A stretch of DNA of 64,000 nt from Clostridia bacterium (GTDB lineage: Bacteria > Bacillota > Clostridia > Peptostreptococcales > Anaerovoracaceae), in the NCBI GenBank assembly GCA_902363595.1, contig CABJAP010000010.1, forward strand, positions 130,490-194,489. The letters are read 5' to 3'. A program made the translations under genes and the position numbers. The notes below the pieces were generated by a model, which saw only the letters and a list, made by a program, of their open reading frames with translations, was not told the origin of the DNA and did no database searches. Positions 1 to 64,000 of the stretch are shown one piece after another (the stretch's first letter is position 1; every line of letters begins with the position of its first letter).

Positions 1-3000
1 CCTCCGGACCTACGATCTGACGAATACGCCTTGCAGTTTCAATCCCGTCCATTTCAGGCATCTTCCAATCGATCAAGATCATATCGTAATATTTTCCAGA
101 GCTCCACAGCTCCTTGACCCGGTCGATGGCCTTGCGACCGCTATCCACCCACTCAGCCTTAACGCCCATTTCATGTAGCGTAACCACAGCGCTTTCGCAT
201 ACTGCCACATCATCATCTACTACAAGTGTTTTTAAGTGAGAGAAATTATAATTTTGCTTTTTCTGATGGTTGTGCAGCTTTTCATCTTCCTTCAGCCCCA
301 GCTTGACGTCAACTGTAAACTCGGTTCCAATGCCTTTGATGGAGCGAACAGCAATATTTCCATCCATCATATCGACGATGTTTTTGCTGATTGCAAGTCC
401 CAATCCGGTGCCGCCGTATACGGCCGTCGTACCTGTTGATTCTTGAGAAAAGGGTTCAAAAAGGTGAGGCAGAAATTCTTCACTCATGCCAACGCCCGTA
501 TCATTAACAATAAAACGAAGAACGGCATCGTTTTTTGTTCGCTTCCGCTGTGAAACGGACAATGACACTTTTCCCCCATCTCTTGTAAACTTAATGGCAT
601 TACTCAGGATATTAATGATAACCTGCTGCAGCTTCATAGCATCGCCAATATAATAATCATCCAGAACCGGATCGATAATACATTCATATTCTACGCCTTT
701 GGATGCTGCCTGAGAATAGCAGATGGAATTGATGCCTCCAAGGAATTCTTCTGTTGGGATTTCCTCATTTTTCAACAGCATCTTACCGCTCTCAATGCGG
801 CTCATATCCAGTATATCGTTGATTAATGATAGCAAGAACCTGGAAGAAATACCGATTTTGGAAATACATTCAGCCACCCGGTCGTCATTACCAATTGCCT
901 GGGCTGCTATGGTGCTCATTCCAATAATCGCATTCATCGGCGTACGAATTTCATGACTCATACGGGACAGAAAATCCGTTTTAGCCGCATTGGCTTGTTC
1001 TGCAGCCACCAGTGCTGAAGCCAATTCTTCCTTCTGACGCTGTTCCTGCTGTACAATATCGGTCAAGTCCGTCCTAGCTGCACAAACACGTTTCAGCTCT
1101 TTGCTGATATAGAAAATCTGAAATCGCTTTATACGGGGATGCTTTTCATTTTCATCGAGAAATTCAGTAACAAAGCTGTAAGAATCCTGCTGTTCAAGCT
1201 GTTCTTCCATATATCGATACTCCAGGTTGTCCAAATAGATTTCTCTCGATGGACGATCCATCAATTTGTCTGCAGCGATGCGAATTTCTTTTTGGAACTT
1301 TCCCTGCGAAGGGATTCTGCACGCCTCACTGCCAGGCAGGGAAATAACACGGTATGTATCCTGTGCAATATCAATTTCCATGATATTATCGTAATCAAGG
1401 TCGGCAATGCGTGTTAACAGCTGTTCTTGCAGCTTTTGCTCCGTAATATCTAGGGTATAGAAGAACATGATGATATCTCCGCTCTCCGGATTGAGGCAGG
1501 TACGGAGCCTTGTACTGCCCCAGAAAATACTATCATCGTTTCGCCTTCGCAGATAATCGAATTGATAATCCACCTTGCCGGCTGCATAGTCCGCCAGCAC
1601 GCTCTCTTTCGCCAGCGTACCGGCCATCTTTAGCCCATACGTCTCATCCACTGCTGAATGGGATAGACTTCTTACGATATCCTCATAGGAATCGCCGATT
1701 TTGGCTACAGCCACATCCGATGTAGATAGATAGGACTCCACCCTATCCTGCGTGACATTAACCGTTCCCTGAATACTACCGTCATCGGATGCCAAGGAGG
1801 CAAAATAGGCCAGTTCTTGCTCATAGAGTTCTCGAACCCTCTGCTGCAGCTGTTTTTCCTCCGTGATATCCACAAAAACACAATAGAAGTATGGTTCGCC
1901 GTCTTCCTCCACAAACATCTGCGCTTTCACCGAAACCCACTTTACAGCGCTATCTTTGCAGCACAAGCGATTCTCCACCTGAATACTGCTGCCGTTTTTA
2001 AGCTGCTCTCTTAGGTTTTTTTCCAACATTTTAAAGTCATTGGGATGAATGACCCGAGACATTTGATTACCCATATCCGCAAACTCTTCGCGTGAATAAC
2101 CTAAAAACTCGAACAGCCCGTCATTTGCATCAATAATGGATAGTTCTTTGTCATACCGGCATCTGAACACAGCGCCGGGAATGTTGTTATAAAGATGCAT
2201 GACTTCTTCCTGCGCCTGTTTCTGTGCATTGATATCAATACAAACAGAAGAAATGGCGGCTCTTCCATCCTCTGCAATCGTAGATCTTCCCAGATCGTGG
2301 ACCCAAATATAGGAGCCGTCCTTCTTTTTCATACGGTATTCAACCACATATTCCGTTCCATGCTTTAGCTGTTCAGCCACAGCCTCATCGACCCGATTCC
2401 GGTCATGGGGATGTATACAGTTAGAAATCATTCCGCCGATATCAGTGACAAAGTCTTCTTGACTTTCATACCCCAAATAATCCAGCATCTTTTGGTTGAT
2501 GTAATAAAAGGGGAACCCCTCTTCTATGTATCCGCCCATCATGCCTCCCGGTACCGAATCATTGAGCAAGGCTTGCCGCTGCCGTGCGATCGTCTCCATT
2601 ACCAGGGTTTGTGGATAATGTTCGCCTCCCTTTTGACTGCTCCCCGGCTCGGCAGCATAAAAGCTGCAAATCTTCCAGGCCCCTTGACCGTCCTGCAGCA
2701 AGGAAGAAAAGATGTGCAGTTTCCAAGAATACATAGAGTTCTTAAGGGTCATCTCCATAGATAAATTGCAAATGCCTTCTCCCAGACGCTGTTCAACGAT
2801 ATTTGCCAGTTCGCAGGAAAAAGGTTCTTTCATCTCGAGGATATCCTGGCGGATGTATTCTGTCATGGCAGATTTTCCCTGAGCATGCTCATTGCTGCTG
2901 GTTCCGACAAAGTTTATATCTTCTGTCAAAAAGGACACTGCGCCTACAGCATCTCGCTGCTCGAACCATTCGCTGCAGAACCTGTTTATCGTTTCTATCG

Positions 3001-3019
3001 CCGTATTGTTATGTTTCAT
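1..3019 (-). CDS. Hybrid sensor histidine kinase with several PAS domains (3' end outside window)
   Basis: About 1006 residues are visible before the window edge cuts the gene. In order: an NTF2/SnoaL-like segment (about 1-140); a chain of PAS domains (about 150-640); HisKA with the motif SHEIRTPM (His near 690); HATPase with DTGVGM (near 838) and GTGLGLAIS (near 868); and a C-terminal receiver starting near 930 whose LIDWKMPEMDG carries the phospho-acceptor Asp (near 979). No membrane segment or signal peptide is evident, so the sensor is probably cytoplasmic. The ATG at 3019 overlaps the stop of the upstream GGDEF/EAL gene as ATGA, so the two are translationally coupled. By family logic it phosphorylates its own receiver, and perhaps the upstream response regulator. 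Further receiver or Hpt domains may follow outside the window. The signal is unknown. Confidence 0.9.
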   Translation of the reverse strand, partial: MKHNNTAIETINRFCSEWFEQRDAVGAVSFLTEDINFVGTSSNEHAQGKSAMTEYIRQDILEMKEPFSCELANIVEQRLGEGICNLSMEMTLKNSMYSWKLHIFSSLLQDGQGAWKICSFYAAEPGSSQKGGEHYPQTLVMETIARQRQALLNDSVPGGMMGGYIEEGFPFYYINQKMLDYLGYESQEDFVTDIGGMISNCIHPHDRNRVDEAVAEQLKHGTEYVVEYRMKKKDGSYIWVHDLGRSTIAEDGRAAISSVCIDINAQKQAQEEVMHLYNNIPGAVFRCRYDKELSIIDANDGLFEFLGYSREEFADMGNQMSRVIHPNDFKMLEKNLREQLKNGSSIQVENRLCCKDSAVKWVSVKAQMFVEEDGEPYFYCVFVDITEEKQLQQRVRELYEQELAYFASLASDDGSIQGTVNVTQDRVESYLSTSDVAVAKIGDSYEDIVRSLSHSAVDETYGLKMAGTLAKESVLADYAAGKVDYQFDYLRRRNDDSIFWGSTRLRTCLNPESGDIIMFFYTLDITEQKLQEQLLTRIADLDYDNIMEIDIAQDTYRVISLPGSEACRIPSQGKFQKEIRIAADKLMDRPSREIYLDNLEYRYMEEQLEQQDSYSFVTEFLDENEKHPRIKRFQIFYISKELKRVCAARTDLTDIVQQEQRQKEELASALVAAEQANAAKTDFLSRMSHEIRTPMNAIIGMSTIAAQAIGNDDRVAECISKIGISSRFLLSLINDILDMSRIESGKMLLKNEEIPTEEFLGGINSICYSQAASKGVEYECIIDPVLDDYYIGDAMKLQQVIINILSNAIKFTRDGGKVSLSVSQRKRTKNDAVLRFIVNDTGVGMSEEFLPHLFEPFSQESTGTTAVYGGTGLGLAISKNIVDMMDGNIAVRSIKGIGTEFTVDVKLGLKEDEKLHNHQKKQNYNFSHLKTLVVDDDVAVCESAVVTLHEMGVKAEWVDSGRKAIDRVKELWSSGKYYDMILIDWKMPEMDGIETARRIRQIVGPE

Positions 3020-5613
3020 TTTTGAGGCCCCTTCCATAGGCAGCATCCTCCCTTATTTTTTCCCTTGGCATTGTATAAAGCTTCATCAGCACGGTTAATC
3101 CATTCTGTAATTGATTGGCCCATACAATCACAGATCGCCACTCCCCCAGAACAGGCTGTGGGAGATTGCTCCTTAAAATAATTTTTTTGTAGGGCCCGGC
3201 ATATTTCTTCACCCTTTTTTATTGCTGTTTTCTGTGAACCAAGCCTTTTCATAATAACAACAAATTCATCTCCTCCAAAACGAGATAGGAGATCCGTTTC
3301 TCTCGTATGCATACGCAGAACATTGCTGAATTCCTTCAGCATTCGATCGCCTTCCGCATGTCCAAAAGTATCGTTGATCTCTTTTAAATTATCCAAGTCA
3401 AAGAGAAAAACAGCAAATGGCAGGTCCTCTTTTTTCAACGACTCCGCAGCAGTATCCAAACCTCGACGGTTTAGAAGCTGGGTCAAGTAATCCCGATATG
3501 CATCTTCTTGAAGTATTTGCTGCTGCCTGCGGAATGAAGCAGCACCGCTGGCGCGAGTAACCCGTCTGCGCAGGCTTTTTAGCGTATGGGGCTTGAAGGC
3601 AAAATCGTCGGCTCCCATCTGCAAGGCCTGCTCCTCCATTTGTTCATCCGGCGGAGCGGTGACAATCACAGAAATGTCCCAAAGCGCCTTTTCCTTTTGC
3701 AGCATTTTCAAAAGCGTAAAGCCGCTTTCCCCTCCCAGCGTCAGGCTCAGAATCACAACCGTCAGCCTATCTTGATTGCTCATGATGGCAGAAATCGCCG
3801 AATCGGCCTCTCCAGCTTCCAAAACCTGATATTTATCCTCAAACGTTCTGCGGACTTGGTCCCGATATTCCTTCTGTTCATCGATCACAAGAAGTATCTG
3901 GGAATGGGTTTCATCCTTGTGATTCCTGCCCCCATCCCTGCTCATAACAGCCAGCTGCCCGCTCTTCAGCAGATTTTCGAATTCGATGGCGGGCATAGGC
4001 TTTGCGAGGTAATAGCCTTGCACATAATCACAGCCCAATTCATTGAGGCGCTCCAACTGTTCTTTGGTTTCCACTCCCTCTGCCACAACTTTAAGGTCCA
4101 TCCAGCGGGCAAGGCCCATAATAAACCGCAGCACCCCTTCATCAGCAGGTTTTGCGGTCTCGTTGCGAATAAATTTCATATCGAGCTTTAAAACATCCAG
4201 AGGCATCTCATTGAGCATATTCAAGGAGGAATATCCAGTTCCAAAGTCATCCATTTCAATAATAAATCCCCGCTGGCGCAAATTATTAACTGTGTCGATG
4301 ATCTGTTCCTGATTCTCCGTATAAGCGCTTTCCGTAATTTCCAGGTGTAGAAGCGACGGAGAAAGCTGGTACTTTTCAATAAACCCGACTAGAATATCAC
4401 AAAGATCCGCCTGATAAATATCGGCCCTGGACACATTTACAGACACCGGAACCTGTGGATAGCCCTGATCGATCCACCTCTTCAGAATTGCGCAGGACCT
4501 TTCCCAAACAAACTGATCCAGCTTTGTGATAAATCCGTTCTTTTCAAATAGTGGTATAAATTCGGCCGGCGATAAAAACCCCCATTGAGGATGATTCCAG
4601 CGTACTAGCGCTTCGGCTCCGGCCAGACACCCACCTTCAGCCGTATATTTGGGCTGAAGATAGACCAAAAATTGTTCTTCGGCAAGAGCTGCTTCCATAC
4701 TATCGGTGATCGCCTGCTCGCGAAGCAGCTGGTTTCTCAAGTTTTCGTCATAGACGGCAAAATGCTTCCCATACTGCCCTTTGATGCTGTGAGCCGCAAG
4801 AAACGCTCGATCGCACATCTGCTCCACAGAAATTGACCGATCTTTAATGGCATAAATACCCCATTTGAGCACGACGCTCTTTGTATTAGACAATACGTTA
4901 AGCTGTTCTTCGTTGCGTACGAACAGATCATCCGTATAATCGCTGCGTCGTTCCATAAGGCACACAAACTGATCTGCGTTAAAGCGCCCGCAAATACCGT
5001 CTTCTCCTACAAGATTGGTATACATGTCCGCTACTCTGCAGAGAAGCAGATCGCCGGTGGGAACGCCGAAAATATCGTTGATCAGTTTGAAGTTTTCAAT
5101 ATCGGAACAGACAATATCATATTCCTGGTCCGGATGCTTTAAAAGGCTTTCATTAACCCTCTGGTAAAAGAATTCTTTACTGTTGAGGCCAGTCAGCTGA
5201 TCATATTGAAATTGGTTGATCATTGCGGCGGTCTCCCTCAAATGTATGATACTGGCGACTCGATGCAAAATAACCTGCGGATTATATGGCTTAGGCACAT
5301 AGTCGGAAGCGCCGTGGGCCAGAGCCGAAACTTCATCAGATTCGCTGTCGCTCTGGGTGGTTACGATCACGGGAATTGCAGAAAGCGAAGGATCAGCCTT
5401 TGCTATGGTAAGGAAGGTATATCCATCCATCACCGGCATAATGATGTCCAGCAGAATCAGGGCTATCTCTTCAGCATGTTCCTGTAAAATCGCTAGTGCC
5501 TCTTCTCCGTTGGCGGCTTCTAAGACCACATACTTATCATCCAGAATTTGGCATAGCATGGTTCTGTTAATGTCATTATCTTCTACAATCAGAATTTGTT
5601 TTTGCGGCATCAT
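3016..5613 (-). CDS. REC-GGDEF-EAL-REC-GGDEF cyclic-di-GMP signalling protein
   Basis: This 865-residue protein has five domains. The first is a receiver (1-125, LLDIIMP with Asp56). A degenerate GGDEF follows (about 140-290, RFNADQF in place of RFGGDEF). The EAL domain (about 300-550) keeps EALVRW, EITES, DDFGTGYS and AEGVET and should be an active c-di-GMP phosphodiesterase. A second receiver (about 575-700) appears to have Ser where the acceptor Asp belongs. The C-terminal GGDEF (about 720-865) keeps SRFGGDEF at 780 and an RETD inhibitory site five residues upstream, so it should make c-di-GMP under product inhibition. One protein may therefore both make and break c-di-GMP. It is coupled by ATGA to the hybrid kinase, its likely phosphodonor. 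A promoter lies at 5673-5701. Confidence 0.93.
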   Translation of the reverse strand: MMPQKQILIVEDNDINRTMLCQILDDKYVVLEAANGEEALAILQEHAEEIALILLDIIMPVMDGYTFLTIAKADPSLSAIPVIVTTQSDSESDEVSALAHGASDYVPKPYNPQVILHRVASIIHLRETAAMINQFQYDQLTGLNSKEFFYQRVNESLLKHPDQEYDIVCSDIENFKLINDIFGVPTGDLLLCRVADMYTNLVGEDGICGRFNADQFVCLMERRSDYTDDLFVRNEEQLNVLSNTKSVVLKWGIYAIKDRSISVEQMCDRAFLAAHSIKGQYGKHFAVYDENLRNQLLREQAITDSMEAALAEEQFLVYLQPKYTAEGGCLAGAEALVRWNHPQWGFLSPAEFIPLFEKNGFITKLDQFVWERSCAILKRWIDQGYPQVPVSVNVSRADIYQADLCDILVGFIEKYQLSPSLLHLEITESAYTENQEQIIDTVNNLRQRGFIIEMDDFGTGYSSLNMLNEMPLDVLKLDMKFIRNETAKPADEGVLRFIMGLARWMDLKVVAEGVETKEQLERLNELGCDYVQGYYLAKPMPAIEFENLLKSGQLAVMSRDGGRNHKDETHSQILLVIDEQKEYRDQVRRTFEDKYQVLEAGEADSAISAIMSNQDRLTVVILSLTLGGESGFTLLKMLQKEKALWDISVIVTAPPDEQMEEQALQMGADDFAFKPHTLKSLRRRVTRASGAASFRRQQQILQEDAYRDYLTQLLNRRGLDTAAESLKKEDLPFAVFLFDLDNLKEINDTFGHAEGDRMLKEFSNVLRMHTRETDLLSRFGGDEFVVIMKRLGSQKTAIKKGEEICRALQKNYFKEQSPTACSGGVAICDCMGQSITEWINRADEALYNAKGKNKGGCCLWKGPQK

Positions 5614-5672
5614 TGTATTCTACCTCTCGCCTGAAAGCTCTTTAACTCTTGTTTTTAAGCATATACGGTTAT

Positions 5673-5701
5673 ATTATACCTTACGAGGGCCGGCCGCGCA
5701 A
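5673..5701 (-). promoter_or_regulatory. Sigma-A promoter of the GGDEF/EAL-kinase operon
   Basis: Read on the minus strand, TTGCGC (5696-5701) and TATAAT (5673-5678) are separated by exactly 17 bases. The box sits about 60 bases upstream of the ATG at 5613. A GCCGCAAGG block just upstream resembles the block found before two other genes in the window (see findings). Confidence 0.6.
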
Positions 5702-5966
5702 CCGAACTCCGACCTTGCGGCAGGTGGTTGTTTTGACTCCTTGCGTATTGATTTTTTCCTCTCATCTTCGCTAATTAGAGAGCTTTGTCGACACGAATTA
5801 GACCTCAGGATTGCAAGGCAATTACAGTATATCCTATTTTCTTCCAAACCACAAACAAAATAGGAGACAAATCCCTATGAGTATTGGTATTTTTCTGCTT
5901 TTAATCGGGGGCTCTTTGAATACGGCCCATCAGGCTTCAGGCAGATACCTATACAGCACACAACAA

Positions 5967-6006
5967 AAAAGAAAAGGCCGCACCCCGAAGGATGCGGCCT
6001 TTTTCC
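5967..6006. terminator. Bidirectional rho-independent terminator
   Basis: The stem ggccgca (5976-5982) / tgcggcc (5993-5999) has an A-rich left flank and a T-tract on the right. It can end transcription of the minus-strand small gene at 6021-6122, and could also stop plus-strand readthrough. Apart from this and the promoter at 5673-5701, I see nothing convincing in 5614-6020. Confidence 0.75.
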
Positions 6007-6020
6007 TGTTATGCACTATA

Positions 6021-6122
6021 CTAGTTATAGCAATTACAGAAGATAATCACTAACAGTAAGAAGAAAAATAATAAGCTAGTATCGATACCTTCTCCGTTGA
6101 GAAGTCCACAGTTGTTACCCAT
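6021..6122 (-). CDS. Small hydrophobic Asn/Cys-rich protein (YjcZ-like, possibly sporulation-associated)
   Basis: This is a 33-residue reading frame from ATG at 6122 to TAG at 6021. Its RBS-like AGGTG lies about 7 bases upstream and the terminator lies 15 bases downstream. The protein starts MGNNCG, has a short polar part, then a run of about 14 Leu/Phe/Val/Ile residues, and ends FCNCYN. Very short Gly/Asn/Cys-rich peptides with one hydrophobic segment (YjcZ-type) are common in spore formers and are usually made during sporulation. That assignment is by composition only. The gene is isolated, with its own start signal and terminator, which argues that it is real. Confidence 0.6.
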   Translation of the reverse strand: MGNNCGLLNGEGIDTSLLFFFLLLVIIFCNCYN

Positions 6123-6207
6123 TTAATTCACCTACTTTTCTAATTTTTAACTTCAATATAGACTATGGCTCAGGACCCGAAAATGTTACTTATCCTTCAA
6201 AATTTTC

Positions 6208-7092
6208 TTACGGCAGATCTGTTCTTTCTTCTTGTGGTGAATAGGAGGCTGCCAGCTGAAAGGTCCCCTGTTTTTGGTCGTACTGGTAAATTGAGTTGGA
6301 TAGGATTTCGAAATCCTGGGTACAGACCCGGTTGCCTTCCTCCAGCAGGCTCACCAGTTTTTGCAGATTTCCTTTTTCTTTGGGAACGGCCATAATTTCG
6401 TGGATCGAGCTGGGGATTAGATAAAAGTCTCCGCCGATCTTCTCAGCCAGCATCTGGACAGCCTCTCGGTACATCATTGTTGTAGCGCCATGTAGTTTGG
6501 ATTCATTAGTCATCACATAGAGCATATCTGACAGCTTGAAAATTTCCACTGGGAACAGTCGTGCTGTATTCTCGTAAGCAGCTTGATCTAGTTCTTCCCG
6601 GCTCAATCCCATTTCTTGCATAATGCTGTTGTTGATCATTACCGTTGCCATCCCCTGTTCCTCTTTGCCCATAATGATACGGTAAATGACGGATAAGTCC
6701 ATCACTTCTCTGTGAGGGACCGTCTTAAGCAGCTCCTGATTTCTGCGGGTATTGATTAGATTCATAACAATAAAATCCTTTCGCTTACTCAAATCCAAAT
6801 CCAGTTCTTCAGTAGAAAAGCGGGCCGTATAGTGGATAATCAGCGCTGCCATCTTGCAGAGAACCCGATCCAAGTCCTGACACTCTTGGAATAGCTCATA
6901 CATCTCGTCCATATAAATATTCGGCATGGCAGCGATGTCCGCTGTGCGCTCCGGTCTTACGATCAAAGTATCCTTTTTCTGGTTAATCTTGCAAACGGTA
7001 CGAATCTCTACCCGATTATTCATAAATCCGGGAGGCAAGAAATCCTTAATGCGTTCTGTAATAACTTCTTTAAATAATTCATAATCCATCAT
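6208..7092 (-). CDS. DUF5688 family protein
   Basis: This 294-residue soluble protein has no signal peptide or membrane segment. Its opening (MMDYELFKEVITERIKDFLP), the central segment with YRIIMGKEEQGMATVMI, and the late block SSIHEIMAVPK resemble the DUF5688 family seen in Lachnospiraceae and relatives. The biochemical role of that family is unknown to me. It is a stand-alone gene: the downstream side has about 85 bases without a clear terminator, and upstream is the terminator of the surface-protein gene. It starts at the first of two adjacent Met codons. Assignment is from family resemblance, not catalytic motifs. Confidence 0.7.
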   Translation of the reverse strand: MMDYELFKEVITERIKDFLPPGFMNNRVEIRTVCKINQKKDTLIVRPERTADIAAMPNIYMDEMYELFQECQDLDRVLCKMAALIIHYTARFSTEELDLDLSKRKDFIVMNLINTRRNQELLKTVPHREVMDLSVIYRIIMGKEEQGMATVMINNSIMQEMGLSREELDQAAYENTARLFPVEIFKLSDMLYVMTNESKLHGATTMMYREAVQMLAEKIGGDFYLIPSSIHEIMAVPKEKGNLQKLVSLLEEGNRVCTQDFEILSNSIYQYDQKQGTFQLAASYSPQEERTDLP

Positions 7093-7216
7093 AATTTAAC
7101 CCCTTTACTTTATGGAAATAATTTACATTAACAGAATAGCACTCAATTTCGAATTTGTCAATATTTTACATTTAAAACCAACCTAACTTTTCGCCAAACA
7201 AAGCTAAAAATTATTG

Positions 7217-7260
7217 CAAAAAAAGAGATCACCTTTCCCTTTCGGAAAATTTGATCTCTG
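7217..7260 (-). terminator. Rho-independent terminator of the surface-protein gene
   Basis: On the minus strand AGAGATCA pairs with TGATCTCT, with an inner TTTTCC/GGGAAA-type stem, followed by seven T. It sits 15-50 bases past the stop codon at 7275. Confidence 0.85.
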
Positions 7261-7274
7261 TCAGTATTCATTCT

Positions 7275-9866
7275 TTAACTTTTCTTATGACGTCTGATGA
7301 ACAAGATACTGGCTGCTATCGCAGCTAACAGCATGGTGACGAACCATCCTGTCAGGCTGGTATCATCTCCGGTCTTTACAGCCTGAGCTGGAGTATTTTT
7401 TTCATCCTGACTGGAAGATCCGGCCTGTGGGCCGTTCTGATTTCCATTGCTGCCGGCTGCCGCCTCTTCGTCCTTTACCCATTTAGCATACAAGGTAAAC
7501 GGTGAATCAACAAGGGTATTGAAATCATAAGTTAACCGATAATTTTTATCTGTATACCATCCAGCAAAGGTGAAGCCTTTGCGCACAGGGTCTTCCGGTC
7601 TGGTAATGGCCGAATGGAACCTGACCGTTTGGGGCTGGACCGGCGTGCCTCCCATAGTGTCAAAGTTTACGGTCACCGTCTCTGACGTGAGCAGCGCATA
7701 GGTTGAAAATTTATCGGTAGACATCCAAATAGTGCCCGTTTCCCGATTGATCTGATCGGTAGGAAGGATCTCCGGAACTCCATTGTGTATGCGCACGATA
7801 CGGACGCTCTGATCCTTAATCAGCGAGGGATCAACTTGGATTGCAAACTCCAGCGGTGTATGAACGCTGGTGAGTTGAATGTTGTCCTCGGTGGTCTCTA
7901 TACCGTTTTCTGCTTTTCGAACGACTTTCATCACTACCGAAAAATCCAGGTAAGCCGCTGCCTTTTCATCACCGGATGCAAGAGAGTGAATCAGGTCCTT
8001 TTCATTAGCTGTCACATTATTGTCATCCAGTTTGTTCGCATAAATGGTGATGGTAACACGCACCTCATCTTTGGAGGTTATATCTTTCAGCAGCTCCCGA
8101 ATCTTAGCTGCGTCCTCTTCCGAGATTCCCTGGGGTGTTTTTCCTTCCAGAATGGCTTTTACTGCTTCCTTGGCATCCTTAGCAGCGGCGTCTGCCGTAC
8201 TCTGTGAAACGCTTGCCGGATCGCCTTGTGACACGTCGGGTTTATTTATGGTAACTTCTGGTTCAAACGTGTATGGAACCACGGTTCCCGGAAGGTTCTT
8301 ATCATCCAGCTTATACTGCACGTACTTTGCTTCGTCATAATACTTTGTATCCAGTATCGTATTATAAGTTCCGCCGGTTATAAAATCCTCATAATTTTCG
8401 CTGTATACCGACGCGGCATCTGCGGCCGTGCCAGTCTTATTGAAGGTGCCGCCGGTTATACTCAGCTTCACATCCTTGAAATTTTCCTGCAAATTGGGAT
8501 TGTACTCATAAAGCGCCTTGCTGCCTTCGATGGTTCCGCCGGAGATGGTTACATGAATGGGTAATTTTGTTACATGCTGAACCACTGCAATTCCTGCGCC
8601 CTGTGTGGTAATGCCATTGTCATTGTTCTGATATTGAAAGGCATCGCTGCCCGTTACCTTGCCGCCGTTCATGTTCAGTGTGCCGCTTCGAATCTCCACA
8701 CCTGTCTTTCCGGTGATTTGGCCGCCTTCGATCTTGAGGACGCCGAAGTGGGGCTGATAAATGGCCGCAGCCTTCTCCGATGAAACCACTGCCGGCTCTT
8801 TAATTGTAATCTCTGTTTTGTTGTCAAGGTTATTGTCGGTGCCATTGCCGGAAATGGCGAAGGTTTCCGTGCTTTTAACAGTACCTTCCACCTTGATTAC
8901 AGCATTTTTCTCTGCTACGATCCCAAATTTAGCGCCGCCGTCAATTACTGCATCGCTGGCTATGGTGACATCGGCGTTACCCACTTTGATTAAGTTCTTA
9001 GTTGTGGCACCGGCTTTCACCGTACCATTTTTAATGACTGCATTTTTGCCGGAGAATGTGATAGCAGTCGCTTTACCAGTCCATGTGTGCCCGTTCAAAT
9101 CAACGACCGCATTGTCTCCGGATATGGTTTGATTGGCTTCCACATCCTTTAAAAGGGTCAGTGTTTCACCGCTTGCCGGCGCTATATTGCTGCTGTTGTC
9201 ACAATAAGTGGTCCTGCCCTCCGCAGTCGTAATCTTAGCAATCGCCTTATCTTCTGTATTGGACCAGTAGAAATTACTCCATCTGAAAAGCTTCTTATTC
9301 TCTGGAACCGATAGGGTTCCTTTCAAAGTGCCCTTTTCTTTTTCCTTATCTTGAGACGCAATATAGACACAGCCTTTCGAACTATACGTTCCGCCTTCAA
9401 GCAGAACCTTTCCCCCGCTCTGCACATCCAGCACACAACCCCAAAAGATATCAAAACGGTTGCACGCCGCTGAAACGGTCAAAATTTTACCATTGGGAAC
9501 GGTCAGCGTCGCACCTTTATAGCCCTGTCCATTATCTCTTCCATACACGGCCAATTTTACATTTTCCGGAATCGTTACATCTTCTGTAAGCGTATAATTT
9601 TCACGCACATAGACAAGTTTTGTACTTTCACTATTATCTTTGGCCTCAGCCAGCGCCTCTTTCAAAGAATCATAAGTTCCCAGCTTGTCTGCTTCATTAT
9701 AGCTGGTTCCTGTGGCATACCCTTTCCATACCTCAATCGGCCCATCCGCCACTTTCGCTGCAGGCTTGGCTGCCGTTTCTGCGAATACAGCGGAATTCAT
9801 CGATAAGGATAAAATCAGGACCATTACCAATGCCAGGGTTCTTTTTACTGCCGTGGTTCTCTTCAT
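7275..9866 (-). CDS. Large secreted, probably sortase-anchored surface protein with InlB B-type repeat
   Basis: This 863-residue protein starts at ATG 9866, nine bases after GGAGG. A TTG five codons earlier overlaps that site and is less likely. It has a Sec signal peptide (1-31, ending SAVFAETAA). A long Gly/Asn/Thr-rich region follows (about 60-540), with recurring motifs such as ISGGTIEGS and ITGGTFN that suggest a right-handed beta-helix. Next is an Ala/Glu-rich segment (about 550-700), then an InlB B-repeat/Flg_new module (about 730-795; FAGWYTDKNYRL...LYAKW). The tail has VKTGDD, a membrane segment and RRHKKS, a variant of the LPXTG sorting signal. It is likely an adhesin or wall protein. 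It has its own promoter region and terminator; the promoter carries an element shared with the c-di-GMP genes. Confidence 0.88.
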   Translation of the reverse strand: MKRTTAVKRTLALVMVLILSLSMNSAVFAETAAKPAAKVADGPIEVWKGYATGTSYNEADKLGTYDSLKEALAEAKDNSESTKLVYVRENYTLTEDVTIPENVKLAVYGRDNGQGYKGATLTVPNGKILTVSAACNRFDIFWGCVLDVQSGGKVLLEGGTYSSKGCVYIASQDKEKEKGTLKGTLSVPENKKLFRWSNFYWSNTEDKAIAKITTAEGRTTYCDNSSNIAPASGETLTLLKDVEANQTISGDNAVVDLNGHTWTGKATAITFSGKNAVIKNGTVKAGATTKNLIKVGNADVTIASDAVIDGGAKFGIVAEKNAVIKVEGTVKSTETFAISGNGTDNNLDNKTEITIKEPAVVSSEKAAAIYQPHFGVLKIEGGQITGKTGVEIRSGTLNMNGGKVTGSDAFQYQNNDNGITTQGAGIAVVQHVTKLPIHVTISGGTIEGSKALYEYNPNLQENFKDVKLSITGGTFNKTGTAADAASVYSENYEDFITGGTYNTILDTKYYDEAKYVQYKLDDKNLPGTVVPYTFEPEVTINKPDVSQGDPASVSQSTADAAAKDAKEAVKAILEGKTPQGISEEDAAKIRELLKDITSKDEVRVTITIYANKLDDNNVTANEKDLIHSLASGDEKAAAYLDFSVVMKVVRKAENGIETTEDNIQLTSVHTPLEFAIQVDPSLIKDQSVRIVRIHNGVPEILPTDQINRETGTIWMSTDKFSTYALLTSETVTVNFDTMGGTPVQPQTVRFHSAITRPEDPVRKGFTFAGWYTDKNYRLTYDFNTLVDSPFTLYAKWVKDEEAAAGSNGNQNGPQAGSSSQDEKNTPAQAVKTGDDTSLTGWFVTMLLAAIAASILFIRRHKKS

Positions 9867-9988
9867 TTCTCTCTCCTCCAAAACTCTGCATGAAACCTAT
9901 GACTCTGCTTTTTGCTCGCCATTGTGCTTTTATCTACAGGATGTTTTGTATGTTTTCCATTAGTTACACATACTAATTGCAACATGTA

Positions 9989-10069
9989 ACTATACCTTGC
10001 AAGCCATGTCGCAGCAAGATTCACTATTTTCTTCCTTGCGGCAACGCCGTACTTGATGGGGAAAATAGT
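9989..10069 (-). promoter_or_regulatory. Promoter and upstream dyad of the surface-protein gene
   Basis: Minus-strand TTGCTG (10012-10017) and TATAGT (9989-9994) are 17 bases apart. Upstream is a 19-base block (10034-10052, plus strand ccttgcggcaacgccgtac) with a CGGC/GCCG core, bracketed by 9-base inverted arms (actattttc 10023-10031, gaaaatagt 10061-10069). The same 19 bases occur at 42945-42963 before another GGDEF/EAL gene. The rest of 9867-10180 holds only the terminator of the next gene. Confidence 0.5.
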
Positions 10070-10128
10070 ATACCATATTGGCAGCTTTTTAACAAGATTA
10101 AGGGAGTTTTTACCAGAACAAGGCAACT

Positions 10129-10173
10129 AAAAAGCCGGCCCACAGCCTCAAGCAGACTGCATGCCGGCATTTT
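10129..10173 (-). terminator. Rho-independent terminator of the QueG-like gene
   Basis: Stem gccggc (10134-10139) / gccggc (10163-10168), read on the minus strand and followed by TTTTTAG. It lies just after the stop at 10181. Confidence 0.75.
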
Positions 10174-10180
10174 TATCAGT

Positions 10181-10966
10181 TTAATAAAAGAAACATTTTC
10201 CGCAGACCTCCGGTGAAGGGATGTATTCATCGATGGTCTTGCAGTGAGCCTGGCAGAGTTTCCGATCAATCCCCTTTTCAGTGATTGCCCCGGCCGTGCA
10301 GGCCTGAATCATCTCCTGGCTGCAGGATACGCCTTGTGCTTCCTGGTAGCAATATTGGCGCTGAATTTCCTGATAGGTCGCCTCCAGCTGATCCGAATCC
10401 AGAACTTCGAATTCTTCCGCGTAGCACCCGTCCGTTATAATCGAACCAAATCGGCCGGCAAACCCGTTTTTCGTTTGGAATGACCCGGCAGGCCCGAATT
10501 CTCCCATTCCGGCGGCATAAGCCACCAGCTTGTGAGACCACTCTTCTCTGCATAGATCTTCGTCCCAATCCGTAGGCGTATTGGTGCATGAGGACAGTCT
10601 GCCCACTCCATCCAGTACTTCACGGATAACCCCGTTCAAACGCATGGACAGCCACATGGAATCGTTGAAAGCAGTCAGCCACGCTTGGGAAGGCTCCTTC
10701 CCTCCACGGTTGCTTTCGGTGATTTCCGGCGCATAGGGGACAAAATGAACGACAGCCGTGTTCCCGGGCCGGTAAATCTTCTTTGGATGGTCGCAGATGT
10801 TTCTTGAAAAGTACATATCGAAAATGGGATTTCTCGTATCCGCATAGCCTACGAGAGGTTCCCCGAATTTGGTCTTAATATCCTCTCTTTCCTGAAACTC
10901 CTTCATAGCTGCTTTCACAGCCTCCAATATCTTTTCTTTTATATCCATTCCAAATTTCGCGCTCAT
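10181..10966 (-). CDS. QueG-like cysteine-rich Fe-S protein
   Basis: This 261-residue protein resembles the catalytic part of epoxyqueuosine reductases and relatives: AVVHFVPYAP near 85, and GMGEFGPAGSF...GRFGSIITD near 160, which aligns with the cobalamin-site loop of QueG. The C-terminal part has many cysteines (CYCQEAQGVSC, CTAG, CQAHC, CGKCFF), but their spacing is not the classical paired CxxCxxCxxxCP ferredoxin motif. It is about 100 residues shorter than QueG and the first domain looks reduced, so I do not call it queG. A tetrahydropyrrole or corrinoid Fe-S oxidoreductase of unknown substrate is the safest reading. It lies 29 bases after the TIGR04076 gene, probably in one transcript. 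Confidence 0.6.
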   Translation of the reverse strand: MSAKFGMDIKEKILEAVKAAMKEFQEREDIKTKFGEPLVGYADTRNPIFDMYFSRNICDHPKKIYRPGNTAVVHFVPYAPEITESNRGGKEPSQAWLTAFNDSMWLSMRLNGVIREVLDGVGRLSSCTNTPTDWDEDLCREEWSHKLVAYAAGMGEFGPAGSFQTKNGFAGRFGSIITDGCYAEEFEVLDSDQLEATYQEIQRQYCYQEAQGVSCSQEMIQACTAGAITEKGIDRKLCQAHCKTIDEYIPSPEVCGKCFFY

Positions 10967-10995
10967 AATCGCTCCTCTCCGGGCCGCATCGCCCT

Positions 10996-11274
10996 CTATT
11001 CCTTGATTCTTTCTATTTTAAAAACGTTGATAACTCTTGCATCCGGGCAGCAAAACAGGCATTCGTCCTCGTTTTCCTCGCCGGGAACGGTCCCGCCGTA
11101 TCGTAAAATGTCGATATACGGAAACGCCGTGTGGAGCATCATTGGGCACATTTTATCCCGGTCCTGATCAAAGTCAAAGGAATCTCCGATCCCATGCCCG
11201 TAATGACATGGGCCCTTTTCTTTTTTATCCACCATCGTAATTTTTATCTTCGGTCTTCCCGCCAATTGACTCAC
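10996..11274 (-). CDS. TIGR04076 family small protein
   Basis: This 92-residue protein is of the TIGR04076 type: an N-terminal KIKITMVDKK strand, CHYGHGIGDSFDF near 23-35, CPMMLHTAFPYI near 43-54, an LRYGG motif, and a CLFCCPDA cysteine cluster near the end. Function is unknown; conserved Cys and His suggest metal or Fe-S binding. The start is unsure: GTG at 11274 overlaps the ribosome-binding sequence GAGAGGTG, and TTG at 11265 has better spacing. The gene is directly upstream of the QueG-like Fe-S gene, a pairing that hints at redox chemistry. Confidence 0.75.
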   Translation of the reverse strand: MSQLAGRPKIKITMVDKKEKGPCHYGHGIGDSFDFDQDRDKMCPMMLHTAFPYIDILRYGGTVPGEENEDECLFCCPDARVINVFKIERIKE

Positions 11275-11357
11275 CTCTCTTTCGGGACTTTTGCTTCTAC
11301 CACTTTATCTCATCTTTGGCCTGTTTAAAAGTGTCAATTTTTATGTATTTTCTGGGG

Positions 11358-12743
11358 TCAATTTTTCAAGGCCCGGAGGATCCGCTCTGCTGCGTCCCGG
11401 ATGTCCTCCTGTCTGATGCCGCCGAACCCGGCCATAATCAGGTCCCGCTTGCAGCCCAGGACAAAATATTTGTCCATCGAATAGACTTTGACGCCCTGCC
11501 GCTCAATGCGCACCATCATTTCCTCACCAGTGAGCCGCCGTGACTCGACAATCAGATGGAGGCCCGCGCCTTTTCCCAGCAGGCGAAAATCTGGCCCCAG
11601 GCCCTTTTCTAGCTCTGACACCAGGATATCGTGTTTTCGCTTATTGGCGAGGCATATTTTTCGTACATGCCGCTCCCAGCTGCCTTCGGCCATGAAAATC
11701 CGAAGGGCGTCCTGCACGGTGGCGGAAACGGTGTTGTGGTATTGGGAAAACCACATATCATATCGGTTTTTCAGCTCCGCAGGCAGTACCATGTAAGCCA
11801 GGCGCAGGGAAGGGGCCATGGCCTTTGATGTGCTGCCCAGATAGATCACCTTGCCGCAAGGGTCCAGACCTTGCATGGAGGGGATGGATCTGGCACTATA
11901 GCGGAAAATGCTGTCGTAATCGTCTTCAATTATATAAAATCCGCCTTTCTGGGCCATTTGGATCAGCTCCATTCTGGTCTGTATAGGCATCACTGCGCCC
12001 AGGGGAAATTGATGAGACGGCGTCACGTATACCGCGTCAATCCTTTCTTCTTTTAGCAGTTCCAAGTTAATGCCGTTCCTTCCCACCTGAACTGGAACAG
12101 GCTCTACCTGGTGGTTTTCCAGGACCGCTCGCACGCCATCATATCCCGGTTCCTCAATGGCGCACCTTTTTGGCTTCACCAGCTGAACCAGTATGCTGAG
12201 CAGCTGCTGGGTTCCGCCGCCGATGATGATCTGCTGGGGACCGCAGGTTACGCCCCGGGCCCGTTCCAAATAGTCGGCCAAATAAGTTCTCAGTTCCAGG
12301 TCACCGCAGGAATCCCCATAAGCGGCCAGCTTGTTTCCGCACTCGCACAGAGCCTGGTCCATCGCTTTTCTCCATTTTCCCAAAGGAAACTCGTCCATGT
12401 GGCAGTTGCCGTATCTCATGTCATAGCGATAGCTGCGCCCGGCGCTCCTCGCTCTATGGTATTCCTGCATTCTCTTTGTCACGGCTTCTTTATCGATCAG
12501 GGAAGCGTCCACGTGCTTGACGTAATAACCGCTCCCCCTTTTGTTTTCCAGATAACCTTCTGAGCAGAGCTGGAGATATGCCAGCTCCACTGTGTTGCGG
12601 CTCACCCCGAGATTTTCCGCCTGGGTTCTGATGGCTGAAAGCCGGTGGCCTTCTTCCAATTCTCCGGAAATGATTTCTTCCCGAATATGCTGATAAATTT
12701 GCGTGTACAAAGGTATTTTACTTGCTCTGTCCAGAATAATCAT
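11358..12743 (-). CDS. MocR-type transcriptional regulator (GntR HTH + aminotransferase fold)
   Basis: The 461-residue protein starts at ATG 12743, placed by GGAGGTAATC. Residues 1-75 are a GntR winged helix (PLYTQIYQHIREEI, LSAIRTQAENLGVSRNTVELAY). Residues 110-460 are a fold-I PLP aminotransferase domain with the PLP lysine in LGSTSKAMAPSLR (near 304) and the Asp in IIEDDYDSIF. MocR proteins sense PLP, amines or amino acids and usually act on a divergent neighbour. Here that is the Nim/PNPOx-like flavoenzyme at 12868. The shared intergenic region is 124 bases with a good promoter on this strand. PdxR control of B6 metabolism is a possible role; no pdxST is nearby to prove it. Confidence 0.9.
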   Translation of the reverse strand: MIILDRASKIPLYTQIYQHIREEIISGELEEGHRLSAIRTQAENLGVSRNTVELAYLQLCSEGYLENKRGSGYYVKHVDASLIDKEAVTKRMQEYHRARSAGRSYRYDMRYGNCHMDEFPLGKWRKAMDQALCECGNKLAAYGDSCGDLELRTYLADYLERARGVTCGPQQIIIGGGTQQLLSILVQLVKPKRCAIEEPGYDGVRAVLENHQVEPVPVQVGRNGINLELLKEERIDAVYVTPSHQFPLGAVMPIQTRMELIQMAQKGGFYIIEDDYDSIFRYSARSIPSMQGLDPCGKVIYLGSTSKAMAPSLRLAYMVLPAELKNRYDMWFSQYHNTVSATVQDALRIFMAEGSWERHVRKICLANKRKHDILVSELEKGLGPDFRLLGKGAGLHLIVESRRLTGEEMMVRIERQGVKVYSMDKYFVLGCKRDLIMAGFGGIRQEDIRDAAERILRALKN

Positions 12744-12774
12744 GATTACCTCCAAAATTGTAACCTATAAGTTT

Positions 12775-12803
12775 ATTATAATTGGCCCTTTCTCCTAGTG
12801 CAA
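12775..12803 (-). promoter_or_regulatory. Sigma-A promoter of the mocR-type gene
   Basis: Minus-strand TTGCAC (12798-12803), 17 bases, TATAAT (12775-12780). A plus-strand TATAAT at 12811-12816 could serve the divergent Nim-type gene, but its -35 is poor. The overlap suits autoregulation by the MocR protein. Confidence 0.65.
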
Positions 12804-12867
12804 TTTGTTTTATAATAAATGCATGACATTCGGTATCGAGATCACTGTAATAGAAAGGATAGAAACC

Positions 12868-13347
12868 ATGAGTAGAGAAATGTACAAGAAAGAAAGACAG
12901 ATCGCGGATGAGACGGTAAAGGAAATGCTGCTGAGCTGTAAAGAAGGAACTCTGGCGGTAAACGGCGATGACGGCTACCCATACTGCATACCAATGAATT
13001 TTGTGTATACAAAGGATGCCATCTATATGCACAGCGCCAAGTACGGGTATAAAATCGATGCGCTCAACGCTGATAAAAAAGTCTGCTTTTCCGTAATTGT
13101 GCGTTCTGAAGTTGCACCGGAATTATTCACCACCCGCTACGAGAGCATCGTGGCCTGCGGCGACATGGAATTTGTTGAAGACGACAGCGAAAGACGCATG
13201 GTCATGGAAACGTTCATCGATCGCTTCTCCCCGGACTTCCACGAAGGCGGCATGAAGTTTATCAAGGGAGCCCTGGGAAAAACAGCTGTACTTAAATTGA
13301 ACATTAAGGATATAAAGGGCAAGGCTTTCCGTTCTGATAAGTGGTAA
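12868..13347 (+). CDS. Pyridoxamine 5'-phosphate oxidase-fold flavoprotein (NimA-like)
   Basis: This 159-residue protein starts at ATG 12868, preceded by AAAGGA. Residues 1-150 form the split-barrel FMN-binding fold of the PNPOx-like / NimA group: CKEGTLAVNGDDGYPYCIPMNF near 30-50, then a beta-rich middle with KYGYKIDALNADKKVCFSV. Members bind FMN or heme. NimA relatives reduce nitroimidazoles, but most are of unknown function, and similarity alone does not predict drug resistance. The divergent MocR-type regulator is its likely controller, which would fit a PLP- or amine-linked substrate. It is monocistronic. Confidence 0.85.
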   Translation: MSREMYKKERQIADETVKEMLLSCKEGTLAVNGDDGYPYCIPMNFVYTKDAIYMHSAKYGYKIDALNADKKVCFSVIVRSEVAPELFTTRYESIVACGDMEFVEDDSERRMVMETFIDRFSPDFHEGGMKFIKGALGKTAVLKLNIKDIKGKAFRSDKW

Positions 13348-13430
13348 GCAGCGCCGAAAAGCCGATTCGACTTAATCATTCTTCTAACCGGCGCAGCCGT
13401 AGCCCCCGGAAAACTTCTGTGAAACTATGC

Positions 13431-13552
13431 ATTTTTTTCGCAAAGTTGTGGGTTTACGGGGCCTGATTTGGTGAACAGGCAGGGTTTTCGGCTACAAGGT
13501 CGATTCACAAGGCTACAGCCGTTGGAAATTGCGTAAATTTCAAAAATTTTTC
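13431..13552 (+). repeat. Dispersed structured intergenic repeat, copy 1
   Basis: One of four copies in this window. It opens with tttttttcgcaaag, has the constant core ttgtgggttt, a variable hairpin region, and closes with gttggaaattgcgtaaattt. The ends pair as TTTCGC/GCGTAAA. It lies between the converging Nim-type gene and ahcY and fills most of the 316-base gap 13348-13664. The remainder of that gap holds only the ahcY terminator. Confidence 0.7.
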
Positions 13553-13613
13553 CTTATATTTTCCCTCAACTGCTCTTCCACTAAGAAACAGCTGCGCCCA
13601 CCAAGCGCACCAC

Positions 13614-13654
13614 ACAAAAAAGGCAGCGTACCGCCACCAGTCCGCTGCCTTTTT
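13614..13654 (-). terminator. Rho-independent terminator after ahcY
   Basis: Stem ggcagcg (13622-13628) / cgctgcc (13643-13649) with A-runs and T-runs on both sides. On the minus strand it directly follows the ahcY stop at 13665. Confidence 0.85.
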
Positions 13655-13664
13655 CAATTGTTTG

Positions 13665-14915
13665 TCAAACCTGCCAGCTGTTGAGATACTGCTCCTGCTG
13701 AGGAGTCAGGGCATCGATTTCAATCCCCCAGCATTCTAACTTTCTTCTGGCAATTTTATCGTCGATTTCTGCCGATACATCGATCACTTTCTTTTCCAGA
13801 TTGGAATGGTTTTCTTTGATGTACATGGCGGAAAGCGCCTGCACCGCAAAGCTCAGATCCATGATTTCCGCCGGATGCCCGTCCGCGGCGGCGATGTTGA
13901 CCAGCTTTCCCTCTGCTATGACATTAATCCACTTCCCGCTGTTAAGTCGGTAGCCCATAATGTTTTTGCGGGTTTCCTCTTTGTCAAAAGCGGCTTTCTC
14001 CAGGCCCTCCATGTCGATCTCCACGTTAAAGTGTCCGGCGTTGGCCAGGATCGCCCGATCCTTCATCTTCCTCATATGGTCCACCGTGATCGTATGCTTG
14101 CATCCGGTGGCGGTCACAAAAAGATCCCCCAGCGGAGCTGCCTGATCCATCTTCATCACATCGAATCCATCCATTCTGGCTTCAATGGCTTTGACCGGAT
14201 CGATCTCGGTGATAATCACCTTTGCCCCCAGCGCCGAAGCCCGCATGGCGATTCCCCTGCTGCACCAGCCATAGCCTACGACGACCACCGTTTTGCTGGC
14301 AACAATCAGGTTGGTATTGCGCATAATGCTGTCCCATACAGACTGGCCTGTGCCGTAGCGGTTGTCAAAAAGGTGCTTGCACTGGGCGTCGTTGACAGCA
14401 ACCATGGGGAACTTGAGAATACCTTCTCTTTCCATGGCCTGCAGACGAATGACGCCGGTCGTCGTTTCTTCGCAGCCTCCCCAGACCTCTTTTGCCAGAT
14501 CCGGCCGCTTGTTGTGGAGCAGCCCCACCAGATCCCCGCCGTCATCGATGATAATATTGGGTTTCTGCTCCAGGCACATTTCGATATGCCGCCCGTATTC
14601 CTGGTCCGTGGCTCCGTGATATGCGTAGACCTTCAGGCCTGAATCCACCAGAGCCGCGGCCACATCATCCTGGGTGGACAGCGAATTGCTGCCGGTTATG
14701 GACATCTGGGCGCCGCCGGCGGCAAGTACCAGACATAAATAAGCGGTCTTGGCTTCCAAGTGGACCGACAAGCTAATTTTTACGCCGTCAAAGGGCTTTG
14801 TTTTACGAAATTCTTCCTCCAGCCCGGACAGCAGCGGCATATTGTTTCTCACCCACTCGATTTTCTGATGACCCGATGGAGCCAGGGTGATATCTCTTAT
14901 CTGATTGTTTTCCAT
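13665..14915 (-). CDS. ahcY: Adenosylhomocysteinase
   Basis: This 416-residue cytosolic enzyme hydrolyses S-adenosylhomocysteine to adenosine and homocysteine, recycling the by-product of methyl transfer. Family marks are GVKISLSVHLEAKTAYL near 45-60, the NAD site VVVGYGWCSRGIAMRA near 215, and the closing LDVSAEIDD-like and YLNSW segments. Length and the lack of the roughly 40-residue insertion match the short type of many Firmicutes and Archaea. The start at ATG 14915 follows GGAG and is four bases past the glmS stop, so it is the last gene of the cdaA-cdaR-glmM-glmS transcript. There is no obvious functional tie to cell-wall precursors. Confidence 0.95.
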   Translation of the reverse strand: MENNQIRDITLAPSGHQKIEWVRNNMPLLSGLEEEFRKTKPFDGVKISLSVHLEAKTAYLCLVLAAGGAQMSITGSNSLSTQDDVAAALVDSGLKVYAYHGATDQEYGRHIEMCLEQKPNIIIDDGGDLVGLLHNKRPDLAKEVWGGCEETTTGVIRLQAMEREGILKFPMVAVNDAQCKHLFDNRYGTGQSVWDSIMRNTNLIVASKTVVVVGYGWCSRGIAMRASALGAKVIITEIDPVKAIEARMDGFDVMKMDQAAPLGDLFVTATGCKHTITVDHMRKMKDRAILANAGHFNVEIDMEGLEKAAFDKEETRKNIMGYRLNSGKWINVIAEGKLVNIAAADGHPAEIMDLSFAVQALSAMYIKENHSNLEKKVIDVSAEIDDKIARRKLECWGIEIDALTPQQEQYLNSWQV

Positions 14916-14919
14916 ACGA

Positions 14920-16752
14920 TTACTCCACTGTTACAGATTTCGCCAGATTCTTCGGCTTATCGATGTTGCAGCCTCTAAATTTGGCCACAAAGTAGGCAAA
15001 CAACTGGAGCGGAACCACTGACAACAGAGGAGTAACTTCATCCATACAATCGGGAATATAGATCACTTCCGTGGATTGTTTCTCAATCTCCCTGTTTCCT
15101 TCCTTGGCAACGCCTACCACATTGGCCCCTCTTGCCTTGATTTCCTGAATATTGGAAAGCATCTTCTCAAAGAGGAAATCCTGGGTAGCCAGAGCGAATA
15201 CCAAAGTATCTTCTTCGATCAGAGCGATGGTTCCATGCTTCAGCTCTCCTGCCGCAATGGCAAAGGAGTTAATATAGGAGATTTCCTTCAGCTTCAGCGA
15301 GCCTTCATAGGACACGCCCGAATCCACGCCTCTGCCGATGAAAAAGACCTGCTCTTTTCTGCAATACTTCTTGGCAACGGCTTCAATTTCTTTTTCCTTT
15401 TTCAGCAGGTCCTCAAGCTTATCCGGGATCTGCTTCAGCTCTTCAATGAAGCGGGCATAATAGTCCTTGTCGATCACGCCTTTGGTGTGGCCCATGTACA
15501 GGGCCAGCAAATACATACACATCAGCTGGGTCGTATAAGCCTTGGTGGATGCCACCGCGATTTCGGGCCCGGCCCAGGTATAAAAGACATCGTCCGATTC
15601 TCTGGCAACGGAGCTTCCCACCACGTTAACCACGGATAGGATTCTGGCACCCTTCCGTTTTGCTTCCCGAAGGGCTGCCAGCGTATCCAGCGTTTCACCG
15701 GACTGGCTGATGGCAATGAACAAAGTCTTATCATCCACAAAAGGATCGCGATAGCGGAATTCAGAGGCAATGTCCACTTCCACCGGTATGCGGGCCATCT
15801 TTTCAATGGCCGCTTTTCCCACCAGACCGGCGTGGTAAGCCGTTCCGCAGGCCACGATATAAACCTTGTTGAAGTTTTCAATATCTTCCTTAGTCATGGA
15901 GATGCCGTCCAGATTGATGGTATCGTCTTCGTTGAGCCTTCTGGTCAGCGTCTCATACAAGCCTTTGGGCTGCTCATGGATTTCCTTCATCATGAAATGC
16001 TCGTAGCCGTCCTTTTCAGCTGCGTCCGCATCCCAGGTGACATGAAAGACATCCCGCTTTACAACCTTCTGGTTTTCGTCGTAGATTTTAATCTCGTCTT
16101 TTGTTAAAACGATGGTTTCGTTGTTCTCAATCAAATAAATTTTTCTCACGTACTTGAGCAGAGCCGGAATATCGGAAGCAATAAAATTGCAGCCTTCGCC
16201 GATACCCGCTACCATGGGCGCATCTTTTCTAACCGCGACGATCTTGTCGGGTTCCGCGGCAGCGATCACGCCGATGGCGTAAGCGCCTCTCATCTGTTCC
16301 ACCGCTCGGTTCACCGCTTGATGCAGATCGCCGTCATAATAAATGCCGATAAGATGGGCGATCACTTCCGTATCCGTATCGGACTTGAATTTGACGCCGT
16401 ATTCATCGATGAGCCATTCCCGCAGCTCTACAAAATTTTCAATGATGCCGTTATGTACAACGGTTATCGTGTTGTCGCTGTTGCTGTGGGGATGGGCGTT
16501 CACATCCGACGGAGCGCCGTGGGTAGCCCATCTTGTATGGCCGATTCCAACTGAACTGTCATAGTCGGGGTCTCCGATGATCTTTTCCAAATTGGCGATT
16601 TCCCCCACATGTTTGCGGGTTTCCACCTTCCCATCTCTGCAAAGGGCGATTCCCGCCGAGTCATATCCTCTGTATTCCAGGCGTTTGAGCCCTTCAATGA
16701 TTACTTCCTTGGCATTATTCTCAGTGCCTACATATCCTACAATACCGCACAT
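14920..16752 (-). CDS. glmS: Glutamine-fructose-6-phosphate aminotransferase (isomerizing)
   Basis: The 610-residue enzyme converts fructose-6-phosphate and glutamine to glucosamine-6-phosphate, the first step to UDP-GlcNAc. The N-terminal glutamine amidotransferase domain (about 1-220) begins MCGIVGYVG with the Cys nucleophile after Met. Two SIS sugar-isomerase domains follow (about 285-425 and 455-600; SQSGETLDTLAAL, GRGVDSGVSYEGSLKLKE). The tail KNLAKSVTVE is typical. It follows glmM by 12 bases. No glmS ribozyme fits in that gap, so glmS here is not controlled by its own ribozyme. Confidence 0.97.
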   Translation of the reverse strand: MCGIVGYVGTENNAKEVIIEGLKRLEYRGYDSAGIALCRDGKVETRKHVGEIANLEKIIGDPDYDSSVGIGHTRWATHGAPSDVNAHPHSNSDNTITVVHNGIIENFVELREWLIDEYGVKFKSDTDTEVIAHLIGIYYDGDLHQAVNRAVEQMRGAYAIGVIAAAEPDKIVAVRKDAPMVAGIGEGCNFIASDIPALLKYVRKIYLIENNETIVLTKDEIKIYDENQKVVKRDVFHVTWDADAAEKDGYEHFMMKEIHEQPKGLYETLTRRLNEDDTINLDGISMTKEDIENFNKVYIVACGTAYHAGLVGKAAIEKMARIPVEVDIASEFRYRDPFVDDKTLFIAISQSGETLDTLAALREAKRKGARILSVVNVVGSSVARESDDVFYTWAGPEIAVASTKAYTTQLMCMYLLALYMGHTKGVIDKDYYARFIEELKQIPDKLEDLLKKEKEIEAVAKKYCRKEQVFFIGRGVDSGVSYEGSLKLKEISYINSFAIAAGELKHGTIALIEEDTLVFALATQDFLFEKMLSNIQEIKARGANVVGVAKEGNREIEKQSTEVIYIPDCMDEVTPLLSVVPLQLFAYFVAKFRGCNIDKPKNLAKSVTVE

Positions 16753-16764
16753 ACCTGTTACCTC

Positions 16765-18114
16765 CTAACCAAACCTCTTTGTCAATAGCTTCGCCAGATC
16801 GTGGGCCAGTTCCGTGATATGATCCACATCCTGCCCCTCCAGCATTACGCGAACCAGCGGCTCTGTTCCCGAAGGACGGATCAGCACCCTGCCGCTGCCT
16901 TCCATCTCTGCTTCAACCTTTTTAATGGCTTCGCAAATCTCAGGATCGCTCTTATATTTTGATTTATTTTCGTTTTTTACCTTGGCGTTTTTGAGCACCT
17001 GGGGATAGATTTCGATTTCATCCGACAGCTGGGACGCCTTCTTGCCCGAAGCCAGTACAGCCTTTACCAGCTGCAGGGACGACAGAATTCCGTCTCCTGT
17101 GGTGGAGTGATCGAGGAAAATAATATGTCCCGACTGTTCACCGCCAATCACGCATCCGGTTTGAATCATGCTTTCCAGCACGTACCGGTCGCCAACGCCG
17201 GTTACATCCACCTTGCATCCGAGGGATTCAATATACTTGTGAAAACCGATGTTGCTCATGACCGTTGCCGTGACCTTGTTATCCTTCAGCTGGCCTGCGT
17301 CTTTCAGCATCTTGGTGCAGATGCAGATCACCTTATCTCCGTCGATGACCCGGCCCTTTTCGTCAATGGCAATGAGACGGTCCGCATCACCGTCATAAGC
17401 CAGGCCCATGAAAGCTCCTTGTTTTATAACTTCCTTCTGCAGCTTTTCCGGATGGGTGGATCCGCATCCGGCATTGATGTTGAGACCGTCCGGCTCATTG
17501 CCGATCACCGTCACATCAGCGCCCAAATCCCCGTACACCATCTCCGCCACTTTGTAGGACGCTCCGTTGGCACAGTCCAGTACCAATTTCAATCCATCCA
17601 GCCGGCGATCAATGGTGCCGGTCAGATAACGGGCGTAAATCGCCGCCGCGTCATCATCCGCTTCCAGGCATCTTCCCAGCTTATCGCCGGTGATATGGCT
17701 GTTGACATCAATATCTCGGAGGATGATATCCTCGATCTCATCCTCAATTTCATCGTCCAGCTTAAAGCCTTCGCTGTTGAAAAATTTAATTCCATTGTAC
17801 TCAAAGGGGTTGTGGGACGCAGAGATAACCACGCCCACATCGGCCCGGTAATGTTTGACAAGATATGCTACGGCCGGGGTCGGCAGCACGCCGACTTTGA
17901 TCACGTTGCCACCCACCGCGAGAATTCCCGCACTGAGCGCATCCTCCAGCATATCGCCGGAAATTCTGGTATCCTTTCCGATCAGGACAACCGGCTTCCC
18001 TTTTTTCTTGCTGAGCACGTGGGCTCCGGCCTTACCCAGCTTGAAAGCCAGTTCCGGCGTCAGCTCCGCATTGGCTACGCCCCTCACTCCGTCGGTTCCA
18101 AAAAGTCTTCCCAT
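16765..18114 (-). CDS. glmM: Phosphoglucosamine mutase
   Basis: This 449-residue enzyme isomerises glucosamine-6-phosphate to glucosamine-1-phosphate. The start MGRLFGTDGVRG is diagnostic. The phosphoserine loop is VVISASHNP (Ser100), the metal site is AYDGDADRLIAID, and the sugar loop GEQSGH and phosphate loop RPSGTEPLVRVM follow. It has full family length. The start ATG 18114 follows GGAG. It lies between cdaR and glmS; in B. subtilis and others GlmM binds and inhibits CdaA, so the cluster order matches a known regulatory complex. Confidence 0.97.
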   Translation of the reverse strand: MGRLFGTDGVRGVANAELTPELAFKLGKAGAHVLSKKKGKPVVLIGKDTRISGDMLEDALSAGILAVGGNVIKVGVLPTPAVAYLVKHYRADVGVVISASHNPFEYNGIKFFNSEGFKLDDEIEDEIEDIILRDIDVNSHITGDKLGRCLEADDDAAAIYARYLTGTIDRRLDGLKLVLDCANGASYKVAEMVYGDLGADVTVIGNEPDGLNINAGCGSTHPEKLQKEVIKQGAFMGLAYDGDADRLIAIDEKGRVIDGDKVICICTKMLKDAGQLKDNKVTATVMSNIGFHKYIESLGCKVDVTGVGDRYVLESMIQTGCVIGGEQSGHIIFLDHSTTGDGILSSLQLVKAVLASGKKASQLSDEIEIYPQVLKNAKVKNENKSKYKSDPEICEAIKKVEAEMEGSGRVLIRPSGTEPLVRVMLEGQDVDHITELAHDLAKLLTKRFG

Positions 18115-18158
18115 CTTATAATCTCCTTATCTTGATCTCTTTCATCGAACACACGCTT

Positions 18159-19361
18159 TTAGTTCTGCCCGTTGATCGTAATTTCTACTTTCTCCGGGTT
18201 TATTTTCAAACTATTAAATTCTTTATCAGAAGTTACCTTAACGGCCACCGTATGGTTGCCTGCCTTGAGCCCCTTCAGGTCTACCTCCAGTTTAAAATCC
18301 GAAGCCTCCAGGTCTTTCAGCATCTCTTCGCTTCCGGTAACGGTAGCTTTGACCTCGGCCGTATTAATATATGCGTTCAAACCATCTTCCACGTTTTTGA
18401 TCTCGCTGTTTTTCGTTGACAGCGTAATTGTCTTTGTGGACAGTCCCTTGATCTTGATTTTCACACCAATGCCCTTTGATTCATCCGCCAATTCTACGCC
18501 CTGAGGCAGATTAGGATGGATTTTCAAGGTGGTGCTGGCCTTGACCTTGCTGATATTCACCGGATCGGCGGTAACGCTGGTGATGTCCTCCACAGCGCTC
18601 TTTGGACCGCGGATTGAAATCTCGTCAGGTACGGAAAGATCGGTCATCTCATAGGAACTGGGAACCGCTCCCTTAATTTCCACTTTCAGCGGCACCGTCT
18701 TTGTATAAAACAAGGTCGCCTGCACTTCCACCGATTCGGCAGATAAGGACACGTCATAAACCGGTTCATGATTCCCATCCACCGCTACCGGCACTGCGCT
18801 GAAGTTCTGCTCGTCGTCGGTAATCTCAGAAGCTTTTACCTCTGCCTGCACAGCCTTTACTGAATTTACAACGGATTTGGCGCCTTTGACTTCGATTTCC
18901 GTTGGGCTGACACTCACATTTCCCGGCTCCGTGCCTGATGGAGTCTTGCCGGTAAACTTAACACTGATCTGTTTGTATACGGAAACTAATTCCTCCAAGA
19001 TTACCTTAATCTTAGGGGTTTTGATCTGTCCCAGGGAAACGTTATCCGGCAGCTGCACGGAAACCGGCACATAATTTTCGCCCTCTTCATATCCGAACAC
19101 ATCTGCGGTGGCTTTAATCTTCTCCTTATCCAAGCTGTTCAAGTCGGCTCGTTTTCCCTCCACGACCACATCCACGGAAAAATTGGCTCCGCCCTGGATC
19201 GCCAGATCCCTTTGATCCAAAGTGTCCACATTGAGAAGCTCCACTGGAATGTTTTCAAAGGTTTGGGAAGTTGTTGGGTTAATCTCGCCCATGACATAAA
19301 ACCACAGAAAAATCGCAATTAATAGAGAAAGAATTTTTAAGATGGTATTATTTTTCAGCAT
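18159..19361 (-). CDS. cdaR: CdaR, YbbR-domain regulator of diadenylate cyclase
   Basis: The 400-residue protein has one N-terminal membrane helix (about 7-25, ILKILSLLIAIFLWFYVMG) followed by NPTTSQTFENIPVELLN and four extracytoplasmic YbbR repeats of about 80-90 residues. The repeats are marked by VDVVVEG, IEVKGAKSVVNSV and ISIRGPKSAVEDI. It modulates CdaA across the membrane. The start overlaps the end of cdaA by 14 bases, which implies coupled translation. RBS AAGGAGG precedes the ATG. Confidence 0.95.
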   Translation of the reverse strand: MLKNNTILKILSLLIAIFLWFYVMGEINPTTSQTFENIPVELLNVDTLDQRDLAIQGGANFSVDVVVEGKRADLNSLDKEKIKATADVFGYEEGENYVPVSVQLPDNVSLGQIKTPKIKVILEELVSVYKQISVKFTGKTPSGTEPGNVSVSPTEIEVKGAKSVVNSVKAVQAEVKASEITDDEQNFSAVPVAVDGNHEPVYDVSLSAESVEVQATLFYTKTVPLKVEIKGAVPSSYEMTDLSVPDEISIRGPKSAVEDITSVTADPVNISKVKASTTLKIHPNLPQGVELADESKGIGVKIKIKGLSTKTITLSTKNSEIKNVEDGLNAYINTAEVKATVTGSEEMLKDLEASDFKLEVDLKGLKAGNHTVAVKVTSDKEFNSLKINPEKVEITINGQN

Positions 19362-20205
19362 TGTTCTTCCTCCTTATCTTTTTAAAGAAATCCGGGAAGA
19401 AGTTCTTTTTATCGCCGATGTCTCCGTTATTGAGATACAGATTCAATAAGGTCTTTTCCACAGTTTTGGTGTCCAGGAACCGGGAGAGCTTTCCGTTGAC
19501 AGCCATAGAAATGATTCCGGTTTCCTCGGATACGATCAATGTCACCGCGTCCGAATGTTCGGTGATTCCGATTCCCGCCCTATGGCGAGTGCCCAGCTCC
19601 TTGCCGATCGTCTTGTTCTGCGACAGAGGAAGAACGCAGCCGGCGGCAAAAATTCGGTCGCCCCGTATAATCACCGCTCCATCGTGAAGAGGTGATCCTT
19701 CATAAAATATGTTTCCTAAAAGTTCAGCGGATATCTCCGCATCGATTACGGTTCCCGATTCCGCTATATCGGTAAGGGCGGTCTCTCGTTCCAGGACAAT
19801 TAATGCGCCCACTCGTTCTTTAGAAAATGACTCGATGGCACGGATGAATTCAGTGGTGACATGCTTTGCCCGATCCTTATCCAACTGTCCAAATCCTCCG
19901 GGGCGTACCAGCTTTGTCCGCCCTAGGTATTCCAATCCCCTCCTCAGCTCCGGCTGGAATACGATGACCAGAGCAACAAGTCCCAGGGTCATCGTTCCTT
20001 TGAGAATCCAGTTGAGGGTATAGAAATTGAGCTGGTCAGATAAAAAAGTCGCAATAACTAAAATAAGCAGACCTTTTACCAACTGCTCTGCTCTTGTTTC
20101 CCGTATGAATCCTAAAATTTTATAAATGATAAACGCAACGATCAGGATATCGATGATATCGGTAATACCAACACCTGATACAACGTTTCTGAAAAAATCC
20201 TGCAT
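19348..20205 (-). CDS. cdaA: Diadenylate cyclase CdaA
   Basis: The 285-residue membrane enzyme condenses two ATP to c-di-AMP. The N-terminal part holds about three transmembrane helices (about 15-100; IIDILIVAFIIYKIL, LLILVIATFL, GLVALVIVF). The DAC domain (about 120-250) keeps the catalytic SPLHDGAVII and GTRHRAGIGITE motifs. It heads the cdaA-cdaR-glmM-glmS-ahcY transcript, with a good promoter at 20235-20263. Confidence 0.96.
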   Translation of the reverse strand: MQDFFRNVVSGVGITDIIDILIVAFIIYKILGFIRETRAEQLVKGLLILVIATFLSDQLNFYTLNWILKGTMTLGLVALVIVFQPELRRGLEYLGRTKLVRPGGFGQLDKDRAKHVTTEFIRAIESFSKERVGALIVLERETALTDIAESGTVIDAEISAELLGNIFYEGSPLHDGAVIIRGDRIFAAGCVLPLSQNKTIGKELGTRHRAGIGITEHSDAVTLIVSEETGIISMAVNGKLSRFLDTKTVEKTLLNLYLNNGDIGDKKNFFPDFFKKIRRKNNAEK

Positions 20206-20234
20206 TTGCTATCCCCTTATGCTTTATCTCATAT

Positions 20235-20263
20235 ATTGTACAGAACTTCATTCCTTTTTTCAA
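20235..20263 (-). promoter_or_regulatory. Sigma-A promoter of the cdaA operon
   Basis: Minus-strand TTGAAA (20258-20263), 17 bases, TACAAT (20235-20240), about 30 bases before the cdaA ATG. Confidence 0.7.
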
Positions 20264-20289
20264 TAGATCAGCCTAAGTTTTCTCCCTAT

Positions 20290-20335
20290 TACAAAAACAA
20301 AGCGCCGGATTTGGTCCGGCGCTTAAATTTTTTCG
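20290..20335 (-). terminator. Rho-independent terminator after hpf
   Basis: Stem aagcgccgga/tccggcgctt (20300-20309 / 20315-20324), followed on the minus strand by TGTTTTTG. It lies 30 bases past the hpf stop. Confidence 0.8.
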
Positions 20336-20355
20336 GGTGGTAAAGCCCACAAGGT

Positions 20356-20883
20356 CTAGTATGCGGTTTCTAAAAGTCCATAATCGTTATCGTTTCTCTT
20401 GTAAACGACGCCTACGCTGTCCGTCTCCATGTTGAGAAAAACAAAGAAATTGTGTTCCAAAAGTTCCATCTGCACGACGGCTTCATCGACAGTCATCGGC
20501 ACCAGATCGAATCTCTTCTTTCTGACAACCTGAATTTCTTCCTGTTCTTCTTCAGTTTCCGGAAGCTCAGCGAACGCAAGGTCCTTGTGATCTTTATATT
20601 TTCTCTGCAGCTTTGTCTTGAATTTGGACATCTGGCGAGATAATTTTTCTACGACGCGATCAACGCCTTCGTAAGGATCCTCTGCCAGGACTTCTGCCCG
20701 GAAGATGGTTCCCTTTGTATTTATGGTAGCCTCAACTTTATACTTTCCTTTCTCCCTCAGGGTCATAACATTTGCAGTAATTTCGTTTGAAAAGTATTTG
20801 TCCAGTTTTGCGAACTTCTTTTCAATAGTCTCTTTTAACTTTTCACTGGCATTATAGTTCTTACTGTTGATAACTATCTTCAT
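20356..20883 (-). CDS. hpf: Ribosome hibernation-promoting factor, long form
   Basis: The 175-residue protein starts at ATG 20883 after AAGGAGG; an upstream Met in frame lacks such a site. The N-terminal ribosome-binding domain (1-100; MKIVINSKNYNASEKLKE, AEDPYEGVDRVVEKL) is joined to the C-terminal dimerisation domain (about 115-175; FDLVPMTVDEAVVQMELLEHNFFVF). Long HPF dimerises 70S ribosomes into inactive 100S particles in stationary phase. It has its own strong promoter at 20943-20971, just downstream of the raiA-type RNA on the same strand. Confidence 0.96.
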   Translation of the reverse strand: MKIVINSKNYNASEKLKETIEKKFAKLDKYFSNEITANVMTLREKGKYKVEATINTKGTIFRAEVLAEDPYEGVDRVVEKLSRQMSKFKTKLQRKYKDHKDLAFAELPETEEEQEEIQVVRKKRFDLVPMTVDEAVVQMELLEHNFFVFLNMETDSVGVVYKRNDNDYGLLETAY

Positions 20884-20942
20884 ACCCTTAACCTCCTTGC
20901 CGCGATACAGCTGATGCCGCATCCGCTTATTAGTGTAAACAT

Positions 20943-20971
20943 ATTATAGCAATAAATACAAATTTATTCAA
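20943..20971 (-). promoter_or_regulatory. Sigma-A promoter of hpf
   Basis: Minus-strand TTGAAT (20966-20971), 17 bases, TATAAT (20943-20948), with TGC directly before the -10 (extended -10). It lies between the end of the raiA-type RNA and the hpf start. Confidence 0.7.
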
Positions 20972-20990
20972 TGAATTTGCATGAGAATGT

Positions 20991-21197
20991 AAGAAAAAGA
21001 GCGCAGTCTGTGCCGGCTGCTCAGCTGACCTGGTCTTTGCCCCCACACTTGCCTTTACCTGACTTTGTCAGAGGACTTACTTCTAAGCTACGCCATGATC
21101 ACTGCCGCCTTGCGGATCAGCTTACGTGGGACCTTTTGCCCGTAGCTGGCATGGCCTTTCAACCACAGGCCTGAGCAACCGGCGCAAACTGCGCCTT
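20991..21197 (-). ncRNA. Probable raiA-motif noncoding RNA
   Basis: The gap between comF and hpf is closed by a long stem. On the minus strand the sequence from 21195 to 21171 pairs with that from 21024 to 21000 over about 24 bp with one clear mismatch, and the right arm runs into TCTTTTTCTT, a terminator. The roughly 145 bases inside are GC-rich with further hairpins, for example tgatc/gatca at 21093-21121. Position, strand, length near 200 and terminator match the raiA RNA motif, known from Firmicutes and Actinobacteria beside raiA/hpf. Reading frames through it show no protein-like composition. No clear promoter was found upstream of it. The family call rests on context and overall fold, not on a covariance-model score. 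Confidence 0.65.
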
Positions 21198-21204
21198 GTA
21201 TTTT

Positions 21205-21945
21205 TTATTGTTTAGGCGCTTTGTTTGCCCCGCAGGCGAAGGAAAGCACATGAATTTCCTTTGCGCCCGCCTCGCGCAGCACCCTGCTACATGCATCCAT
21301 CGTACTCCCTGTAGTATAAATATCATCCACCAGTAAAATCCTGCGGTCTTCCAGCTTATAATGATTCCCCGGCGCTGCAGCAAAGGCTCCTTCCAGATTC
21401 TGCTGCCGCTCAAATGCGCCCAAACCCTTCATGGGCAATGTCCGGCGACGGCGAATCAGCAGATTGGGCACGCAGGGCGTCCCCATGCGCCAGGCCAGAC
21501 GGGAAGCCATTACCGCTGCCTGGTTGAAACCCCTCTGGGCCTGTTTTTTCCCATACATGGGCACAGGCGCGATCAGGTCGAAGTCTTCTTCTTCCAGGCG
21601 CATTCGGTCGTAGAGTACATCGCCCAGCTTGCGGCCGATATAGGATTTCCCCTTGTACTTATAATCCAGCAGCACACCACGTTCATAGAGGCCGTACTGG
21701 ACGCAGGTGTATCCCCGGTCAAAATCGTGGCCGTACGTCCTGCAGTCCCAGCATAAATCGCGGCGATAGCTTTCCTCAAGTATTTTTCCGCATTTTCTGC
21801 AGGTCTTTTTTCCCAGCCAGTGAAATTTCTCTATGCACTCGTCGCAAAGGGCGTACGGCCGGGTCTTGTCGATGATGCTGCCGCAAGAAATGCAATAAAT
21901 ATTGGACGGATACAAAAGTTCCAATCCTGTTTCAATAATCCCCAT
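21205..21945 (-). CDS. comF: ComF family protein (zinc finger + phosphoribosyltransferase)
   Basis: This 246-residue protein has an N-terminal Cys4 zinc finger (about 18-75: CISCGS, CDEC, CRKCGK, CWDC) and a C-terminal phosphoribosyltransferase-fold domain with the PRPP-type loop ILLVDDIYTTGSTMDA (near 210). ComF takes part in uptake or processing of transforming DNA in competent bacteria. It is also widely present in non-competent Clostridia, where it may help in DNA repair. It lies between recD2 and the raiA-type RNA; the recD2-comF-hpf order suggests one transcript. Confidence 0.9.
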   Translation of the reverse strand: MGIIETGLELLYPSNIYCISCGSIIDKTRPYALCDECIEKFHWLGKKTCRKCGKILEESYRRDLCWDCRTYGHDFDRGYTCVQYGLYERGVLLDYKYKGKSYIGRKLGDVLYDRMRLEEEDFDLIAPVPMYGKKQAQRGFNQAAVMASRLAWRMGTPCVPNLLIRRRRTLPMKGLGAFERQQNLEGAFAAAPGNHYKLEDRRILLVDDIYTTGSTMDACSRVLREAGAKEIHVLSFACGANKAPKQ

Positions 21946-21961
21946 AAATCCCCCTTTTATC

Positions 21962-24175
21962 TTAAAAGCTCAGCAGCGCTTTCAGCCGCACCGAAAGTCC
22001 TGAATACCGCTGGGTGATCCGATTGTTGTCCACCATGGCATGCATCTTGTTTTCCGATCCTACCAGTACCACGGCGTGCTTTCCCCTGGTAACGCCTGTG
22101 TAGAGCAGATTTCTCGTGGCCAGAACCGGCGGGAACCAGGACATAGGCATGATGACAATGGGAAATTCGCTGCCCTGGCTCTTGTGAACTGTAACCGCGT
22201 AGGCCAGTTCCAGCTCATCCAATTGGCTGAAGTCATAGGTAACATATTTGCATTCGTCAAAGACCACCACCACTTCATTGAATTCCCGGTCAATACTGTT
22301 GATGAATCCCACATCGCCGTTGAAAACCCCTTCGCCCTCTGTGAAATCTTCTTGGTTCCGCCATTTAAGCTGGTAGTTGTTCTTAATTTGCATGACTTTA
22401 TCATGCTCCCGAAAAATCCGGTCGCCTGCTTTACGCTCCTCCAGCTCCGGACAGGGCGGATTGAAAACGTCCTGCAGCTCCCGGTTGAGGTTGATGCTGC
22501 CCAGAAGGCCTTTTCTCACCGGCGTTAATATCTGTATATCCCTCACAGGCATGATCTGTGTGTAATAGGCAGGAAGCCTGCGAATGCAAAGGTCTTTGAT
22601 CAAATTGAGCATGTCCTTTTCCGACTTTTGACGCATCATGAAAAAGTCTTTCCCCTTTTCGTTACAGTCCGGATATTCTCCCCGGTTGATTTTATGGGCG
22701 TTGACCACGATTAGGCTTTCCTTCGCCTGACGAAAAATTTCTGTAAGCTTGACGCAGTAAATATACTCGCTGTTGATGATATCACGCAGAACATTTCCAG
22801 CCCCCACAGACGGCAGCTGATCCGCGTCCCCCACCAGAATCAGTCTCGTTGCCGGCTTGATAGCGCTGACAAGTCCGTTCATCAGCATGAGATCAATCAT
22901 GGATGCTTCATCGATAATCACAGCATCGTAGTCAAGAGGGTCCTCTGCGGTCTTTCCAAAGCGCATGGTGTCTTCCCCTTCGGAATAATAATATTCCAGC
23001 AGCCGGTGTATGGTGCTGGCCTCATAGCCGGAAGTCTCGGTGATCCGCTTGGCTGCTCTTCCGGTAGGCGCAGCAATGGCCGTCTTAAGGCCGCTGTGCT
23101 GGAGAATCTTGATGATGGAATTGATGATCGTCGTCTTTCCTGTTCCAGGTCCGCCGGTGATCACCGATATCCCCTGGTTCAGCGATGTTTTCACTGCGTA
23201 TTTTTGGTTTTCGGAAAGGGCGATTCCGCTTTCCGTCTCTGTGACAGCAATCAAACTGTCCAGGTCGGAGCCGATGGCTTTCAGCCCGGCCGAGTTGATC
23301 GCGGCCAAACATTTACATACATTCTGTTCTGCCAGATAATAGGGCATTAGAAAGACCACATTGCGGTTTTCTAGATTTTCAATATGCACATCGCCTTGAA
23401 AAGCCATCTCAACCAGGCAGTCGTTAATTTTATCGCTTTCTACCTCCAAAAGTCCGCCCGCTTTTTCGCAGAGAACCGTTTGCGGCAAAAATGTATTCCC
23501 CTCTCCTGCAAAATACCAGAGGGTAAATTTGACACCGCTCTTGATCCGATGTTCGTCGTCCCTGGCGATTCCCATTTTTTCAGCAATCTTATCGGCTTTT
23601 TTAAAGCCGATGCCGAAGATATCCTCTGCCAGCCGGTAGGGGTTTTCTTCAACAGCCGTGATCGTATCGGATCCATAAACGCGGTACAGCTTCATCGCAT
23701 AGTCTGCATTGATTCCGAACTGCTGCAAATATAAGGTGATCCTGGCGAATTCCCTGTGGCTGCGAAACGCCTCGGCCACAGCCTCTGCTTTTTTGTCGCC
23801 GATGCCGTCGATCTCCGTCAGCTTTTGCGGCTGTTTTTCAATAATTTCAAAGGTCTCGCTTCCAAATTTGGCAACGATGGCCGCAGCCGTCTTTTTTCCA
23901 ATGCCTTTGAGGACTCCGGATGCCAGAAATTCTTGGATCCCGTCCTCCGTAGAGGGCATGACCTCTTCAAAACCGCTTACAGCGAACTGTTCGCCGTAAG
24001 TGGGGTGTATTTTCCACTGGCCCCTTAGTATATAGCTGCTGCCCTTATGGCAGGATGGCAGGCTGCCTACTGCAGTAAACTGTTCCTCTTCTGTTTCAAA
24101 GACCGCAATCGTATATCCGTTTTCTTGGTTATGAAAAATAATCTCTGCGACGCTGCCTTGTTTTTCTTCCATCAT
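21962..24175 (-). CDS. recD2: RecD2 family ATP-dependent DNA helicase
   Basis: This 737-residue SF1B 5'-3' helicase has an N-terminal OB-like region (1-80, VAEIIFHNQENGYTIAVFE). A helix-hairpin-helix region follows (about 85-200; LKGIGKKTAAAIV, IDGIGDKKAEAV). The motor has Walker A GGPGTGKTT (near 343), Walker B VIIDEASMID and GDADQLPSVG. A C-terminal UvrD-type segment carries AVTVHKSQGSEFPIVI and TRGKHAVVLVG. Length and order match RecD2/YrrC, which works without RecBC in repair and fork restart. It lies 35 bases after the YhaM-like gene. Confidence 0.95.
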   Translation of the reverse strand: MMEEKQGSVAEIIFHNQENGYTIAVFETEEEQFTAVGSLPSCHKGSSYILRGQWKIHPTYGEQFAVSGFEEVMPSTEDGIQEFLASGVLKGIGKKTAAAIVAKFGSETFEIIEKQPQKLTEIDGIGDKKAEAVAEAFRSHREFARITLYLQQFGINADYAMKLYRVYGSDTITAVEENPYRLAEDIFGIGFKKADKIAEKMGIARDDEHRIKSGVKFTLWYFAGEGNTFLPQTVLCEKAGGLLEVESDKINDCLVEMAFQGDVHIENLENRNVVFLMPYYLAEQNVCKCLAAINSAGLKAIGSDLDSLIAVTETESGIALSENQKYAVKTSLNQGISVITGGPGTGKTTIINSIIKILQHSGLKTAIAAPTGRAAKRITETSGYEASTIHRLLEYYYSEGEDTMRFGKTAEDPLDYDAVIIDEASMIDLMLMNGLVSAIKPATRLILVGDADQLPSVGAGNVLRDIINSEYIYCVKLTEIFRQAKESLIVVNAHKINRGEYPDCNEKGKDFFMMRQKSEKDMLNLIKDLCIRRLPAYYTQIMPVRDIQILTPVRKGLLGSINLNRELQDVFNPPCPELEERKAGDRIFREHDKVMQIKNNYQLKWRNQEDFTEGEGVFNGDVGFINSIDREFNEVVVVFDECKYVTYDFSQLDELELAYAVTVHKSQGSEFPIVIMPMSWFPPVLATRNLLYTGVTRGKHAVVLVGSENKMHAMVDNNRITQRYSGLSVRLKALLSF

Positions 24176-24210
24176 TTGATTTTCTTCACTCCCCGAAACA
24201 CTCCTTCCGA

Positions 24211-25170
24211 TCAGTCTTTTACCTTGTACAGTCTGCGGTTATCCAGCGTCCATACTCGGTCGCTGAATTCGCCTGGCTCTGTTTTGTCCAGGGCATCCTG
24301 CATGTCAAACATTCTGGCGTCAATCATATCCAAATAGTGGAGGATCTCTGCTTCCGGGAAAAGGGGTTTTTTGGGACTTCCAAATTCCGGTTCATAATGA
24401 TGGGAAAGGATCATGTGTTCCAACATGATCGCCTTTTCTTTTGGAAAGTCCAGTTCCTCCGTCAGTCGATCCAGAACCTTAATTCCCTGGATCAAATGCC
24501 CCAGCATCTGGCCTTCAAAGGAGTACCCGGATGAAATCCCCAGTTCGTTGGATTCGATTTCATTGAGCTTTTCCATGTCGTGGAGGATCACCCCGGCCAT
24601 GACCAGATCTGCGTTCAGGTTGGTGTACACCTGGCACATCCGCTCCCCGTTCATGAGCATTCTTTTCACGTGGTAGAGCAGTCCGGCCATCTCCGCATGG
24701 TGGTTTTTCTGGGCAGCCGGGTAGTACATAAGTTTTTCTCTATTTTCTTGCAGGACTTTGACGCATAGCTTTTTCAGGTCCTGATCGGAAAAGGCCTCCG
24801 CCTTGCCTAATATATATTCATACATATCTTCCGGTCTTTCCGGGGCAGCCTTGATGAAATCGCTGAATTCAAGCGGATCATTTTCCGCCCGCCTGCGAAT
24901 CCGCAGTACCCGGAATTGTTTGAGCCCGTTCCATTCGGTCACGTTGGCCCTGATCTTGACAATGTCACCTTCCTTGATCTGGGCCAAAGACGGCAGCTCC
25001 TCGTCGGCTACATCCCATTTCTTTCCCGATATTTCACCGGTCTTATCCGCCAGCATTACATCCAGGTATTGTTTTTTATTGGCTCCAATCTTCATGGCGA
25101 TGGATTTCACCATAAAAAAATCCGTAACTTCCTGCGCGGTCTTTATATTTGCAATGTAAACTTCTTTCAT
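24211..25170 (-). CDS. YhaM-type 3'-5' exoribonuclease (OB fold + HD domain)
   Basis: The 319-residue protein has an N-terminal OB fold (about 10-100; FFMVKSIAMKIGANKKQYLDVMLADKTGEI) and an HD phosphohydrolase domain (about 140-300; LLYHVKRML, ILHDMEKLNE, LEHMILSHH). This is the layout of YhaM, a metal-dependent 3'-5' exonuclease acting on RNA and single-stranded DNA. It is first in a minus-strand group with recD2 and comF, which suggests nucleic-acid metabolism. A TATAAT at 25208-25213 gives the likely promoter; its -35 is weak. Confidence 0.88.
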   Translation of the reverse strand: MKEVYIANIKTAQEVTDFFMVKSIAMKIGANKKQYLDVMLADKTGEISGKKWDVADEELPSLAQIKEGDIVKIRANVTEWNGLKQFRVLRIRRRAENDPLEFSDFIKAAPERPEDMYEYILGKAEAFSDQDLKKLCVKVLQENREKLMYYPAAQKNHHAEMAGLLYHVKRMLMNGERMCQVYTNLNADLVMAGVILHDMEKLNEIESNELGISSGYSFEGQMLGHLIQGIKVLDRLTEELDFPKEKAIMLEHMILSHHYEPEFGSPKKPLFPEAEILHYLDMIDARMFDMQDALDKTEPGEFSDRVWTLDNRRLYKVKD

Positions 25171-25383
25171 TTATTCACTATGTTTCCTCTCTAAAATCTA
25201 TTTATCTATTATACTACAAGTTACCTTGGAATGGCGGCCCTTTTTCGCAAAGTTATCAAAAACCCATTTCTAAAACGCTGGCTCTGCGCGGCCATCGAAT
25301 CCAGCAATTCAATAAAAGCCATAGAATAGGATTTTCCCTTTCGGTACATTCCCCTGATCCTGCCTGCCGTTTTGTAAGTATGC

Positions 25384-25410
25384 ACCAGATTTCGTGTCTA
25401 TGCATATACT
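25384..25410 (+). promoter_or_regulatory. Possible sporulation (sigma-K/E-like) promoter of cwlJ-gerQ
   Basis: AC (25384-25385), 17 bases, CATATACT (25403-25410) fits the sigma-K pattern AC-N16/17-CATAnnnT and is close to sigma-E. It lies 31 bases before the cwlJ-type ATG. No sigma-A promoter was seen there. Confidence 0.4.
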
Positions 25411-25441
25411 GACTGTAGTATGAAAAGCAGAGGTGAATTTT

Positions 25442-25885
25442 ATGGCACTAGACACTCGTGAGCTGTTTGCACGGCTCATCCAATGCGAGGCGGGTGGAGA
25501 AGGAGACGATGGAATGAGAGCAGTTGCTACGGTTATCATGAATCGAGCCACCATTGATTACGGTGAGTTTGCCCGGGTCAGTCAAGGCGGCGACGTACGC
25601 AACATTATCACTCAGCAGGGCCAGTTTGTCTGTATGAGAGAATCCGTCGGAGGCCGTTACAACCCGCAGAATGTATATAATATGACACCTACCGATATCC
25701 ATTACGATATTGTGGATTGGGCGATGGCAGGCGGCAGGCTCCAGGGCGTTGACCATTCTTTATTCTTTTTTAACCCTTATAGTGATACCTGTCCGCCTTA
25801 TTTTCCCACCAATGTAGGCGTGATCCATAATCGCGTTGGCGATCATTGTTTTTATATTCCAACTTCGAACTATGCGAATACTTAA
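25442..25885 (+). CDS. cwlJ: CwlJ-like spore cortex-lytic cell wall hydrolase
   Basis: This 147-residue protein starts at ATG 25442; a GTG three codons earlier overlaps the ribosome-binding AGAGGTG. It is a single Hydrolase_2 (SleB/CwlJ) domain: LFARLIQCEAGGEGDDGMRAV with the catalytic-type Glu, VIMNR, and the closing GDHCFYIPT. There is no signal peptide and no peptidoglycan-binding domain, as in CwlJ and unlike SleB. CwlJ sits in the coat and degrades cortex during germination. GerQ, needed for CwlJ placement in Bacillus, is encoded 18 bases downstream, which strongly supports the call. Confidence 0.9.
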   Translation: MALDTRELFARLIQCEAGGEGDDGMRAVATVIMNRATIDYGEFARVSQGGDVRNIITQQGQFVCMRESVGGRYNPQNVYNMTPTDIHYDIVDWAMAGGRLQGVDHSLFFFNPYSDTCPPYFPTNVGVIHNRVGDHCFYIPTSNYANT

Positions 25886-25903
25886 AAAGAGAGGTATGAT
25901 TTT

Positions 25904-26533
25904 ATGGCATGTTGTGAAACTCCATTAATACGAATTGAGAAAATTAAGAAAAACCAAATTGTAAACCCGGGATCATCTCCTTATAACCAGATGCCGGAAA
26001 CAGGCCCAAGCAATAGCACTCAACCGGGAAATCTGCTTCCGCCGCAGGATATGACTCCTATTGTAACACCAAATACTCCAGTGGACTCTGGAGCGGATCC
26101 GGTCAATCAGATACCCGCTGCACCTGGCTCCAGCATGACACCGGAGCTGATCCCCAATGCGCCCACCTTTACGGTTCCCGCCAATCCGCTCCTTCCGGAA
26201 GGATACCGGGAAGTTCTGGATTATAATGCGGTACAGTATGCCAATGGTTTCTACCGGACGCAGATCGGCCGTTACGTGCGCGTTGAGCAGCTGATGGGGT
26301 CTAATTCCATAGAAACGAGGGAAGGCTACCTGATTGGCGTAGGAATTAATTATATCATTCTTCAGGAAATGTCCACAGGAAATATTCTTGTAATTGATTT
26401 CTACGGCATTAAAAGCATGTATGTTTATTACAATTTGGGCGGCACACCAGTCCTTCCAAGAACAATGGAAGCAGAAGACGAGGCAGTATCCGCGCAGCAG
26501 GAAACAGAACCAGCTGTAAAAGGCAAGAAATAA
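25904..26533 (+). CDS. gerQ: GerQ-like spore coat protein
   Basis: The 209-residue protein starts MACCETPLIRIEKIKK. A Pro/Asn-rich low-complexity stretch (about 25-100) leads to a conserved beta-rich domain (about 110-180; FYRTQIGRYVRVEQLMGS, GYLIGVGINYIILQ, VIDFYGIKSMYVY), which resembles the coat protein GerQ domain. The tail is Glu/Gln/Lys-rich, which would suit transglutaminase crosslinking known for GerQ. It is co-transcribed with the cwlJ-type gene, and a hairpin terminator follows at 26581-26620. Confidence 0.85.
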   Translation: MACCETPLIRIEKIKKNQIVNPGSSPYNQMPETGPSNSTQPGNLLPPQDMTPIVTPNTPVDSGADPVNQIPAAPGSSMTPELIPNAPTFTVPANPLLPEGYREVLDYNAVQYANGFYRTQIGRYVRVEQLMGSNSIETREGYLIGVGINYIILQEMSTGNILVIDFYGIKSMYVYYNLGGTPVLPRTMEAEDEAVSAQQETEPAVKGKK

Positions 26534-26580
26534 GATTTGCCATCCGAATCTTTTAATGCAAAAACTTAACGAAATCCATG

Positions 26581-26620
26581 ATAAATCCCGGAGCAGCTGT
26601 GCTTACGGGATTTTATCGTT
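26581..26620 (+). terminator. Terminator after gerQ
   Basis: ataaatcccg (26581-26590) pairs with cgggattttat (26606-26616), followed by a T-rich stretch. Confidence 0.6.
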
Positions 26621-26741
26621 TAGTAACAGCCAATTGGAAAAGCAAAAGATTCTGCTCAAAGCAGCACCTTTTTAATTTTTCAGAAATGGTATATAATAGA
26701 TGGGATATTACGATGCATACCAGTTAAGGAGAAAAATACCG

Positions 26742-28721
26742 ATGAAACATTTAGGTTTAGTTCGGGTCGGTGCCGCGGTACCGTCCCTGAAAGTCGCCAA
26801 CACAAAATACAATACGCAGCAGATTCTCACTCTCATCCAAGCGGCGGAAAAGGAACGGGCAGGGTTTCTCGTCTTTCCGGAGCTTGCCATCACCGGGTAC
26901 ACCTGCGGAGACCTGTTTTATCAGGAGCATTTGTATCAAAGCCAGCTTGAATGCCTCTCAGAAATTGTCCTCGCCACCAAAAAACTGAGGACGACGGTGA
27001 TTCTCGGCTGCTATCTGCGGATTGAAAACAGTCTCTATAATTGCGCCGTTCTCATCCAGGGCGGAAAAATCAAAGGAATCGTACCCAAAATGTTTTTGCC
27101 CAATTCCAAGGAGTTTTATGAGGCCCGGTGGTTTGCCAGCGGAATCGATCTGGCCCGCAGGCAGAAAGCAATCCGCCTCTTTGGCGAGGACATTCCCTTT
27201 GGAAACCTGCTTTTCTGCGATGATGCGGCTGAGCTTTGCGTGGGCGTGGAAATCTGCGAGGACTTGTGGCTTCCCATATCCCCCGGCTCCCAGATGGCCA
27301 TGGCCGGTGCACATATCCTCTTCAACACTTCCGCCAGCAACGACACGGTGGGCAAAGCGGATTACCGGAGAAACCTGGTTACAGTGGAAAGCGCCAAGTG
27401 CAATTGCGGTTACGTCTACACATCGGCCGGTGTCAGCGAATCTACCACCGATGTGGTATTCAGCGGCCACAGCCTGATTGCGGAAAACGGCATTGTCTTG
27501 AAAGAAAGCGACCGCCTCCAGCGGCAAAGCCAAATCATTTACAGCGAAATTGATTTTCAGAGAATCCGTTTTGAGCGGGCCCAGGACAGTAATATGAGCC
27601 GCTGTGCTTCTGCTTTCGGGGAGCCGGAGAAGTATCAGCAGATCGGACTTTCACCGGTTGCCTTGATCACTTCCCAGGATACCCTCTACCGCCGCTATGA
27701 CCGGAATCCCTTTGTGCCCGACGACACCCAGATGGTCAACCAGCGCTGCGGGGAAATTTTCAACCTGCAGGCAGCGGGCCTGGCCAAGCGCATTGAGCAT
27801 TCCCATTCGAGAAAATCCGTGGTGGGTATTTCCGGCGGATTGGATTCGACGCTGGCTCTGCTGGTTTGTGCCTATACCCACAAGCTGATCGGACGTCCGG
27901 CCGACGATATTGTGGCCGTCACCATGCCGGGCTTTGGCACAACCGGAAAAACGTATCACAATGCCATGACCATCATGAAGCTACTCGGCGCGCAGGTTCG
28001 GGAAATTTCCATTAAGGATTCTGTAAACCAGCATTTCGCCGATATTGGCCACGATCCCCAGGTTCACGATGTGACGTATGAGAATTCCCAGGCCAGAGAG
28101 CGGACGCAGATCCTCATGGATACGGCCAATCAGGAAGGCGGGCTGGTGGTAGGCACCGGCGACCTTTCGGAAATGGCGCTGGGATGGTGCACCTACAACG
28201 GCGATCACATGTCCATGTACGGGGTCAACGCCAGTGTTCCCAAGACGCTGGTCCGTTTTGTCGTCAAATGGGTCATGGAAAACAAGCTGAGCGGGCCCAG
28301 CGAAGATCCGGATTTCAGCTCTGACAACGCTCTGCTGAAGGAAACCCTGCGAGACATTCTGGATACGCCCATTTCTCCTGAGCTGCTGCCGCCTGATCCC
28401 AACGGAGATATCGCCCAAAAGACCGAGGAAAGCGTGGGGCCTTATATCCTCCATGATTTCTTTATCTATTATACGATCCGTTATGGAATGGAACCGGAAA
28501 AGCTTCTCTTTACAGCAAAAAACGCCTTTGCCGGCGAATACGACGAGGCATTTATCAAGAAATGGATGACCACCTTCTACCGCAGGTTCTTTGCCCAGCA
28601 GTTCAAAAGAAGCTGCGTGCCTGACGGCCCCAAAGTGGGATCGGTCAGCTTGTCTCCTAGAGGGGACTGGCGGATGCCAAGCGATGCGGACGCGGCCATC
28701 TGGCTGGATGAAATTAAGTAA
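26742..28721 (+). CDS. nadE: Glutamine-dependent NAD+ synthetase
   Basis: This 659-residue enzyme amidates deamido-NAD+ using ammonia from glutamine, the last step of NAD synthesis. The start ATG 26742 follows AAGGAG. The N-terminal nitrilase-type glutaminase (about 1-290) keeps FPELAITGY (Glu), PKMFLPN (Lys) and GVEICEDLW (Cys near 170). The C-terminal synthetase (about 330-655) has the P-loop GISGGLDST (near 364) and [12 protein letters not shown]. Length fits the glutamine-using bacterial form. It is monocistronic with a TATAAT at 26692-26697. A short repeat element abuts its stop codon. Confidence 0.96.
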
Positions 28722-28759
28722 AAAACGTGTGCATGACGATATTTCCTGCGTTATGAAAA
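28719..28759 (+). repeat. Short 3'-UTR repeat element, compact copy
   Basis: Directly at the nadE stop, TAAAAAACGTGTGCATGACG is followed by ATATTTCCTGCGTTATGA. Both blocks recur after the DUF2156 gene at 36028-36160, there separated by about 90 extra bases. Confidence 0.5.
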
Positions 28760-28803
28760 AAAGCCGGCCGGCGTCCGTAAGAGAAACGGGCGCCCAACCG
28801 GCT
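28754..28803 (-). terminator. Rho-independent terminator after the PUA/ASCH-like gene
   Basis: Long stem AGCCGG...CCGGCT (28762-28803) with an inner GCGTCCGT/ACGGGCGC stem. The minus strand then reads seven T. Confidence 0.85.
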
Positions 28804-28850
28804 GACTGCTGAATAGATGGCTGCGCTATTTTTCCAGCCCAGCCCGCAGG

Positions 28851-29315
28851 CTAGAATCTGGATTTCTCATAGTTGTAAGGAACGCTTGTCCCGGCAGCCA
28901 CATCTTCAATTTTCTCCAGGATCAGCCAATCGTCCATATTCCCCTGATGCTCAAAATCCAGAGGCTCGATCTGCTCCACTTCTTGGAATTCCACAAGGCA
29001 AAGGCATTTTTTATGCCACCGTTTTTTCTGCTTTTCAGACAGGTTCAGCTTCTGCTGGTTCTTCTCTAAAACCTCATCAATCTCTTCATCGGACAGCTTC
29101 ACAAAATTTTCCACATCCTTCACCACAGCCTTGGCCGTAATTTTAGCAGTCCCTTTTTCCATAAAGTAGAGCTCCTCGCCGGCAAAAACCCTGCTGTGGG
29201 GAATTTTCCGCCCGGCCGCGCCGCGTACGACCATCGTCTTTGTTCCGTCCAAAATTTTATCTAGGACCTTTTCTCCGCGTTTGCCTGCATTGTCGCAGTA
29301 TACTAAATGTACCAT
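28851..29315 (-). CDS. Small PUA/ASCH-like domain protein (function unknown)
   Basis: The 154-residue protein starts at ATG 29315, seven bases after GGAGGA; the ATG at 29321 is too close to it. It opens MVHLVYCDNAGKRGEKVLDKILDG, then TKTMVVRGAAGRKIPHSRVF and GEELYFMEKGTAKITAKAVV. This resembles the beta-barrel of ASCH/PUA-like domains, where a KxxxGxKtx(E/V)xR strand and a motif for barrel strands recur. A charged helical middle and WHKKCLCLVEF follow. ASCH proteins bind RNA or modified bases. This is a weak structural guess; the substrate is unknown. It is coupled to the AraC-type gene upstream. Confidence 0.6.
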   Translation of the reverse strand: MVHLVYCDNAGKRGEKVLDKILDGTKTMVVRGAAGRKIPHSRVFAGEELYFMEKGTAKITAKAVVKDVENFVKLSDEEIDEVLEKNQQKLNLSEKQKKRWHKKCLCLVEFQEVEQIEPLDFEHQGNMDDWLILEKIEDVAAGTSVPYNYEKSRF

Positions 29316-29317
29316 TT

Positions 29318-30181
29318 TCATTCCTCCAATATAATCGGTATCCAGATTTGGCTTAAATAATCCTCCCCATAGGCATTTCCCCGGCTGTACCATTCCACCT
29401 CGGGACAGCTTGCATGGGCAAAAGGATATTGATTCAACCACTCTTCTTTTAAAAACTTCCACCCGGTCTGGATGGCTTGAACTGACGGCCCCCTGCAATC
29501 AAAGACAGCCCAGGTCATCTCCGGCAGAGTTTCCTCTATAAAACCCTCCGGCTTATCCTGTGCGGTGCTGACCATGATCGCATATTCCATCTGGTCATCG
29601 GTGCCGCCGGGGCTTAAAAAGAGACCGTAGAGTCCGGGCGGGTCTGCCGAATCCATTGCAACCATTTGAGAAAAAACGCCGTTTTGCTGGCACTCATTCC
29701 AGAAGCAAGGGATTTGAGCCGCCCTATTCCCATCTTTTACGGATAGGATTATGCTTTTCCCAATAAGACGGACGCTTTCTTTCTGTTCGATTCTCCAGGC
29801 ATATTGGGGTTTTGCGGAAATCCCCATTCTGGGATAAACACGAAGCTCCTCCCGGCGGCTGCGGGCGGCTTTGGGCGAAATGCCGTGAAACTGTTGGAAC
29901 GCTCTTGTAAAGGAAGTGGGTGACTCATATCCATATTTGTAGCTGACTTCGATCACTTTCAGATCCGTGCTTTTCAGATCATATCCGGCCAGCGTCAATT
30001 TGCGGAACCGTACGTACTCGGCAAAGCTTATTCCGTTCATATAAGAAAACACTTTCTGGAAAAAATCGTAAGAACAGCCCGCCAGTTCTGCGATCGCGTC
30101 AGCGCTGATCGGTCCTTCCTCGCGCTGCAAGTGCGCTTCCACATACTCAATGATGTTTTCCAATCTTTCATTCCACTCCAC
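29318..30181 (-). CDS. AraC-family regulator with GyrI-like ligand domain
   Basis: The 287-residue protein starts at GTG 30181, seven bases after AAGGAG. Residues 1-110 are the two-helix-turn-helix AraC domain (ISADAIAELAGCSYDFFQKVF; YGYESPTSFTRAFQQFHGISP). Residues 125-287 are a GyrI/SOUL-like effector domain (VRLIGKSIILSV, EWYSRGNAYGEDYLSQIWIPI), as in multidrug-sensing Rob- and BmrR-type regulators. The stop overlaps the following gene's first possible ATG. The likely target is its own operon. Confidence 0.88.
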   Translation of the reverse strand: MEWNERLENIIEYVEAHLQREEGPISADAIAELAGCSYDFFQKVFSYMNGISFAEYVRFRKLTLAGYDLKSTDLKVIEVSYKYGYESPTSFTRAFQQFHGISPKAARSRREELRVYPRMGISAKPQYAWRIEQKESVRLIGKSIILSVKDGNRAAQIPCFWNECQQNGVFSQMVAMDSADPPGLYGLFLSPGGTDDQMEYAIMVSTAQDKPEGFIEETLPEMTWAVFDCRGPSVQAIQTGWKFLKEEWLNQYPFAHASCPEVEWYSRGNAYGEDYLSQIWIPIILEE

Positions 30182-30273
30182 AACATTTCTCCTTTCGCTG
30201 CTTAGTTAGTTTACCACCAAATCACAAAACATTCCTCTCATTTTCCGCACTGTCCGGATCGTTTTTTTGAAAG

Positions 30274-30322
30274 AAAAAAACGGCTCAGCAATCCGCAAAA
30301 TAAAGGGATTGCCAAACCGTTG
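30274..30322 (-). terminator. Rho-independent terminator of the ornithine decarboxylase gene
   Basis: cggctcagcaatcc (30281-30294) pairs with ggattgccaaaccg (30306-30319); the minus strand then reads seven T. Confidence 0.85.
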
Positions 30323-30340
30323 TTCAGACTGGTTCAGCCG

Positions 30341-32497
30341 CTATGCTTCATCCAGCACGTACGCATGGGCTTTCGTCCTGCCGTCTCGTTTCATCAGATA
30401 GACGCCATGAATTTCCGGCGCGAACCCGGGGAAACGATTGATGCCCTCTTCGAGAATGCTGAAATATTGAACTGCCGCGCTGCTCCACCGTTCTCCCGGC
30501 GCAACGCAGAAGATGCCCGGCGGATAAGGCAGCGCGCCTTCCAGCGCCACCTCGCCCTCAATGCCTGAGATTTCGACCATCTTCGCCTGATTGCGAATCA
30601 GCGCCACACCGGCTTCGTACGGAGTCATCGCCACTTCCGGGAAGGTTTCTTCTCGGAACAGCTCCCGCTGATACTCCTTGGCGTTGTTGTCTTTGTAAAA
30701 GTCATGCATCTCCTGACAGAGATCCCGGATCCCCACGCCTCTGTACCGCTCTTCATTATCCCAGTACAGATAGGGGATTACCTGGCTCACCGGAGCATTC
30801 TGCCGCACCAGCTGCTCAAAGCGCATCAGCTGAGCCACCAGTGAATCCAGCTTTTCTTTGCTCTCAGCCGGGGTCATCAAAAAGAGAATGGAGTTAAAGT
30901 CATTCTTCTCAGGAATAATCCGGTTGTCTCGCAGGAAGCTGGCGAGAATGGTAGCCGGAATTCCAAACTCTTCATATTCTCCGGTCTGGGCGTCGATGCC
31001 CGGCGTGGTCAGCATCAGTTTGTTGGGATCGAGGAAATATTGATCTTTTCCATACCCTTCAAAAGAGTGCCATTTGTCCCCCGGAATGAAGCGGAAAAAT
31101 TCAATATTATTGGCAATCTCCTCCGTGCTGTATTCTTCCCACGGTCTGCCGTTGATCGTCGGCGGAATGAAGGGTTTTAGCATGGTACAGCTCCGCAGGA
31201 TGGCCTTGCGGGCCTCGATGCCCATTTTCACGCAGTCGGCCCAAAGCCGCTTGCCCGATTCCCGATCCTGCATTCTGGCGTTTACATCCAGCGCCGCGAA
31301 GATTGGGTAGAAGGGGCTGGTGCTGGAATGGGAACGGTAGGAATTATTGAACCGTTTATAGCCCAGATAACGCTTCTGCCCTTTAATATGGGAGTCTTTT
31401 TTATGTATGTAGGAGGACTGGGAAAATCCGGCCTGCTGCTTATGAACTGACTGGGTAACGAAAATTCCCGGGTCGTCCGGCCCCAGTTCCAAAAGCAGCG
31501 GCGAGCAGTCCCGCATCATGGGGATAAATTGTTCGTATCCCACCCAGGCCGAGTCGAACAAAATATAGTCGCATAAATGACCGATGCGATCAACCACCTG
31601 GCGCGCGTTATAAATCGTGCCGTCATAAGTTCCCAGCTGGATTATGGCCAGGCGGAACGGCCGTTTTTCTTTTGCCCGCTTTGGATCGATGGCGGCGATC
31701 CGCTGCCTTAGATAGTCTTCCTCAAAGCAGTGGTCATCGATTCCGCCGATGAACCCGAAGGGATTTCTGGAAGTTTCCAAATAGAGCGGCAGCCCGCCTG
31801 CCTGAACCAGCGCGGCGTCGTAGTTGGATTTGTGGTTATTGCGGTCGAAAAGTACCAGGTCGCCCGGCGCCACCAGGGCGGTAGCCACAATAATGTTGGA
31901 GGTGCTGGTACCGTTCATGACAAAAAAGGTATTGTCCGAATTGAAAACCTTGGCTGCATTTTTCAAAGCATCTTCCGCTGGTCCTTCATGGATCAGCAGA
32001 TCGCCCAGGGCCACATCCGCATTGCAGATATCGGATCTGAAAATCATCTCGCCGTAAAAGTCGTACAAATAACGGCCTGCCGGATGTTTTCTGAAATATT
32101 GGCCGCTTTGATGACCCGGACAGTTGAATTGCTGATTTTTCAGGTCGATATAATTGCTGAGGGTTTCGAAAAACGGCGGCAATACGCGCCACTCATACTG
32201 CTCTGCCGCAGTTTCAATCTCGTTGTCGATGATATCCCGGTTGAGATTTCCCACATATACCCACCGATAAATCATTTCTCTCATATCTTGGTTGACGTAT
32301 TCTTCGTCCTCGGAAAAAACAAAGACCGGAACTTCAAACCGAGTCTCGTAGATCTCCCGGATGATATCCCTGTCTTTATTTGACACCACCGCCGCGGCAA
32401 TATCCGTGTAATCCGTATCCTGGACTTCCACCAGATTCCGCTTGGTTGAAAAGTACTGCCGGATGGCCGGCGAATAAGCAATTTTCAATGATCTCAA
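30341..32497 (-). CDS. Ornithine decarboxylase, fold-I PLP enzyme (SpeC/SpeF type)
   Basis: This 718-residue enzyme decarboxylates ornithine to putrescine by family inference. The start is TTG 32497, eight to nine bases after AGGAGG. It has a wing domain (1-110), a large PLP domain with TQSVHKQQAGFSQ (PLP Lys near 350) and DSAWVGYEQFIP, and a C-terminal domain with LTTPGIDAQTGEYEEFG and EGALPYPPGIFC. The sequence is much closer to enterobacterial SpeC/SpeF than to the shorter lysine/arginine decarboxylases usual in Firmicutes (about 480 residues). No putrescine-ornithine antiporter potE is adjacent. Monocistronic with a strong terminator. Confidence 0.9.
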   Translation of the reverse strand: MRSLKIAYSPAIRQYFSTKRNLVEVQDTDYTDIAAAVVSNKDRDIIREIYETRFEVPVFVFSEDEEYVNQDMREMIYRWVYVGNLNRDIIDNEIETAAEQYEWRVLPPFFETLSNYIDLKNQQFNCPGHQSGQYFRKHPAGRYLYDFYGEMIFRSDICNADVALGDLLIHEGPAEDALKNAAKVFNSDNTFFVMNGTSTSNIIVATALVAPGDLVLFDRNNHKSNYDAALVQAGGLPLYLETSRNPFGFIGGIDDHCFEEDYLRQRIAAIDPKRAKEKRPFRLAIIQLGTYDGTIYNARQVVDRIGHLCDYILFDSAWVGYEQFIPMMRDCSPLLLELGPDDPGIFVTQSVHKQQAGFSQSSYIHKKDSHIKGQKRYLGYKRFNNSYRSHSSTSPFYPIFAALDVNARMQDRESGKRLWADCVKMGIEARKAILRSCTMLKPFIPPTINGRPWEEYSTEEIANNIEFFRFIPGDKWHSFEGYGKDQYFLDPNKLMLTTPGIDAQTGEYEEFGIPATILASFLRDNRIIPEKNDFNSILFLMTPAESKEKLDSLVAQLMRFEQLVRQNAPVSQVIPYLYWDNEERYRGVGIRDLCQEMHDFYKDNNAKEYQRELFREETFPEVAMTPYEAGVALIRNQAKMVEISGIEGEVALEGALPYPPGIFCVAPGERWSSAAVQYFSILEEGINRFPGFAPEIHGVYLMKRDGRTKAHAYVLDEA

Positions 32498-32610
32498 TAA
32501 AAATCCCTCCTTCTTTACCTAGTAACAAAGTAACTTGGCATCCTCTAAAATCATTCTCACTGCCCCACAGTAACATGAACATTCTATTCTGTCAACACAT
32601 GAAATGCTTT

Positions 32611-34800
32611 TTAACGTCTGCGGCAAAACGGCCGCACATAAAGCGCCGTCCCGCCGGATGTGAGAAGAATTAAAACCAGGCTCCAAATGGAAAAGCTGTC
32701 ATCGCCTGTAGCCGGTGTTTCGGTTTTTGCTTGGGCCAGAGTCTGTGTCTCTTTTGCTGCTGAAGCGGCTGTCTCTTCCTTTTGCAGCGTTATTTGGGGC
32801 TCCTGGTATGTAATCGCCGGTATGGACCTCTCCGCATCGCCCTCCAGACCGGCCCCGGTATAATTATTGACGTAAATCTGCTTTTGATCCCGCGACAAAG
32901 CAATACCATGAGGTCCATCGGCGACTTTGATCCGGGCGATCCCATTATTATCCGTCTTTACATTTACCGGCTGGGGCTGACCGTCCATATACACGGATAC
33001 CACCTTGCCCGCGGCCGGCGATTGGTCTTTATTTTTTACGGAAAAGGCGGCCGTATAGGCCGCTGCCCGATATTCTCCGGCGATTTGAATACGCCCCGCA
33101 GCAGTTCTCGTGTTCAAAGCTTTCTTTCCATTCTCTGTAAGCTGCTCGATATATGCCCGCAGTGTTTCCAGTTCCCCGCCAATCTCACCGACCATATCAC
33201 AATTTTTAAGCATCGAGAAATCGTTTCCGCCTGACATGAGGAAATCATTGGATACCAATATCATTTTTGTCGAACTGTCATTTCTATCCAAGCTCACATT
33301 CCTACCTCCCATTTCCAGGGTTACTTTCTGCACTTTGGAACCCTTGGCCGCAGCCGGATCGTAGGAGAAGGAGAATCCGCTTATTTGCAGAAAACCGCCG
33401 TCCGGTGTCCCGTATAATTTCCCGCTCTTTTTGTCCTGGCCGGTAACATTGGATACGGAACGCTCCAACATTTCATATAAAAGCTTGGGGGTTATTTCTT
33501 TCATCATCAGCGTGTTTGAAAAAGGGAAAACCGTAATCAAATCCTCCGCGGTTGCTTGGCCGTTAGGAAGCGACGCCCGGATTCCTCCGCCATTTTCCAC
33601 GGCTGCTACCGGCAGGCTCCGATAGCTGTCCATCCCCGATGCGGTTTTTAAGAAATTTTCGCCTGCCCAGCGGTAAGCGTCTGCCGCCAAATCACCCAGA
33701 TTGGTTTCCGTGATCCTCGCTTCTTTGTAATTGTTGATCGTCCCTCCCCAGAGGGTATTTCCGACTGCGCAGACTTTCTGGGACAGCAATGGCTTCTGGG
33801 AATCATTGATTTTATTGATGGCCTCCGTCACTTCTGCTTTTGGCGTTACGTTCTGCAGCGCCCCATAGGAAAGCAATTCTCCAGATACGGAATCGCTTTT
33901 TCCGTCACCGGAAAAGCGAAGCTCCACTTTTCCCAAGTCTGTCAGTCCCGTTCCTGTCTGCTGGATAAGAACGTCGTTTACAGGAGGAGCACCCTCTTTG
34001 GTGTGGCTGTGGCCGTCGATAATCACATCCAGTTTGCCCTGATACTCCCCCGTCAAAGCAGTTGCCAGCGCTTTGCTGGTGCAGGGCACCGTATCGTGCT
34101 CTCCCAAATGGGCCAGGGCCACGATCTTCTCCACCCCTTCTTTTTTCAGCTCATCGATTTCTTTTTTAGCGGATTGGATTTCATCCTCAAAGGTCACGCC
34201 CTGTATGCCTGTAGGATTGGTGGCCGCAGCGGTTTCTCTTGTTGTCAGACCAAAGAATCCGATTTTAACTGTCTTTGTTCCAATGGTTCTTTCGATTATG
34301 GTGTGGCAGCCGGTGTTTCCTGACGGAGTATCTTTGAGAAGCAGCGATCCATTGTAAAATACATTTGCCGCCAGGATTGGAAACGCCGCAGAGGATGCAT
34401 TTTGGAGAAGCTGGGTCGTTCCGTAGTCCAACTCATGGTTTCCCAGGGCCATTGCATCGTATCCCGCTATGTTCATCAGCTTGATCACGTCAGCGCCTTT
34501 GGTCAGGGAGGCCAGAGGCAGCCCCTGTGTCGCATCACCCGCGTCCACCAGGATGGACCCGGGTGTGTTTTCCTTGATTGCCGCCACCTTATCGATTCCA
34601 ATGCTCGATTCTGAAGCCGCCAATGCGCCGTGCATATCGTTGGTGTGGTAGATTGTAACGGTCATATCGCCTGTCTTTGCTTGAGCCGTAGACTCCTGTG
34701 CCCAGATTTCAGAGGCTCCCTGAGGCAGAGCATAAAAAATCATACATATCAGTATATACAGTACCAGTCCGATCCTTGCTTTTCTGTGTGTGTGTTTCAT
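32611..34800 (-). CDS. Secreted, wall-anchored 5'-nucleotidase/metallophosphatase (UshA family)
   Basis: The 729-residue protein starts at ATG 34800 after AAGGG; the longer frame upstream lacks a signal peptide at its start. Signal peptide 1-34 ends near ASEIWAQE. The metallophosphoesterase domain (about 45-290) keeps YHTNDMHGAL, ALGNHELDYGT and IDGHSHTKEG. The 5'-nucleotidase C-domain (about 330-520) has AVENGGGIRASLPNG and FPFSNTLM. A beta-sandwich-like segment (about 545-640) precedes a Gln/Thr-rich linker. The end PATGDDSFSIWSLVLIL...CRRR is a sortase signal variant. It should release nucleosides from extracellular nucleotides for scavenging. Confidence 0.92.
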   Translation of the reverse strand: MKHTHRKARIGLVLYILICMIFYALPQGASEIWAQESTAQAKTGDMTVTIYHTNDMHGALAASESSIGIDKVAAIKENTPGSILVDAGDATQGLPLASLTKGADVIKLMNIAGYDAMALGNHELDYGTTQLLQNASSAAFPILAANVFYNGSLLLKDTPSGNTGCHTIIERTIGTKTVKIGFFGLTTRETAAATNPTGIQGVTFEDEIQSAKKEIDELKKEGVEKIVALAHLGEHDTVPCTSKALATALTGEYQGKLDVIIDGHSHTKEGAPPVNDVLIQQTGTGLTDLGKVELRFSGDGKSDSVSGELLSYGALQNVTPKAEVTEAINKINDSQKPLLSQKVCAVGNTLWGGTINNYKEARITETNLGDLAADAYRWAGENFLKTASGMDSYRSLPVAAVENGGGIRASLPNGQATAEDLITVFPFSNTLMMKEITPKLLYEMLERSVSNVTGQDKKSGKLYGTPDGGFLQISGFSFSYDPAAAKGSKVQKVTLEMGGRNVSLDRNDSSTKMILVSNDFLMSGGNDFSMLKNCDMVGEIGGELETLRAYIEQLTENGKKALNTRTAAGRIQIAGEYRAAAYTAAFSVKNKDQSPAAGKVVSVYMDGQPQPVNVKTDNNGIARIKVADGPHGIALSRDQKQIYVNNYTGAGLEGDAERSIPAITYQEPQITLQKEETAASAAKETQTLAQAKTETPATGDDSFSIWSLVLILLTSGGTALYVRPFCRRR

Positions 34801-35043
34801 AACCGTTTTCCCTTCCCGCCCCGTGGGGCAGCCCTTCCAACCTGGCAGTTTTATTTCATTTATTCTAATATTCGCCCGTAGAAATGTCAAACAACATTGC
34901 TTTGTCAACCAGTCGGGTGTAAAATAAGAAAGATGCTTTTATACATAACGGTAAAAATTTCTAATTTTGTATGATAGGAATCGATTGATTTTTCGTTTTG
35001 GGGGTATCAATATAAAAGCAGACAAAGGGAGGAAAAGGAGTAG

Positions 35044-36030
35044 ATGATGAATTGTAATTTATGCAGGAAAGAGCTGTGCTACAATAAGAAAAAACCGGAC
35101 GCTTGCGTAGAAAAAAGGCCGGAATTGTATTTCCAAAAGCTGACGATGAGCGACCAGCAAGCGCTGGAACCGTATTTTGCGTTGAGACCGAATAAAATTT
35201 GCGACAGTAGTTTTTTAGACATATTTTTATGGAGCAGATCCAACCGGCTGGAGTATTGTTTGATCGAAGGGGAAGCCGTTCTGTGGAAGATGGAGCTGGA
35301 CGGTGAAGTTTACACGGTCATGCCGTCTTGTCGAGAAGAGGATCTGCCTTATTACTTTGATTTGGTCCAGACCTATTTCAACAAAGAGTTGAATCTCCCG
35401 TTGAAGATTTATCTGGCTGATGAAGAAGCTGTAGAAACTCTGGCACTTTGCGAGAATCCGTACTATCGAATCACCGAGCAGGAGGATTTGAAAGACTACT
35501 TATATGATGCGGAAAAATTGAGAACGCTGTCCGGGAGAGCCTACCACAAAAAGAAGAATCTAGTCAATAAGTTTAAAAAGCAGTATGAAGGCAGATGGGA
35601 ATATCGGAGCCTGACCGGTGACGATGCGGAAGAAATCAAGGGGTTTCTTGAAGATTGGTATGGACTCCAAACCTCGGATGAGGAAGGACTGGATAAGGAA
35701 AAAGAGGGCATTTGGGACGTCCTCAGCAGCCCCATCGTGCCAGAAATCCGCATGGGCGCCCTTTACGTGGACGGGAAGATGGAAGCCTTTTCTATGGGCA
35801 ATTATAATGATCTTGAAGAAATGGCGATTATTTGTGTTGAAAAGGCTAATTTTCAGTTCCCCGGACTCTATCAGATGATCAATCAGCAGTTTGCGCTCAA
35901 TGAGTTTCCGCAAGCCCGCTTGATTAACCGGGAGGACGATGTGGGCCTGGAAGGTTTGAGAAAGGCCAAGCTCAGCTATAATCCGATCGGATATGCAAAA
36001 AAATACAAGGTGCTTCAAAGCCTTTACTAA
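35044..36030 (+). CDS. DUF2156 (LPG-synthase C-domain-like) protein with N-terminal Cys cluster
   Basis: The 328-residue cytosolic protein has a GNAT-like acyl/aminoacyltransferase fold of the DUF2156 family: LTMSDQQALEPYFALRP, SFLDIFLWS, RAYHKKKNLVNKFKK near 175 and NREDDVGLEGLRKAKLSYNP near 300. MprF enzymes use the same fold to attach amino acids to lipids; stand-alone DUF2156 proteins have no firm function. Odd here is an extension of about 30 residues with Cys4, Cys7, Cys12 and Cys21 (MMNCNLCRKELC), which could bind a metal. A GGAG with 3-6 base spacing favours this start. Confidence 0.85.
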   Translation: MMNCNLCRKELCYNKKKPDACVEKRPELYFQKLTMSDQQALEPYFALRPNKICDSSFLDIFLWSRSNRLEYCLIEGEAVLWKMELDGEVYTVMPSCREEDLPYYFDLVQTYFNKELNLPLKIYLADEEAVETLALCENPYYRITEQEDLKDYLYDAEKLRTLSGRAYHKKKNLVNKFKKQYEGRWEYRSLTGDDAEEIKGFLEDWYGLQTSDEEGLDKEKEGIWDVLSSPIVPEIRMGALYVDGKMEAFSMGNYNDLEEMAIICVEKANFQFPGLYQMINQQFALNEFPQARLINREDDVGLEGLRKAKLSYNPIGYAKKYKVLQSLY

Positions 36031-36158
36031 AAAAAGTGTGCATGACGGGAGCACAGCTCCCTATGCACACATGTCGGCCGCAGGGGCCGACGCTTCGCAA
36101 TGTACTTTCTTTGAAACTCCGTCAATATCGATGGCATCGATATTTCCTACGTTATCAG
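36028..36158 (+). repeat. Short 3'-UTR repeat element, long and highly folded copy
   Basis: It begins at the stop codon as TAAAAAAAGTGTGCATGACG and ends atatttcctacgttatcaga, matching 28719-28759. The insert forms hairpins: gtgtgcat/atgcacac (36036-36043/36063-36070), tcggcc/ggccga (36074-36079/36085-36090) and aatatcgat/atcgatatt (36124-36132/36136-36144), the last inside weaker arms actttct/agaaagt (36104-36110/36157-36163). Confidence 0.55.
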
Positions 36159-36206
36159 AAAGTGGCTGTCGCATTAGAATTGATCTAATACGACAGCCAC
36201 TTTATC
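36159..36206. terminator. Bidirectional terminator between DUF2156 gene and histidine kinase
   Basis: aaagtggctgtcg (36159-36171) pairs perfectly with cgacagccacttt (36191-36203). It serves convergent genes on both strands. Confidence 0.8.
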
Positions 36207-36245
36207 GTTGCATGACTTTATGTTCCTCTTAACCCTCAATCTCCA

Positions 36246-38060
36246 TTATTCGGGTTTGCCGTTGTCTTCTTTATCCTCATCCGGTTCCGGCTCTTTCGTC
36301 TCTTCTTCCGGTTCATCCGGCAGGTCCATGGATTGAGGCTCTTCAGTCAGGTCAAGTTCGCCCTCCTCCGGCTCCCTATCTTGCGCTTCCATCGCAGGCC
36401 CCATTTCTATGTCATCCGGCATCACGATGGGCTCATCCGCCGCCGCTGCCGGAAGCATAACTCTCACCTTGAACAAGTCGCCGTCTATGGAAAGCTCCAT
36501 CCAGCCATCCATCAATTTCATCAGGTCCTTGGCAATGGCCAGGCCGAGGCCGCTGCCTTCCGTGGTTCTTGATTCATCGCCCCGTTTGAAACGCTCCGTC
36601 AGCTCCGAAGGGTCGATATTCAGAGACTGCCTGGAGATGTTCTTCATCTCCATGATCGCCAGGCCGCCTCTTTCAGACTGCTGTTTTCTAAAATCCACAT
36701 AGACCCTTGTATGCGGCTGGGAATATTTCAAGGCGTTGCTCAAAAGATTGGAAATGACTCGCCATAAGAGCTGCCCGTCTGCTTTTACGAAGTAATGGCT
36801 CTGATCGGCATTGATGATAAATTCCAGCTCTGATTCTTCCACCCGCTGATTCAGCTCTCCCAATCCCTGGTTCAGCAGGGATAACAGATCCACTTTGCTT
36901 ATGCGCACTGGGATCGCCCCGCTGGAAGCCTTAGCTGCTTCGAAAAGGTCCTCGGTCAGCTGGCGCAGCCGCTCGGTTTTCTGCTCCAAAACATCCAGAT
37001 ATTCCGGTGCGTTTACACTATCCAAGCCTTCTGTCTTGAGCAGATCAATATAAGTGACCATCGATGTCAGCGGAGTTTTCAAATCATGAGAAACGTTGGA
37101 AATCAAATCCGTCTTCATTCTCTGGTTTTTCAGCTCGTTCTGCACGGCGATACTGGTTGCCTTGGAAATCTCATTGATTCCAGCGGCCAGCTGATCCAAT
37201 TCACCGTCTCCATCGGACGGAATCTTATAGTCCAGATTACCACTGCTGACTTCTTTGAGTCCCTTCTTAATTTCATCGTACTTGTGTACCCATTTGGGGG
37301 CAAAGACTAGAATTACGATCAGCATCACCGGCGCCAGAAAAACAGTCGCTGACAGCAGGCAGATGAGAATCGCAACCAGAACGACCTTGCGCATGGTGCT
37401 GCCGCCCAAGTAAATCTCCGTATAAATCTTGCGGATTAGCCAGCCGCACGCAGACCGCTCCAGGAACACGCCGGCTTTGATCTTTTTTACACAAGATAGA
37501 ATCAATCCCAGTCCCAGGGCCGAGGCCCCCACCCCTAGAATAGTCGCTAAAATCGCATATACCGTAATGTTGAACACCGTTGCCGAATACCATCCGATTC
37601 CATAAATCGCGCCGAATACGCTGTCAACCACCTGCGAAAAGATCGCCCCGCCTCCGAAAAAAATCAGGCAAATGGCAGCCAGCTGCACTTCTGCAAAGAC
37701 CCGGTCAAATTGATTGAGTCGAATCTTACCATCGCCGCTTCGTTCTCCCACTGCTACTACTAGGTAAATCAGCGAGAGCAGGGCAATGATGCCCATGGCA
37801 ATGGCCAGGATAATCCATACCTTCATATGCTCTTCCAATGCTTCCATCTGCAAGGCCAAATTGCCGCCCTGCTGTTCCAGGAATTCGCTGAAGCTGCTGA
37901 ATCCGTTGCTTTCTAAAAAATACGGATCCATGTAGCCTGAATAAGAGTTCAGCCTTGCGGCGCCGATTATGCAAACAATGGAAGCCAGAAAGCTGATCAC
38001 GCACACGATGTATGCTGTGATAAAAACAGGCTTATTAGATTTTTTCAATTTTGTATCCAA
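36246..38060 (-). CDS. Membrane sensor histidine kinase with acidic C-terminal tail
   Basis: The 604-residue protein has about five to six membrane helices (about 12-34, 83-108, 125-150, 165-195, 225-250), a HAMP-like linker (about 255-305, SGNLDYKIPSDGDGELDQLA), HisKA with SNVSHDLKTPLTSM, and HATPase with GSGLGLAIAKDL. The last 60 residues are a Glu/Asp/Pro-rich tail. It pairs with the OmpR-type regulator overlapping its start by 26 bases. The only start compatible with the frame is TTG (38060) after GGGG; initiation is likely coupled to the upstream gene. The signal is unknown. Confidence 0.9.
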   Translation of the reverse strand: MDTKLKKSNKPVFITAYIVCVISFLASIVCIIGAARLNSYSGYMDPYFLESNGFSSFSEFLEQQGGNLALQMEALEEHMKVWIILAIAMGIIALLSLIYLVVAVGERSGDGKIRLNQFDRVFAEVQLAAICLIFFGGGAIFSQVVDSVFGAIYGIGWYSATVFNITVYAILATILGVGASALGLGLILSCVKKIKAGVFLERSACGWLIRKIYTEIYLGGSTMRKVVLVAILICLLSATVFLAPVMLIVILVFAPKWVHKYDEIKKGLKEVSSGNLDYKIPSDGDGELDQLAAGINEISKATSIAVQNELKNQRMKTDLISNVSHDLKTPLTSMVTYIDLLKTEGLDSVNAPEYLDVLEQKTERLRQLTEDLFEAAKASSGAIPVRISKVDLLSLLNQGLGELNQRVEESELEFIINADQSHYFVKADGQLLWRVISNLLSNALKYSQPHTRVYVDFRKQQSERGGLAIMEMKNISRQSLNIDPSELTERFKRGDESRTTEGSGLGLAIAKDLMKLMDGWMELSIDGDLFKVRVMLPAAAADEPIVMPDDIEMGPAMEAQDREPEEGELDLTEEPQSMDLPDEPEEETKEPEPDEDKEDNGKPE

Positions 38061-38721
38061 TTCCCCACACCACCTTTAAATATTTTGGATTTTTAGGATT
38101 AATCTCTATTTTTTCTCTAATTCTCCGAATATGTACGGCCACCGTGTTCTCAGGATTGTAGGCAGGCTCATTCCACACTGCCTCATAGATCTGCTCCATG
38201 GAAAATACCCGGCCGGCATGTTCGGTTAAAAGCTTGAGGATCCCATATTCGATAGGCGTCACCGCCACATTCTTTCCATCCAGTTCCACAGTCTTTTGTT
38301 CATCATCGATAATCAGGCCTCCTGTTTTGAAGATACCTGTCTTTTTTTCCAGACTGCCCAGATTTACATATCGTCTCAACTGTGATTTAACCCTGGCGAT
38401 TAGCTCCAGAGGATTGAACGGCTTTGTGATATAATCGTCGGCGCCGACGTTGAGTCCTGTGATTTTATCATAATCCTCCGATTTTGCGGAGAGCATGATG
38501 ATGGGAATGTTTTTTTCTTCCCGAATCTTCATCGTAGTCCTCATACCGTCCAGTTTTGGCATCATGATGTCCATGAGGATCAAATGAATATCCGCTTTTT
38601 CTACCAAGCTCAAGGCCTCCATTCCATCGTAAGCCTTAAACACGTCGTACCCCTCATTTTTCAAATAGATCTCTATGGCATTCACGATTTCCTTATCATC
38701 ATCACAAACTAAGATATTCAT
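38035..38721 (-). CDS. OmpR-family response regulator
   Basis: The 228-residue protein has a receiver (1-120) with the acidic triad DDD at 7-9, phospho-Asp51 (LILMDIMMP) and TKPF near 100, and a winged-helix DNA-binding domain (about 130-226) with TPIEYGILKLLTEHAGRVFS and NTVAVHIRRIREKIE. It is encoded directly upstream of, and overlapping, its cognate kinase. The downstream target is unknown; the adjacent APC permease is a candidate. Confidence 0.95.
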   Translation of the reverse strand: MNILVCDDDKEIVNAIEIYLKNEGYDVFKAYDGMEALSLVEKADIHLILMDIMMPKLDGMRTTMKIREEKNIPIIMLSAKSEDYDKITGLNVGADDYITKPFNPLELIARVKSQLRRYVNLGSLEKKTGIFKTGGLIIDDEQKTVELDGKNVAVTPIEYGILKLLTEHAGRVFSMEQIYEAVWNEPAYNPENTVAVHIRRIREKIEINPKNPKYLKVVWGIGYKIEKI

Positions 38722-38798
38722 GGTTACTCCTTTCAGCTTATAGCTCTATCATACGGGGCATTTCTTAATAAAGAGGCCACCCGTTTCTTACAACTTTC

Positions 38799-40148
38799 TT
38801 AACTCCTGCTTTTTCCTATAAAAATGCCGATCGCCATCACCGCTGCGAAGATGATCAGGTAATAAACCACCGCCATCCGGTGGGCGAAGCAAGCGGCAAC
38901 AATCATAAAGATACATCCTAAAATAGCCAGGGAGGGCATGACAAATCGTTTGAAAACATTCAAGTCTTTTTCCTTTTTCATCATCAGGATGAAAACCGGA
39001 ATGTAAAAGGCGTATAAGGTCACAATTGGCAGTTCGGAAGTATCAAAGCTGAAAGGCCCGAACCAGGGGCCGGCCAGATTGGAACCGTAGAAATAAAACA
39101 GCCAGAATCCGCACAGCAGAAGACCGAAGATGGCCGAGTTGGACGGCATGTTGGTAGCCTTATCTACAGAGCCGAACAGTTCCGGCCGTGGGCCTTCTTT
39201 TCTGGCCGCCAGCGCATACATTCCCCTTGTGCATCCCAGCATCAGCCCATTGAGCGTTCCCAGACAGGAAATGACGACAATCACAAAGATGATCGTGCCT
39301 GCCGCCTCTGAGAAAACGGTCTCGAATGCCAGCTTGGCGCCCTCTTCTCCGCCGGCCATCATCACTTCATTGCTCACCGCTCCCGCCAGTCCGATGTAGT
39401 AGAGAATATAGACGCCCATAATGATCAGGGTCCCCAGCAGCAGCGCTCTGGGCAGGTTCTTTTTGCTGTCTTTCAGCTCGGAATTGATGCTGGTGGCAAT
39501 GATCCATCCCTCATAGGCGAAGGCAGAAGCTACCACGGCAGTAAACAGCAGCGTCGCCGTATCTCCCGTTTCTTCGACCACATTGGTGAAATTGCGCACT
39601 GTCATTCCGCTTCTAAGGCCTACTATGGTACCCACAACTGCCATCAGCAGCAAAGGGATCAGCTTGATAATCGTAGTGGACACTTGAAACTTGCCGGAAA
39701 GCACCGGCGATAGGGCATTGAGCCCAAAACTGCAGATCAAATAAAGTCCTGCTATCACCATACACGGACCGCCCGTTATATCCCATCCCAAAAGCACGCA
39801 GGTATATCTGGCCGAAACCCAGGCCAAAACGCAGGTTAAATTAGGATAATACAAAATTGCCAAAAACCATCCCACATAGTATCCGTATTGCTTTCCCGCT
39901 GCTGCCTCGGCATAATCCACTACGCCGTTGACTTTTTCATATTTGGTGGCCATAACGGCAAAGGTATAAGCGCAGGTGACCATGATCAGCCCGCCGATCA
40001 CCCAGGCCAAAATTCCCAGCGGCAGATTTCCTCCCGTTGCGTTGAGGATCTTCTCCGCTTTGAAAAAAACGCCGCTGCCGATGACAATGCCCACGACCAT
40101 GGCGATGGCTGTCACCAGCCCGTATCGTTTCTCCAGTTTTGTTTCCAT
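38799..40148 (-). CDS. APC-superfamily amino acid permease
   Basis: The 449-residue membrane protein starts at ATG 40148 with GGGAG about 12 bases upstream; the longer frame adds a charged stretch with no site. Some 12 hydrophobic segments are visible. The first holds the family motif GIVIGSGVFFKAEKIL (near 17-32), and the early YAEAAAGKQYGYYVGW is typical of the LAT/SteT-type exchangers. It probably exchanges or imports neutral amino acids. The substrate cannot be read from sequence. Confidence 0.9.
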   Translation of the reverse strand: METKLEKRYGLVTAIAMVVGIVIGSGVFFKAEKILNATGGNLPLGILAWVIGGLIMVTCAYTFAVMATKYEKVNGVVDYAEAAAGKQYGYYVGWFLAILYYPNLTCVLAWVSARYTCVLLGWDITGGPCMVIAGLYLICSFGLNALSPVLSGKFQVSTTIIKLIPLLLMAVVGTIVGLRSGMTVRNFTNVVEETGDTATLLFTAVVASAFAYEGWIIATSINSELKDSKKNLPRALLLGTLIIMGVYILYYIGLAGAVSNEVMMAGGEEGAKLAFETVFSEAAGTIIFVIVVISCLGTLNGLMLGCTRGMYALAARKEGPRPELFGSVDKATNMPSNSAIFGLLLCGFWLFYFYGSNLAGPWFGPFSFDTSELPIVTLYAFYIPVFILMMKKEKDLNVFKRFVMPSLAILGCIFMIVAACFAHRMAVVYYLIIFAAVMAIGIFIGKSRS

Positions 40149-40313
40149 AGATTCTTTTTTCTCCCACTGTACTTTATATTTCACATCCAGTTTTTCTGCG
40201 TTCTTGCAGCTCCAACCGGCCTTTCTTTTAACAGTATCCCCATTATACCTCATTTGCATAAGTCTGGTGCAGAAGAAAACCGCACAGCTGCCGGTATGTA
40301 CGGTTTATGCTGG

Positions 40314-42845
40314 TCATAAAGCGCTGTGCTGCAAATGTTTTCCTCCTTGAGCCAGCATGTGTTCCATCTCTTTTTCCCGATCTATGTTTTCGACTACGCC
40401 CACTGCGTGGGCCGGATATCCGTCTTTATCGAAAACAGAGGTCATGCGGATCCTCTCCCAGTGGTAGCTGCCGTCAGAGGCTCTCAACAGGGTTTCGCAT
40501 CCGGATTTGGGCTTTCCGTCAAAGATGTCCTGGTACATCTGCAGCAATGGTTTTGTATAATCAGGATGCACCAGTCCTTTTTCAATCATGCAGCCGGGGA
40601 CGTTTTCCAAATGGGAAGGCAGTCCCACCAGCCCGGTATCTTTTTCCCCATAATCCAATGCCCTGTTCTTAATATCCAAATCAAAGAGTATGCTGGATGT
40701 GCTTTGCATTGCCAGGCGCAGGCGTTCTTCTGAAATTCGCAGTTGTTCCTCCGCCTCCTTTTCCTTGGTCACATTTCGTATGGAAGCGTAAAAAATTTTC
40801 CGGCCCCTGTTCTCGGCTAAAAAGAATACTTTTACCTGTATCCAGATCAGCTTTCCGGATTGCAGTTTTCGCCGCAGCACGCCATCGACGCCATTCTCCT
40901 GATACTGGCATGCCGCTTTGACCAATTGACGAAAGGTATCTTTGTCCCCTTCGTAGATCATGTCGGAAATGTGTTTACCATAAGAGCGAACTTCCTCTTC
41001 GCTGCACCCAATCTCTGCGTAATACCCTTCATTGGCACGGATCAGTTCCAAATTGTCGTTGTAATACTCATAGAAGGCCACTCCGCCTATGATATTCTGT
41101 AAAAGCGCGTCGGACCAGGCATCCGGCTGCATCAGTTCCTGAAGGTGAAAGGTGTCGCCCATCTTATGACGCATACCCTGGTCGTCAACCTTCTCCCGAT
41201 CCTCTATTAAGTTCCAAAATACATCCATGGGCATGGGGCGGTAATAATAGTACCCTTGCGCATAATGGCAATTAATACTCAGCAGGAATTCCACCTGCTG
41301 CTCGGTCTCTACTCCTTCTGCAATTACATAGAGATTGAGCCACTTGGCCATCCGTACCACAGAACTCATGATGTCTCCGCCTTTATCATGACCGTCGGTT
41401 TCTCCGGTAAGAAAACGCATGTCCAGCTTTATGACATCAATATGAATGTCCTTCAGCATGTTCAGCGAGGAGTACCCGCTGCCAAAGTCATCCATAAGGA
41501 TGGTGAAGCCGTATGCCTGCAGCCGGTCCACCACTTTTGACAAGTATTCCATATTGCGGGCGTACACCGTTTCTGTAATTTCCAGCTGGAAAAGGGCAGG
41601 GTCGATCTGGTAGCGTTCTACCAGCGAAACCAGCTGTTGATAAAGATCGTTTTGATATAAATTGGTCCTTGATACATTGACGGATATGGGAATTGGTCGT
41701 TTGCCTGCAGCGATCTGGCGGCGAAGTTCTCTGCAGACTTCTTCCCATATAAAGTAATCCACTTTAATAATGAACTGATTTTTTTCAAACGCTGGTATAA
41801 ATTCGCTTGGCGGGATGAGGCCTTTTTCCGGGTGCTGCCAGCGTACCAGGGCTTCCGCACCAACGATTTTTCCTGTGTCCATATCGCATTTGGGCTGCAT
41901 GTATACCTTGAATTCTCTGTTTTCCAGGGCAGACTCCATATCGTTGACGATTTCCTGTTCCAGAATGAGATTTGCTCGCAGTTTCTGGTCATAGACAGCG
42001 TAGTTTTTCACATATTTATTTTTTACAGATTTCAAAGCCAACAGCGCGCGGTCGCACATCCTGCTGGCCGGCATGAAGCGGTCCTCCACTTGATAGAATC
42101 CAATGGCCGCTACCAGCTCCATTTGAAGCGGATAATCTTTGAACAATTTTGTAATAAGTTCTGCGATGTAAGCGTACTGTCCTCCAATATTCGGATAACA
42201 GCATGCAAAAACATCAGCCACAATGCGCCCGACCGCACCGCCTGCTTCGGCGGTGCCCACTTTCAGATGGTTAGCCACAAACTGAAGAAGCCGGTCCCCT
42301 TCTTCGGTTCCATAAAGATCGTTGACGATTTTAAAGCGGTCGATGTCAAGGCAGATAATCGTATAGTTTCTCTCCGGGTTCCTGCGGACCAAGGCTTCCG
42401 TTTTTTCATAAAAGGTTTCTTTATTATAGACGCCGGTCAGGGAATCATACTGCCCGGCCAGCCTCAGTTCATTTCGTATCACCATATTGTGAACCCGCCG
42501 CTGCAGCAGGCTCTTTTCATAGGGTTTGATCAATATTTCTTCGGCGCCGGCCTTAATGGAACTGGCGGCGGTATCTTGTCCATAATGGTCTAAGAGGGCA
42601 ATGATCGGTATATCATATGACAAAAGGGCCTTTTTCACCGAGTCCATAATTTTGTTCTTCCTCGTTATCAGCAAACAGCAGCTAATTAGGGCTGCACAGA
42701 TATTTTCTTTGCCGTGGCTGACGATATGAAGCGCTTCCTGTTCGTTGAAAGCTTGCATGACGATATATTGGTCGTCTAAAAGTGTTTTTATCTGGCCGCT
42801 GTCTGTTTTCTCGTTTTCCAGCACCAGCACCATATGTTTGCGCAT
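40314..42845 (-). CDS. REC-GGDEF(degenerate)-EAL-PAS-PAS c-di-GMP phosphodiesterase
   Basis: The 843-residue protein starts at ATG 42845, seven bases after GAGGGG; about 55 further codons upstream run through repeat DNA and are rejected. A receiver-like domain (1-125) seems to lack the acceptor Asp. The GGDEF domain (about 135-290) is degenerate (GRIVADVFA). The EAL domain (about 300-550) keeps GAEALVRWQHP, EITETVY, MDDFGSGYSS and AEGVET and should cleave c-di-GMP. Two PAS domains follow (about 580-700, 705-835), with linker ITKEKEAEEQL-like coils. It is a paralogue of the protein at 3016-5613, but sensory PAS domains sit at the C-terminus. A duplicated promoter-like module lies upstream. Confidence 0.92.
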   Translation of the reverse strand: MRKHMVLVLENEKTDSGQIKTLLDDQYIVMQAFNEQEALHIVSHGKENICAALISCCLLITRKNKIMDSVKKALLSYDIPIIALLDHYGQDTAASSIKAGAEEILIKPYEKSLLQRRVHNMVIRNELRLAGQYDSLTGVYNKETFYEKTEALVRRNPERNYTIICLDIDRFKIVNDLYGTEEGDRLLQFVANHLKVGTAEAGGAVGRIVADVFACCYPNIGGQYAYIAELITKLFKDYPLQMELVAAIGFYQVEDRFMPASRMCDRALLALKSVKNKYVKNYAVYDQKLRANLILEQEIVNDMESALENREFKVYMQPKCDMDTGKIVGAEALVRWQHPEKGLIPPSEFIPAFEKNQFIIKVDYFIWEEVCRELRRQIAAGKRPIPISVNVSRTNLYQNDLYQQLVSLVERYQIDPALFQLEITETVYARNMEYLSKVVDRLQAYGFTILMDDFGSGYSSLNMLKDIHIDVIKLDMRFLTGETDGHDKGGDIMSSVVRMAKWLNLYVIAEGVETEQQVEFLLSINCHYAQGYYYYRPMPMDVFWNLIEDREKVDDQGMRHKMGDTFHLQELMQPDAWSDALLQNIIGGVAFYEYYNDNLELIRANEGYYAEIGCSEEEVRSYGKHISDMIYEGDKDTFRQLVKAACQYQENGVDGVLRRKLQSGKLIWIQVKVFFLAENRGRKIFYASIRNVTKEKEAEEQLRISEERLRLAMQSTSSILFDLDIKNRALDYGEKDTGLVGLPSHLENVPGCMIEKGLVHPDYTKPLLQMYQDIFDGKPKSGCETLLRASDGSYHWERIRMTSVFDKDGYPAHAVGVVENIDREKEMEHMLAQGGKHLQHSAL

Positions 42846-42894
42846 AATCATTCCCCTCGGACTTGCCTGCATCATCCTGTAATTGACGCTAACT

Positions 42895-42923
42895 ATTATA
42901 GTATAAGATGCGAGCTGCGTCGA
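42895..42923 (-). promoter_or_regulatory. Likely promoter of the second GGDEF/EAL gene
   Basis: Minus-strand TCGACG (42918-42923), 17 bases, TATAAT (42895-42900), about 50 bases before the start. The -35 lies inside the dyad agatgc/gcatct. A second copy of the whole box lies 79 bases upstream. Confidence 0.45.
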
Positions 42924-43056
42924 GCATCTTTCACTTATTCTATACCTTGCGGCAACGCCGTACCAATCTGACCAGAATAGTATAAGATGCGAGCCGCGTC
43001 GAGCATCTTTCACCTATATTGCACCTCTCGGCGAAGCCATATCCATCTATTCAATA
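42900..43056 (-). repeat. Two tandem 79-bp promoter/operator-like units
   Basis: Unit 1 begins gtataagatgcgagctgcgt at 42901 and unit 2 begins gtataagatgcgagccgcgt at 42980. Through the next 34 bases they differ at two positions, then diverge but remain alignable: ccttgcggcaacgccgtacc in unit 1 against cctctcggcgaagccatatcc in unit 2. The GGC-N3-GCC dyad is kept in both. Confidence 0.7.
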
Positions 43057-43174
43057 TGGTATCATTAAAGAGCCATTTTATCTCATATTCAGATATTTAG
43101 TATGTGGTCAGGTCGCATGCTGGGGGGCGGGAGGAGGAGACGGAGAGAAGTGGAAGCGGAAAAAAGCAAAAAAA

Positions 43175-43318
43175 CATTTTAAAAATTACCCACTTTCAAC
43201 GATTGAGCCCTCTTAAATTGATTTTTAAGAAGCCAAACCCGCTTTTCCTGGTGTGGCCCCGAAATGAAACCCCGCAAACCCACAACTTTGCGTAAATATC
43301 GCAAAAACTTTTTAAAAT
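43175..43318 (-). repeat. Dispersed structured intergenic repeat, copy 2 (inverted orientation)
   Basis: Read on the minus strand: tttacgcaaagttgtgggtt, then tgcggggtttcatttc, a variable middle, and gggctcaatcgttgaaagtg near the end. The first hairpin is CGCAAA/TTTGCG, where copies 3 and 4 have CACAAA/TTTGTG. Confidence 0.75.
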
Positions 43319-43523
43319 TTTCCGGATACTGGACTCATCGGATGCCAGGTCCACTTGCGTGAGATAGTATCAGTATTTAGAAAAAACATCTTCATGACTG
43401 ATATTTTGCAGCGGGTCATTTGGAAAAAATATCGCAAGCGAAACATCGTGCTGCCATTGTTCTTTGCGGGTTCTTGGCGCTAAGGGAGCAGACTTTCTTC
43501 TGTCACTGGTCTAGGTATCACAA

Positions 43524-43567
43524 ACATCGCCGGAAAGAGGGCATCCTCTTTCCGGCGATGTTTCATT
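43524..43567. terminator. Strong hairpin after yfiH
   Basis: aaacatcgccggaaagagg pairs with cctctttccggcgatgttt (about 19 bp) around a four-base loop. The T-tract on the minus strand is short (TTTG), so it may act as a terminator or an RNA-stabilising hairpin. Confidence 0.6.
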
Positions 43568-43617
43568 ATCCATCAGCTAATTAATCTGCGTCATAACCAG
43601 GCACGCTTTCCCTGGTT

Positions 43618-44331
43618 CTACAGCAAACACAGACCCGCGCCCATTCTGCGATAAGTCCCGCCTTCTCTCCGATAGGAGCAGAACAAGTCCGGCCCGCAGC
43701 AAGTACAATGGCTGCTGGCAGTAATATGCTTCTTTTGAATACCCGCATCCTCCAGCTGCCTGCGGTTGATACCTTTCAGATCCAGATAGTTCTTCTCACC
43801 GCATGGTCTGGCAAAATCCCCTGCGAACTTCCAGCGGCGCTGGAATTCTTCCAAAACCTCGGGTCCTGTTTCAAAACAGCAGCTGCTGATGCCCGGGCCG
43901 ATATGAACAAGGATATCCTCCGGTTTACTGCCAAAATGTTCTCCCATTTTTCTTGCTGCTTTAGGAGCAATTCCGGCGGCTGTTCCCCGCCAACCCGCAT
44001 GTACCAGACCGATTGCCTTTTTGACAGGATCGCACAGATACACAGGCAGGCAGTCTGCGTGAACAGTTGTCAATAAAACGCCCGGCACATCGGTGATCAA
44101 CCCGTCAGTATCAGCGATGCGAACCGGGGCATCTTCACGCTTTTCAATGACAACGATATGATCCTTGTGTACCTGGGCTGGCCAGATGGGCTGCGCCAGA
44201 TCCAGGCCAAGCTGGCAAAAGACATCCGGCCGGTCATAGGGACTGCCTTCACTGGCGCCGTACTTTGTTGAAAAAAATCCTTTTACTATGGGAAGCTCTT
44301 CAAATACTTCCAAATATAATTTTTGTTCCAT
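43618..44331 (-). CDS. pgeF: Laccase-domain purine nucleoside phosphorylase / peptidoglycan editing factor (YfiH)
   Basis: The 237-residue protein is of the YfiH/DUF152 family. Zinc-ligand and active-site motifs are present: TVHADCLPVYL (His, Cys near 95-100) and GLVHAGWRGTAAGI (His near 116), then HIGPGISSCCFE and HCTCCGPDLFCSYRREG. Family members act on purine nucleosides, and in E. coli PgeF removes wrongly incorporated residues from peptidoglycan precursors. It is monocistronic, flanked on both sides by inverted copies of the dispersed repeat. Confidence 0.92.
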   Translation of the reverse strand: MEQKLYLEVFEELPIVKGFFSTKYGASEGSPYDRPDVFCQLGLDLAQPIWPAQVHKDHIVVIEKREDAPVRIADTDGLITDVPGVLLTTVHADCLPVYLCDPVKKAIGLVHAGWRGTAAGIAPKAARKMGEHFGSKPEDILVHIGPGISSCCFETGPEVLEEFQRRWKFAGDFARPCGEKNYLDLKGINRRQLEDAGIQKKHITASSHCTCCGPDLFCSYRREGGTYRRMGAGLCLL

Positions 44332-44390
44332 GGTTTTATTATATCATTTTTGCAGCAGCAAAAATCCGGTAAATTTTAAAAAACCGGAGA

Positions 44391-44520
44391 CATTTTTACA
44401 CAAAGATGTGGGTTTGTGAGGCTTCATTTGGGAGAAAAGAGCGACAAGCCTCAGAAATGTCAGTTCAAGCCTGTATAAGCTGGCTCAATCGTTGAAAAAA
44501 GGGTAAATTTTGAAAGAAAC
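44391..44520 (+). repeat. Dispersed structured intergenic repeat, copy 3
   Basis: tttttacacaaagatgtggg then tttgtgaggcttcatttg, a 7-bp hairpin GAGGCTT/AAGCCTC, and tggctcaatcgttgaaaaaa followed by gggtaaatttt. It fills the middle of the 316-base gap 44332-44647, which otherwise holds only a GC-rich hairpin at 44589-44611. Confidence 0.8.
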
Positions 44521-44588
44521 ATTTATTTTTTTCCCGAAACATGTCGTCCAGCATCCTAGGCCCGCTTTCGCAGCTGCACCGATCCTTT

Positions 44589-44611
44589 GCCCGGGGACCA
44601 AGGCCCCGGGC
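44589..44611. terminator. GC-rich hairpin after the FprA gene
   Basis: gcccggggaccaaggccccgggc forms a stem of eight to nine GC-rich pairs 37 bases past the FprA stop. No T-tract follows, so termination is uncertain. Confidence 0.4.
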
Positions 44612-44647
44612 AGAAGAGCGGCATTTGCCTGGCTGGATCAATCAGGA

Positions 44648-45850
44648 TCAATCATTCATAGACTCGATCAGTCCATCCACCAGCTGATCCATCTCTATGG
44701 CGCTGCCTTCATTTAAAGAGGAGAGGACGGATACCTTTTCATTGAGCACGGTCATCTGCTTCATCTCATCGAGGAACTCTTCCATGAGAGCGCCGGACTT
44801 GGGTGCCCAGGACCCGTTTTCAATCAGTGCTACTGTGCGTTTCTGCATATTCAGCGCCTTCATATCCATGAGATAATTCAGCATCGGAGGATAAATCCCC
44901 AGATTATATGTGACCGAGGCCAGAACAATGTGACTCAGCCGGAAGGTCTCTGAAATCAGTTCTGAAACATGGGTTTTGGAAACATCGTACATCGCCACAT
45001 TGGTCACGCCCCGGACTGCCAGCTTGGTTGCCAGCGCATTGACTGCGCTTTCCGTATTGCCGTACATGGATGCGTATACGATCAGCACACCCTGTTCTTC
45101 CGGCTCATAGCTGCTCCATTTATCATACTTATCCAGGAAATACCCCAGATCGCTGCGCCATACCGGGCCATGGAGGGGGCAAATCATTTTAATATCAATG
45201 GTTGCCGCCTTTTTCAGCAGGGCCTGCACATGAGGGCCGTATTTGCCTACGATATTGGTATAATACCTTCTCGCATCGTCGATCCAATCCCGGTCAAAGT
45301 TGACTTCATCGTTGAAGAGCTTTCCGTCGAGGGAACCAAAGGAGCCGAAGGCATCCGCTGCAAACAGGACGCCGTTTGTCAGATCAAAGGTTACCATGGC
45401 TTCCGGCCAGTGGACCATGGGCGCGGCCACAAAGGTGACTTCATGCTTACCGAAGGAACGTGTATCCCCTTCCTGCACCTCTTCCATATGGCCGTCAACA
45501 TCAAAGTTGAACTGATGCATCATCATAAAGGCTTTTTCCGTACTAATGATCTTCACATCCGGGTAGCGGATCAGCACTTCTTCGATGGATGCTCCGTGAT
45601 CCGGCTCCATGTGGTTAATCACCAAATAATCCAGCTGACGTCCGTCAAGGACATACTCGATATTCTCTAAAAACTGCCGTCCCGCGGACCAGTCCACGGT
45701 ATCGAAGAGCACAGTCTTTTCATCCAGCAGGAGGTAGGAATTATAGGAAACGCCCCGCGGGATGGGATGAATATTTTCAAAGAGTGTCAGGCGGCGGTCA
45801 TTCCCACCGACCCAATACAAATCTTCTGTTACTTTTCTTACGCAATACAT
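44648..45850 (-). CDS. fprA: FprA-type flavodiiron protein (oxygen/NO reductase)
   Basis: This 400-residue soluble protein has an N-terminal metallo-beta-lactamase-like di-iron domain (about 1-250). It keeps the ligand set HMEPDHG (His80, Glu82, Asp84, His85), VHWPEAM and PLHGPVW. The C-terminal flavodoxin domain (about 255-400) has VYASMYGNTESAVNAL for FMN. The family reduces O2 to water or NO to N2O with electrons from rubredoxin. The gene follows, by 11 bases, a protein that ends in a rubredoxin domain, so the electron donor is probably encoded in the same operon. Confidence 0.95.
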   Translation of the reverse strand: MYCVRKVTEDLYWVGGNDRRLTLFENIHPIPRGVSYNSYLLLDEKTVLFDTVDWSAGRQFLENIEYVLDGRQLDYLVINHMEPDHGASIEEVLIRYPDVKIISTEKAFMMMHQFNFDVDGHMEEVQEGDTRSFGKHEVTFVAAPMVHWPEAMVTFDLTNGVLFAADAFGSFGSLDGKLFNDEVNFDRDWIDDARRYYTNIVGKYGPHVQALLKKAATIDIKMICPLHGPVWRSDLGYFLDKYDKWSSYEPEEQGVLIVYASMYGNTESAVNALATKLAVRGVTNVAMYDVSKTHVSELISETFRLSHIVLASVTYNLGIYPPMLNYLMDMKALNMQKRTVALIENGSWAPKSGALMEEFLDEMKQMTVLNEKVSVLSSLNEGSAIEMDQLVDGLIESMND

Positions 45851-45861
45851 GGTTATCCTCC

Positions 45862-47766
45862 TTATCCTTCTATGAATTTATCCTTTTCTTCTCCGCAGTC
45901 CGGGCAAATCCATTCTTCCGGAAGAGCGTCGAATAAAGTACCTGGAGAAACATCGGCCTCCGGATCGCCCACAGCTGGATCGTATTCGTATCCGCAGCCG
46001 GAGCATACATAAGTTTTCCATGGAGGCGCTTCCTTCTTTGGAGTCGCTTTTCTCATCTTCTGCATTGGCGGCGCTGGTTTTTTCGGTTCTCCGTTATCCA
46101 GCGCTTTTGTCAGCAACGGCAGAATTTCCATCAAATCTCCTACAATACCGTAATCGGCATTTTTGAAGATGGGCGCGTTTTTATTCTTATTGATGGCTAC
46201 AATGGTGGTTGCTCCCTTGATCCCTTTCAAATGCTGGCCGGCGCCTGAAATTCCGCAGGCTATGTACAGATTTCCGTTGAATTTCTGCCCGGACATTCCC
46301 ACATAACGATTGAGAGGAACATATTTCAAAGTCTCAGCCACTGGTCTGGATGAACCCACAGCCGCACCAGCCTGAAGGGCCAGCTCTTCGATGAGCTTCA
46401 TATTCTTTTTATCTCCGATGCCCTTTCCGGCGCTGACAACACGATCCGCTTCAATAATCGGCGTGTTGGGGTCAATGCCCACCGTGAAATCATAGCCGTC
46501 TGCCTTAAGGGCTTCCACAAGAGCCGCCACTTTTTCTTCGCTGGATCCTTCCAGGAAGAGCTTTTTCTTGCGTGCTCCGGTGATGGGTCCCTTCGCCTTC
46601 AGCTTGCCGCCGGCCTGTTTTGGCGGTTTACCGATAATATGAGAAGCGATAACAACTCTCTGAATTTCGTTAGTGCCTTCATAAATGGTACAAATTTTCG
46701 CATCCCGGTATGCCCGTTCCACTTCCATGCCTTTCAAGTAGCCGTTTCCGCCGAAAATCTGAACCGCATCGTTGACCACTTCCAGGCAGATATCGGAAGC
46801 GTATTGCTTGGCCATGGCGGATTCCATACCGTAAGGTTCATGATGCTCCTTCAGTTCTGCGGAGCTGTAAATCAGAAATCTTGCGGCCCTCAGCTTGGTC
46901 GCCATGTCTGCGATTTTGAAGGAATTGATTTGGTGGTGAGCAATTGGAATGCCGAACTGCTCCCTTTCCTTGGCGTATTCTACCGCATGTTCGAATGCTC
47001 CCTGAGCGATTCCCAGCGCCTGGGAAGCGATTCCGATCCGCCCGCCGTCCAGGGTTGCCATGGCGATTTTGAAGCCCTGGCCTTCCTTGCCCAGCAGATT
47101 TTCTTTGGGAACCTTGACGTCGTTGAAAATCAGTTCAGCGGTAGCCGATGAGCGGATTCCCATCTTGTCGTAATGGTCGCCGAATTCAAAGCCTTCCCAG
47201 CCTTTTTCCACAATAAAGGCACTGATTCCTCTGGTGCCAATATTAGGCGTGGTCACTGCGAAAATCACGTAAGTATCCGCTTTTTCGGCGTTGGTGATAA
47301 AAATCTTTCCGCCGTTGAGGATATAGTGGTCGCCAACCAGCTCGGCCGTGGTTTCTGTGCCGCCGGCATCGCTTCCAGCATTGGGCTCTGTCAGGCCGAA
47401 GGCTCCCAGCTTTTCTCCTTTTGCCAGCGGAACCAGATATTTTTTCTTCTGCTCCTCTGTACCAAAGGCATAGATGGGATAAGATCCCAGCGAAACGTGG
47501 GCCGAAAGAATAACGCCCGTACCGCCGTCAACCCTCGCCAGTTCCTCCACCGCAATGGCATACGTCAGAATATCCAAACCGGCTCCTCCGTATTTTTTCG
47601 GATATGGAATTCCCAGCATATTCATTTCCGCCAGTTTCTTTACGATTTCATCCGGAAATTCGTTTTTTTGATCCAGCATAAAGGCAATCGGCTTTAGCTC
47701 CGTTTCTGCGAATTCTCTGATCTTCGCGCGAAATTCCTCATGCTGATCGGTTGTTTTGAATAACAT
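45862..47766 (-). CDS. Acyl-CoA dehydrogenase / ETF-alpha FAD domain / rubredoxin fusion
   Basis: This 634-residue three-part protein starts at the second of two ATGs (47766), five bases after GGAGG. Residues 1-380 are a complete acyl-CoA dehydrogenase ([17 protein letters not shown]; catalytic-type Glu in [10 protein letters not shown]). Residues about 405-555 match the FAD-binding C-terminal domain of ETF-alpha ([51 protein letters not shown]). Residues about 583-634 are rubredoxin with [10 protein letters not shown] and CPDCGEEKD. The chain suggests electron flow acyl-CoA to FAD, to ETF FAD, to Fe(Cys)4, and on to the adjacent FprA. ETF-beta is not encoded nearby. The physiological substrate is unknown. 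Confidence 0.93.
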
Positions 47767-47814
47767 CATTACCTCCCCTTTCACGATATATCTTCCATGT
47801 TTTTACTGAATTTT

Positions 47815-47833
47815 TAGAATTTATTATATTCTA
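47815..47833. promoter_or_regulatory. Palindrome in the divergent ACAD-fusion / Crp-type intergenic region
   Basis: TAGAAT-N7-ATTCTA is a perfect 6-bp dyad overlapping a minus-strand TATAAT. A half-site-like tgtgatatatgcaaca at 47855-47870 resembles Crp/Fnr boxes. Either could bind the divergent regulator. Confidence 0.4.
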
Positions 47834-47925
47834 ACCTGTTTTTGGAACTTATTCTGTGATATATGCAACAAAGTGGGTAAATATTATTAAGAACGGATAC
47901 TAATTTTCGAGAAAGGAAGGTTTTC

Positions 47926-48561
47926 ATGAAACGATATTTTATCAGCGATGGGATTGCTGAGGATTCCATAAAAAAGATGCTCCGCTGTTTTCGGCCCCAG
48001 TTGAAACGATTTCAAAGCGGCGAAACGATCATGCGTTATTCGGACCGTGTGGAAAAGATCGGTCTTGTGATGAAAGGAACGGCGGTTCTCCATGTTCTGG
48101 ATGCGGACGGAAATGCCGGGCTTTTGGAAACGTACGAAGAGCAGGCTCTCTTTGGCGAGCTGTTTCATCTGCCTTTGGACGGGTTTGAATACCTTGTGGA
48201 AGCTAAGACAGACAGCCGGGTCTTGTTCATCGACTATACCCACATCGTTACGCCCTGTGAAAAGACTTGCGCCCACCATTCCCAGCTGATCAACAATCTT
48301 TTCCTAATGGCAGCGCAGCGAGCTCAGGCGTTGTCGCTCCATCTGAATATTCTTCATCAGCCTACGATCCGCAAAAAGCTGCTCACCTATCTGACCTGCC
48401 TGCGGGGAACGGCGGAAAGCGATTCTATTACCATTCCGTTAACCTTGTCGGCTCTGGCGGAATATCTCTGCGTGGACCGCAGTGCCATGACCCGGGAGAT
48501 TCGGCTGATGAATGAGGAGGGGATTTTGCAGTCCAACAGGAGAACCTTTCAATTGTTGTAA
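47926..48561 (+). CDS. Crp/Fnr-family transcriptional regulator
   Basis: The 211-residue protein has an N-terminal cyclic-nucleotide-binding-like barrel (about 20-125; FQSGETIMRYSDRVEKIGLVMKG) and a C-terminal winged helix (about 150-211) with LTLSALAEYLCVDRSAMTREIR as the helix-turn-helix. It lacks an N-terminal Fnr cysteine cluster, so direct Fe-S oxygen sensing is unlikely; a small-molecule or heme ligand is possible. It is divergent from the acyl-CoA dehydrogenase fusion-FprA operon, the likely target. Start ATG follows AGGAAGG. Confidence 0.9.
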   Translation: MKRYFISDGIAEDSIKKMLRCFRPQLKRFQSGETIMRYSDRVEKIGLVMKGTAVLHVLDADGNAGLLETYEEQALFGELFHLPLDGFEYLVEAKTDSRVLFIDYTHIVTPCEKTCAHHSQLINNLFLMAAQRAQALSLHLNILHQPTIRKKLLTYLTCLRGTAESDSITIPLTLSALAEYLCVDRSAMTREIRLMNEEGILQSNRRTFQLL

Positions 48562-48596
48562 AGCAGGATATGAACGCCGGTGCCCGATGCAGCATG

Positions 48597-48647
48597 CAAA
48601 AAACGCCAAGGTACTTCGATCGCTGCGAAAGCTCCCTGGCGTTTTAT
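48597..48647. terminator. Bidirectional terminator between crp-type and trxA
   Basis: aaaacgcca...tggcgtttt stem with A and T runs, between convergent genes. Confidence 0.7.
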
Positions 48648-48654
48648 CTTTTCT

Positions 48655-48963
48655 TCATTTGAGCATGGCTTTTACTTTGCCCTTGGACTGAACGCCCACG
48701 GATGTACCTACGATCTTTCCGTTCTGGAAAAGGGCCAGTGTGGGAATGCTCATGATCCCGAATTGAGCGGCCAGCTGAGGCTGTTCGTCAATGTTGACTT
48801 TCCCGATCCTGGCTTTCGGCTCGTCAGCCGCCACCGCGTCCAAAATAGGCGACATCATCTTGCATGGCCCGCACCATGGAGCCCAAAAATCCACCAGCAC
48901 CGGTTCCTGTGAATTTACAACTTCCTGATTAAAGTTATCCTGTGTTAATTTTATAATAGCCAT
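48655..48963 (-). CDS. trxA: Thioredoxin
   Basis: The 102-residue protein starts at ATG 48963 after GGAGG; the longer frame starts in non-conserved sequence. The active site FWAPWCGPC has Cys31 and Cys34, followed by MSPILDAVA and the cis-Pro IMSIPTLALF. It is a cytosolic disulfide reductase. No thioredoxin reductase is in the window. Confidence 0.96.
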   Translation of the reverse strand: MAIIKLTQDNFNQEVVNSQEPVLVDFWAPWCGPCKMMSPILDAVAADEPKARIGKVNIDEQPQLAAQFGIMSIPTLALFQNGKIVGTSVGVQSKGKVKAMLK

Positions 48964-49120
48964 TTTTAAATACCTCCTTTGACTTTGTGGCTTAACTATA
49001 CCACCATCCAAACAAATCTTCTGTGACCAGGTTACATATATGCTTTTTTTTTCTTTCCCAGAAAAATTTCGGTTGCCAGCGGCAGCTTTGATGTATTATT
49101 CTAGTAGGCAAGGAGGGTTT

Positions 49121-50029
49121 ATGAAAAAATTTAAAGGAGAATTATGTTTGATGCTGGCGGCCCTGATCTGGGGGTCAGCGTTTATATTTCAAAAGATGGG
49201 AATGGATCATGTGGGCCCGTTCACATTCGGATTCTTTCGCTTCACCTTGGGAGCGCTGGCGCTGCTTCCCGTGATTTTTATCTACGGCAAGCTGAACCAA
49301 AAGCGTTCTGCGCCCAAGGAAATCACGCCGTTTAAAAACCGCATGCTCCTGCTGGGAGGCTTGCAGTGCGGGATCGCCAGTTTTATTGCCGGTTCCCTGC
49401 AGCAGATCGGCATCATGTATACCACAGCCGGAAAGGCGGGATTCATCACTTCGCTGGATATTGTCATCGTTCCCATCCTGCTCTTATTTCTCAGGCGAAG
49501 GGTTGGAATTTTCACTTGGCTGGGAGTTGCCCTGGCCGGATTCGGACTTTACCTGCTCTGCATCACGGACGGGTTTACCATCCAGCTTGGCGACGGACTG
49601 GTAATCGCCTGCGCGGTGGGTTATTCCTTCCAGATTCTGCTCATCGACTATTATTCCGACAAGGTGGATGCAATCAAGCTTTCGTTTTTACAGTTTTTGC
49701 TTTCCGGCCTTTTATCGGGTGTTTTCATGATTTTTCTGGAATCCGTGGCTTTTCAGGATATCATCGACTGCGCGGTCCCCATTTTATACACGGCAATTCT
49801 AGAAGTGAGCATTGCTTTTACCCTTCAGATCGTCGGACAGAAGGATACTCCCCCTGCCATCGCTGCCATCATCATGAGCCTGGAAGCGTTTTTCTCCGCA
49901 GTATGCGGCGCTCTGTTCCTTGGAGAAGTGATGTCATCGCGGGAAATGATCGGATGCGTTCTGATGCTGACTGCCTTTATCATATCGCAGATTCCTGACA
50001 AACGGATTTCACGTCAAGACCACGCTTAG
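49121..50029 (+). CDS. DMT/EamA-family transporter
   Basis: The 302-residue membrane protein starts at ATG 49121 after AAGGAGG. It has ten predicted helices in two EamA repeats, the first beginning LMLAALIWGSAFIFQKMG and the second GDGLVIACAVGYSFQILLI. Members export amino acids or metabolites. No substrate can be named. Its end overlaps the convergent PAP2 gene by four bases. Confidence 0.92.
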   Translation: MKKFKGELCLMLAALIWGSAFIFQKMGMDHVGPFTFGFFRFTLGALALLPVIFIYGKLNQKRSAPKEITPFKNRMLLLGGLQCGIASFIAGSLQQIGIMYTTAGKAGFITSLDIVIVPILLLFLRRRVGIFTWLGVALAGFGLYLLCITDGFTIQLGDGLVIACAVGYSFQILLIDYYSDKVDAIKLSFLQFLLSGLLSGVFMIFLESVAFQDIIDCAVPILYTAILEVSIAFTLQIVGQKDTPPAIAAIIMSLEAFFSAVCGALFLGEVMSSREMIGCVLMLTAFIISQIPDKRISRQDHA

Positions 50030-50523
50030 GGAATCCAATAAAACCCCACCAGCCCGGACAGAATTCCCAAAGCCGCCCCGGCAATCACATCTTTGGGGAA
50101 ATGCACACCGCCCAGCACCCGCACAACGGCCATAAAGATTCCCGCCGCGCCGATCAATACCCCGGCAAGAGGCATTTTCCAGAAAAAGGTCATTCCGATG
50201 ATAAAGATGGAAAAGACGTGGCGGCTGGGAAAGGATTTTCCCCTGGTGTCTTTGGGGATCACCGGAGGCAGGTCGAAGACTTCATAGGGCCTGGGCGCAC
50301 AGTACAAATATCGAAAAACGCTGATAACGACAAAAGAGATACCCGGCACCAAAACAGCCCTCGCAAGCCCAGTATCTTTTTGCAGATACAGCGCTGCCAG
50401 CAAAACGGGATAGGCAATATATGCGATTTTCGTCAAAATGGAATCGATAAGGATGATCGCCTTTTGCCTCTTAGGATTGCCGCGAAAGCTTTCGGTCATT
50501 TTCAGATACGTCTCTTTGGTCAT
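50026..50523 (-). CDS. PAP2-family membrane phosphatase
   Basis: The 165-residue protein starts at ATG 50523 with GGAGG nine bases upstream. It has four to five membrane helices and the acid-phosphatase motifs RPYEVFD, KSFPSRH (near 104) and RVLGGVHFPKDV (His/Asp near 145). It probably dephosphorylates phosphatidate or undecaprenyl-pyrophosphate. It is 16 bases downstream of the helicase gene. Confidence 0.88.
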   Translation of the reverse strand: MTKETYLKMTESFRGNPKRQKAIILIDSILTKIAYIAYPVLLAALYLQKDTGLARAVLVPGISFVVISVFRYLYCAPRPYEVFDLPPVIPKDTRGKSFPSRHVFSIFIIGMTFFWKMPLAGVLIGAAGIFMAVVRVLGGVHFPKDVIAGAALGILSGLVGFYWIP

Positions 50524-50539
50524 GGTGGACTGCCTCCTG

Positions 50540-53500
50540 CTACAATTTTCTAAAATACTCAATCAAAATATCTTTCATATAATGATATCTTCTGGCATAA
50601 GAATTCTCAACCCGGATCAGCTCAAAATCGTACCTCTGGCAAAGCTCCGCCTTTTTCTGATCCCGAAGGCGGACCGCTTCCTCTTCAATATGCTCTTTTC
50701 CGTCCAGTTCAATGGCCAGCACCGGCATTTCTTTTGTGCTGCGGACGCGCTGATAGACGACAAAGTCAAAGCGGCCGGTGTAAAAAAGGTCGTTGTGTTC
50801 CTCGCTGCCATCGAACACATGGGAGATGGGCACCTCTTTGTGAATCGTATATTTGCTGCCTGCCACCAGGATATTGCCCAATGCGTGGTTGAGGGTGGTC
50901 AGGAAAGCGGCTTCTGTTTCCGTGCTGTAAGGTTTGATGCCCAGCGCTCTGGTGGCTGCTGCTTTGGGCGTAACTTCCGAAGCGCCGTTGGTGCGGATAT
51001 ACTCCACCAGCTCGTACAAATCGTCCTCTTCATCCGTGCCGTGAAGGCGGCGCAGGTTCTGACTGCTGGACAACAGCACCAGCTTTTCCTTGGCCCTGGA
51101 GGTGGCCACATTGATCAGCTCCTTATTGTTTTTCAGCCAGCTGTAGGTCTTTGCATGGGTCTGATCGGTCACTGCCAGGGAAAAGAGAATGACATCCTTT
51201 TCATCCCCCTGGAAAGCGTGGACCGTGCCGCACTGCACATCGAGAATACCGTTATCCAAAAGCACGCTGTTGATGTATTCTTTTTGGCTGACAAAGGGGG
51301 TAATGACGCCGATTTTTTTGTCCCGGTTTTGAAGGATATAGTTCAGGATCTGGGCCGCTTCCGCAGGAGCCGTGTTCTTTTCCTCTGTCGATCCGTCGGC
51401 AAGATCCACATAGACCAGCGGCTGGGGTTCGCAAACCTGGCTGCGGATCTTCAGCTTGTCGTTGTAATATTTTTTATTGTTAAAATCGATGATCTTGCGA
51501 TGGCAGCGGTAATGATAGCTGAGCAAAATCTCATCGCTCACCGAGTCGCAGGCCAGATACGTCTTATAAATGGAATTCTCAATATAATCGTACTCCTGGC
51601 TCACCTGGTATTTGGCCTTCAAGGTCTGGTTCGCCTTGGGATCCAGCAGAATCACCGGGCTCAGCTGCTGGGGATCGCCCACCAGCATCAAATTGCTGCC
51701 GCGGATGATGGGTACCAGAGAAACCGCCGAATTGCACTGGCTGGCTTCATCCATCATCACCATATCAAAATAGGGCTTGGGCTCGCCCAGCCGGTGGGCG
51801 GAAATACATGTCGTAATCACGACAGGAAAGATGCGAAGAAATTTCTTCATGTTCTCTTCCTGGCTTAGATGGCGGTTAAATTCTTTGACCTGCTCCTCCT
51901 TGCGCCCCTCCATAAAGAGAATGGACAGCAGCTCTTCATTCTTGGGTTCGTCCAGCCGTTTGATATATTTTGCCGATATATAATAGAGATATTTTAAAAA
52001 TTCTTCAACGTTTTGATTCAGCAGCGGCAGAGCATCCGCTTCATCCACTTCTCCGATCTGCTCCAGCTGTTTCTCCACTGCCGCAAGCTGCCGGCTCTGC
52101 AGCTCGACCCGGAAGGTCAGACTCTGTTCGCTGCGGATCAGGCTTTCAATCGACGCTTTCCGTTCCTTCAGATCGAGAATGGACTCATATCGTTTGAGCA
52201 GCTGGGAGAGCTGCTCTGTCTTTTCGATTTTGTCATCCTTGTTCCGCTCCAGGGTATTGGAAAAAACATTGATTTCTTTCACTTGCAGATACAATGCCTT
52301 CATGTAGTCCAGGGCTTCTTCCACCTTTTCCCGGTTTCCCAGCCGCACGGCCGGAAAGGGGACGCGTTTGTTCCGATAGCGGATATTCTGCAAGGTATGA
52401 AATACGCTGTCAATGGGATGATTATTATAGGATGCAAAAAGCACCGTCTTTTCGTTGAAAAAAGCAGTGGTGATGGTGTTGATAATCGTGCTTGTTTTTC
52501 CGGTTCCAGGGGGCCCCTGAATGTAGGAAAGGGGATATTTTAAGCCGTGATGGATGGCCAGAAGCTGATCCAGGTTCACCTGCTGGTTGAGCAGCGCCAG
52601 GGGATATTGTTTTGTCCGCACCGGCTGTTTTACCAGTTCTCCGAAAAATGCTTTTATGGGAATGGTGGGTTTTGCTTCCTGGTACATTTCCAGGATTGCG
52701 CCGTATTCCTGATCCAGATCCAAAGCCAGGTCCCGGGAAAGGGTCAGAAGATAGGGCATATCGTCCACGCCCTTGATCTGCGGATTGGCGCTGGTAATCC
52801 GGTCTTTGATTTCTTCCTGATTGGTATCGAAATCGTCCAGCAAATATCCGTATTCTTCCGGAAGAAAGCGGCGGATGCTTTGCTTTTCACCGTCAATGGT
52901 AAATTCCCGGCAAATGGTCGCTTCCTCTTCTGCGATCAGCCTGCGGCGGATCACGTCAAAATTCATCTTGCGGTACGCCAGCACGTAAAGGCCCTTTCTG
53001 ACGGGCACACTTAGCAGGTTCATGCAGATTTGCAGGATCCGTTTTCTGGGCTTTTTCTGCTGCCTGTCGCGGATGGTTCTGCGCTGGAACTGGTTGATAA
53101 TATCCTTGTACTGCTGGTCACTTAGCTGGTAAACTCCTTCCTGCACCCCTTCACCGTCCAGGCCTTCTACCAATGCGTATTCGCTGCGGTAAGGGGTGGA
53201 GTCCAGGCGGCTGCAGTCGGCCAGATAATTGAGGATTTTCATGTTGGCCGCATGGTGAAACAGTTCTTTGTATTTGGCCGGATTGAGATGAATATCCTCC
53301 ACCAGCCTCTGGTTCACCGGGTGAAAGGAGCCTTCCACCACATCGGAGGTGAGAATTGAGTCAATGTAAATCCTGGGAAAATCACCCAGGGTATGTTTGG
53401 ATAGATGGAGTCCGGCCACGCTAAGGGACCGGTCCTTGAGGTTGATGTCGTTGATTCCGATCCAGTACCGGGTCTGTTCTCCATTTTTATTCTTGTATTC

Positions 53501-53560
53501 GATGCTGATCCACTTGCCTTCGTGGATGGCTTTAAAAATATCCCGGCAAACCGTATTCAT
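50540..53560 (-). CDS. WYL-like + SF1 helicase + DUF2726 nuclease-like protein
   Basis: The 1006-residue protein starts at ATG 53560 after CAGGAGG. Residues 1-85 look like a WYL-type SH3-like domain (IFKAIHEGKWISIEYKNKNG, FPRIYIDSIL). The middle is a UPF1/DNA2-like SF1 helicase: Walker A QGPPGTGKTSTI (near 351), a coiled inserted region (about 430-530), Walker B VMMDEASQCN (near 605), GDPQQLSPV and TVHAFQGDEKDVIL. The end (about 890-1006) is DUF2726, a PD-(D/E)XK-like fold (FVVYQRV, LAIELDGKEH, RYDFELIRVEN). Related COG1112-type proteins act in nucleic-acid processing and some in phage defence. The role here is unknown. Confidence 0.88.
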   Translation of the reverse strand: MNTVCRDIFKAIHEGKWISIEYKNKNGEQTRYWIGINDINLKDRSLSVAGLHLSKHTLGDFPRIYIDSILTSDVVEGSFHPVNQRLVEDIHLNPAKYKELFHHAANMKILNYLADCSRLDSTPYRSEYALVEGLDGEGVQEGVYQLSDQQYKDIINQFQRRTIRDRQQKKPRKRILQICMNLLSVPVRKGLYVLAYRKMNFDVIRRRLIAEEEATICREFTIDGEKQSIRRFLPEEYGYLLDDFDTNQEEIKDRITSANPQIKGVDDMPYLLTLSRDLALDLDQEYGAILEMYQEAKPTIPIKAFFGELVKQPVRTKQYPLALLNQQVNLDQLLAIHHGLKYPLSYIQGPPGTGKTSTIINTITTAFFNEKTVLFASYNNHPIDSVFHTLQNIRYRNKRVPFPAVRLGNREKVEEALDYMKALYLQVKEINVFSNTLERNKDDKIEKTEQLSQLLKRYESILDLKERKASIESLIRSEQSLTFRVELQSRQLAAVEKQLEQIGEVDEADALPLLNQNVEEFLKYLYYISAKYIKRLDEPKNEELLSILFMEGRKEEQVKEFNRHLSQEENMKKFLRIFPVVITTCISAHRLGEPKPYFDMVMMDEASQCNSAVSLVPIIRGSNLMLVGDPQQLSPVILLDPKANQTLKAKYQVSQEYDYIENSIYKTYLACDSVSDEILLSYHYRCHRKIIDFNNKKYYNDKLKIRSQVCEPQPLVYVDLADGSTEEKNTAPAEAAQILNYILQNRDKKIGVITPFVSQKEYINSVLLDNGILDVQCGTVHAFQGDEKDVILFSLAVTDQTHAKTYSWLKNNKELINVATSRAKEKLVLLSSSQNLRRLHGTDEEDDLYELVEYIRTNGASEVTPKAAATRALGIKPYSTETEAAFLTTLNHALGNILVAGSKYTIHKEVPISHVFDGSEEHNDLFYTGRFDFVVYQRVRSTKEMPVLAIELDGKEHIEEEAVRLRDQKKAELCQRYDFELIRVENSYARRYHYMKDILIEYFRKL

Positions 53561-53584
53561 GAAAAGCCTCCTGAGCTGCTGGAC

Positions 53585-54403
53585 TTACTGGTCCTTAACC
53601 CGTTTCAGATACGCTCCGATATCCAGCCCCATCCCCATTCTATCTATCATTCGAAAGGTCCCCGCCTGTCTTTCTCCTTGTTTGTCCACTCCAACAAGCT
53701 GGGCTTCGACAAAGACAGTTCCGTACTTGCTCCTTTTCTTATCATCTATAGAGTAGCCTACGGTACAGGATTCACCTTTTTCCAGATGAATGGGATCCTG
53801 GAAGTCGATTTCATCGTAAGGAATATCGTTGATTTCCAGCGATGTGATGACTTGGAATAGTTCCTTCTCATAAGGGATTTCAATTCCTGTGATGTCTATC
53901 GGTCTTTTCGCTTCAAAGGCCATCTCCCCATAATTTTCATCATCCTGTGTATAATCCGGTTCTTCTCTGGTGGTAACAAATCCTTTTTCCTTCAAGCTGC
54001 ATATTTTGACATGCCCCACGTCAGCGGTGGAGGTGCTGCCGTCATCCCAGGTGATTTCTAAATGGTCAAACTCCAGCGGCACCGCCATGCTGGAATCCTC
54101 GTTCAGCTTGCTAGTGCCTACGCCCCAGCTGATGGTATGAAGCCAATACCCGCTTTCCTCCTCATTTTGCTGGTCGTAGATGTCGATGGAGATGTCCGGC
54201 GGCGCATCGGGAATTTCAAGGTTTTTTACCTTTTTGTCCCAGGTCTCATCGGTGATGTACTGGGTATCAACATCCATATCTTCTGAAGAAATAAGTGCCT
54301 TAACAAAAACCGGTTCTTCCAGCTTGGGGCCGCACCCGGTCATTATTGCCGCTGCAAGCACAAGCAGGCATACGGCCGAAAAAACGATCCTTTTCTTTTT
54401 CAT
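53585..54403 (-). CDS. Lipoprotein of unknown function, paralogue A
   Basis: The 272-residue protein starts at ATG 54403 after AAGGAG. It has a lipoprotein signal peptide with lipobox MTGCG (Cys24), then EEPVFVKALISSEDMDVDTQYI. A beta-rich body with HLEITWDDGSTSTADVGH follows. It shares this framework with the protein at 55489-56307 (VVVKSLISSDDMDV, ITWDDGSKTTADVG), about 35-40 percent identical by eye. No family recognised. The two paralogues flank an alcohol dehydrogenase gene on the same strand. Confidence 0.85.
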   Translation of the reverse strand: MKKKRIVFSAVCLLVLAAAIMTGCGPKLEEPVFVKALISSEDMDVDTQYITDETWDKKVKNLEIPDAPPDISIDIYDQQNEEESGYWLHTISWGVGTSKLNEDSSMAVPLEFDHLEITWDDGSTSTADVGHVKICSLKEKGFVTTREEPDYTQDDENYGEMAFEAKRPIDITGIEIPYEKELFQVITSLEINDIPYDEIDFQDPIHLEKGESCTVGYSIDDKKRSKYGTVFVEAQLVGVDKQGERQAGTFRMIDRMGMGLDIGAYLKRVKDQ

Positions 54404-54433
54404 ATATTCTCCTTTTGGCCTTACCGCCAATTT

Positions 54434-55474
54434 CTAAATCTCGACTGCGATTTTCATAACGCCCGCTTCTCTGTTTTCGAACAGGTCATAAGCGCTGAGG
54501 ATTTCCTCTAGGGCAAAGGTATGGGTGATCAAGCCTGCAGTATCCAGCCTGCCCTCCTCAATGAGCTGCAGCAGCCGTTCACAATGGGCCGCATGGACGC
54601 CTCCCGTCTTGAAGGTTAAATTTTTTCCATACATCTGGGGCAGCGGCAGCCGCTGGTCCTCTTCGTACATGGCGACCAGGCACACAATTCCCGATGGGCG
54701 GGCCAGCTGCCAGGCCAGGTCAAAGGTTCCATCGCCGCCTGCGGCTTCGATTACTCGGTCCGCTCCTCTGCCGCCCGTTTTTTCCATGACCAGTGTTTTT
54801 AAATCCTGCCTGCTGCAATCCACCACCTGCGCTGAAATTCCCAGTTTTCTTCCAAACTCTGTCCGCTCTTCATCGATATCTGCTAAAATCAGATGTTTCG
54901 GCTCATACAAGGAAGCGCACATAGCTGTGCACAGACCCGTAGGGCCGGCACCCAAAATGACTACGGTGTCATTTTTTGTTATCTCTGCCAAATCCGCCGC
55001 CCAATATCCGGTGGAGAGAATATCGCCCACAAAAAGCGCCTGCCGGTCCGTGATTGATTGGGGAATCCGGTTGAGTCCGTTGTCCGCATAAGGTACGCGC
55101 ACATACTCCGCCTGCCCGCCGTCAATGCGGCAGCCCAGGGCCCAGCCGCCGTTCTCATCTGCGCAGTTATTGACCAGCCCCTGCTTGCAGTAAAAGCATT
55201 CCCCGCAGAAGGTCTCCACGTTGATGGTTACCCGGTCCCCCGGTTTGACGTTATGAACCTGCTCTCCCGTTTCCTCGACAATGCCCACCATCTCATGTCC
55301 CAAAACGATGCCGGGGATCGCCTTGGGTACTGCTCCGTGTTTGATGTGCAGATCGCTGGAACAGATCGATGCCAGAGTTACGCGTATAATGGCATCCGTA
55401 GGGAGCTGTAAACTCGGGCGAGGCCGCTCTTCCAACGCCAGCCGATGATTCTTCTTATAAACGAGCGCTTTCAT
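54434..55474 (-). CDS. Zinc-dependent medium-chain alcohol dehydrogenase
   Basis: The 346-residue protein starts at ATG 55474 after GAAGGAGG. Catalytic zinc residues are in SICSSDLHIKHG and GHEMVGIVEETG. The structural-zinc lobe is degenerate but cysteine-rich (CGECFYCKQGLVNNC). The Rossmann motif is VILGAGPTGLCTAM. It resembles threonine/sorbitol-type or formaldehyde-type dehydrogenases; the substrate is unknown. It lies between two paralogous lipoprotein genes with 14-30 base gaps, so all three should be on one transcript. Confidence 0.92.
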   Translation of the reverse strand: MKALVYKKNHRLALEERPRPSLQLPTDAIIRVTLASICSSDLHIKHGAVPKAIPGIVLGHEMVGIVEETGEQVHNVKPGDRVTINVETFCGECFYCKQGLVNNCADENGGWALGCRIDGGQAEYVRVPYADNGLNRIPQSITDRQALFVGDILSTGYWAADLAEITKNDTVVILGAGPTGLCTAMCASLYEPKHLILADIDEERTEFGRKLGISAQVVDCSRQDLKTLVMEKTGGRGADRVIEAAGGDGTFDLAWQLARPSGIVCLVAMYEEDQRLPLPQMYGKNLTFKTGGVHAAHCERLLQLIEEGRLDTAGLITHTFALEEILSAYDLFENREAGVMKIAVEI

Positions 55475-55488
55475 TTCAACCTCCTTCT

Positions 55489-56307
55489 TCACTCTTTCCG
55501 GGCTTGTTTTAGGTATTCCGGTATATTTTTCTCGATCTTAGTATCAGGAGAAATCACAAACACAGCCTCTTGTTTCTTTCCCTGACCATCCTCCCCCATC
55601 AGCCGCATATTGATCCAAATGCGGCCGTACAAGGTCTGAAATTTGTCATTATAACGGCAATGCACCTTAAATGTCCCTCCCTTTTTCAATTCAATCGGGT
55701 GTTGTTCATCTATTTCAGACACCGGTACATCATTGACTGTCAAGCTGGATACCATCTTTTCTACTTCTTCTTGATAGGGGATTTCAATTTGGGTAATTTT
55801 CATGTTCCGCGGCGCCTGAAAGGTTTGCGAGTCGTCGATCCGTTTATCTTTTTTATAGTTGCTGTTTGCCTCCTGGGCCTCTAGCATGTCCCGGGCTCCG
55901 CTTTGGATTTGAATGCTGCCCACATCAGCTGTGGTCTTGCTGCCATCATCCCAGGTGATGTTCAGCTTGTTGAAGGAGATCGGCTCTGTCAGTCCCCCCT
56001 CTTCCGTAAGGTTGTCGCTGTTTACCCCCAAGTGTGCGGTGTGGAGGGAGTATCCGCTCAGAATCTCGGAATCCTCATCATAGACAACCGTTTCGATATC
56101 TTTGGGTGCGTCGGGAATCTCTACGGATTTTATCCTTTTGCCACCCACCATACCGGAAATATACATAATGTCCACATCCATGTCATCTGATGAAATGAGA
56201 CTTTTCACCACCACCGGCTCTTTCATGTAGATGCTGCATCCGCAGAGCAATGTGATCAATAGTATGCTGGTCATGATGCCCAGCATGATCTTAATACGTT
56301 TTTTCAT
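55489..56307 (-). CDS. Lipoprotein of unknown function, paralogue B
   Basis: The 272-residue protein has a signal peptide ending in lipobox LLCGC (Cys25), then MKEPVVVKSLISSDDMDVDIMY. Its domain plan is the same as the protein at 53585-54403. Start ATG follows GGAGGAGCCT. It is probably the first gene of the lipoprotein-dehydrogenase-lipoprotein transcript. Confidence 0.85.
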   Translation of the reverse strand: MKKRIKIMLGIMTSILLITLLCGCSIYMKEPVVVKSLISSDDMDVDIMYISGMVGGKRIKSVEIPDAPKDIETVVYDEDSEILSGYSLHTAHLGVNSDNLTEEGGLTEPISFNKLNITWDDGSKTTADVGSIQIQSGARDMLEAQEANSNYKKDKRIDDSQTFQAPRNMKITQIEIPYQEEVEKMVSSLTVNDVPVSEIDEQHPIELKKGGTFKVHCRYNDKFQTLYGRIWINMRLMGEDGQGKKQEAVFVISPDTKIEKNIPEYLKQARKE

Positions 56308-56464
56308 AGGCTCCTCCTTTTTTCGGCGGCTCTGGCGCTGCCGGATTTACACAATACAGTCTTCTTTTACCAGTATAGCATTGGAGGCTGCTGATTTGAA
56401 GGGAGGATTGGGGAAAAGTTGATTTGGATTGGGCTGGTGGCGAGTATGTGCATGGGCCCCGGCG

Positions 56465-56521
56465 GGCTGCCACGCGTGCCGGGGAGGTGAGGCATCAGAG
56501 GCAGGCTGCCCCGCGTGCTGG
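56465..56521 (+). repeat. Direct repeat, two 18-bp units 39 bp apart
   Basis: ggctgccacgcgtgccgg (56465-56482) and ggctgccccgcgtgctgg (56504-56521), with two mismatches. They are in the 583-base gap 56308-56891. Confidence 0.6.
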
Positions 56522-56544
56522 AGCATATTTCATTTATTTTGCCG

Positions 56545-56611
56545 ATTTCTATTCGAAATGGGCGAATTTATATGGACATTGGTTTCAAATTGCGGTGTTT
56601 CGAATAGAAAT
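56545..56611. repeat. 14-bp perfect inverted repeat
   Basis: atttctattcgaaa (56545-56558) and tttcgaatagaaat (56598-56611), with a 39-base spacer. It could be an operator pair or a cruciform site; no protein is known to me for it. Confidence 0.7.
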
Positions 56612-56691
56612 TGAGAAATTTTTTATATTTTGCTGGCCGGAAGCAAAAAACGTGAGCCGCAGTGCTGAGGAAAAAACTCAAAAAAATTAAA

Positions 56692-56810
56692 TGTTTTTAC
56701 ACAAAGCTGTGGGTTTGTGGGGCCTCATTACGAAAAAGCTGAAGCCTGGCCGCCGACCCGCCGATCTCAGATGGCTCAGGCATTAAAAAAAGTGTAAATT
56801 TCAAAAGAAA
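56692..56810 (+). repeat. Dispersed structured intergenic repeat, copy 4
   Basis: tgtttttacacaaagctgtg, the core tgtgggtttgtggggcctca, and the end ggctcaggcattaaaaaaag tgtaaatttc. Outer ends TTTACAC/GTGTAAA and the inner hairpin CACAAA/TTTGTG both form. A tail hairpin GTGTAA/TTACAC with TTTTTT (56790-56823) may act as the terminator in the rest of the gap. Confidence 0.8.
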
Positions 56811-56891
56811 CTTACACTTTTTTCCGCATATAAACGTCTGGCGCTGCTGCATGATACATATCAAAGTGCAGCCGCCCCTGTATGCTATTTT

Positions 56892-57539
56892 TTATTTCCC
56901 GGAAGCCACCGTGTGATTGGAATACGTGTCCCAGTTTGGCTCATAAGTGTCGTCGGCCTGGTTGCCCCAAAGCTTCCATCCATCGCGGATGCCTCTTGCG
57001 AACAGCTCCAGATACGGCCCCGGGCTGCATGCTTCAATCAGATCAATGATTTCATCCGGCTTTCGTGAATGTTCCCGCTTCATCGCCCGAACCAGATTAA
57101 CCTGACTCCTGGCCGGCTGCAAGGTTCGATTGCTCTTTCCTTTAATTCCAAAGAGCAGCAGTTCGGTCACATTGCGGAAATAAAAACCCACGCCTCTGCC
57201 GTCCGGGCCGCCGTCTTTTCTGACCTTTTCCCAAACCAGATTCGTCTTATATTCAAATCCCCACGCTTTCATGACTTCCAAACCTTCGGGAAGCAATGCA
57301 TTGGGCACCCACAGGTATAAATGACTTTTCTCCTCCGCAACGTCATCCACAGGAATTGCTTTGATCGCTTCCAGGGAAAGGGTAGGGTACCGGTTGAGCC
57401 GTTTATGCTCCGGCGCTACCTTTCCGGTCCTGTTTTGGAACTGCCACGGCGGGTCAGCAAGGATTGTCTTGAATTTATCCTCTCCGCAGAACGCCTTAAA
57501 ATTGTCAATTGTATCTATCAAAATTTCTTTATCAGTCAT
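56892..57539 (-). CDS. MT-A70 family DNA N6-adenine methyltransferase
   Basis: The 215-residue protein starts at ATG 57539 after GGAGG. The catalytic motif DPPW is at 29-32, followed by LNRYPTLSLEAIKAIP, HLYLWVPNALLPEG and PGPYLELFAR (SAM site). It is of the MT-A70/m6A type, so it should methylate adenine in the sequence cut by the linked restriction enzyme. Its start overlaps the end of the endonuclease gene by eight bases, which couples translation. Confidence 0.92.
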   Translation of the reverse strand: MTDKEILIDTIDNFKAFCGEDKFKTILADPPWQFQNRTGKVAPEHKRLNRYPTLSLEAIKAIPVDDVAEEKSHLYLWVPNALLPEGLEVMKAWGFEYKTNLVWEKVRKDGGPDGRGVGFYFRNVTELLLFGIKGKSNRTLQPARSQVNLVRAMKREHSRKPDEIIDLIEACSPGPYLELFARGIRDGWKLWGNQADDTYEPNWDTYSNHTVASGK

Positions 57540-58206
57540 TACCATCCTCCCAATCTTCGATGCATTTGTCGGTGATTCCAATGGCCAGAATCGGGCATCC
57601 TCCGTGCCGCCTGGAATCCAGCCGCGGCGTCAGCTTTCCCATCCAGGTTGTACTGGCTCCATATTTTTTCTTGATGGAATTTCCCAACTCTGCAAAAACC
57701 TGATTCAGCGACTCGCTCCGGGTAATAATCACGCCTGCGCTGATCACGTCGCACTCGTAATAGGTCCTCATTGCAAATAAATCCCGGTCATATGTCTGGT
57801 CTTTGCTGTTCCACTCCACATCGATGGCGACTCTGTTTTTTACATAGTCGATATTATGTCCGTCAATATAGTTTTTGAGTGTCTTTTGCTCGATAGGGCT
57901 AGTTTCGAACCGGCCCTTTTTATCGCCCCGCCTTGGGTAAAAATGAACCACCAGGTCGCCCGAGATGCGGATTTCTTGCCACCCCAACGGGTCTAAAATA
58001 GCGGAAAATTTGGGAGGAATGGGAGATTCGTTTCCTCCTGACTTTGCAATATCCGTTTTTGTAATCTTTACCTTGCGCAGGGTTTCAATGATCTCATCGA
58101 ATTCTTTTTGAAACGCCTGAGAAATAATTTCTGCTGCGTGGTTGTAGTTTAAAAGCTCGTACCTTTGCTGTATATCCTCCGGGAACAAATCCTTCCAGGT
58201 CTCCAT
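57532..58206 (-). CDS. BglII/BstYI-family type II restriction endonuclease
   Basis: The 224-residue protein starts at ATG 58206 after GAGGAG; longer frames add an unrelated basic stretch. Residues about 60-215 fit the BglII/BstYI family: VAIDVEWNSKDQTYDRDL supplies PD-(D/E)XK-type acidic residues and the metal site, and RRHGGCPILAIGITD is the typical late block. By family it cuts a palindrome containing GATC (BglII and BstYI cut AGATCT and RGATCY); the exact site is unproven. Coupled to the m6A methylase. Confidence 0.87.
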   Translation of the reverse strand: METWKDLFPEDIQQRYELLNYNHAAEIISQAFQKEFDEIIETLRKVKITKTDIAKSGGNESPIPPKFSAILDPLGWQEIRISGDLVVHFYPRRGDKKGRFETSPIEQKTLKNYIDGHNIDYVKNRVAIDVEWNSKDQTYDRDLFAMRTYYECDVISAGVIITRSESLNQVFAELGNSIKKKYGASTTWMGKLTPRLDSRRHGGCPILAIGITDKCIEDWEDGND

Positions 58207-58513
58207 TCTTTTCTCCTCAATTCTCATTTGTCTTTTATTATACGATAAATCTCGACGCCAAACAAGCGTTTGCGCTGCCGGACCATTCTCTTTCTTCCCT
58301 CCTTCTGATACCAGCATAACATATGCTATGTACGTTTTTCGGGGCCTATCCAAAACTTTTTTAAAAATTTTTAAAAGTTTCATGGCGGGGCGCTGCGTCC
58401 AGGTTGCAACATCATCGAAATAGGCCCCTGTGGTCTGAAGCCATGGGGCCTATTGGATCATTTTATTTTAGAGGAAATCTTTCCATCTTTTAAAGCTTTA
58501 ATTAAAGCTACCA
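58207..58513. other. Gene-free stretch upstream of the restriction operon
   Basis: It contains one hairpin, aataggcccc...ggggcctatt (58419-58428/58445-58454), a likely terminator for the minus-strand anti-sigma-like gene, and AT-rich sequence. I see no promoter I would defend and no gene. Confidence 0.5.
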
Positions 58514-59269
58514 TTATTTACAGCGCTTCAACCCCTTGGCGAACTTAATCCCTTCTTCCCTTGAAACCTTTCCAAGCATCTGCATGACGGACTCCTCAGT
58601 AATGACATCGATATACCGATCCCCGTTGGAATCCTCATCCTGTACATACAGTATCCGGTCTTTCAGCCTGATCAAATCTCCATCGCCGCTTGCGTTGACA
58701 GTGCTGTCATCATCGCTGTTTGCCATCTCAATCAGGCTTAGTTGTTTTTCCCCGTTTTTAAACGTATATTCCGCTGTAAAATCTCCGAATTGGGACTGTT
58801 CAACGATCAGGGATTCCAGCTGAAATCCATCGGGAATATACTGGGGTACGTACAAGTTCCCTTCGGCAAAATCGATCGCTCCCTCGATGTCATCCATGCT
58901 ATTGATCGTAATGGAAGATACCGTCTCGGCCACCTCATTTTCCAGCAGCGCTTCGTCCTGCTCATCTGTGGACAGCCCCGTAGCTGACTTATAAATTCTA
59001 TGGAGCAGGCCCTTATCCCCATAAACAGTGTCGTCAAAGGCGATCATCGAAATGGTGTTCCCAAGTAAAACCACCAGCAGCACAGCGGCGGCGATGGCGG
59101 AATATCGCTTTATGCGCCTGCTTCGTTTGCCAGTTTCCTTCTCCATCTCAATAAAGCTGCGGTTCAACGGAGATGGATTGCCCGCTTGTTTTTGATAATA
59201 GTCTTCGGCTGTCTGCTGGATCATTTTAACCCGTTCTTCATGGGTATATGCCCGCTTGCCAGTGCCCAT
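58514..59269 (-). CDS. DUF4367-type membrane anti-sigma-like protein
   Basis: The 251-residue protein has a cytosolic N-terminus (about 1-53), one membrane helix (about 55-75, AIAAAVLLVVLLGNTISMI) and an extracellular DUF4367-like domain (about 150-250; GNLYVPQYIPDGFQLESLIV). Start overlaps the stop of the ECF sigma gene as TAATG, so the two are coupled. By context it holds the sigma factor until a signal arrives. The signal is unknown. Confidence 0.8.
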   Translation of the reverse strand: MGTGKRAYTHEERVKMIQQTAEDYYQKQAGNPSPLNRSFIEMEKETGKRSRRIKRYSAIAAAVLLVVLLGNTISMIAFDDTVYGDKGLLHRIYKSATGLSTDEQDEALLENEVAETVSSITINSMDDIEGAIDFAEGNLYVPQYIPDGFQLESLIVEQSQFGDFTAEYTFKNGEKQLSLIEMANSDDDSTVNASGDGDLIRLKDRILYVQDEDSNGDRYIDVITEESVMQMLGKVSREEGIKFAKGLKRCK

Positions 59270-59826
59270 TATTCATCCCTCCCCGTCAATAGTTGATATT
59301 CTTTACCCAGTATTTTCAATCCGCGGCCGTAGTATACCCGTACCTTAGCCTCATCTTCGCAGACAATTTCGGCGATCTGGGCAAACTTCAAATCCTGAAT
59401 CAAACGAAGCTCCAAAAGAAGCCGGTACTTCTCGTGAACCCGGTCAAGGGCCTGCATCAATATCTCCAGACCTTCCTGCGCAAGGATCTGATCCAGAACA
59501 TCAGCTTCCACCTGCTCCGGATTGTCGATCTCCTCAAACTGATGAAGATCATAACTTTCTTCCTGGAAAGCGCCCCGCTTCTGAGTCATTTGCGCACGAA
59601 AATATTTCCGGATCTCATTCATGGCGATTTTCATCAGCCAGGCTCGGCAAGAATCTCCCTTTTTCAGTTGTTCCAGTTTATTCCAGGCCATTTCCATGGT
59701 GTCCTGGGTAATGTCTTCCGCCAGCTGCCGATCTCCGTCCAGGCGCGAATAGATAAAGTGATAAACCCTGGTATATTCCGGTTCGATCTTCTGATTAAAT
59801 ATATGCTCTTTCCTTCTCAAATTCAT
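59269..59826 (-). CDS. ECF-family RNA polymerase sigma factor
   Basis: The 185-residue protein has region 2 (about 15-85; VYHFIYSRLDGDRQLAEDITQDTMEMAW, with the DITQDTF-like motif) and region 4 (about 120-175; KYRLLLELRLIQDLKFAQIAEI). Both domains match ECF sigma factors. It lies directly upstream of and coupled to the DUF4367-type protein. Confidence 0.92.
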   Translation of the reverse strand: MNLRRKEHIFNQKIEPEYTRVYHFIYSRLDGDRQLAEDITQDTMEMAWNKLEQLKKGDSCRAWLMKIAMNEIRKYFRAQMTQKRGAFQEESYDLHQFEEIDNPEQVEADVLDQILAQEGLEILMQALDRVHEKYRLLLELRLIQDLKFAQIAEIVCEDEAKVRVYYGRGLKILGKEYQLLTGRDE

Positions 59827-59970
59827 TTCTGCACCTATGCTGTAGATTCTGTTTTATTACAACAGATTATAACACATCTGCACAGAAGTTTACTATTTTC
59901 AATTCGGCCTTCTACTATATTAGATGCTTTTTATTGGGATTTCGCAACGCGTTTTCTCAGAAAAAACAAC

Positions 59971-60519
59971 TCATTTCATATACCCGGACATTCGGCAGGC
60001 TCCTGATGCTCCCGTCCTTAGGATCTCAGCTTCGTTGTCGTCGGTAATTCCTCCCAGTGCGTAAACCTCCAACTGGGTTTCCCGGCAAAGCGCCCTTAGA
60101 AAATCCGTACCTTTTCCTGGGAGACCCGGCTTACAATCCGTTTCAAAGATATTGCCGGCGGTCACATAATGGGCTCCGGCCCCCTGCGCAGCCTTCGCTT
60201 CTTCAAGGGAATGCACCGACGCCCCGATCAAGGCAAAATCATCAAGCAGCCCCTGGTTTTCCAGGAGCAGAGCCAGTGGAAGGTGAATGGCATCGCAGCC
60301 GATCTTCCTTGCCGCCTGTACAAAGGTATGACAAATCAGGCAGATCCCTTGTCGCTGGCAGACCTGCTGCACCTTGAGGGCTAACCCTTCATATTCCCAT
60401 TCTTTCAGGTCCTTTTCACGAAGGATGAGCGCATCGATCCGCCCGCCCAGCAGGGCCGCTTGCTCCCAGAGCGGCCGCGGGCAAAGGCTGCGGTTTGATA
60501 TGGCAATACGTTTAAACAT
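59971..60519 (-). CDS. thiE: Thiamine-phosphate synthase-like protein
   Basis: The 182-residue TIM-barrel protein starts at ATG 60519, overlapping the thiH end. Motifs are LILREKDL (substrate loop), ICHTFVQAARKIGCDAIHL, GASVHSLEEAKAA and VYALGGITDDN. ThiE joins thiazole and HMP units. At 182 residues it is slightly short and could be a TenI-type thiazole tautomerase, but operon position supports a thiamine role either way. Confidence 0.8.
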   Translation of the reverse strand: MFKRIAISNRSLCPRPLWEQAALLGGRIDALILREKDLKEWEYEGLALKVQQVCQRQGICLICHTFVQAARKIGCDAIHLPLALLLENQGLLDDFALIGASVHSLEEAKAAQGAGAHYVTAGNIFETDCKPGLPGKGTDFLRALCRETQLEVYALGGITDDNEAEILRTGASGACRMSGYMK

Positions 60520-61672
60520 AGACATAATCATTCATCACAGGCTGCAGACCTCTTTCTTTGATGGCCCTGACCATGTCCTCCACATTTCTTCCATCTGCGA
60601 TTTCAAACTGATCATCCCCCCGCGGAGCATCGTCCTCCGTGTGGCTGCCGATGCCCGTGCTGACCCCGGCGGAAATTTTCGTGGCCGCAAGGCCGATGAC
60701 ATGATCGCGAAAGCCGGACCGTTCTCTGGTGGAGATGGTCATTCCGGCAAAAGGCATGAACAGGCGATAGGCGCACATTACCTGGAGCAATTCTTTTTCA
60801 TGGACATCCTTTGGGTTGATATCGGCATGATTGACGATGGGCCTGAGGCGCGGGCAGGAAAAAGAAATTTCCGCATGGGGATACTTTCTTTGAAGGGTGT
60901 AAGCGTGCATACCTGTTGCAAACGCGTCCTTTCGAAAGTCGTCCAGACCCAAAAGCGCAGCAAAGGCCACACCCCGCATTCCGCCCCGCAGCGCCCGTTC
61001 CTGCGCATTGAAGCGATATGGGAAAACCCGTTTATGCCCGGCCAAATGGAGAGTTTCATATTTATCCGAATTGTAGGTTTCCTGGAAAACCGTCACATAA
61101 TCAGCGCCGCATTGGTGCAGGTATGTATAATCTTCCGAATTCATGGGATACACCTCAATCCCCACCATTTTAAAATAATTCCGGGCGATCCTGCATGCCT
61201 GGCCGATATACGGTACATCGGATTTGGCCCGGCTTTCTCCGGTGAGGATTAGAATTTCCTCCAAACCAGTGGCAGCGATGGCCTGCATCTCCTTTTCAAT
61301 CTGCGCCTCATCAAGGCGTGCCCGCTTGATTTGATTGTGGCAGTTAAACCCGCAATAGATGCAATAATTCTCACAGTAGTTGGAAATATACAGGGGCGTA
61401 AAAAGGCAGATACTGTTTCCAAAATGCTTATGCGTCTCGTGCTGTGCCAGCTGAGCCATTTCCTCCAAAAATGGAGCGGCGGCAGGCGACAGCAGGGCTT
61501 TGAATTCTTCCGGACCCCGGTTTTCTTTACCCAGCGCCCGATTCACATCGGCGGCCGTATAGCGATGATAATCATAGTTTTCCATGGCTTGCAAGACTTC
61601 TTCCATGACCCGGGAGTCCTCCAGAGCTTCCATTTCCGGCCAATACTCCATATGATCGATCTTTGGTTTCAT
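60512..61672 (-). CDS. thiH: 2-iminoacetate synthase (ThiH), radical SAM
   Basis: The 386-residue enzyme cleaves tyrosine to iminoacetate for the thiazole ring. The radical-SAM cluster motif is CENYCIYC near 97. ILILTGESRAKSDVPYIG and RPIVNHADINPKDVH are typical ThiH blocks. The anaerobic ThiH route, rather than ThiO, fits the oxygen-sensitive lifestyle. RBS AGGAGG precedes the ATG. Confidence 0.95.
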   Translation of the reverse strand: MKPKIDHMEYWPEMEALEDSRVMEEVLQAMENYDYHRYTAADVNRALGKENRGPEEFKALLSPAAAPFLEEMAQLAQHETHKHFGNSICLFTPLYISNYCENYCIYCGFNCHNQIKRARLDEAQIEKEMQAIAATGLEEILILTGESRAKSDVPYIGQACRIARNYFKMVGIEVYPMNSEDYTYLHQCGADYVTVFQETYNSDKYETLHLAGHKRVFPYRFNAQERALRGGMRGVAFAALLGLDDFRKDAFATGMHAYTLQRKYPHAEISFSCPRLRPIVNHADINPKDVHEKELLQVMCAYRLFMPFAGMTISTRERSGFRDHVIGLAATKISAGVSTGIGSHTEDDAPRGDDQFEIADGRNVEDMVRAIKERGLQPVMNDYVYV

Positions 61673-61683
61673 GTTCCTTCCTC

Positions 61684-62454
61684 CTATTCCTGCAAGAATC
61701 CTGTCAGCGGCGACGATGCTTCGCCGCCTTTTTCCACTACCCGGCCCAAACCGGAAAGATATGCGGCGCGTCCGGCCTCAATGGCCTTTCGGAAAGCCTG
61801 GGCCATAGCCGGGATATCTCCTGCGGTGGCAATTGCGGTATTGGCCATGATCGCATCCACGCCCATTTCCATAGCCTCACAAGCCTGGGAAGGCCGTCCG
61901 ATGCCCGCGTCTACGATAATCGGCAGGTCCAGCTCATCCACGAGAATCTGGATAAAGTCTTTGGTACTGAGTCCTTTATTGGACCCGATGGGGGCTGCCA
62001 GGGGCATGACGGCCGCCGCTCCCGCGCTGGCCAGATCCCTTGCCGCATTCAGATCCGGATACATGTATGGTAATACGACAAAGCCCTCCTTTGACAATAT
62101 TTCGGTGGCCTTGATGGTTTGGTAATTGTCCGGGAGCAGATACTTTGTATCGTGAATAACTTCGATTTTGACAAAGTCACCGCATCCCAGCTCCCGGGCC
62201 AGGCGGGCGATGCGGACTGCTTCCTCTGCGCTGCGCGCGCCGGAAGTGTTGGGAAGCAGGGTAATCCCCTCTGGAATATGGTCGAGAATGTTGCCTTCCC
62301 CTGCGGAATTGGCCCGCCTGAGGGCCAAGGTGATGATTTCCGCTCCCGCCTGCCGGATCGCCGCATCGATCAGCTCCACATTATATTTTCCCGATCCGAG
62401 AATAAATCTGGAGGAAAAGCTATGTCCTCCAATAACCAGTTTATCTTCTTTCAT
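61684..62454 (-). CDS. thiG: Thiazole synthase
   Basis: This 256-residue TIM barrel builds the thiazole phosphate from DXP, iminoacetate and ThiS thiocarboxylate. [12 protein letters not shown] opens it, [12 protein letters not shown] carries the Schiff-base Lys, and [26 protein letters not shown] with [11 protein letters not shown] closes the phosphate site. Fourth gene cotranscribed after thiS and thiF. Confidence 0.96.
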
Positions 62455-62458
62455 ATCG

Positions 62459-63088
62459 CTACCTCTCTTCTAAAATCAGTTGAATTATTTTGTTTGCCTG
62501 GTGGCCTGCGCACACGGCCACTCTGGGCGCCATCAGGCCGATGCCTTGTGCTGCATCGGAGCATTCATCGCCGCAGACAAAAAAGCGGCTGTTGATCTTC
62601 CTCGTATGGATCTGGTCGGCATCCCCATAACCGGCCATGCCGGACCCTGAAACCAGATATGCTCCCGGAAGGCCGCAGAGCACCTGCTGGGCCAGCATCG
62701 CCTTATCTTCCGCCCCGTCAAAGGCTTCGCAGATATATCGGTAATCGCCGAAAACGCTTTGCACCTTATCTTCTGTGATCCTGCCGTTATATAGCTCCAG
62801 TTCTATGTAGGGATTCAGCTCTTTCAGCCGCTGGGAAAGGGCTTCTGTTTTCAGCTGTCCCAAATGGCGGATATCATAAACCTGCCGGTTGAGGTTGGAC
62901 AGGTCGACCCGGTCAAAGTCGATCAGCTTCAGCTTGCCGATTCCCGTTCTTGTCAGCATAACTGCAATGTTGGAGCCCAATCCGCCCAATCCTGCGATTG
63001 CCACAGAGGCTTCCTGCAATTTTTCATACACTTCCGGCGAAAAACGCAAATCGCAGATCGCCTGAAGGTCTTTTTTCGATGGAATCAA
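62459..63088 (-). CDS. thiF: ThiS adenylyltransferase ThiF
   Basis: This 209-residue E1-like enzyme activates the ThiS C-terminus. It has the ATP site [16 protein letters not shown] (near 31) and [15 protein letters not shown], with [13 protein letters not shown]. It starts at TTG 63088, nine bases after GGAGG, with the thiS stop codon two bases upstream. It is shorter than E. coli ThiF and lacks a full zinc-binding tail. Confidence 0.9.
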
Positions 63089-63089
63089 A

Positions 63090-63284
63090 TCAGCCGCCTC
63101 CTACAAAATGAACAATTTCCAGGGTGTCGGCATCCGAAAGCTCTCTGAACGCAAAGTCGCTCTTGGGCAGGATTTTCCCGTTCAGTTCTACAGCCACCCG
63201 CTTGGGATCATAACCTTGTCCCTCTAAAAATTGTTCCAGTGTCATGTTCTGTTCCAATTTTTTTTCCTCACCGTTAACCTTCAA
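63090..63284 (-). CDS. thiS: Sulfur carrier protein ThiS
   Basis: The 64-residue ubiquitin-like protein starts at TTG 63284 (eight bases after AGGAGG), read as Met-Lys-Val-Asn-Gly-Glu. It ends VHFVGGG with the Gly-Gly tail needed for adenylation. The longer frame upstream is charged and not conserved. First gene of the thi operon. Confidence 0.92.
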   Translation of the reverse strand: MKVNGEEKKLEQNMTLEQFLEGQGYDPKRVAVELNGKILPKSDFAFRELSDADTLEIVHFVGGG

Positions 63285-63404
63285 TGATTTCCCTCCTTTT
63301 CGACAATCAAAAAGGCGCACGAAGATTCACACCCGAGGTGGTGTGCCCCTTCATGCGCCGTATTGCCGCAATCTCAAATTATGACATGTAATTTTTCCGA
63401 GATT
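63284..63404 (-). other. 5' leader of the thi operon with an internal terminator
   Basis: About 120 bases lie between the promoter and thiS. They contain a hairpin AATCTC/GAGATT and then the terminator below. I do not see the conserved TPP riboswitch motifs (CTGAGA, ACCCTTTGAACCTGATCTGG), so the sensor is unidentified. Confidence 0.55.
63309..63359 (-). terminator. Attenuator-like terminator in the thi leader
   Basis: On the minus strand GGCGC-AT-GAAG...CTTC-GT-GCGCC with an inner CACACC/GGGTGTG, followed by five T, 25 bases before the thiS start. Confidence 0.75.
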
Positions 63405-63433
63405 ATTATAGCATAATCGCTTTTAGCGCACAA
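63405..63433 (-). promoter_or_regulatory. Sigma-A promoter of the thi operon
   Basis: Minus-strand TTGTGC (63428-63433), 17 bases, TATAAT (63405-63410), with ATGC before the -10 as an extended -10. Its -35 lies about 18 bases from the apparent end of the insertion sequence. Confidence 0.7.
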
Positions 63434-63450
63434 GCTATTATTTCCATGAT

Positions 63451-64000
63451 GTGTTGTTAACTTGTGATAATGTCACCATAGGATTCACTTGAGAAAATGT
63501 CCCAATTTGATAGACTGAAACTTATGAAAGAAGGTAACATTGCGTTGTCACAAAAACAACTGAAAACACTAACGGTCATCAACCGTTACATCCACAAAGA
63601 CATTACCAGGCAGCAGGCCGCGGACCTGTTAGGTCTTTCTACCCGCCAGATCTCACGTTTAAAGAAAGGAGTCCTCGCTTCTGGCCCCGAATCCCTGATT
63701 CATAAAAATACCGGTAGAAAACCCGCCCATGCTGTTTCAGACGAAACGAAGGAAGCAGTCCTTAAGATTTATTCCCGCCCGGAATTGTCTAGGGCCAACT
63801 TCCTCCATTTCAAAGAAATTCTGTCCACGGATTTCGGAATTTCCCTTTCCTATTCCGCACTTTCCAGTATACTGAAAAACGCCGGAAAAGATAGCTCCAA
63901 AAAGAAAAAAATCCGCCATCGGACACACCGTAGAACGCGCAAACCCCATCCTGGACAACTCATCCAGGTCGATGCCACGCCTTATGAATGGTTTGGCGGG
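63451..64000 (+). mobile_element. Left part of an ISNCY-type insertion sequence (cut by window)
   Basis: The sequence from about 63451 (gtgttgttaacttgtgataa) looks like a transposon end leading to a transposase gene. The right end is outside the window, so terminal repeats and target duplication cannot be read. The left boundary is approximate. Confidence 0.6.
63524..64000 (+). CDS. ISNCY-family transposase, N-terminal part
   Basis: The frame starts at ATG 63524 (159 codons visible) and runs off the window. Residues 1-55 are a helix-turn-helix (KDITRQQAADLLGLSTRQISRL), then KNTGRKPAHAVSD and a central region. The sequence ends in QVDATPYEWFG, where the Asp is the first residue of the DDE/rve catalytic triad. 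The HTH-plus-rve layout fits IS1202/ISNCY-type transposases. No frameshift or stop is seen in the visible part. Confidence 0.88.
   Translation, partial: MKEGNIALSQKQLKTLTVINRYIHKDITRQQAADLLGLSTRQISRLKKGVLASGPESLIHKNTGRKPAHAVSDETKEAVLKIYSRPELSRANFLHFKEILSTDFGISLSYSALSSILKNAGKDSSKKKKIRHRTHRRTRKPHPGQLIQVDATPYEWFGG

Follow-up and report, generated by a model that had tools for sequence, protein, structure and literature searches.

The usual explanation for intergenic repeats present in many copies is a transposase that recognises their conserved ends. REPINs and REPs are mobilised by RAYT / TnpA-REP transposases, the bcr1 repeats of the Bacillus cereus group, which are structured, intergenic and about 155 bp long, make a 5-bp target duplication, and the attC sites of integrons have a four-arm layout. 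REPINs and REPs are described as short intergenic palindromic doublets with a typical spacing of 71 or 110 bp, having conserved ends, a less conserved spacer and compensatory changes, the doublet being the unit (PMC3116915), and GTAG or CGTC tags accompany REP palindromes (PMC3733652). Bacterial MITEs such as ERIC, Correia/NEMIS, RUP and RU-2 are presented as mainly intergenic elements of about 100-200 bp with terminal inverted repeats and no protein (PMC2229807).

The window, i.e. the whole 64-kb stretch of DNA analysed here, was originally predicted to hold four copies of a repeat of about 130 bp, all between genes and sharing a 5' core and a 3' end. The four copies do exist. CAAAGNTGTGGGTTT is found exactly at 13441 (+), 43290 (-), 44401 (+) and 56702 (+), with no other mismatch-free occurrence in the window, for an arithmetical chance expectation of about 0.0005 matches per 64 kb. 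Furthermore, a profile built only from the relative Anaerovorax odorimutans SL.3.17 (G001; 90% AhcY identity) recovers the same four places (E 8.4e-12 to 1.5e-9) and nothing else at E <=10. All four copies are indeed intergenic. Their positions were right, but the boundaries were too short: the outer ends GG(A/T)AAA...TTTTCC delimit units of 157 bp (copies 1 and 4) or 166-167 bp (copies 2 and 3).

Copy 1 (157 bp, 13408..13564, +, ends GGAAAA...TTTTCC) lies between a pyridoxamine-oxidase-like gene and ahcY, with its conserved 5' core, CAAAGTTGTGGGTTT, at 13441..13455 (+) and its 3' core, CGTTGGAA, at 13520..13527 (+). Copies 2 and 3, which bracket pgeF, belong to a +10 spacing class and share the 3' core CGTTGAAA; copy 2 (166 bp, 43158..43323, -) has its 5' and 3' cores at 43276..43290 (-) and 43194..43201 (-), and copy 3 (167 bp, 44368..44534, +) at 44401..44415 (+) and 44490..44497 (+). 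Copy 4 (157 bp, 56669..56825, +) adjoins a BglII-type restriction-modification pair, with a 5' core at 56702..56716 (+) and a diverged 3' core, CATTAAAA, at 56781..56788 (+). Each unit matches the G001 profile and each 5' core is an exact pattern match; the predicted 3' motif is likewise common to the copies, in a diverged form in copy 4.

The unit is laid out as site 1 - core - site 2, the core starting with AAAGNTGTGGGTTTG and finishing with CGTTGAAAA. Each site consists of two arms, usually inverted repeats of one another, around an AT-rich centre that is often TATATA in the relatives. The right arm of site 1 stands opposite the left arm of site 2 as the stem P1, which belongs to the duplicated, usually palindromic site. 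In copy 1, these two arms are TTTTTCGC (13434..13441, +) and GCGTAAAT (13531..13538, +). The 5' arm is TTTTACAC in both copy 3 (44394..44401, +) and copy 4 (56695..56702, +), and faces GGGTAAAT in the former (44501..44508, +, with mismatches to the 5' arm) and GTGTAAAT in the latter (56792..56799, +). The P1 sequence is wholly different between sub-families, three stem types being found in genome G019 and three in G001, and the arms within one unit usually match. It is the palindrome doublet at a fixed distance that makes the unit: singlets are rare in G001 and the sites of G019 are, by eye, paired. An inner helix, P2, is a candidate formed by TTTGCGGG and a partner just upstream of CGTTG; it pairs in many copies by eye.

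Outside G001, the spacing between the motifs is 77/78 in 11 copies, 87/88 in nine and 67 in one, the classes lying roughly one turn of DNA apart; these 21 copies do not stand for 21 independent events, because copies within one genome are related. Twenty-two copies were measured and L156, which has no 3' motif, was left out; for L155 and L191, where the script had picked the wrong 3' anchor, manual correction gave 88 and 87. The 5' anchor matches at most 9 of 15 letters in L181 (both units), L182, L189 and L202, and the sole spacing of 67, in L189, has a particularly weak 5' anchor behind it (7/15 letters). One G001 match spans 121 and the others mostly 109-112.

The search of relatives for more copies, as the original prediction had advised, was productive. 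G001 gives 93 core matches, versus 3 for a control pattern, and 135 units, a few of them partial, by model R2 within 1,349,441 b; these stretches (1.35 Mb) were picked around known copies, and the unit densities are therefore biased. The 78 full profile matches are sharply defined, starting with GGTAAC in 76, ending with GTTACC in 74 and measuring 156-160 bp in 76, with a mean pairwise identity of 75% among full copies. Related units are present in 4 of 348 other genomes of the family, namely G019, G101, G156 and G284 (five counting one that model R1 alone detects), units of G184 being also found with P1-containing models, and in none of 390 genomes of a class sample outside the family. Three viral pattern matches appear to be phage coding sequence, and a sphingomonad match was judged by eye to be unrelated. 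The four stretches of the window are members of a family of short repeats, seemingly mobile, that occurs in Anaerovorax and a small number of relatives. With at least 135 units in one third of one genome, they make a useful annotation class, for which the models and alignments can be reused.

The prediction also included compensatory base changes and two mutually exclusive folds, one using a first hairpin and the other the outer ends. The outer stem covaries well beyond chance: in copies from several genomes, P1 covariation is 0.801, versus 0.263 after shuffling, a value reached in 0 of 500 shuffles, and several distinct stem sequences close one core AAAGNTGTGGGTTTG...CGTTGAAAA. As the units of G019, G101, G156, G284 and G184 were found by P1-containing models, this pairing is partly selected; the bias is avoided in 18 copies picked without a structure model, which still give 0.617 (shuffle mean 0.258, maximum 0.374). 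Alignment A7, another source of P1 covariation, was fitted to the structure. The first hairpin, CRCAAA/TTTGYG, shows no covariation (0.062 versus 0.067 shuffled), and CGCAAA/TTTGCG was rejected as a conserved helix. In the window, this hairpin is intact in copies 2-4 and mismatched in copy 1, and among 65 intact-core copies of G001 its GCG side varies while CGC is kept in 62. No helix stands out in 46 G001 A-type copies taken alone, because stems hardly vary there. Compensatory change is thus confined to the outer stem, and of the two folds only the outer helix is supported; a lack of significant covariation applies to the first hairpin alone.

P1 covariation fits RNA and paired DNA ends alike and does not separate them. 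The units could be structured RNAs, in which a conserved internal loop (AAAGNTGTGGGTTT / AACGTTGAAAA), held by P1 and an inner helix, would be offered to a protein or to a second RNA; the copies would then be dispersed RNA genes or parts of UTRs. The covariation of P1 across sub-families agrees with such a role, as do the conserved bases of the loop set against the variable ones of the stem, and the folding of two G019 copies (z -3.30 and -3.95) and one G001 copy (z -2.14) below their shuffles. The window copies, however, fold no better (z -1.19, -2.41, -0.47 and -0.36) than their own reverse strands (-2.41, -1.82, -0.98 and -0.69), and a stepwise spacing would be more expected of DNA. No known Rfam family accounts for the copies either: at gathering score, the whole window contains only a raiA RNA, away from them, and a permissive scan of 43001-57000, covering copies 2-4, gave three weak matches, none on a copy, copy 1 being covered by the gathering-score scan alone. 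Moreover, P1 is largely lost, by eye, in L187, L191 and L200, yet a flanking direct repeat is retained. Finally, orientation relative to the flanking genes is near random in G001 (19/17/16/11 of 63 units; the other 15 of 78 lacked a neighbour within 1.5 kb on at least one side and were excluded, with gene calls made by longest-ORF heuristics). Altogether, we find an RNA function quite improbable.

The same 63 units lie in 35 tandem, 17 convergent and 11 divergent gaps, which also bears on another reading, that of a DNA-binding array: a regulator or a nucleoid protein would bind two palindromes that resemble operators and lie in helical phase, and general recombination would spread the units, without any enzyme that acts on the sites. 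Palindromic sites, a nearly fixed spacing with steps of about ten and an intergenic location are all as such an array would have them. More than 100 units spread over all three types of gap are difficult to reconcile with it, and a single regulator would not explain arms that differ between sub-families within one genome, with three types each in G019 and G001. This second reading seems to us very unlikely.

The two sites of each unit were also compared. Site 1 and site 2 share a direct repeat of 15 bp or more in 7 of the 16 units compared in G019, G101, G156 and G284 (36, 29, 24, 21, 18, 15 and 15 bp); apart from L156 and L182, the comparison took in all 18 units known outside G001 and the window. 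Two of six tried G001 units carry such a repeat as well. When site 1 of one unit is compared with site 2 of another, the mean is 7.4 and at least 15 bp is reached in 6 of 634 comparisons. The longest such repeats of the window copies are only 6-10 bp, with none of the four reaching 15 bp, and the window itself therefore shows no duplication. Unit loci differ between syntenic stretches of the window and G001. By eye, L181 carries at 5722-5833 a unit reversed inside a normally oriented site, and the sites of L191 and L200 look hybrid. Among 54 non-redundant flanks in G001, no short target duplication emerged, the best z being 2.4 over 1100 combinations of offset and length; these flanks are non-random, with a weak consensus GGGCTGC / GGAAC, and the unit ends may therefore be off by a few bases. 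A solo site, the expected remnant of excision, was not found in 1.35 Mb of G001, where three pattern matches all fall at two truncated copies. No clean empty site was found either: joined flanks gave five matches, of which the three inspected are mosaics of other repeats and the other two lie inside L118. The original alternative, "functional RNA or mobile miniature element", is thus supported in its mobile half, by more than 100 sharp-ended units in a relative, further units elsewhere in the family, loci differing between the window and G001, and direct repeats of 15-36 bp at 7/16 units of other genomes, its RNA half being left weak.

A Y1/RAYT transposase (Y1_Tnp, PF01797) was absent from the one genome searched, G001, with 5 of 14 genomes positive in the control. 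Nor did G001 yield a larger element sharing the exact ends, in a search that diverged ends would escape: 1.35 Mb contain 88 site-1 and 66 site-2 end matches, all but 3 and 1 of which, respectively, coincide with an R2 unit, the exceptions being truncated or contig-end copies. End matches lacking a listed core match, picked by eye, are four full copies, one truncated copy and one interrupted by the end of a contig. Two ORFs of 405 aa that overlap copies were rejected as transposases: judged by eye, one is a genuine protein that has been spuriously extended and the other is not a real frame. The units could be relics that have outlived a lost mobilising element and are now decaying and immobile, as the lack of a larger element, the truncated copies and the pairwise identity of only 75% would suggest. 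Some units of G019 and G101, however, are flanked by direct repeats of 21-36 bp that are almost identical and look recent, and the core stays conserved while the arms change. We regard this as unlikely, although it deserves consideration; the earlier statement that the repeats are "not decay" holds only in part, since there are truncated and degenerate copies.

Our preferred reading, to which we give a probability of roughly 0.7, is that the units are non-autonomous, REPIN/MITE-like mobile DNA repeats of unusual architecture, moved by a putative enzyme. A trans-acting recombinase or transposase would recognise both sites together, and the spacings of 77/78 and 87/88 could be due to the two sites being held on one helix face. 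The unit would insert, in either orientation, into a pre-existing palindromic site, and this target site, or part of it, would end up flanking the unit on both sides, by site-specific integration or by long target duplication. A bolder and rather doubtful proposal is that of a new class of mobile element, modular, possibly pairing-guided and outside known transposase and integron families, whose specificity arms could be swapped at will, their pairing with the target or partner site being the only match required, a putative shared machine that needs helical phase reading the constant core. If mobility is confirmed, the units point to an enzyme that reads layout and pairing and not one end sequence.

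Compared with known systems, the units resemble REPINs (PMC3116915) by their short palindrome doublets at a typical spacing, intergenic location, conserved ends, less conserved spacer, compensatory changes and doublet as unit. They differ in being direct copies of a palindrome, whereas a REPIN is an inverted pair of single REPs, in having arms exchangeable around a conserved inner core, and by the absence of a Y1 transposase in G001; no GTAG or CGTC tag was seen by eye beside the palindromes, which are flanked by AAAGNTGTGGG and CGTTGAAAA. The resemblance to integron attC and tyrosine-recombinase att sites lies in the four-arm layout and the direct repeats flanking the unit, but the units have no cassette ORF, their centre is longer than that of attC, and no solo site occurs in 1.35 Mb of G001. 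With bcr1, compared by description, they share size, structure and intergenic location, but differ as regards the 5-bp target duplication of bcr1. Like MITEs, they are shorter than 200 bp, multicopy, mainly intergenic, bounded by terminal inverted repeats and devoid of protein; they depart from them by 15-36 bp direct repeats in 7/16 units outside G001 instead of a short target duplication (none at 54 G001 flanks), by an inner core that is constant across sub-families with different ends, and by their two-site layout with stepwise spacing. In contrast to usual repeats, it is the end-proximal arms that vary and the interior that is constant, with a spacing that shifts by roughly a helical turn at a time.

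The original prediction of four intergenic copies is confirmed: the exact sequence CAAAGNTGTGGGTTT occurs in the window at 13441 (+), 43290 (-), 44401 (+) and 56702 (+), with no fifth place, and a profile made only from copies in Anaerovorax odorimutans SL.3.17 (G001) matches the same four places alone at E up to 10 (8.4e-12, 1.2e-10, 1.4e-9 and 1.5e-9). Each unit, composed of a site 1, a core and a site 2, starts with GG(A/T)AAA and finishes with TTTTCC, copies 1 to 4 being 157, 166, 167 and 157 bp long. Copy 1 has ahcY on one side and a pyridoxamine-oxidase-like gene on the other, these two genes being convergent; copies 2 and 3 flank pgeF on both sides, and copy 4 lies between a gene without Pfam match and an MT-A70/BglII pair. 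The bracketed pgeF region extends over 43158-44534, its two copies being in mutually opposite directions, and the pair beside copy 4 (56892-58383, -) consists of a BglII-type restriction endonuclease adjoining an MT-A70 methyltransferase. The window also contains a raiA RNA (RF03072; 21016-21179, -; 134.4 bits for a gathering score of 101.3), two 79-bp repeats in tandem, with 78% identity, spanning the start of a GGDEF/EAL gene (42889-43046), and a single ORF combining acyl-CoA dehydrogenase, ETF-alpha FAD domain and rubredoxin (45862-47784, -), which is adjoined by a flavodiiron-like protein with a flavodoxin domain.

Eight loci were recovered when GTDB contigs were scanned with a pattern. 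Seven of them, with nine matches, belong to A. odorimutans SL.3.17 (Anaerovoracaceae, Peptostreptococcales in the NCBI taxonomy), one of these (L006) lying within G001; the eighth, on a sphingomonad contig, was judged by eye to be unrelated, its surroundings being unlike the unit. AhcY of the window shares 90% identity with its G001 counterpart, against 82% for the next best among 148 genomes of an order sample, and the window is collinear with two G001 contigs, from 2.4 to 43 kb with C108, with gaps, and from 48.6 to 63 kb with C227. In G001, the core is matched 69 times exactly and 24 times with one mismatch, against 3 for the reversed control, and it stays at control level in the other genome of the genus (5 vs 3). 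A longer pattern is positive in 4 of 296 family genomes (58 matches in G001, one in each of the three others), and the two-ended pattern TGTGGGTTTG-N(52-82)-CGTTGAAA has 78 matches in G001 and none in the remaining 392 genomes of an order sample. In 60 G001 stretches (1,167,074 b), the profile gives 108 matches, including 78 full ones, which start with GGTAAC in 76 cases, end with GTTACC in 74 and are 156-160 bp long in 76. A first covariance model, R1, built from 26 copies, is positive in 3 of 296 family genomes (G001, G019 and G184), with seven matches in G019 and one in G184 at a loose limit of 0.1. A second one, R2, is positive in 5 of 349 family genomes (G001, G019, G101, G156 and G284), G184 falling below passing, and in 1 of 391 genomes of a class sample, again G001; both large model searches used stricter filters, by which weak matches are lost. 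R2 recovers 135 units, a few of them partial, in 76 G001 stretches. The repeat is real and multicopy, and known so far from one bacterial family only; no description of it was found in the open-access literature searched, partly by title or abstract start only. At three G001 loci (L068, L067 and L075), three or four units form tandem arrays that repeat at intervals of roughly 444, 519-527 and 588-595 bp, flanking repeat DNA being included in the interval.

Occupancy differs between the window and G001. The ahcY gap, which holds copy 1 in the window, lacks a unit in G001, where different sequence fills about 1.7 kb, and in the window the orthologues of the genes around the four-unit L067 array are separated by another gene, without any unit. 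Some insertions may be old, since a degenerate partial copy (E 1e-4) is present in G001 upstream of the orthologue of the 55489-56307 gene, near copy 4.

A common core is combined with different stems. Eight G001 units (family B) share TGTGGGTTTGCGGG and AACGTTGAAAAA with the others and have the closing stem AGCGGA/TCCGCT instead of GTTACGC/GCGTAAC (family A); a third stem is found in 7 of the 135 R2 units, and three more (GGGATTA, TGGTTA and GTGACA) among eight G019 units. On a 26-copy cross-family alignment, this stem, P1, is 83.2% paired with both-side changes in all 8 pairs, and its covariation is 0.801 vs 0.263 after shuffling (reached in 0 of 500 shuffles), slid partners giving at most 0.207; the numbers of both-side-changed pairs and of pair types are not above those of shuffles (reached in 292 and 495 of 500). 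For 18 copies detected independently of any structure model, the covariation of P1 is 0.617 (shuffles averaging 0.258 and reaching at most 0.374), and for the 135 G001 units, whose alignment was fitted to the structure, it is 0.553 vs 0.207. The CRCAAA/TTTGYG hairpin, for which compensatory changes had been proposed, does not covary (0.062 vs 0.067 shuffled). No helix stands out in 46 A-type copies, and with RNAalifold the covariation term for 26 A and window copies reaches only -0.18.

The units may, less probably, have an RNA function. The folding z-scores of the window copies are ordinary to mildly good (-1.19, -2.41, -0.47 and -0.36) and similar on the reverse strands (-2.41, -1.82, -0.98 and -0.69); elsewhere, they are -2.14 for a G001 copy, -3.30 and -3.95 for two G019 copies and -1.08 for a G101 copy. 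For the 63 of 78 G001 units having both neighbours (ORFs of at least 130 aa) within 1.5 kb, neighbour strands relative to the unit are ++ in 19, +- in 17, -- in 16 and -+ in 11, and the gaps are tandem in 35, convergent in 17 and divergent in 11. The units do not look like a fixed-orientation UTR element.

P1 is formed in G001 by the inner arms of site 1 (GGTAACTTTT...AAAGTTACGC) and site 2 (GCGTAACTTTT...AAAAGTTACC), and as each site taken alone is itself an inverted repeat, all four arms match. In G019, G101 and G156, fuller sites can be recognized by eye as CGTTGAAAA - arm - AT-rich centre - arm - AAAGNTGTGGG, either type of flank being possible on the outward side. A symmetric relative, with CGTTGAAAA at both sides and without the AAAGNTGTGGG core, lies at 1501-1601 of a G284 locus (L189). 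In three units (L187, L191 and L200), the inner arms are largely unpaired, yet sites 1 and 2 have direct repeats of 36, 29 and 21 bp in common. Direct repeats reach 15 bp or more in 7 of 16 units of G019, G101, G156 and G284 and in 2 of 6 from G001; the four window copies have none of this length (longest 6-10 bp). When site 1 is compared with site 2 of another unit, the mean is 7.4 and 15 is reached in 6 of 634 cases. At L181, one unit appears by eye to be reversed within a normally oriented site. The unit could insert into a pre-existing palindromic site, duplicating that site; this would leave both the direct repeats and the reversed unit as its expected trace, a pattern that would not be visible from the window alone.

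The distance from AAAG to CGTTGAAAA in 21 copies outside G001 is 77/78 (n = 11), 87/88 (n = 9) or 67 (n = 1, weak anchor), window copies 1 to 4 having 77, 87, 87 and 77. That the values differ by ten, with none in between, suggests a requirement for both sites to lie on one face of the DNA helix. Conservation of the stretch between these end points is weak across sub-families. A simulation never reached the observed spacing in 100,000 runs, a figure overstated because copies share ancestry and were treated as independent. G001 has, with other end points, essentially one spacing class (80-82 in 55 A copies, 79-81 in 27 B copies), 1 of 135 matches being ten longer.

The units are most likely a non-autonomous mobile element with an unusual two-site architecture. 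PF01797 (Y1/RAYT) has no match in G001, where no larger-inside element with the same exact ends, no short target duplication and, in the stretches analysed, no solo site was seen. Its intergenic DNA is a mosaic with other repeats; two dispersed ones, TTGTTGAA...TTCAACAACG and TTGCGACCAA...TTGGTCGCA, lie beside units at several loci (L067, L075, L079 and others). As the transposase search in G001 was negative and no GTAG or CGTC tag was seen by eye beside the palindromes, the units are not classed as a REPIN. Except for the short target duplication, they fit the loose description of MITEs (PMC2229807).
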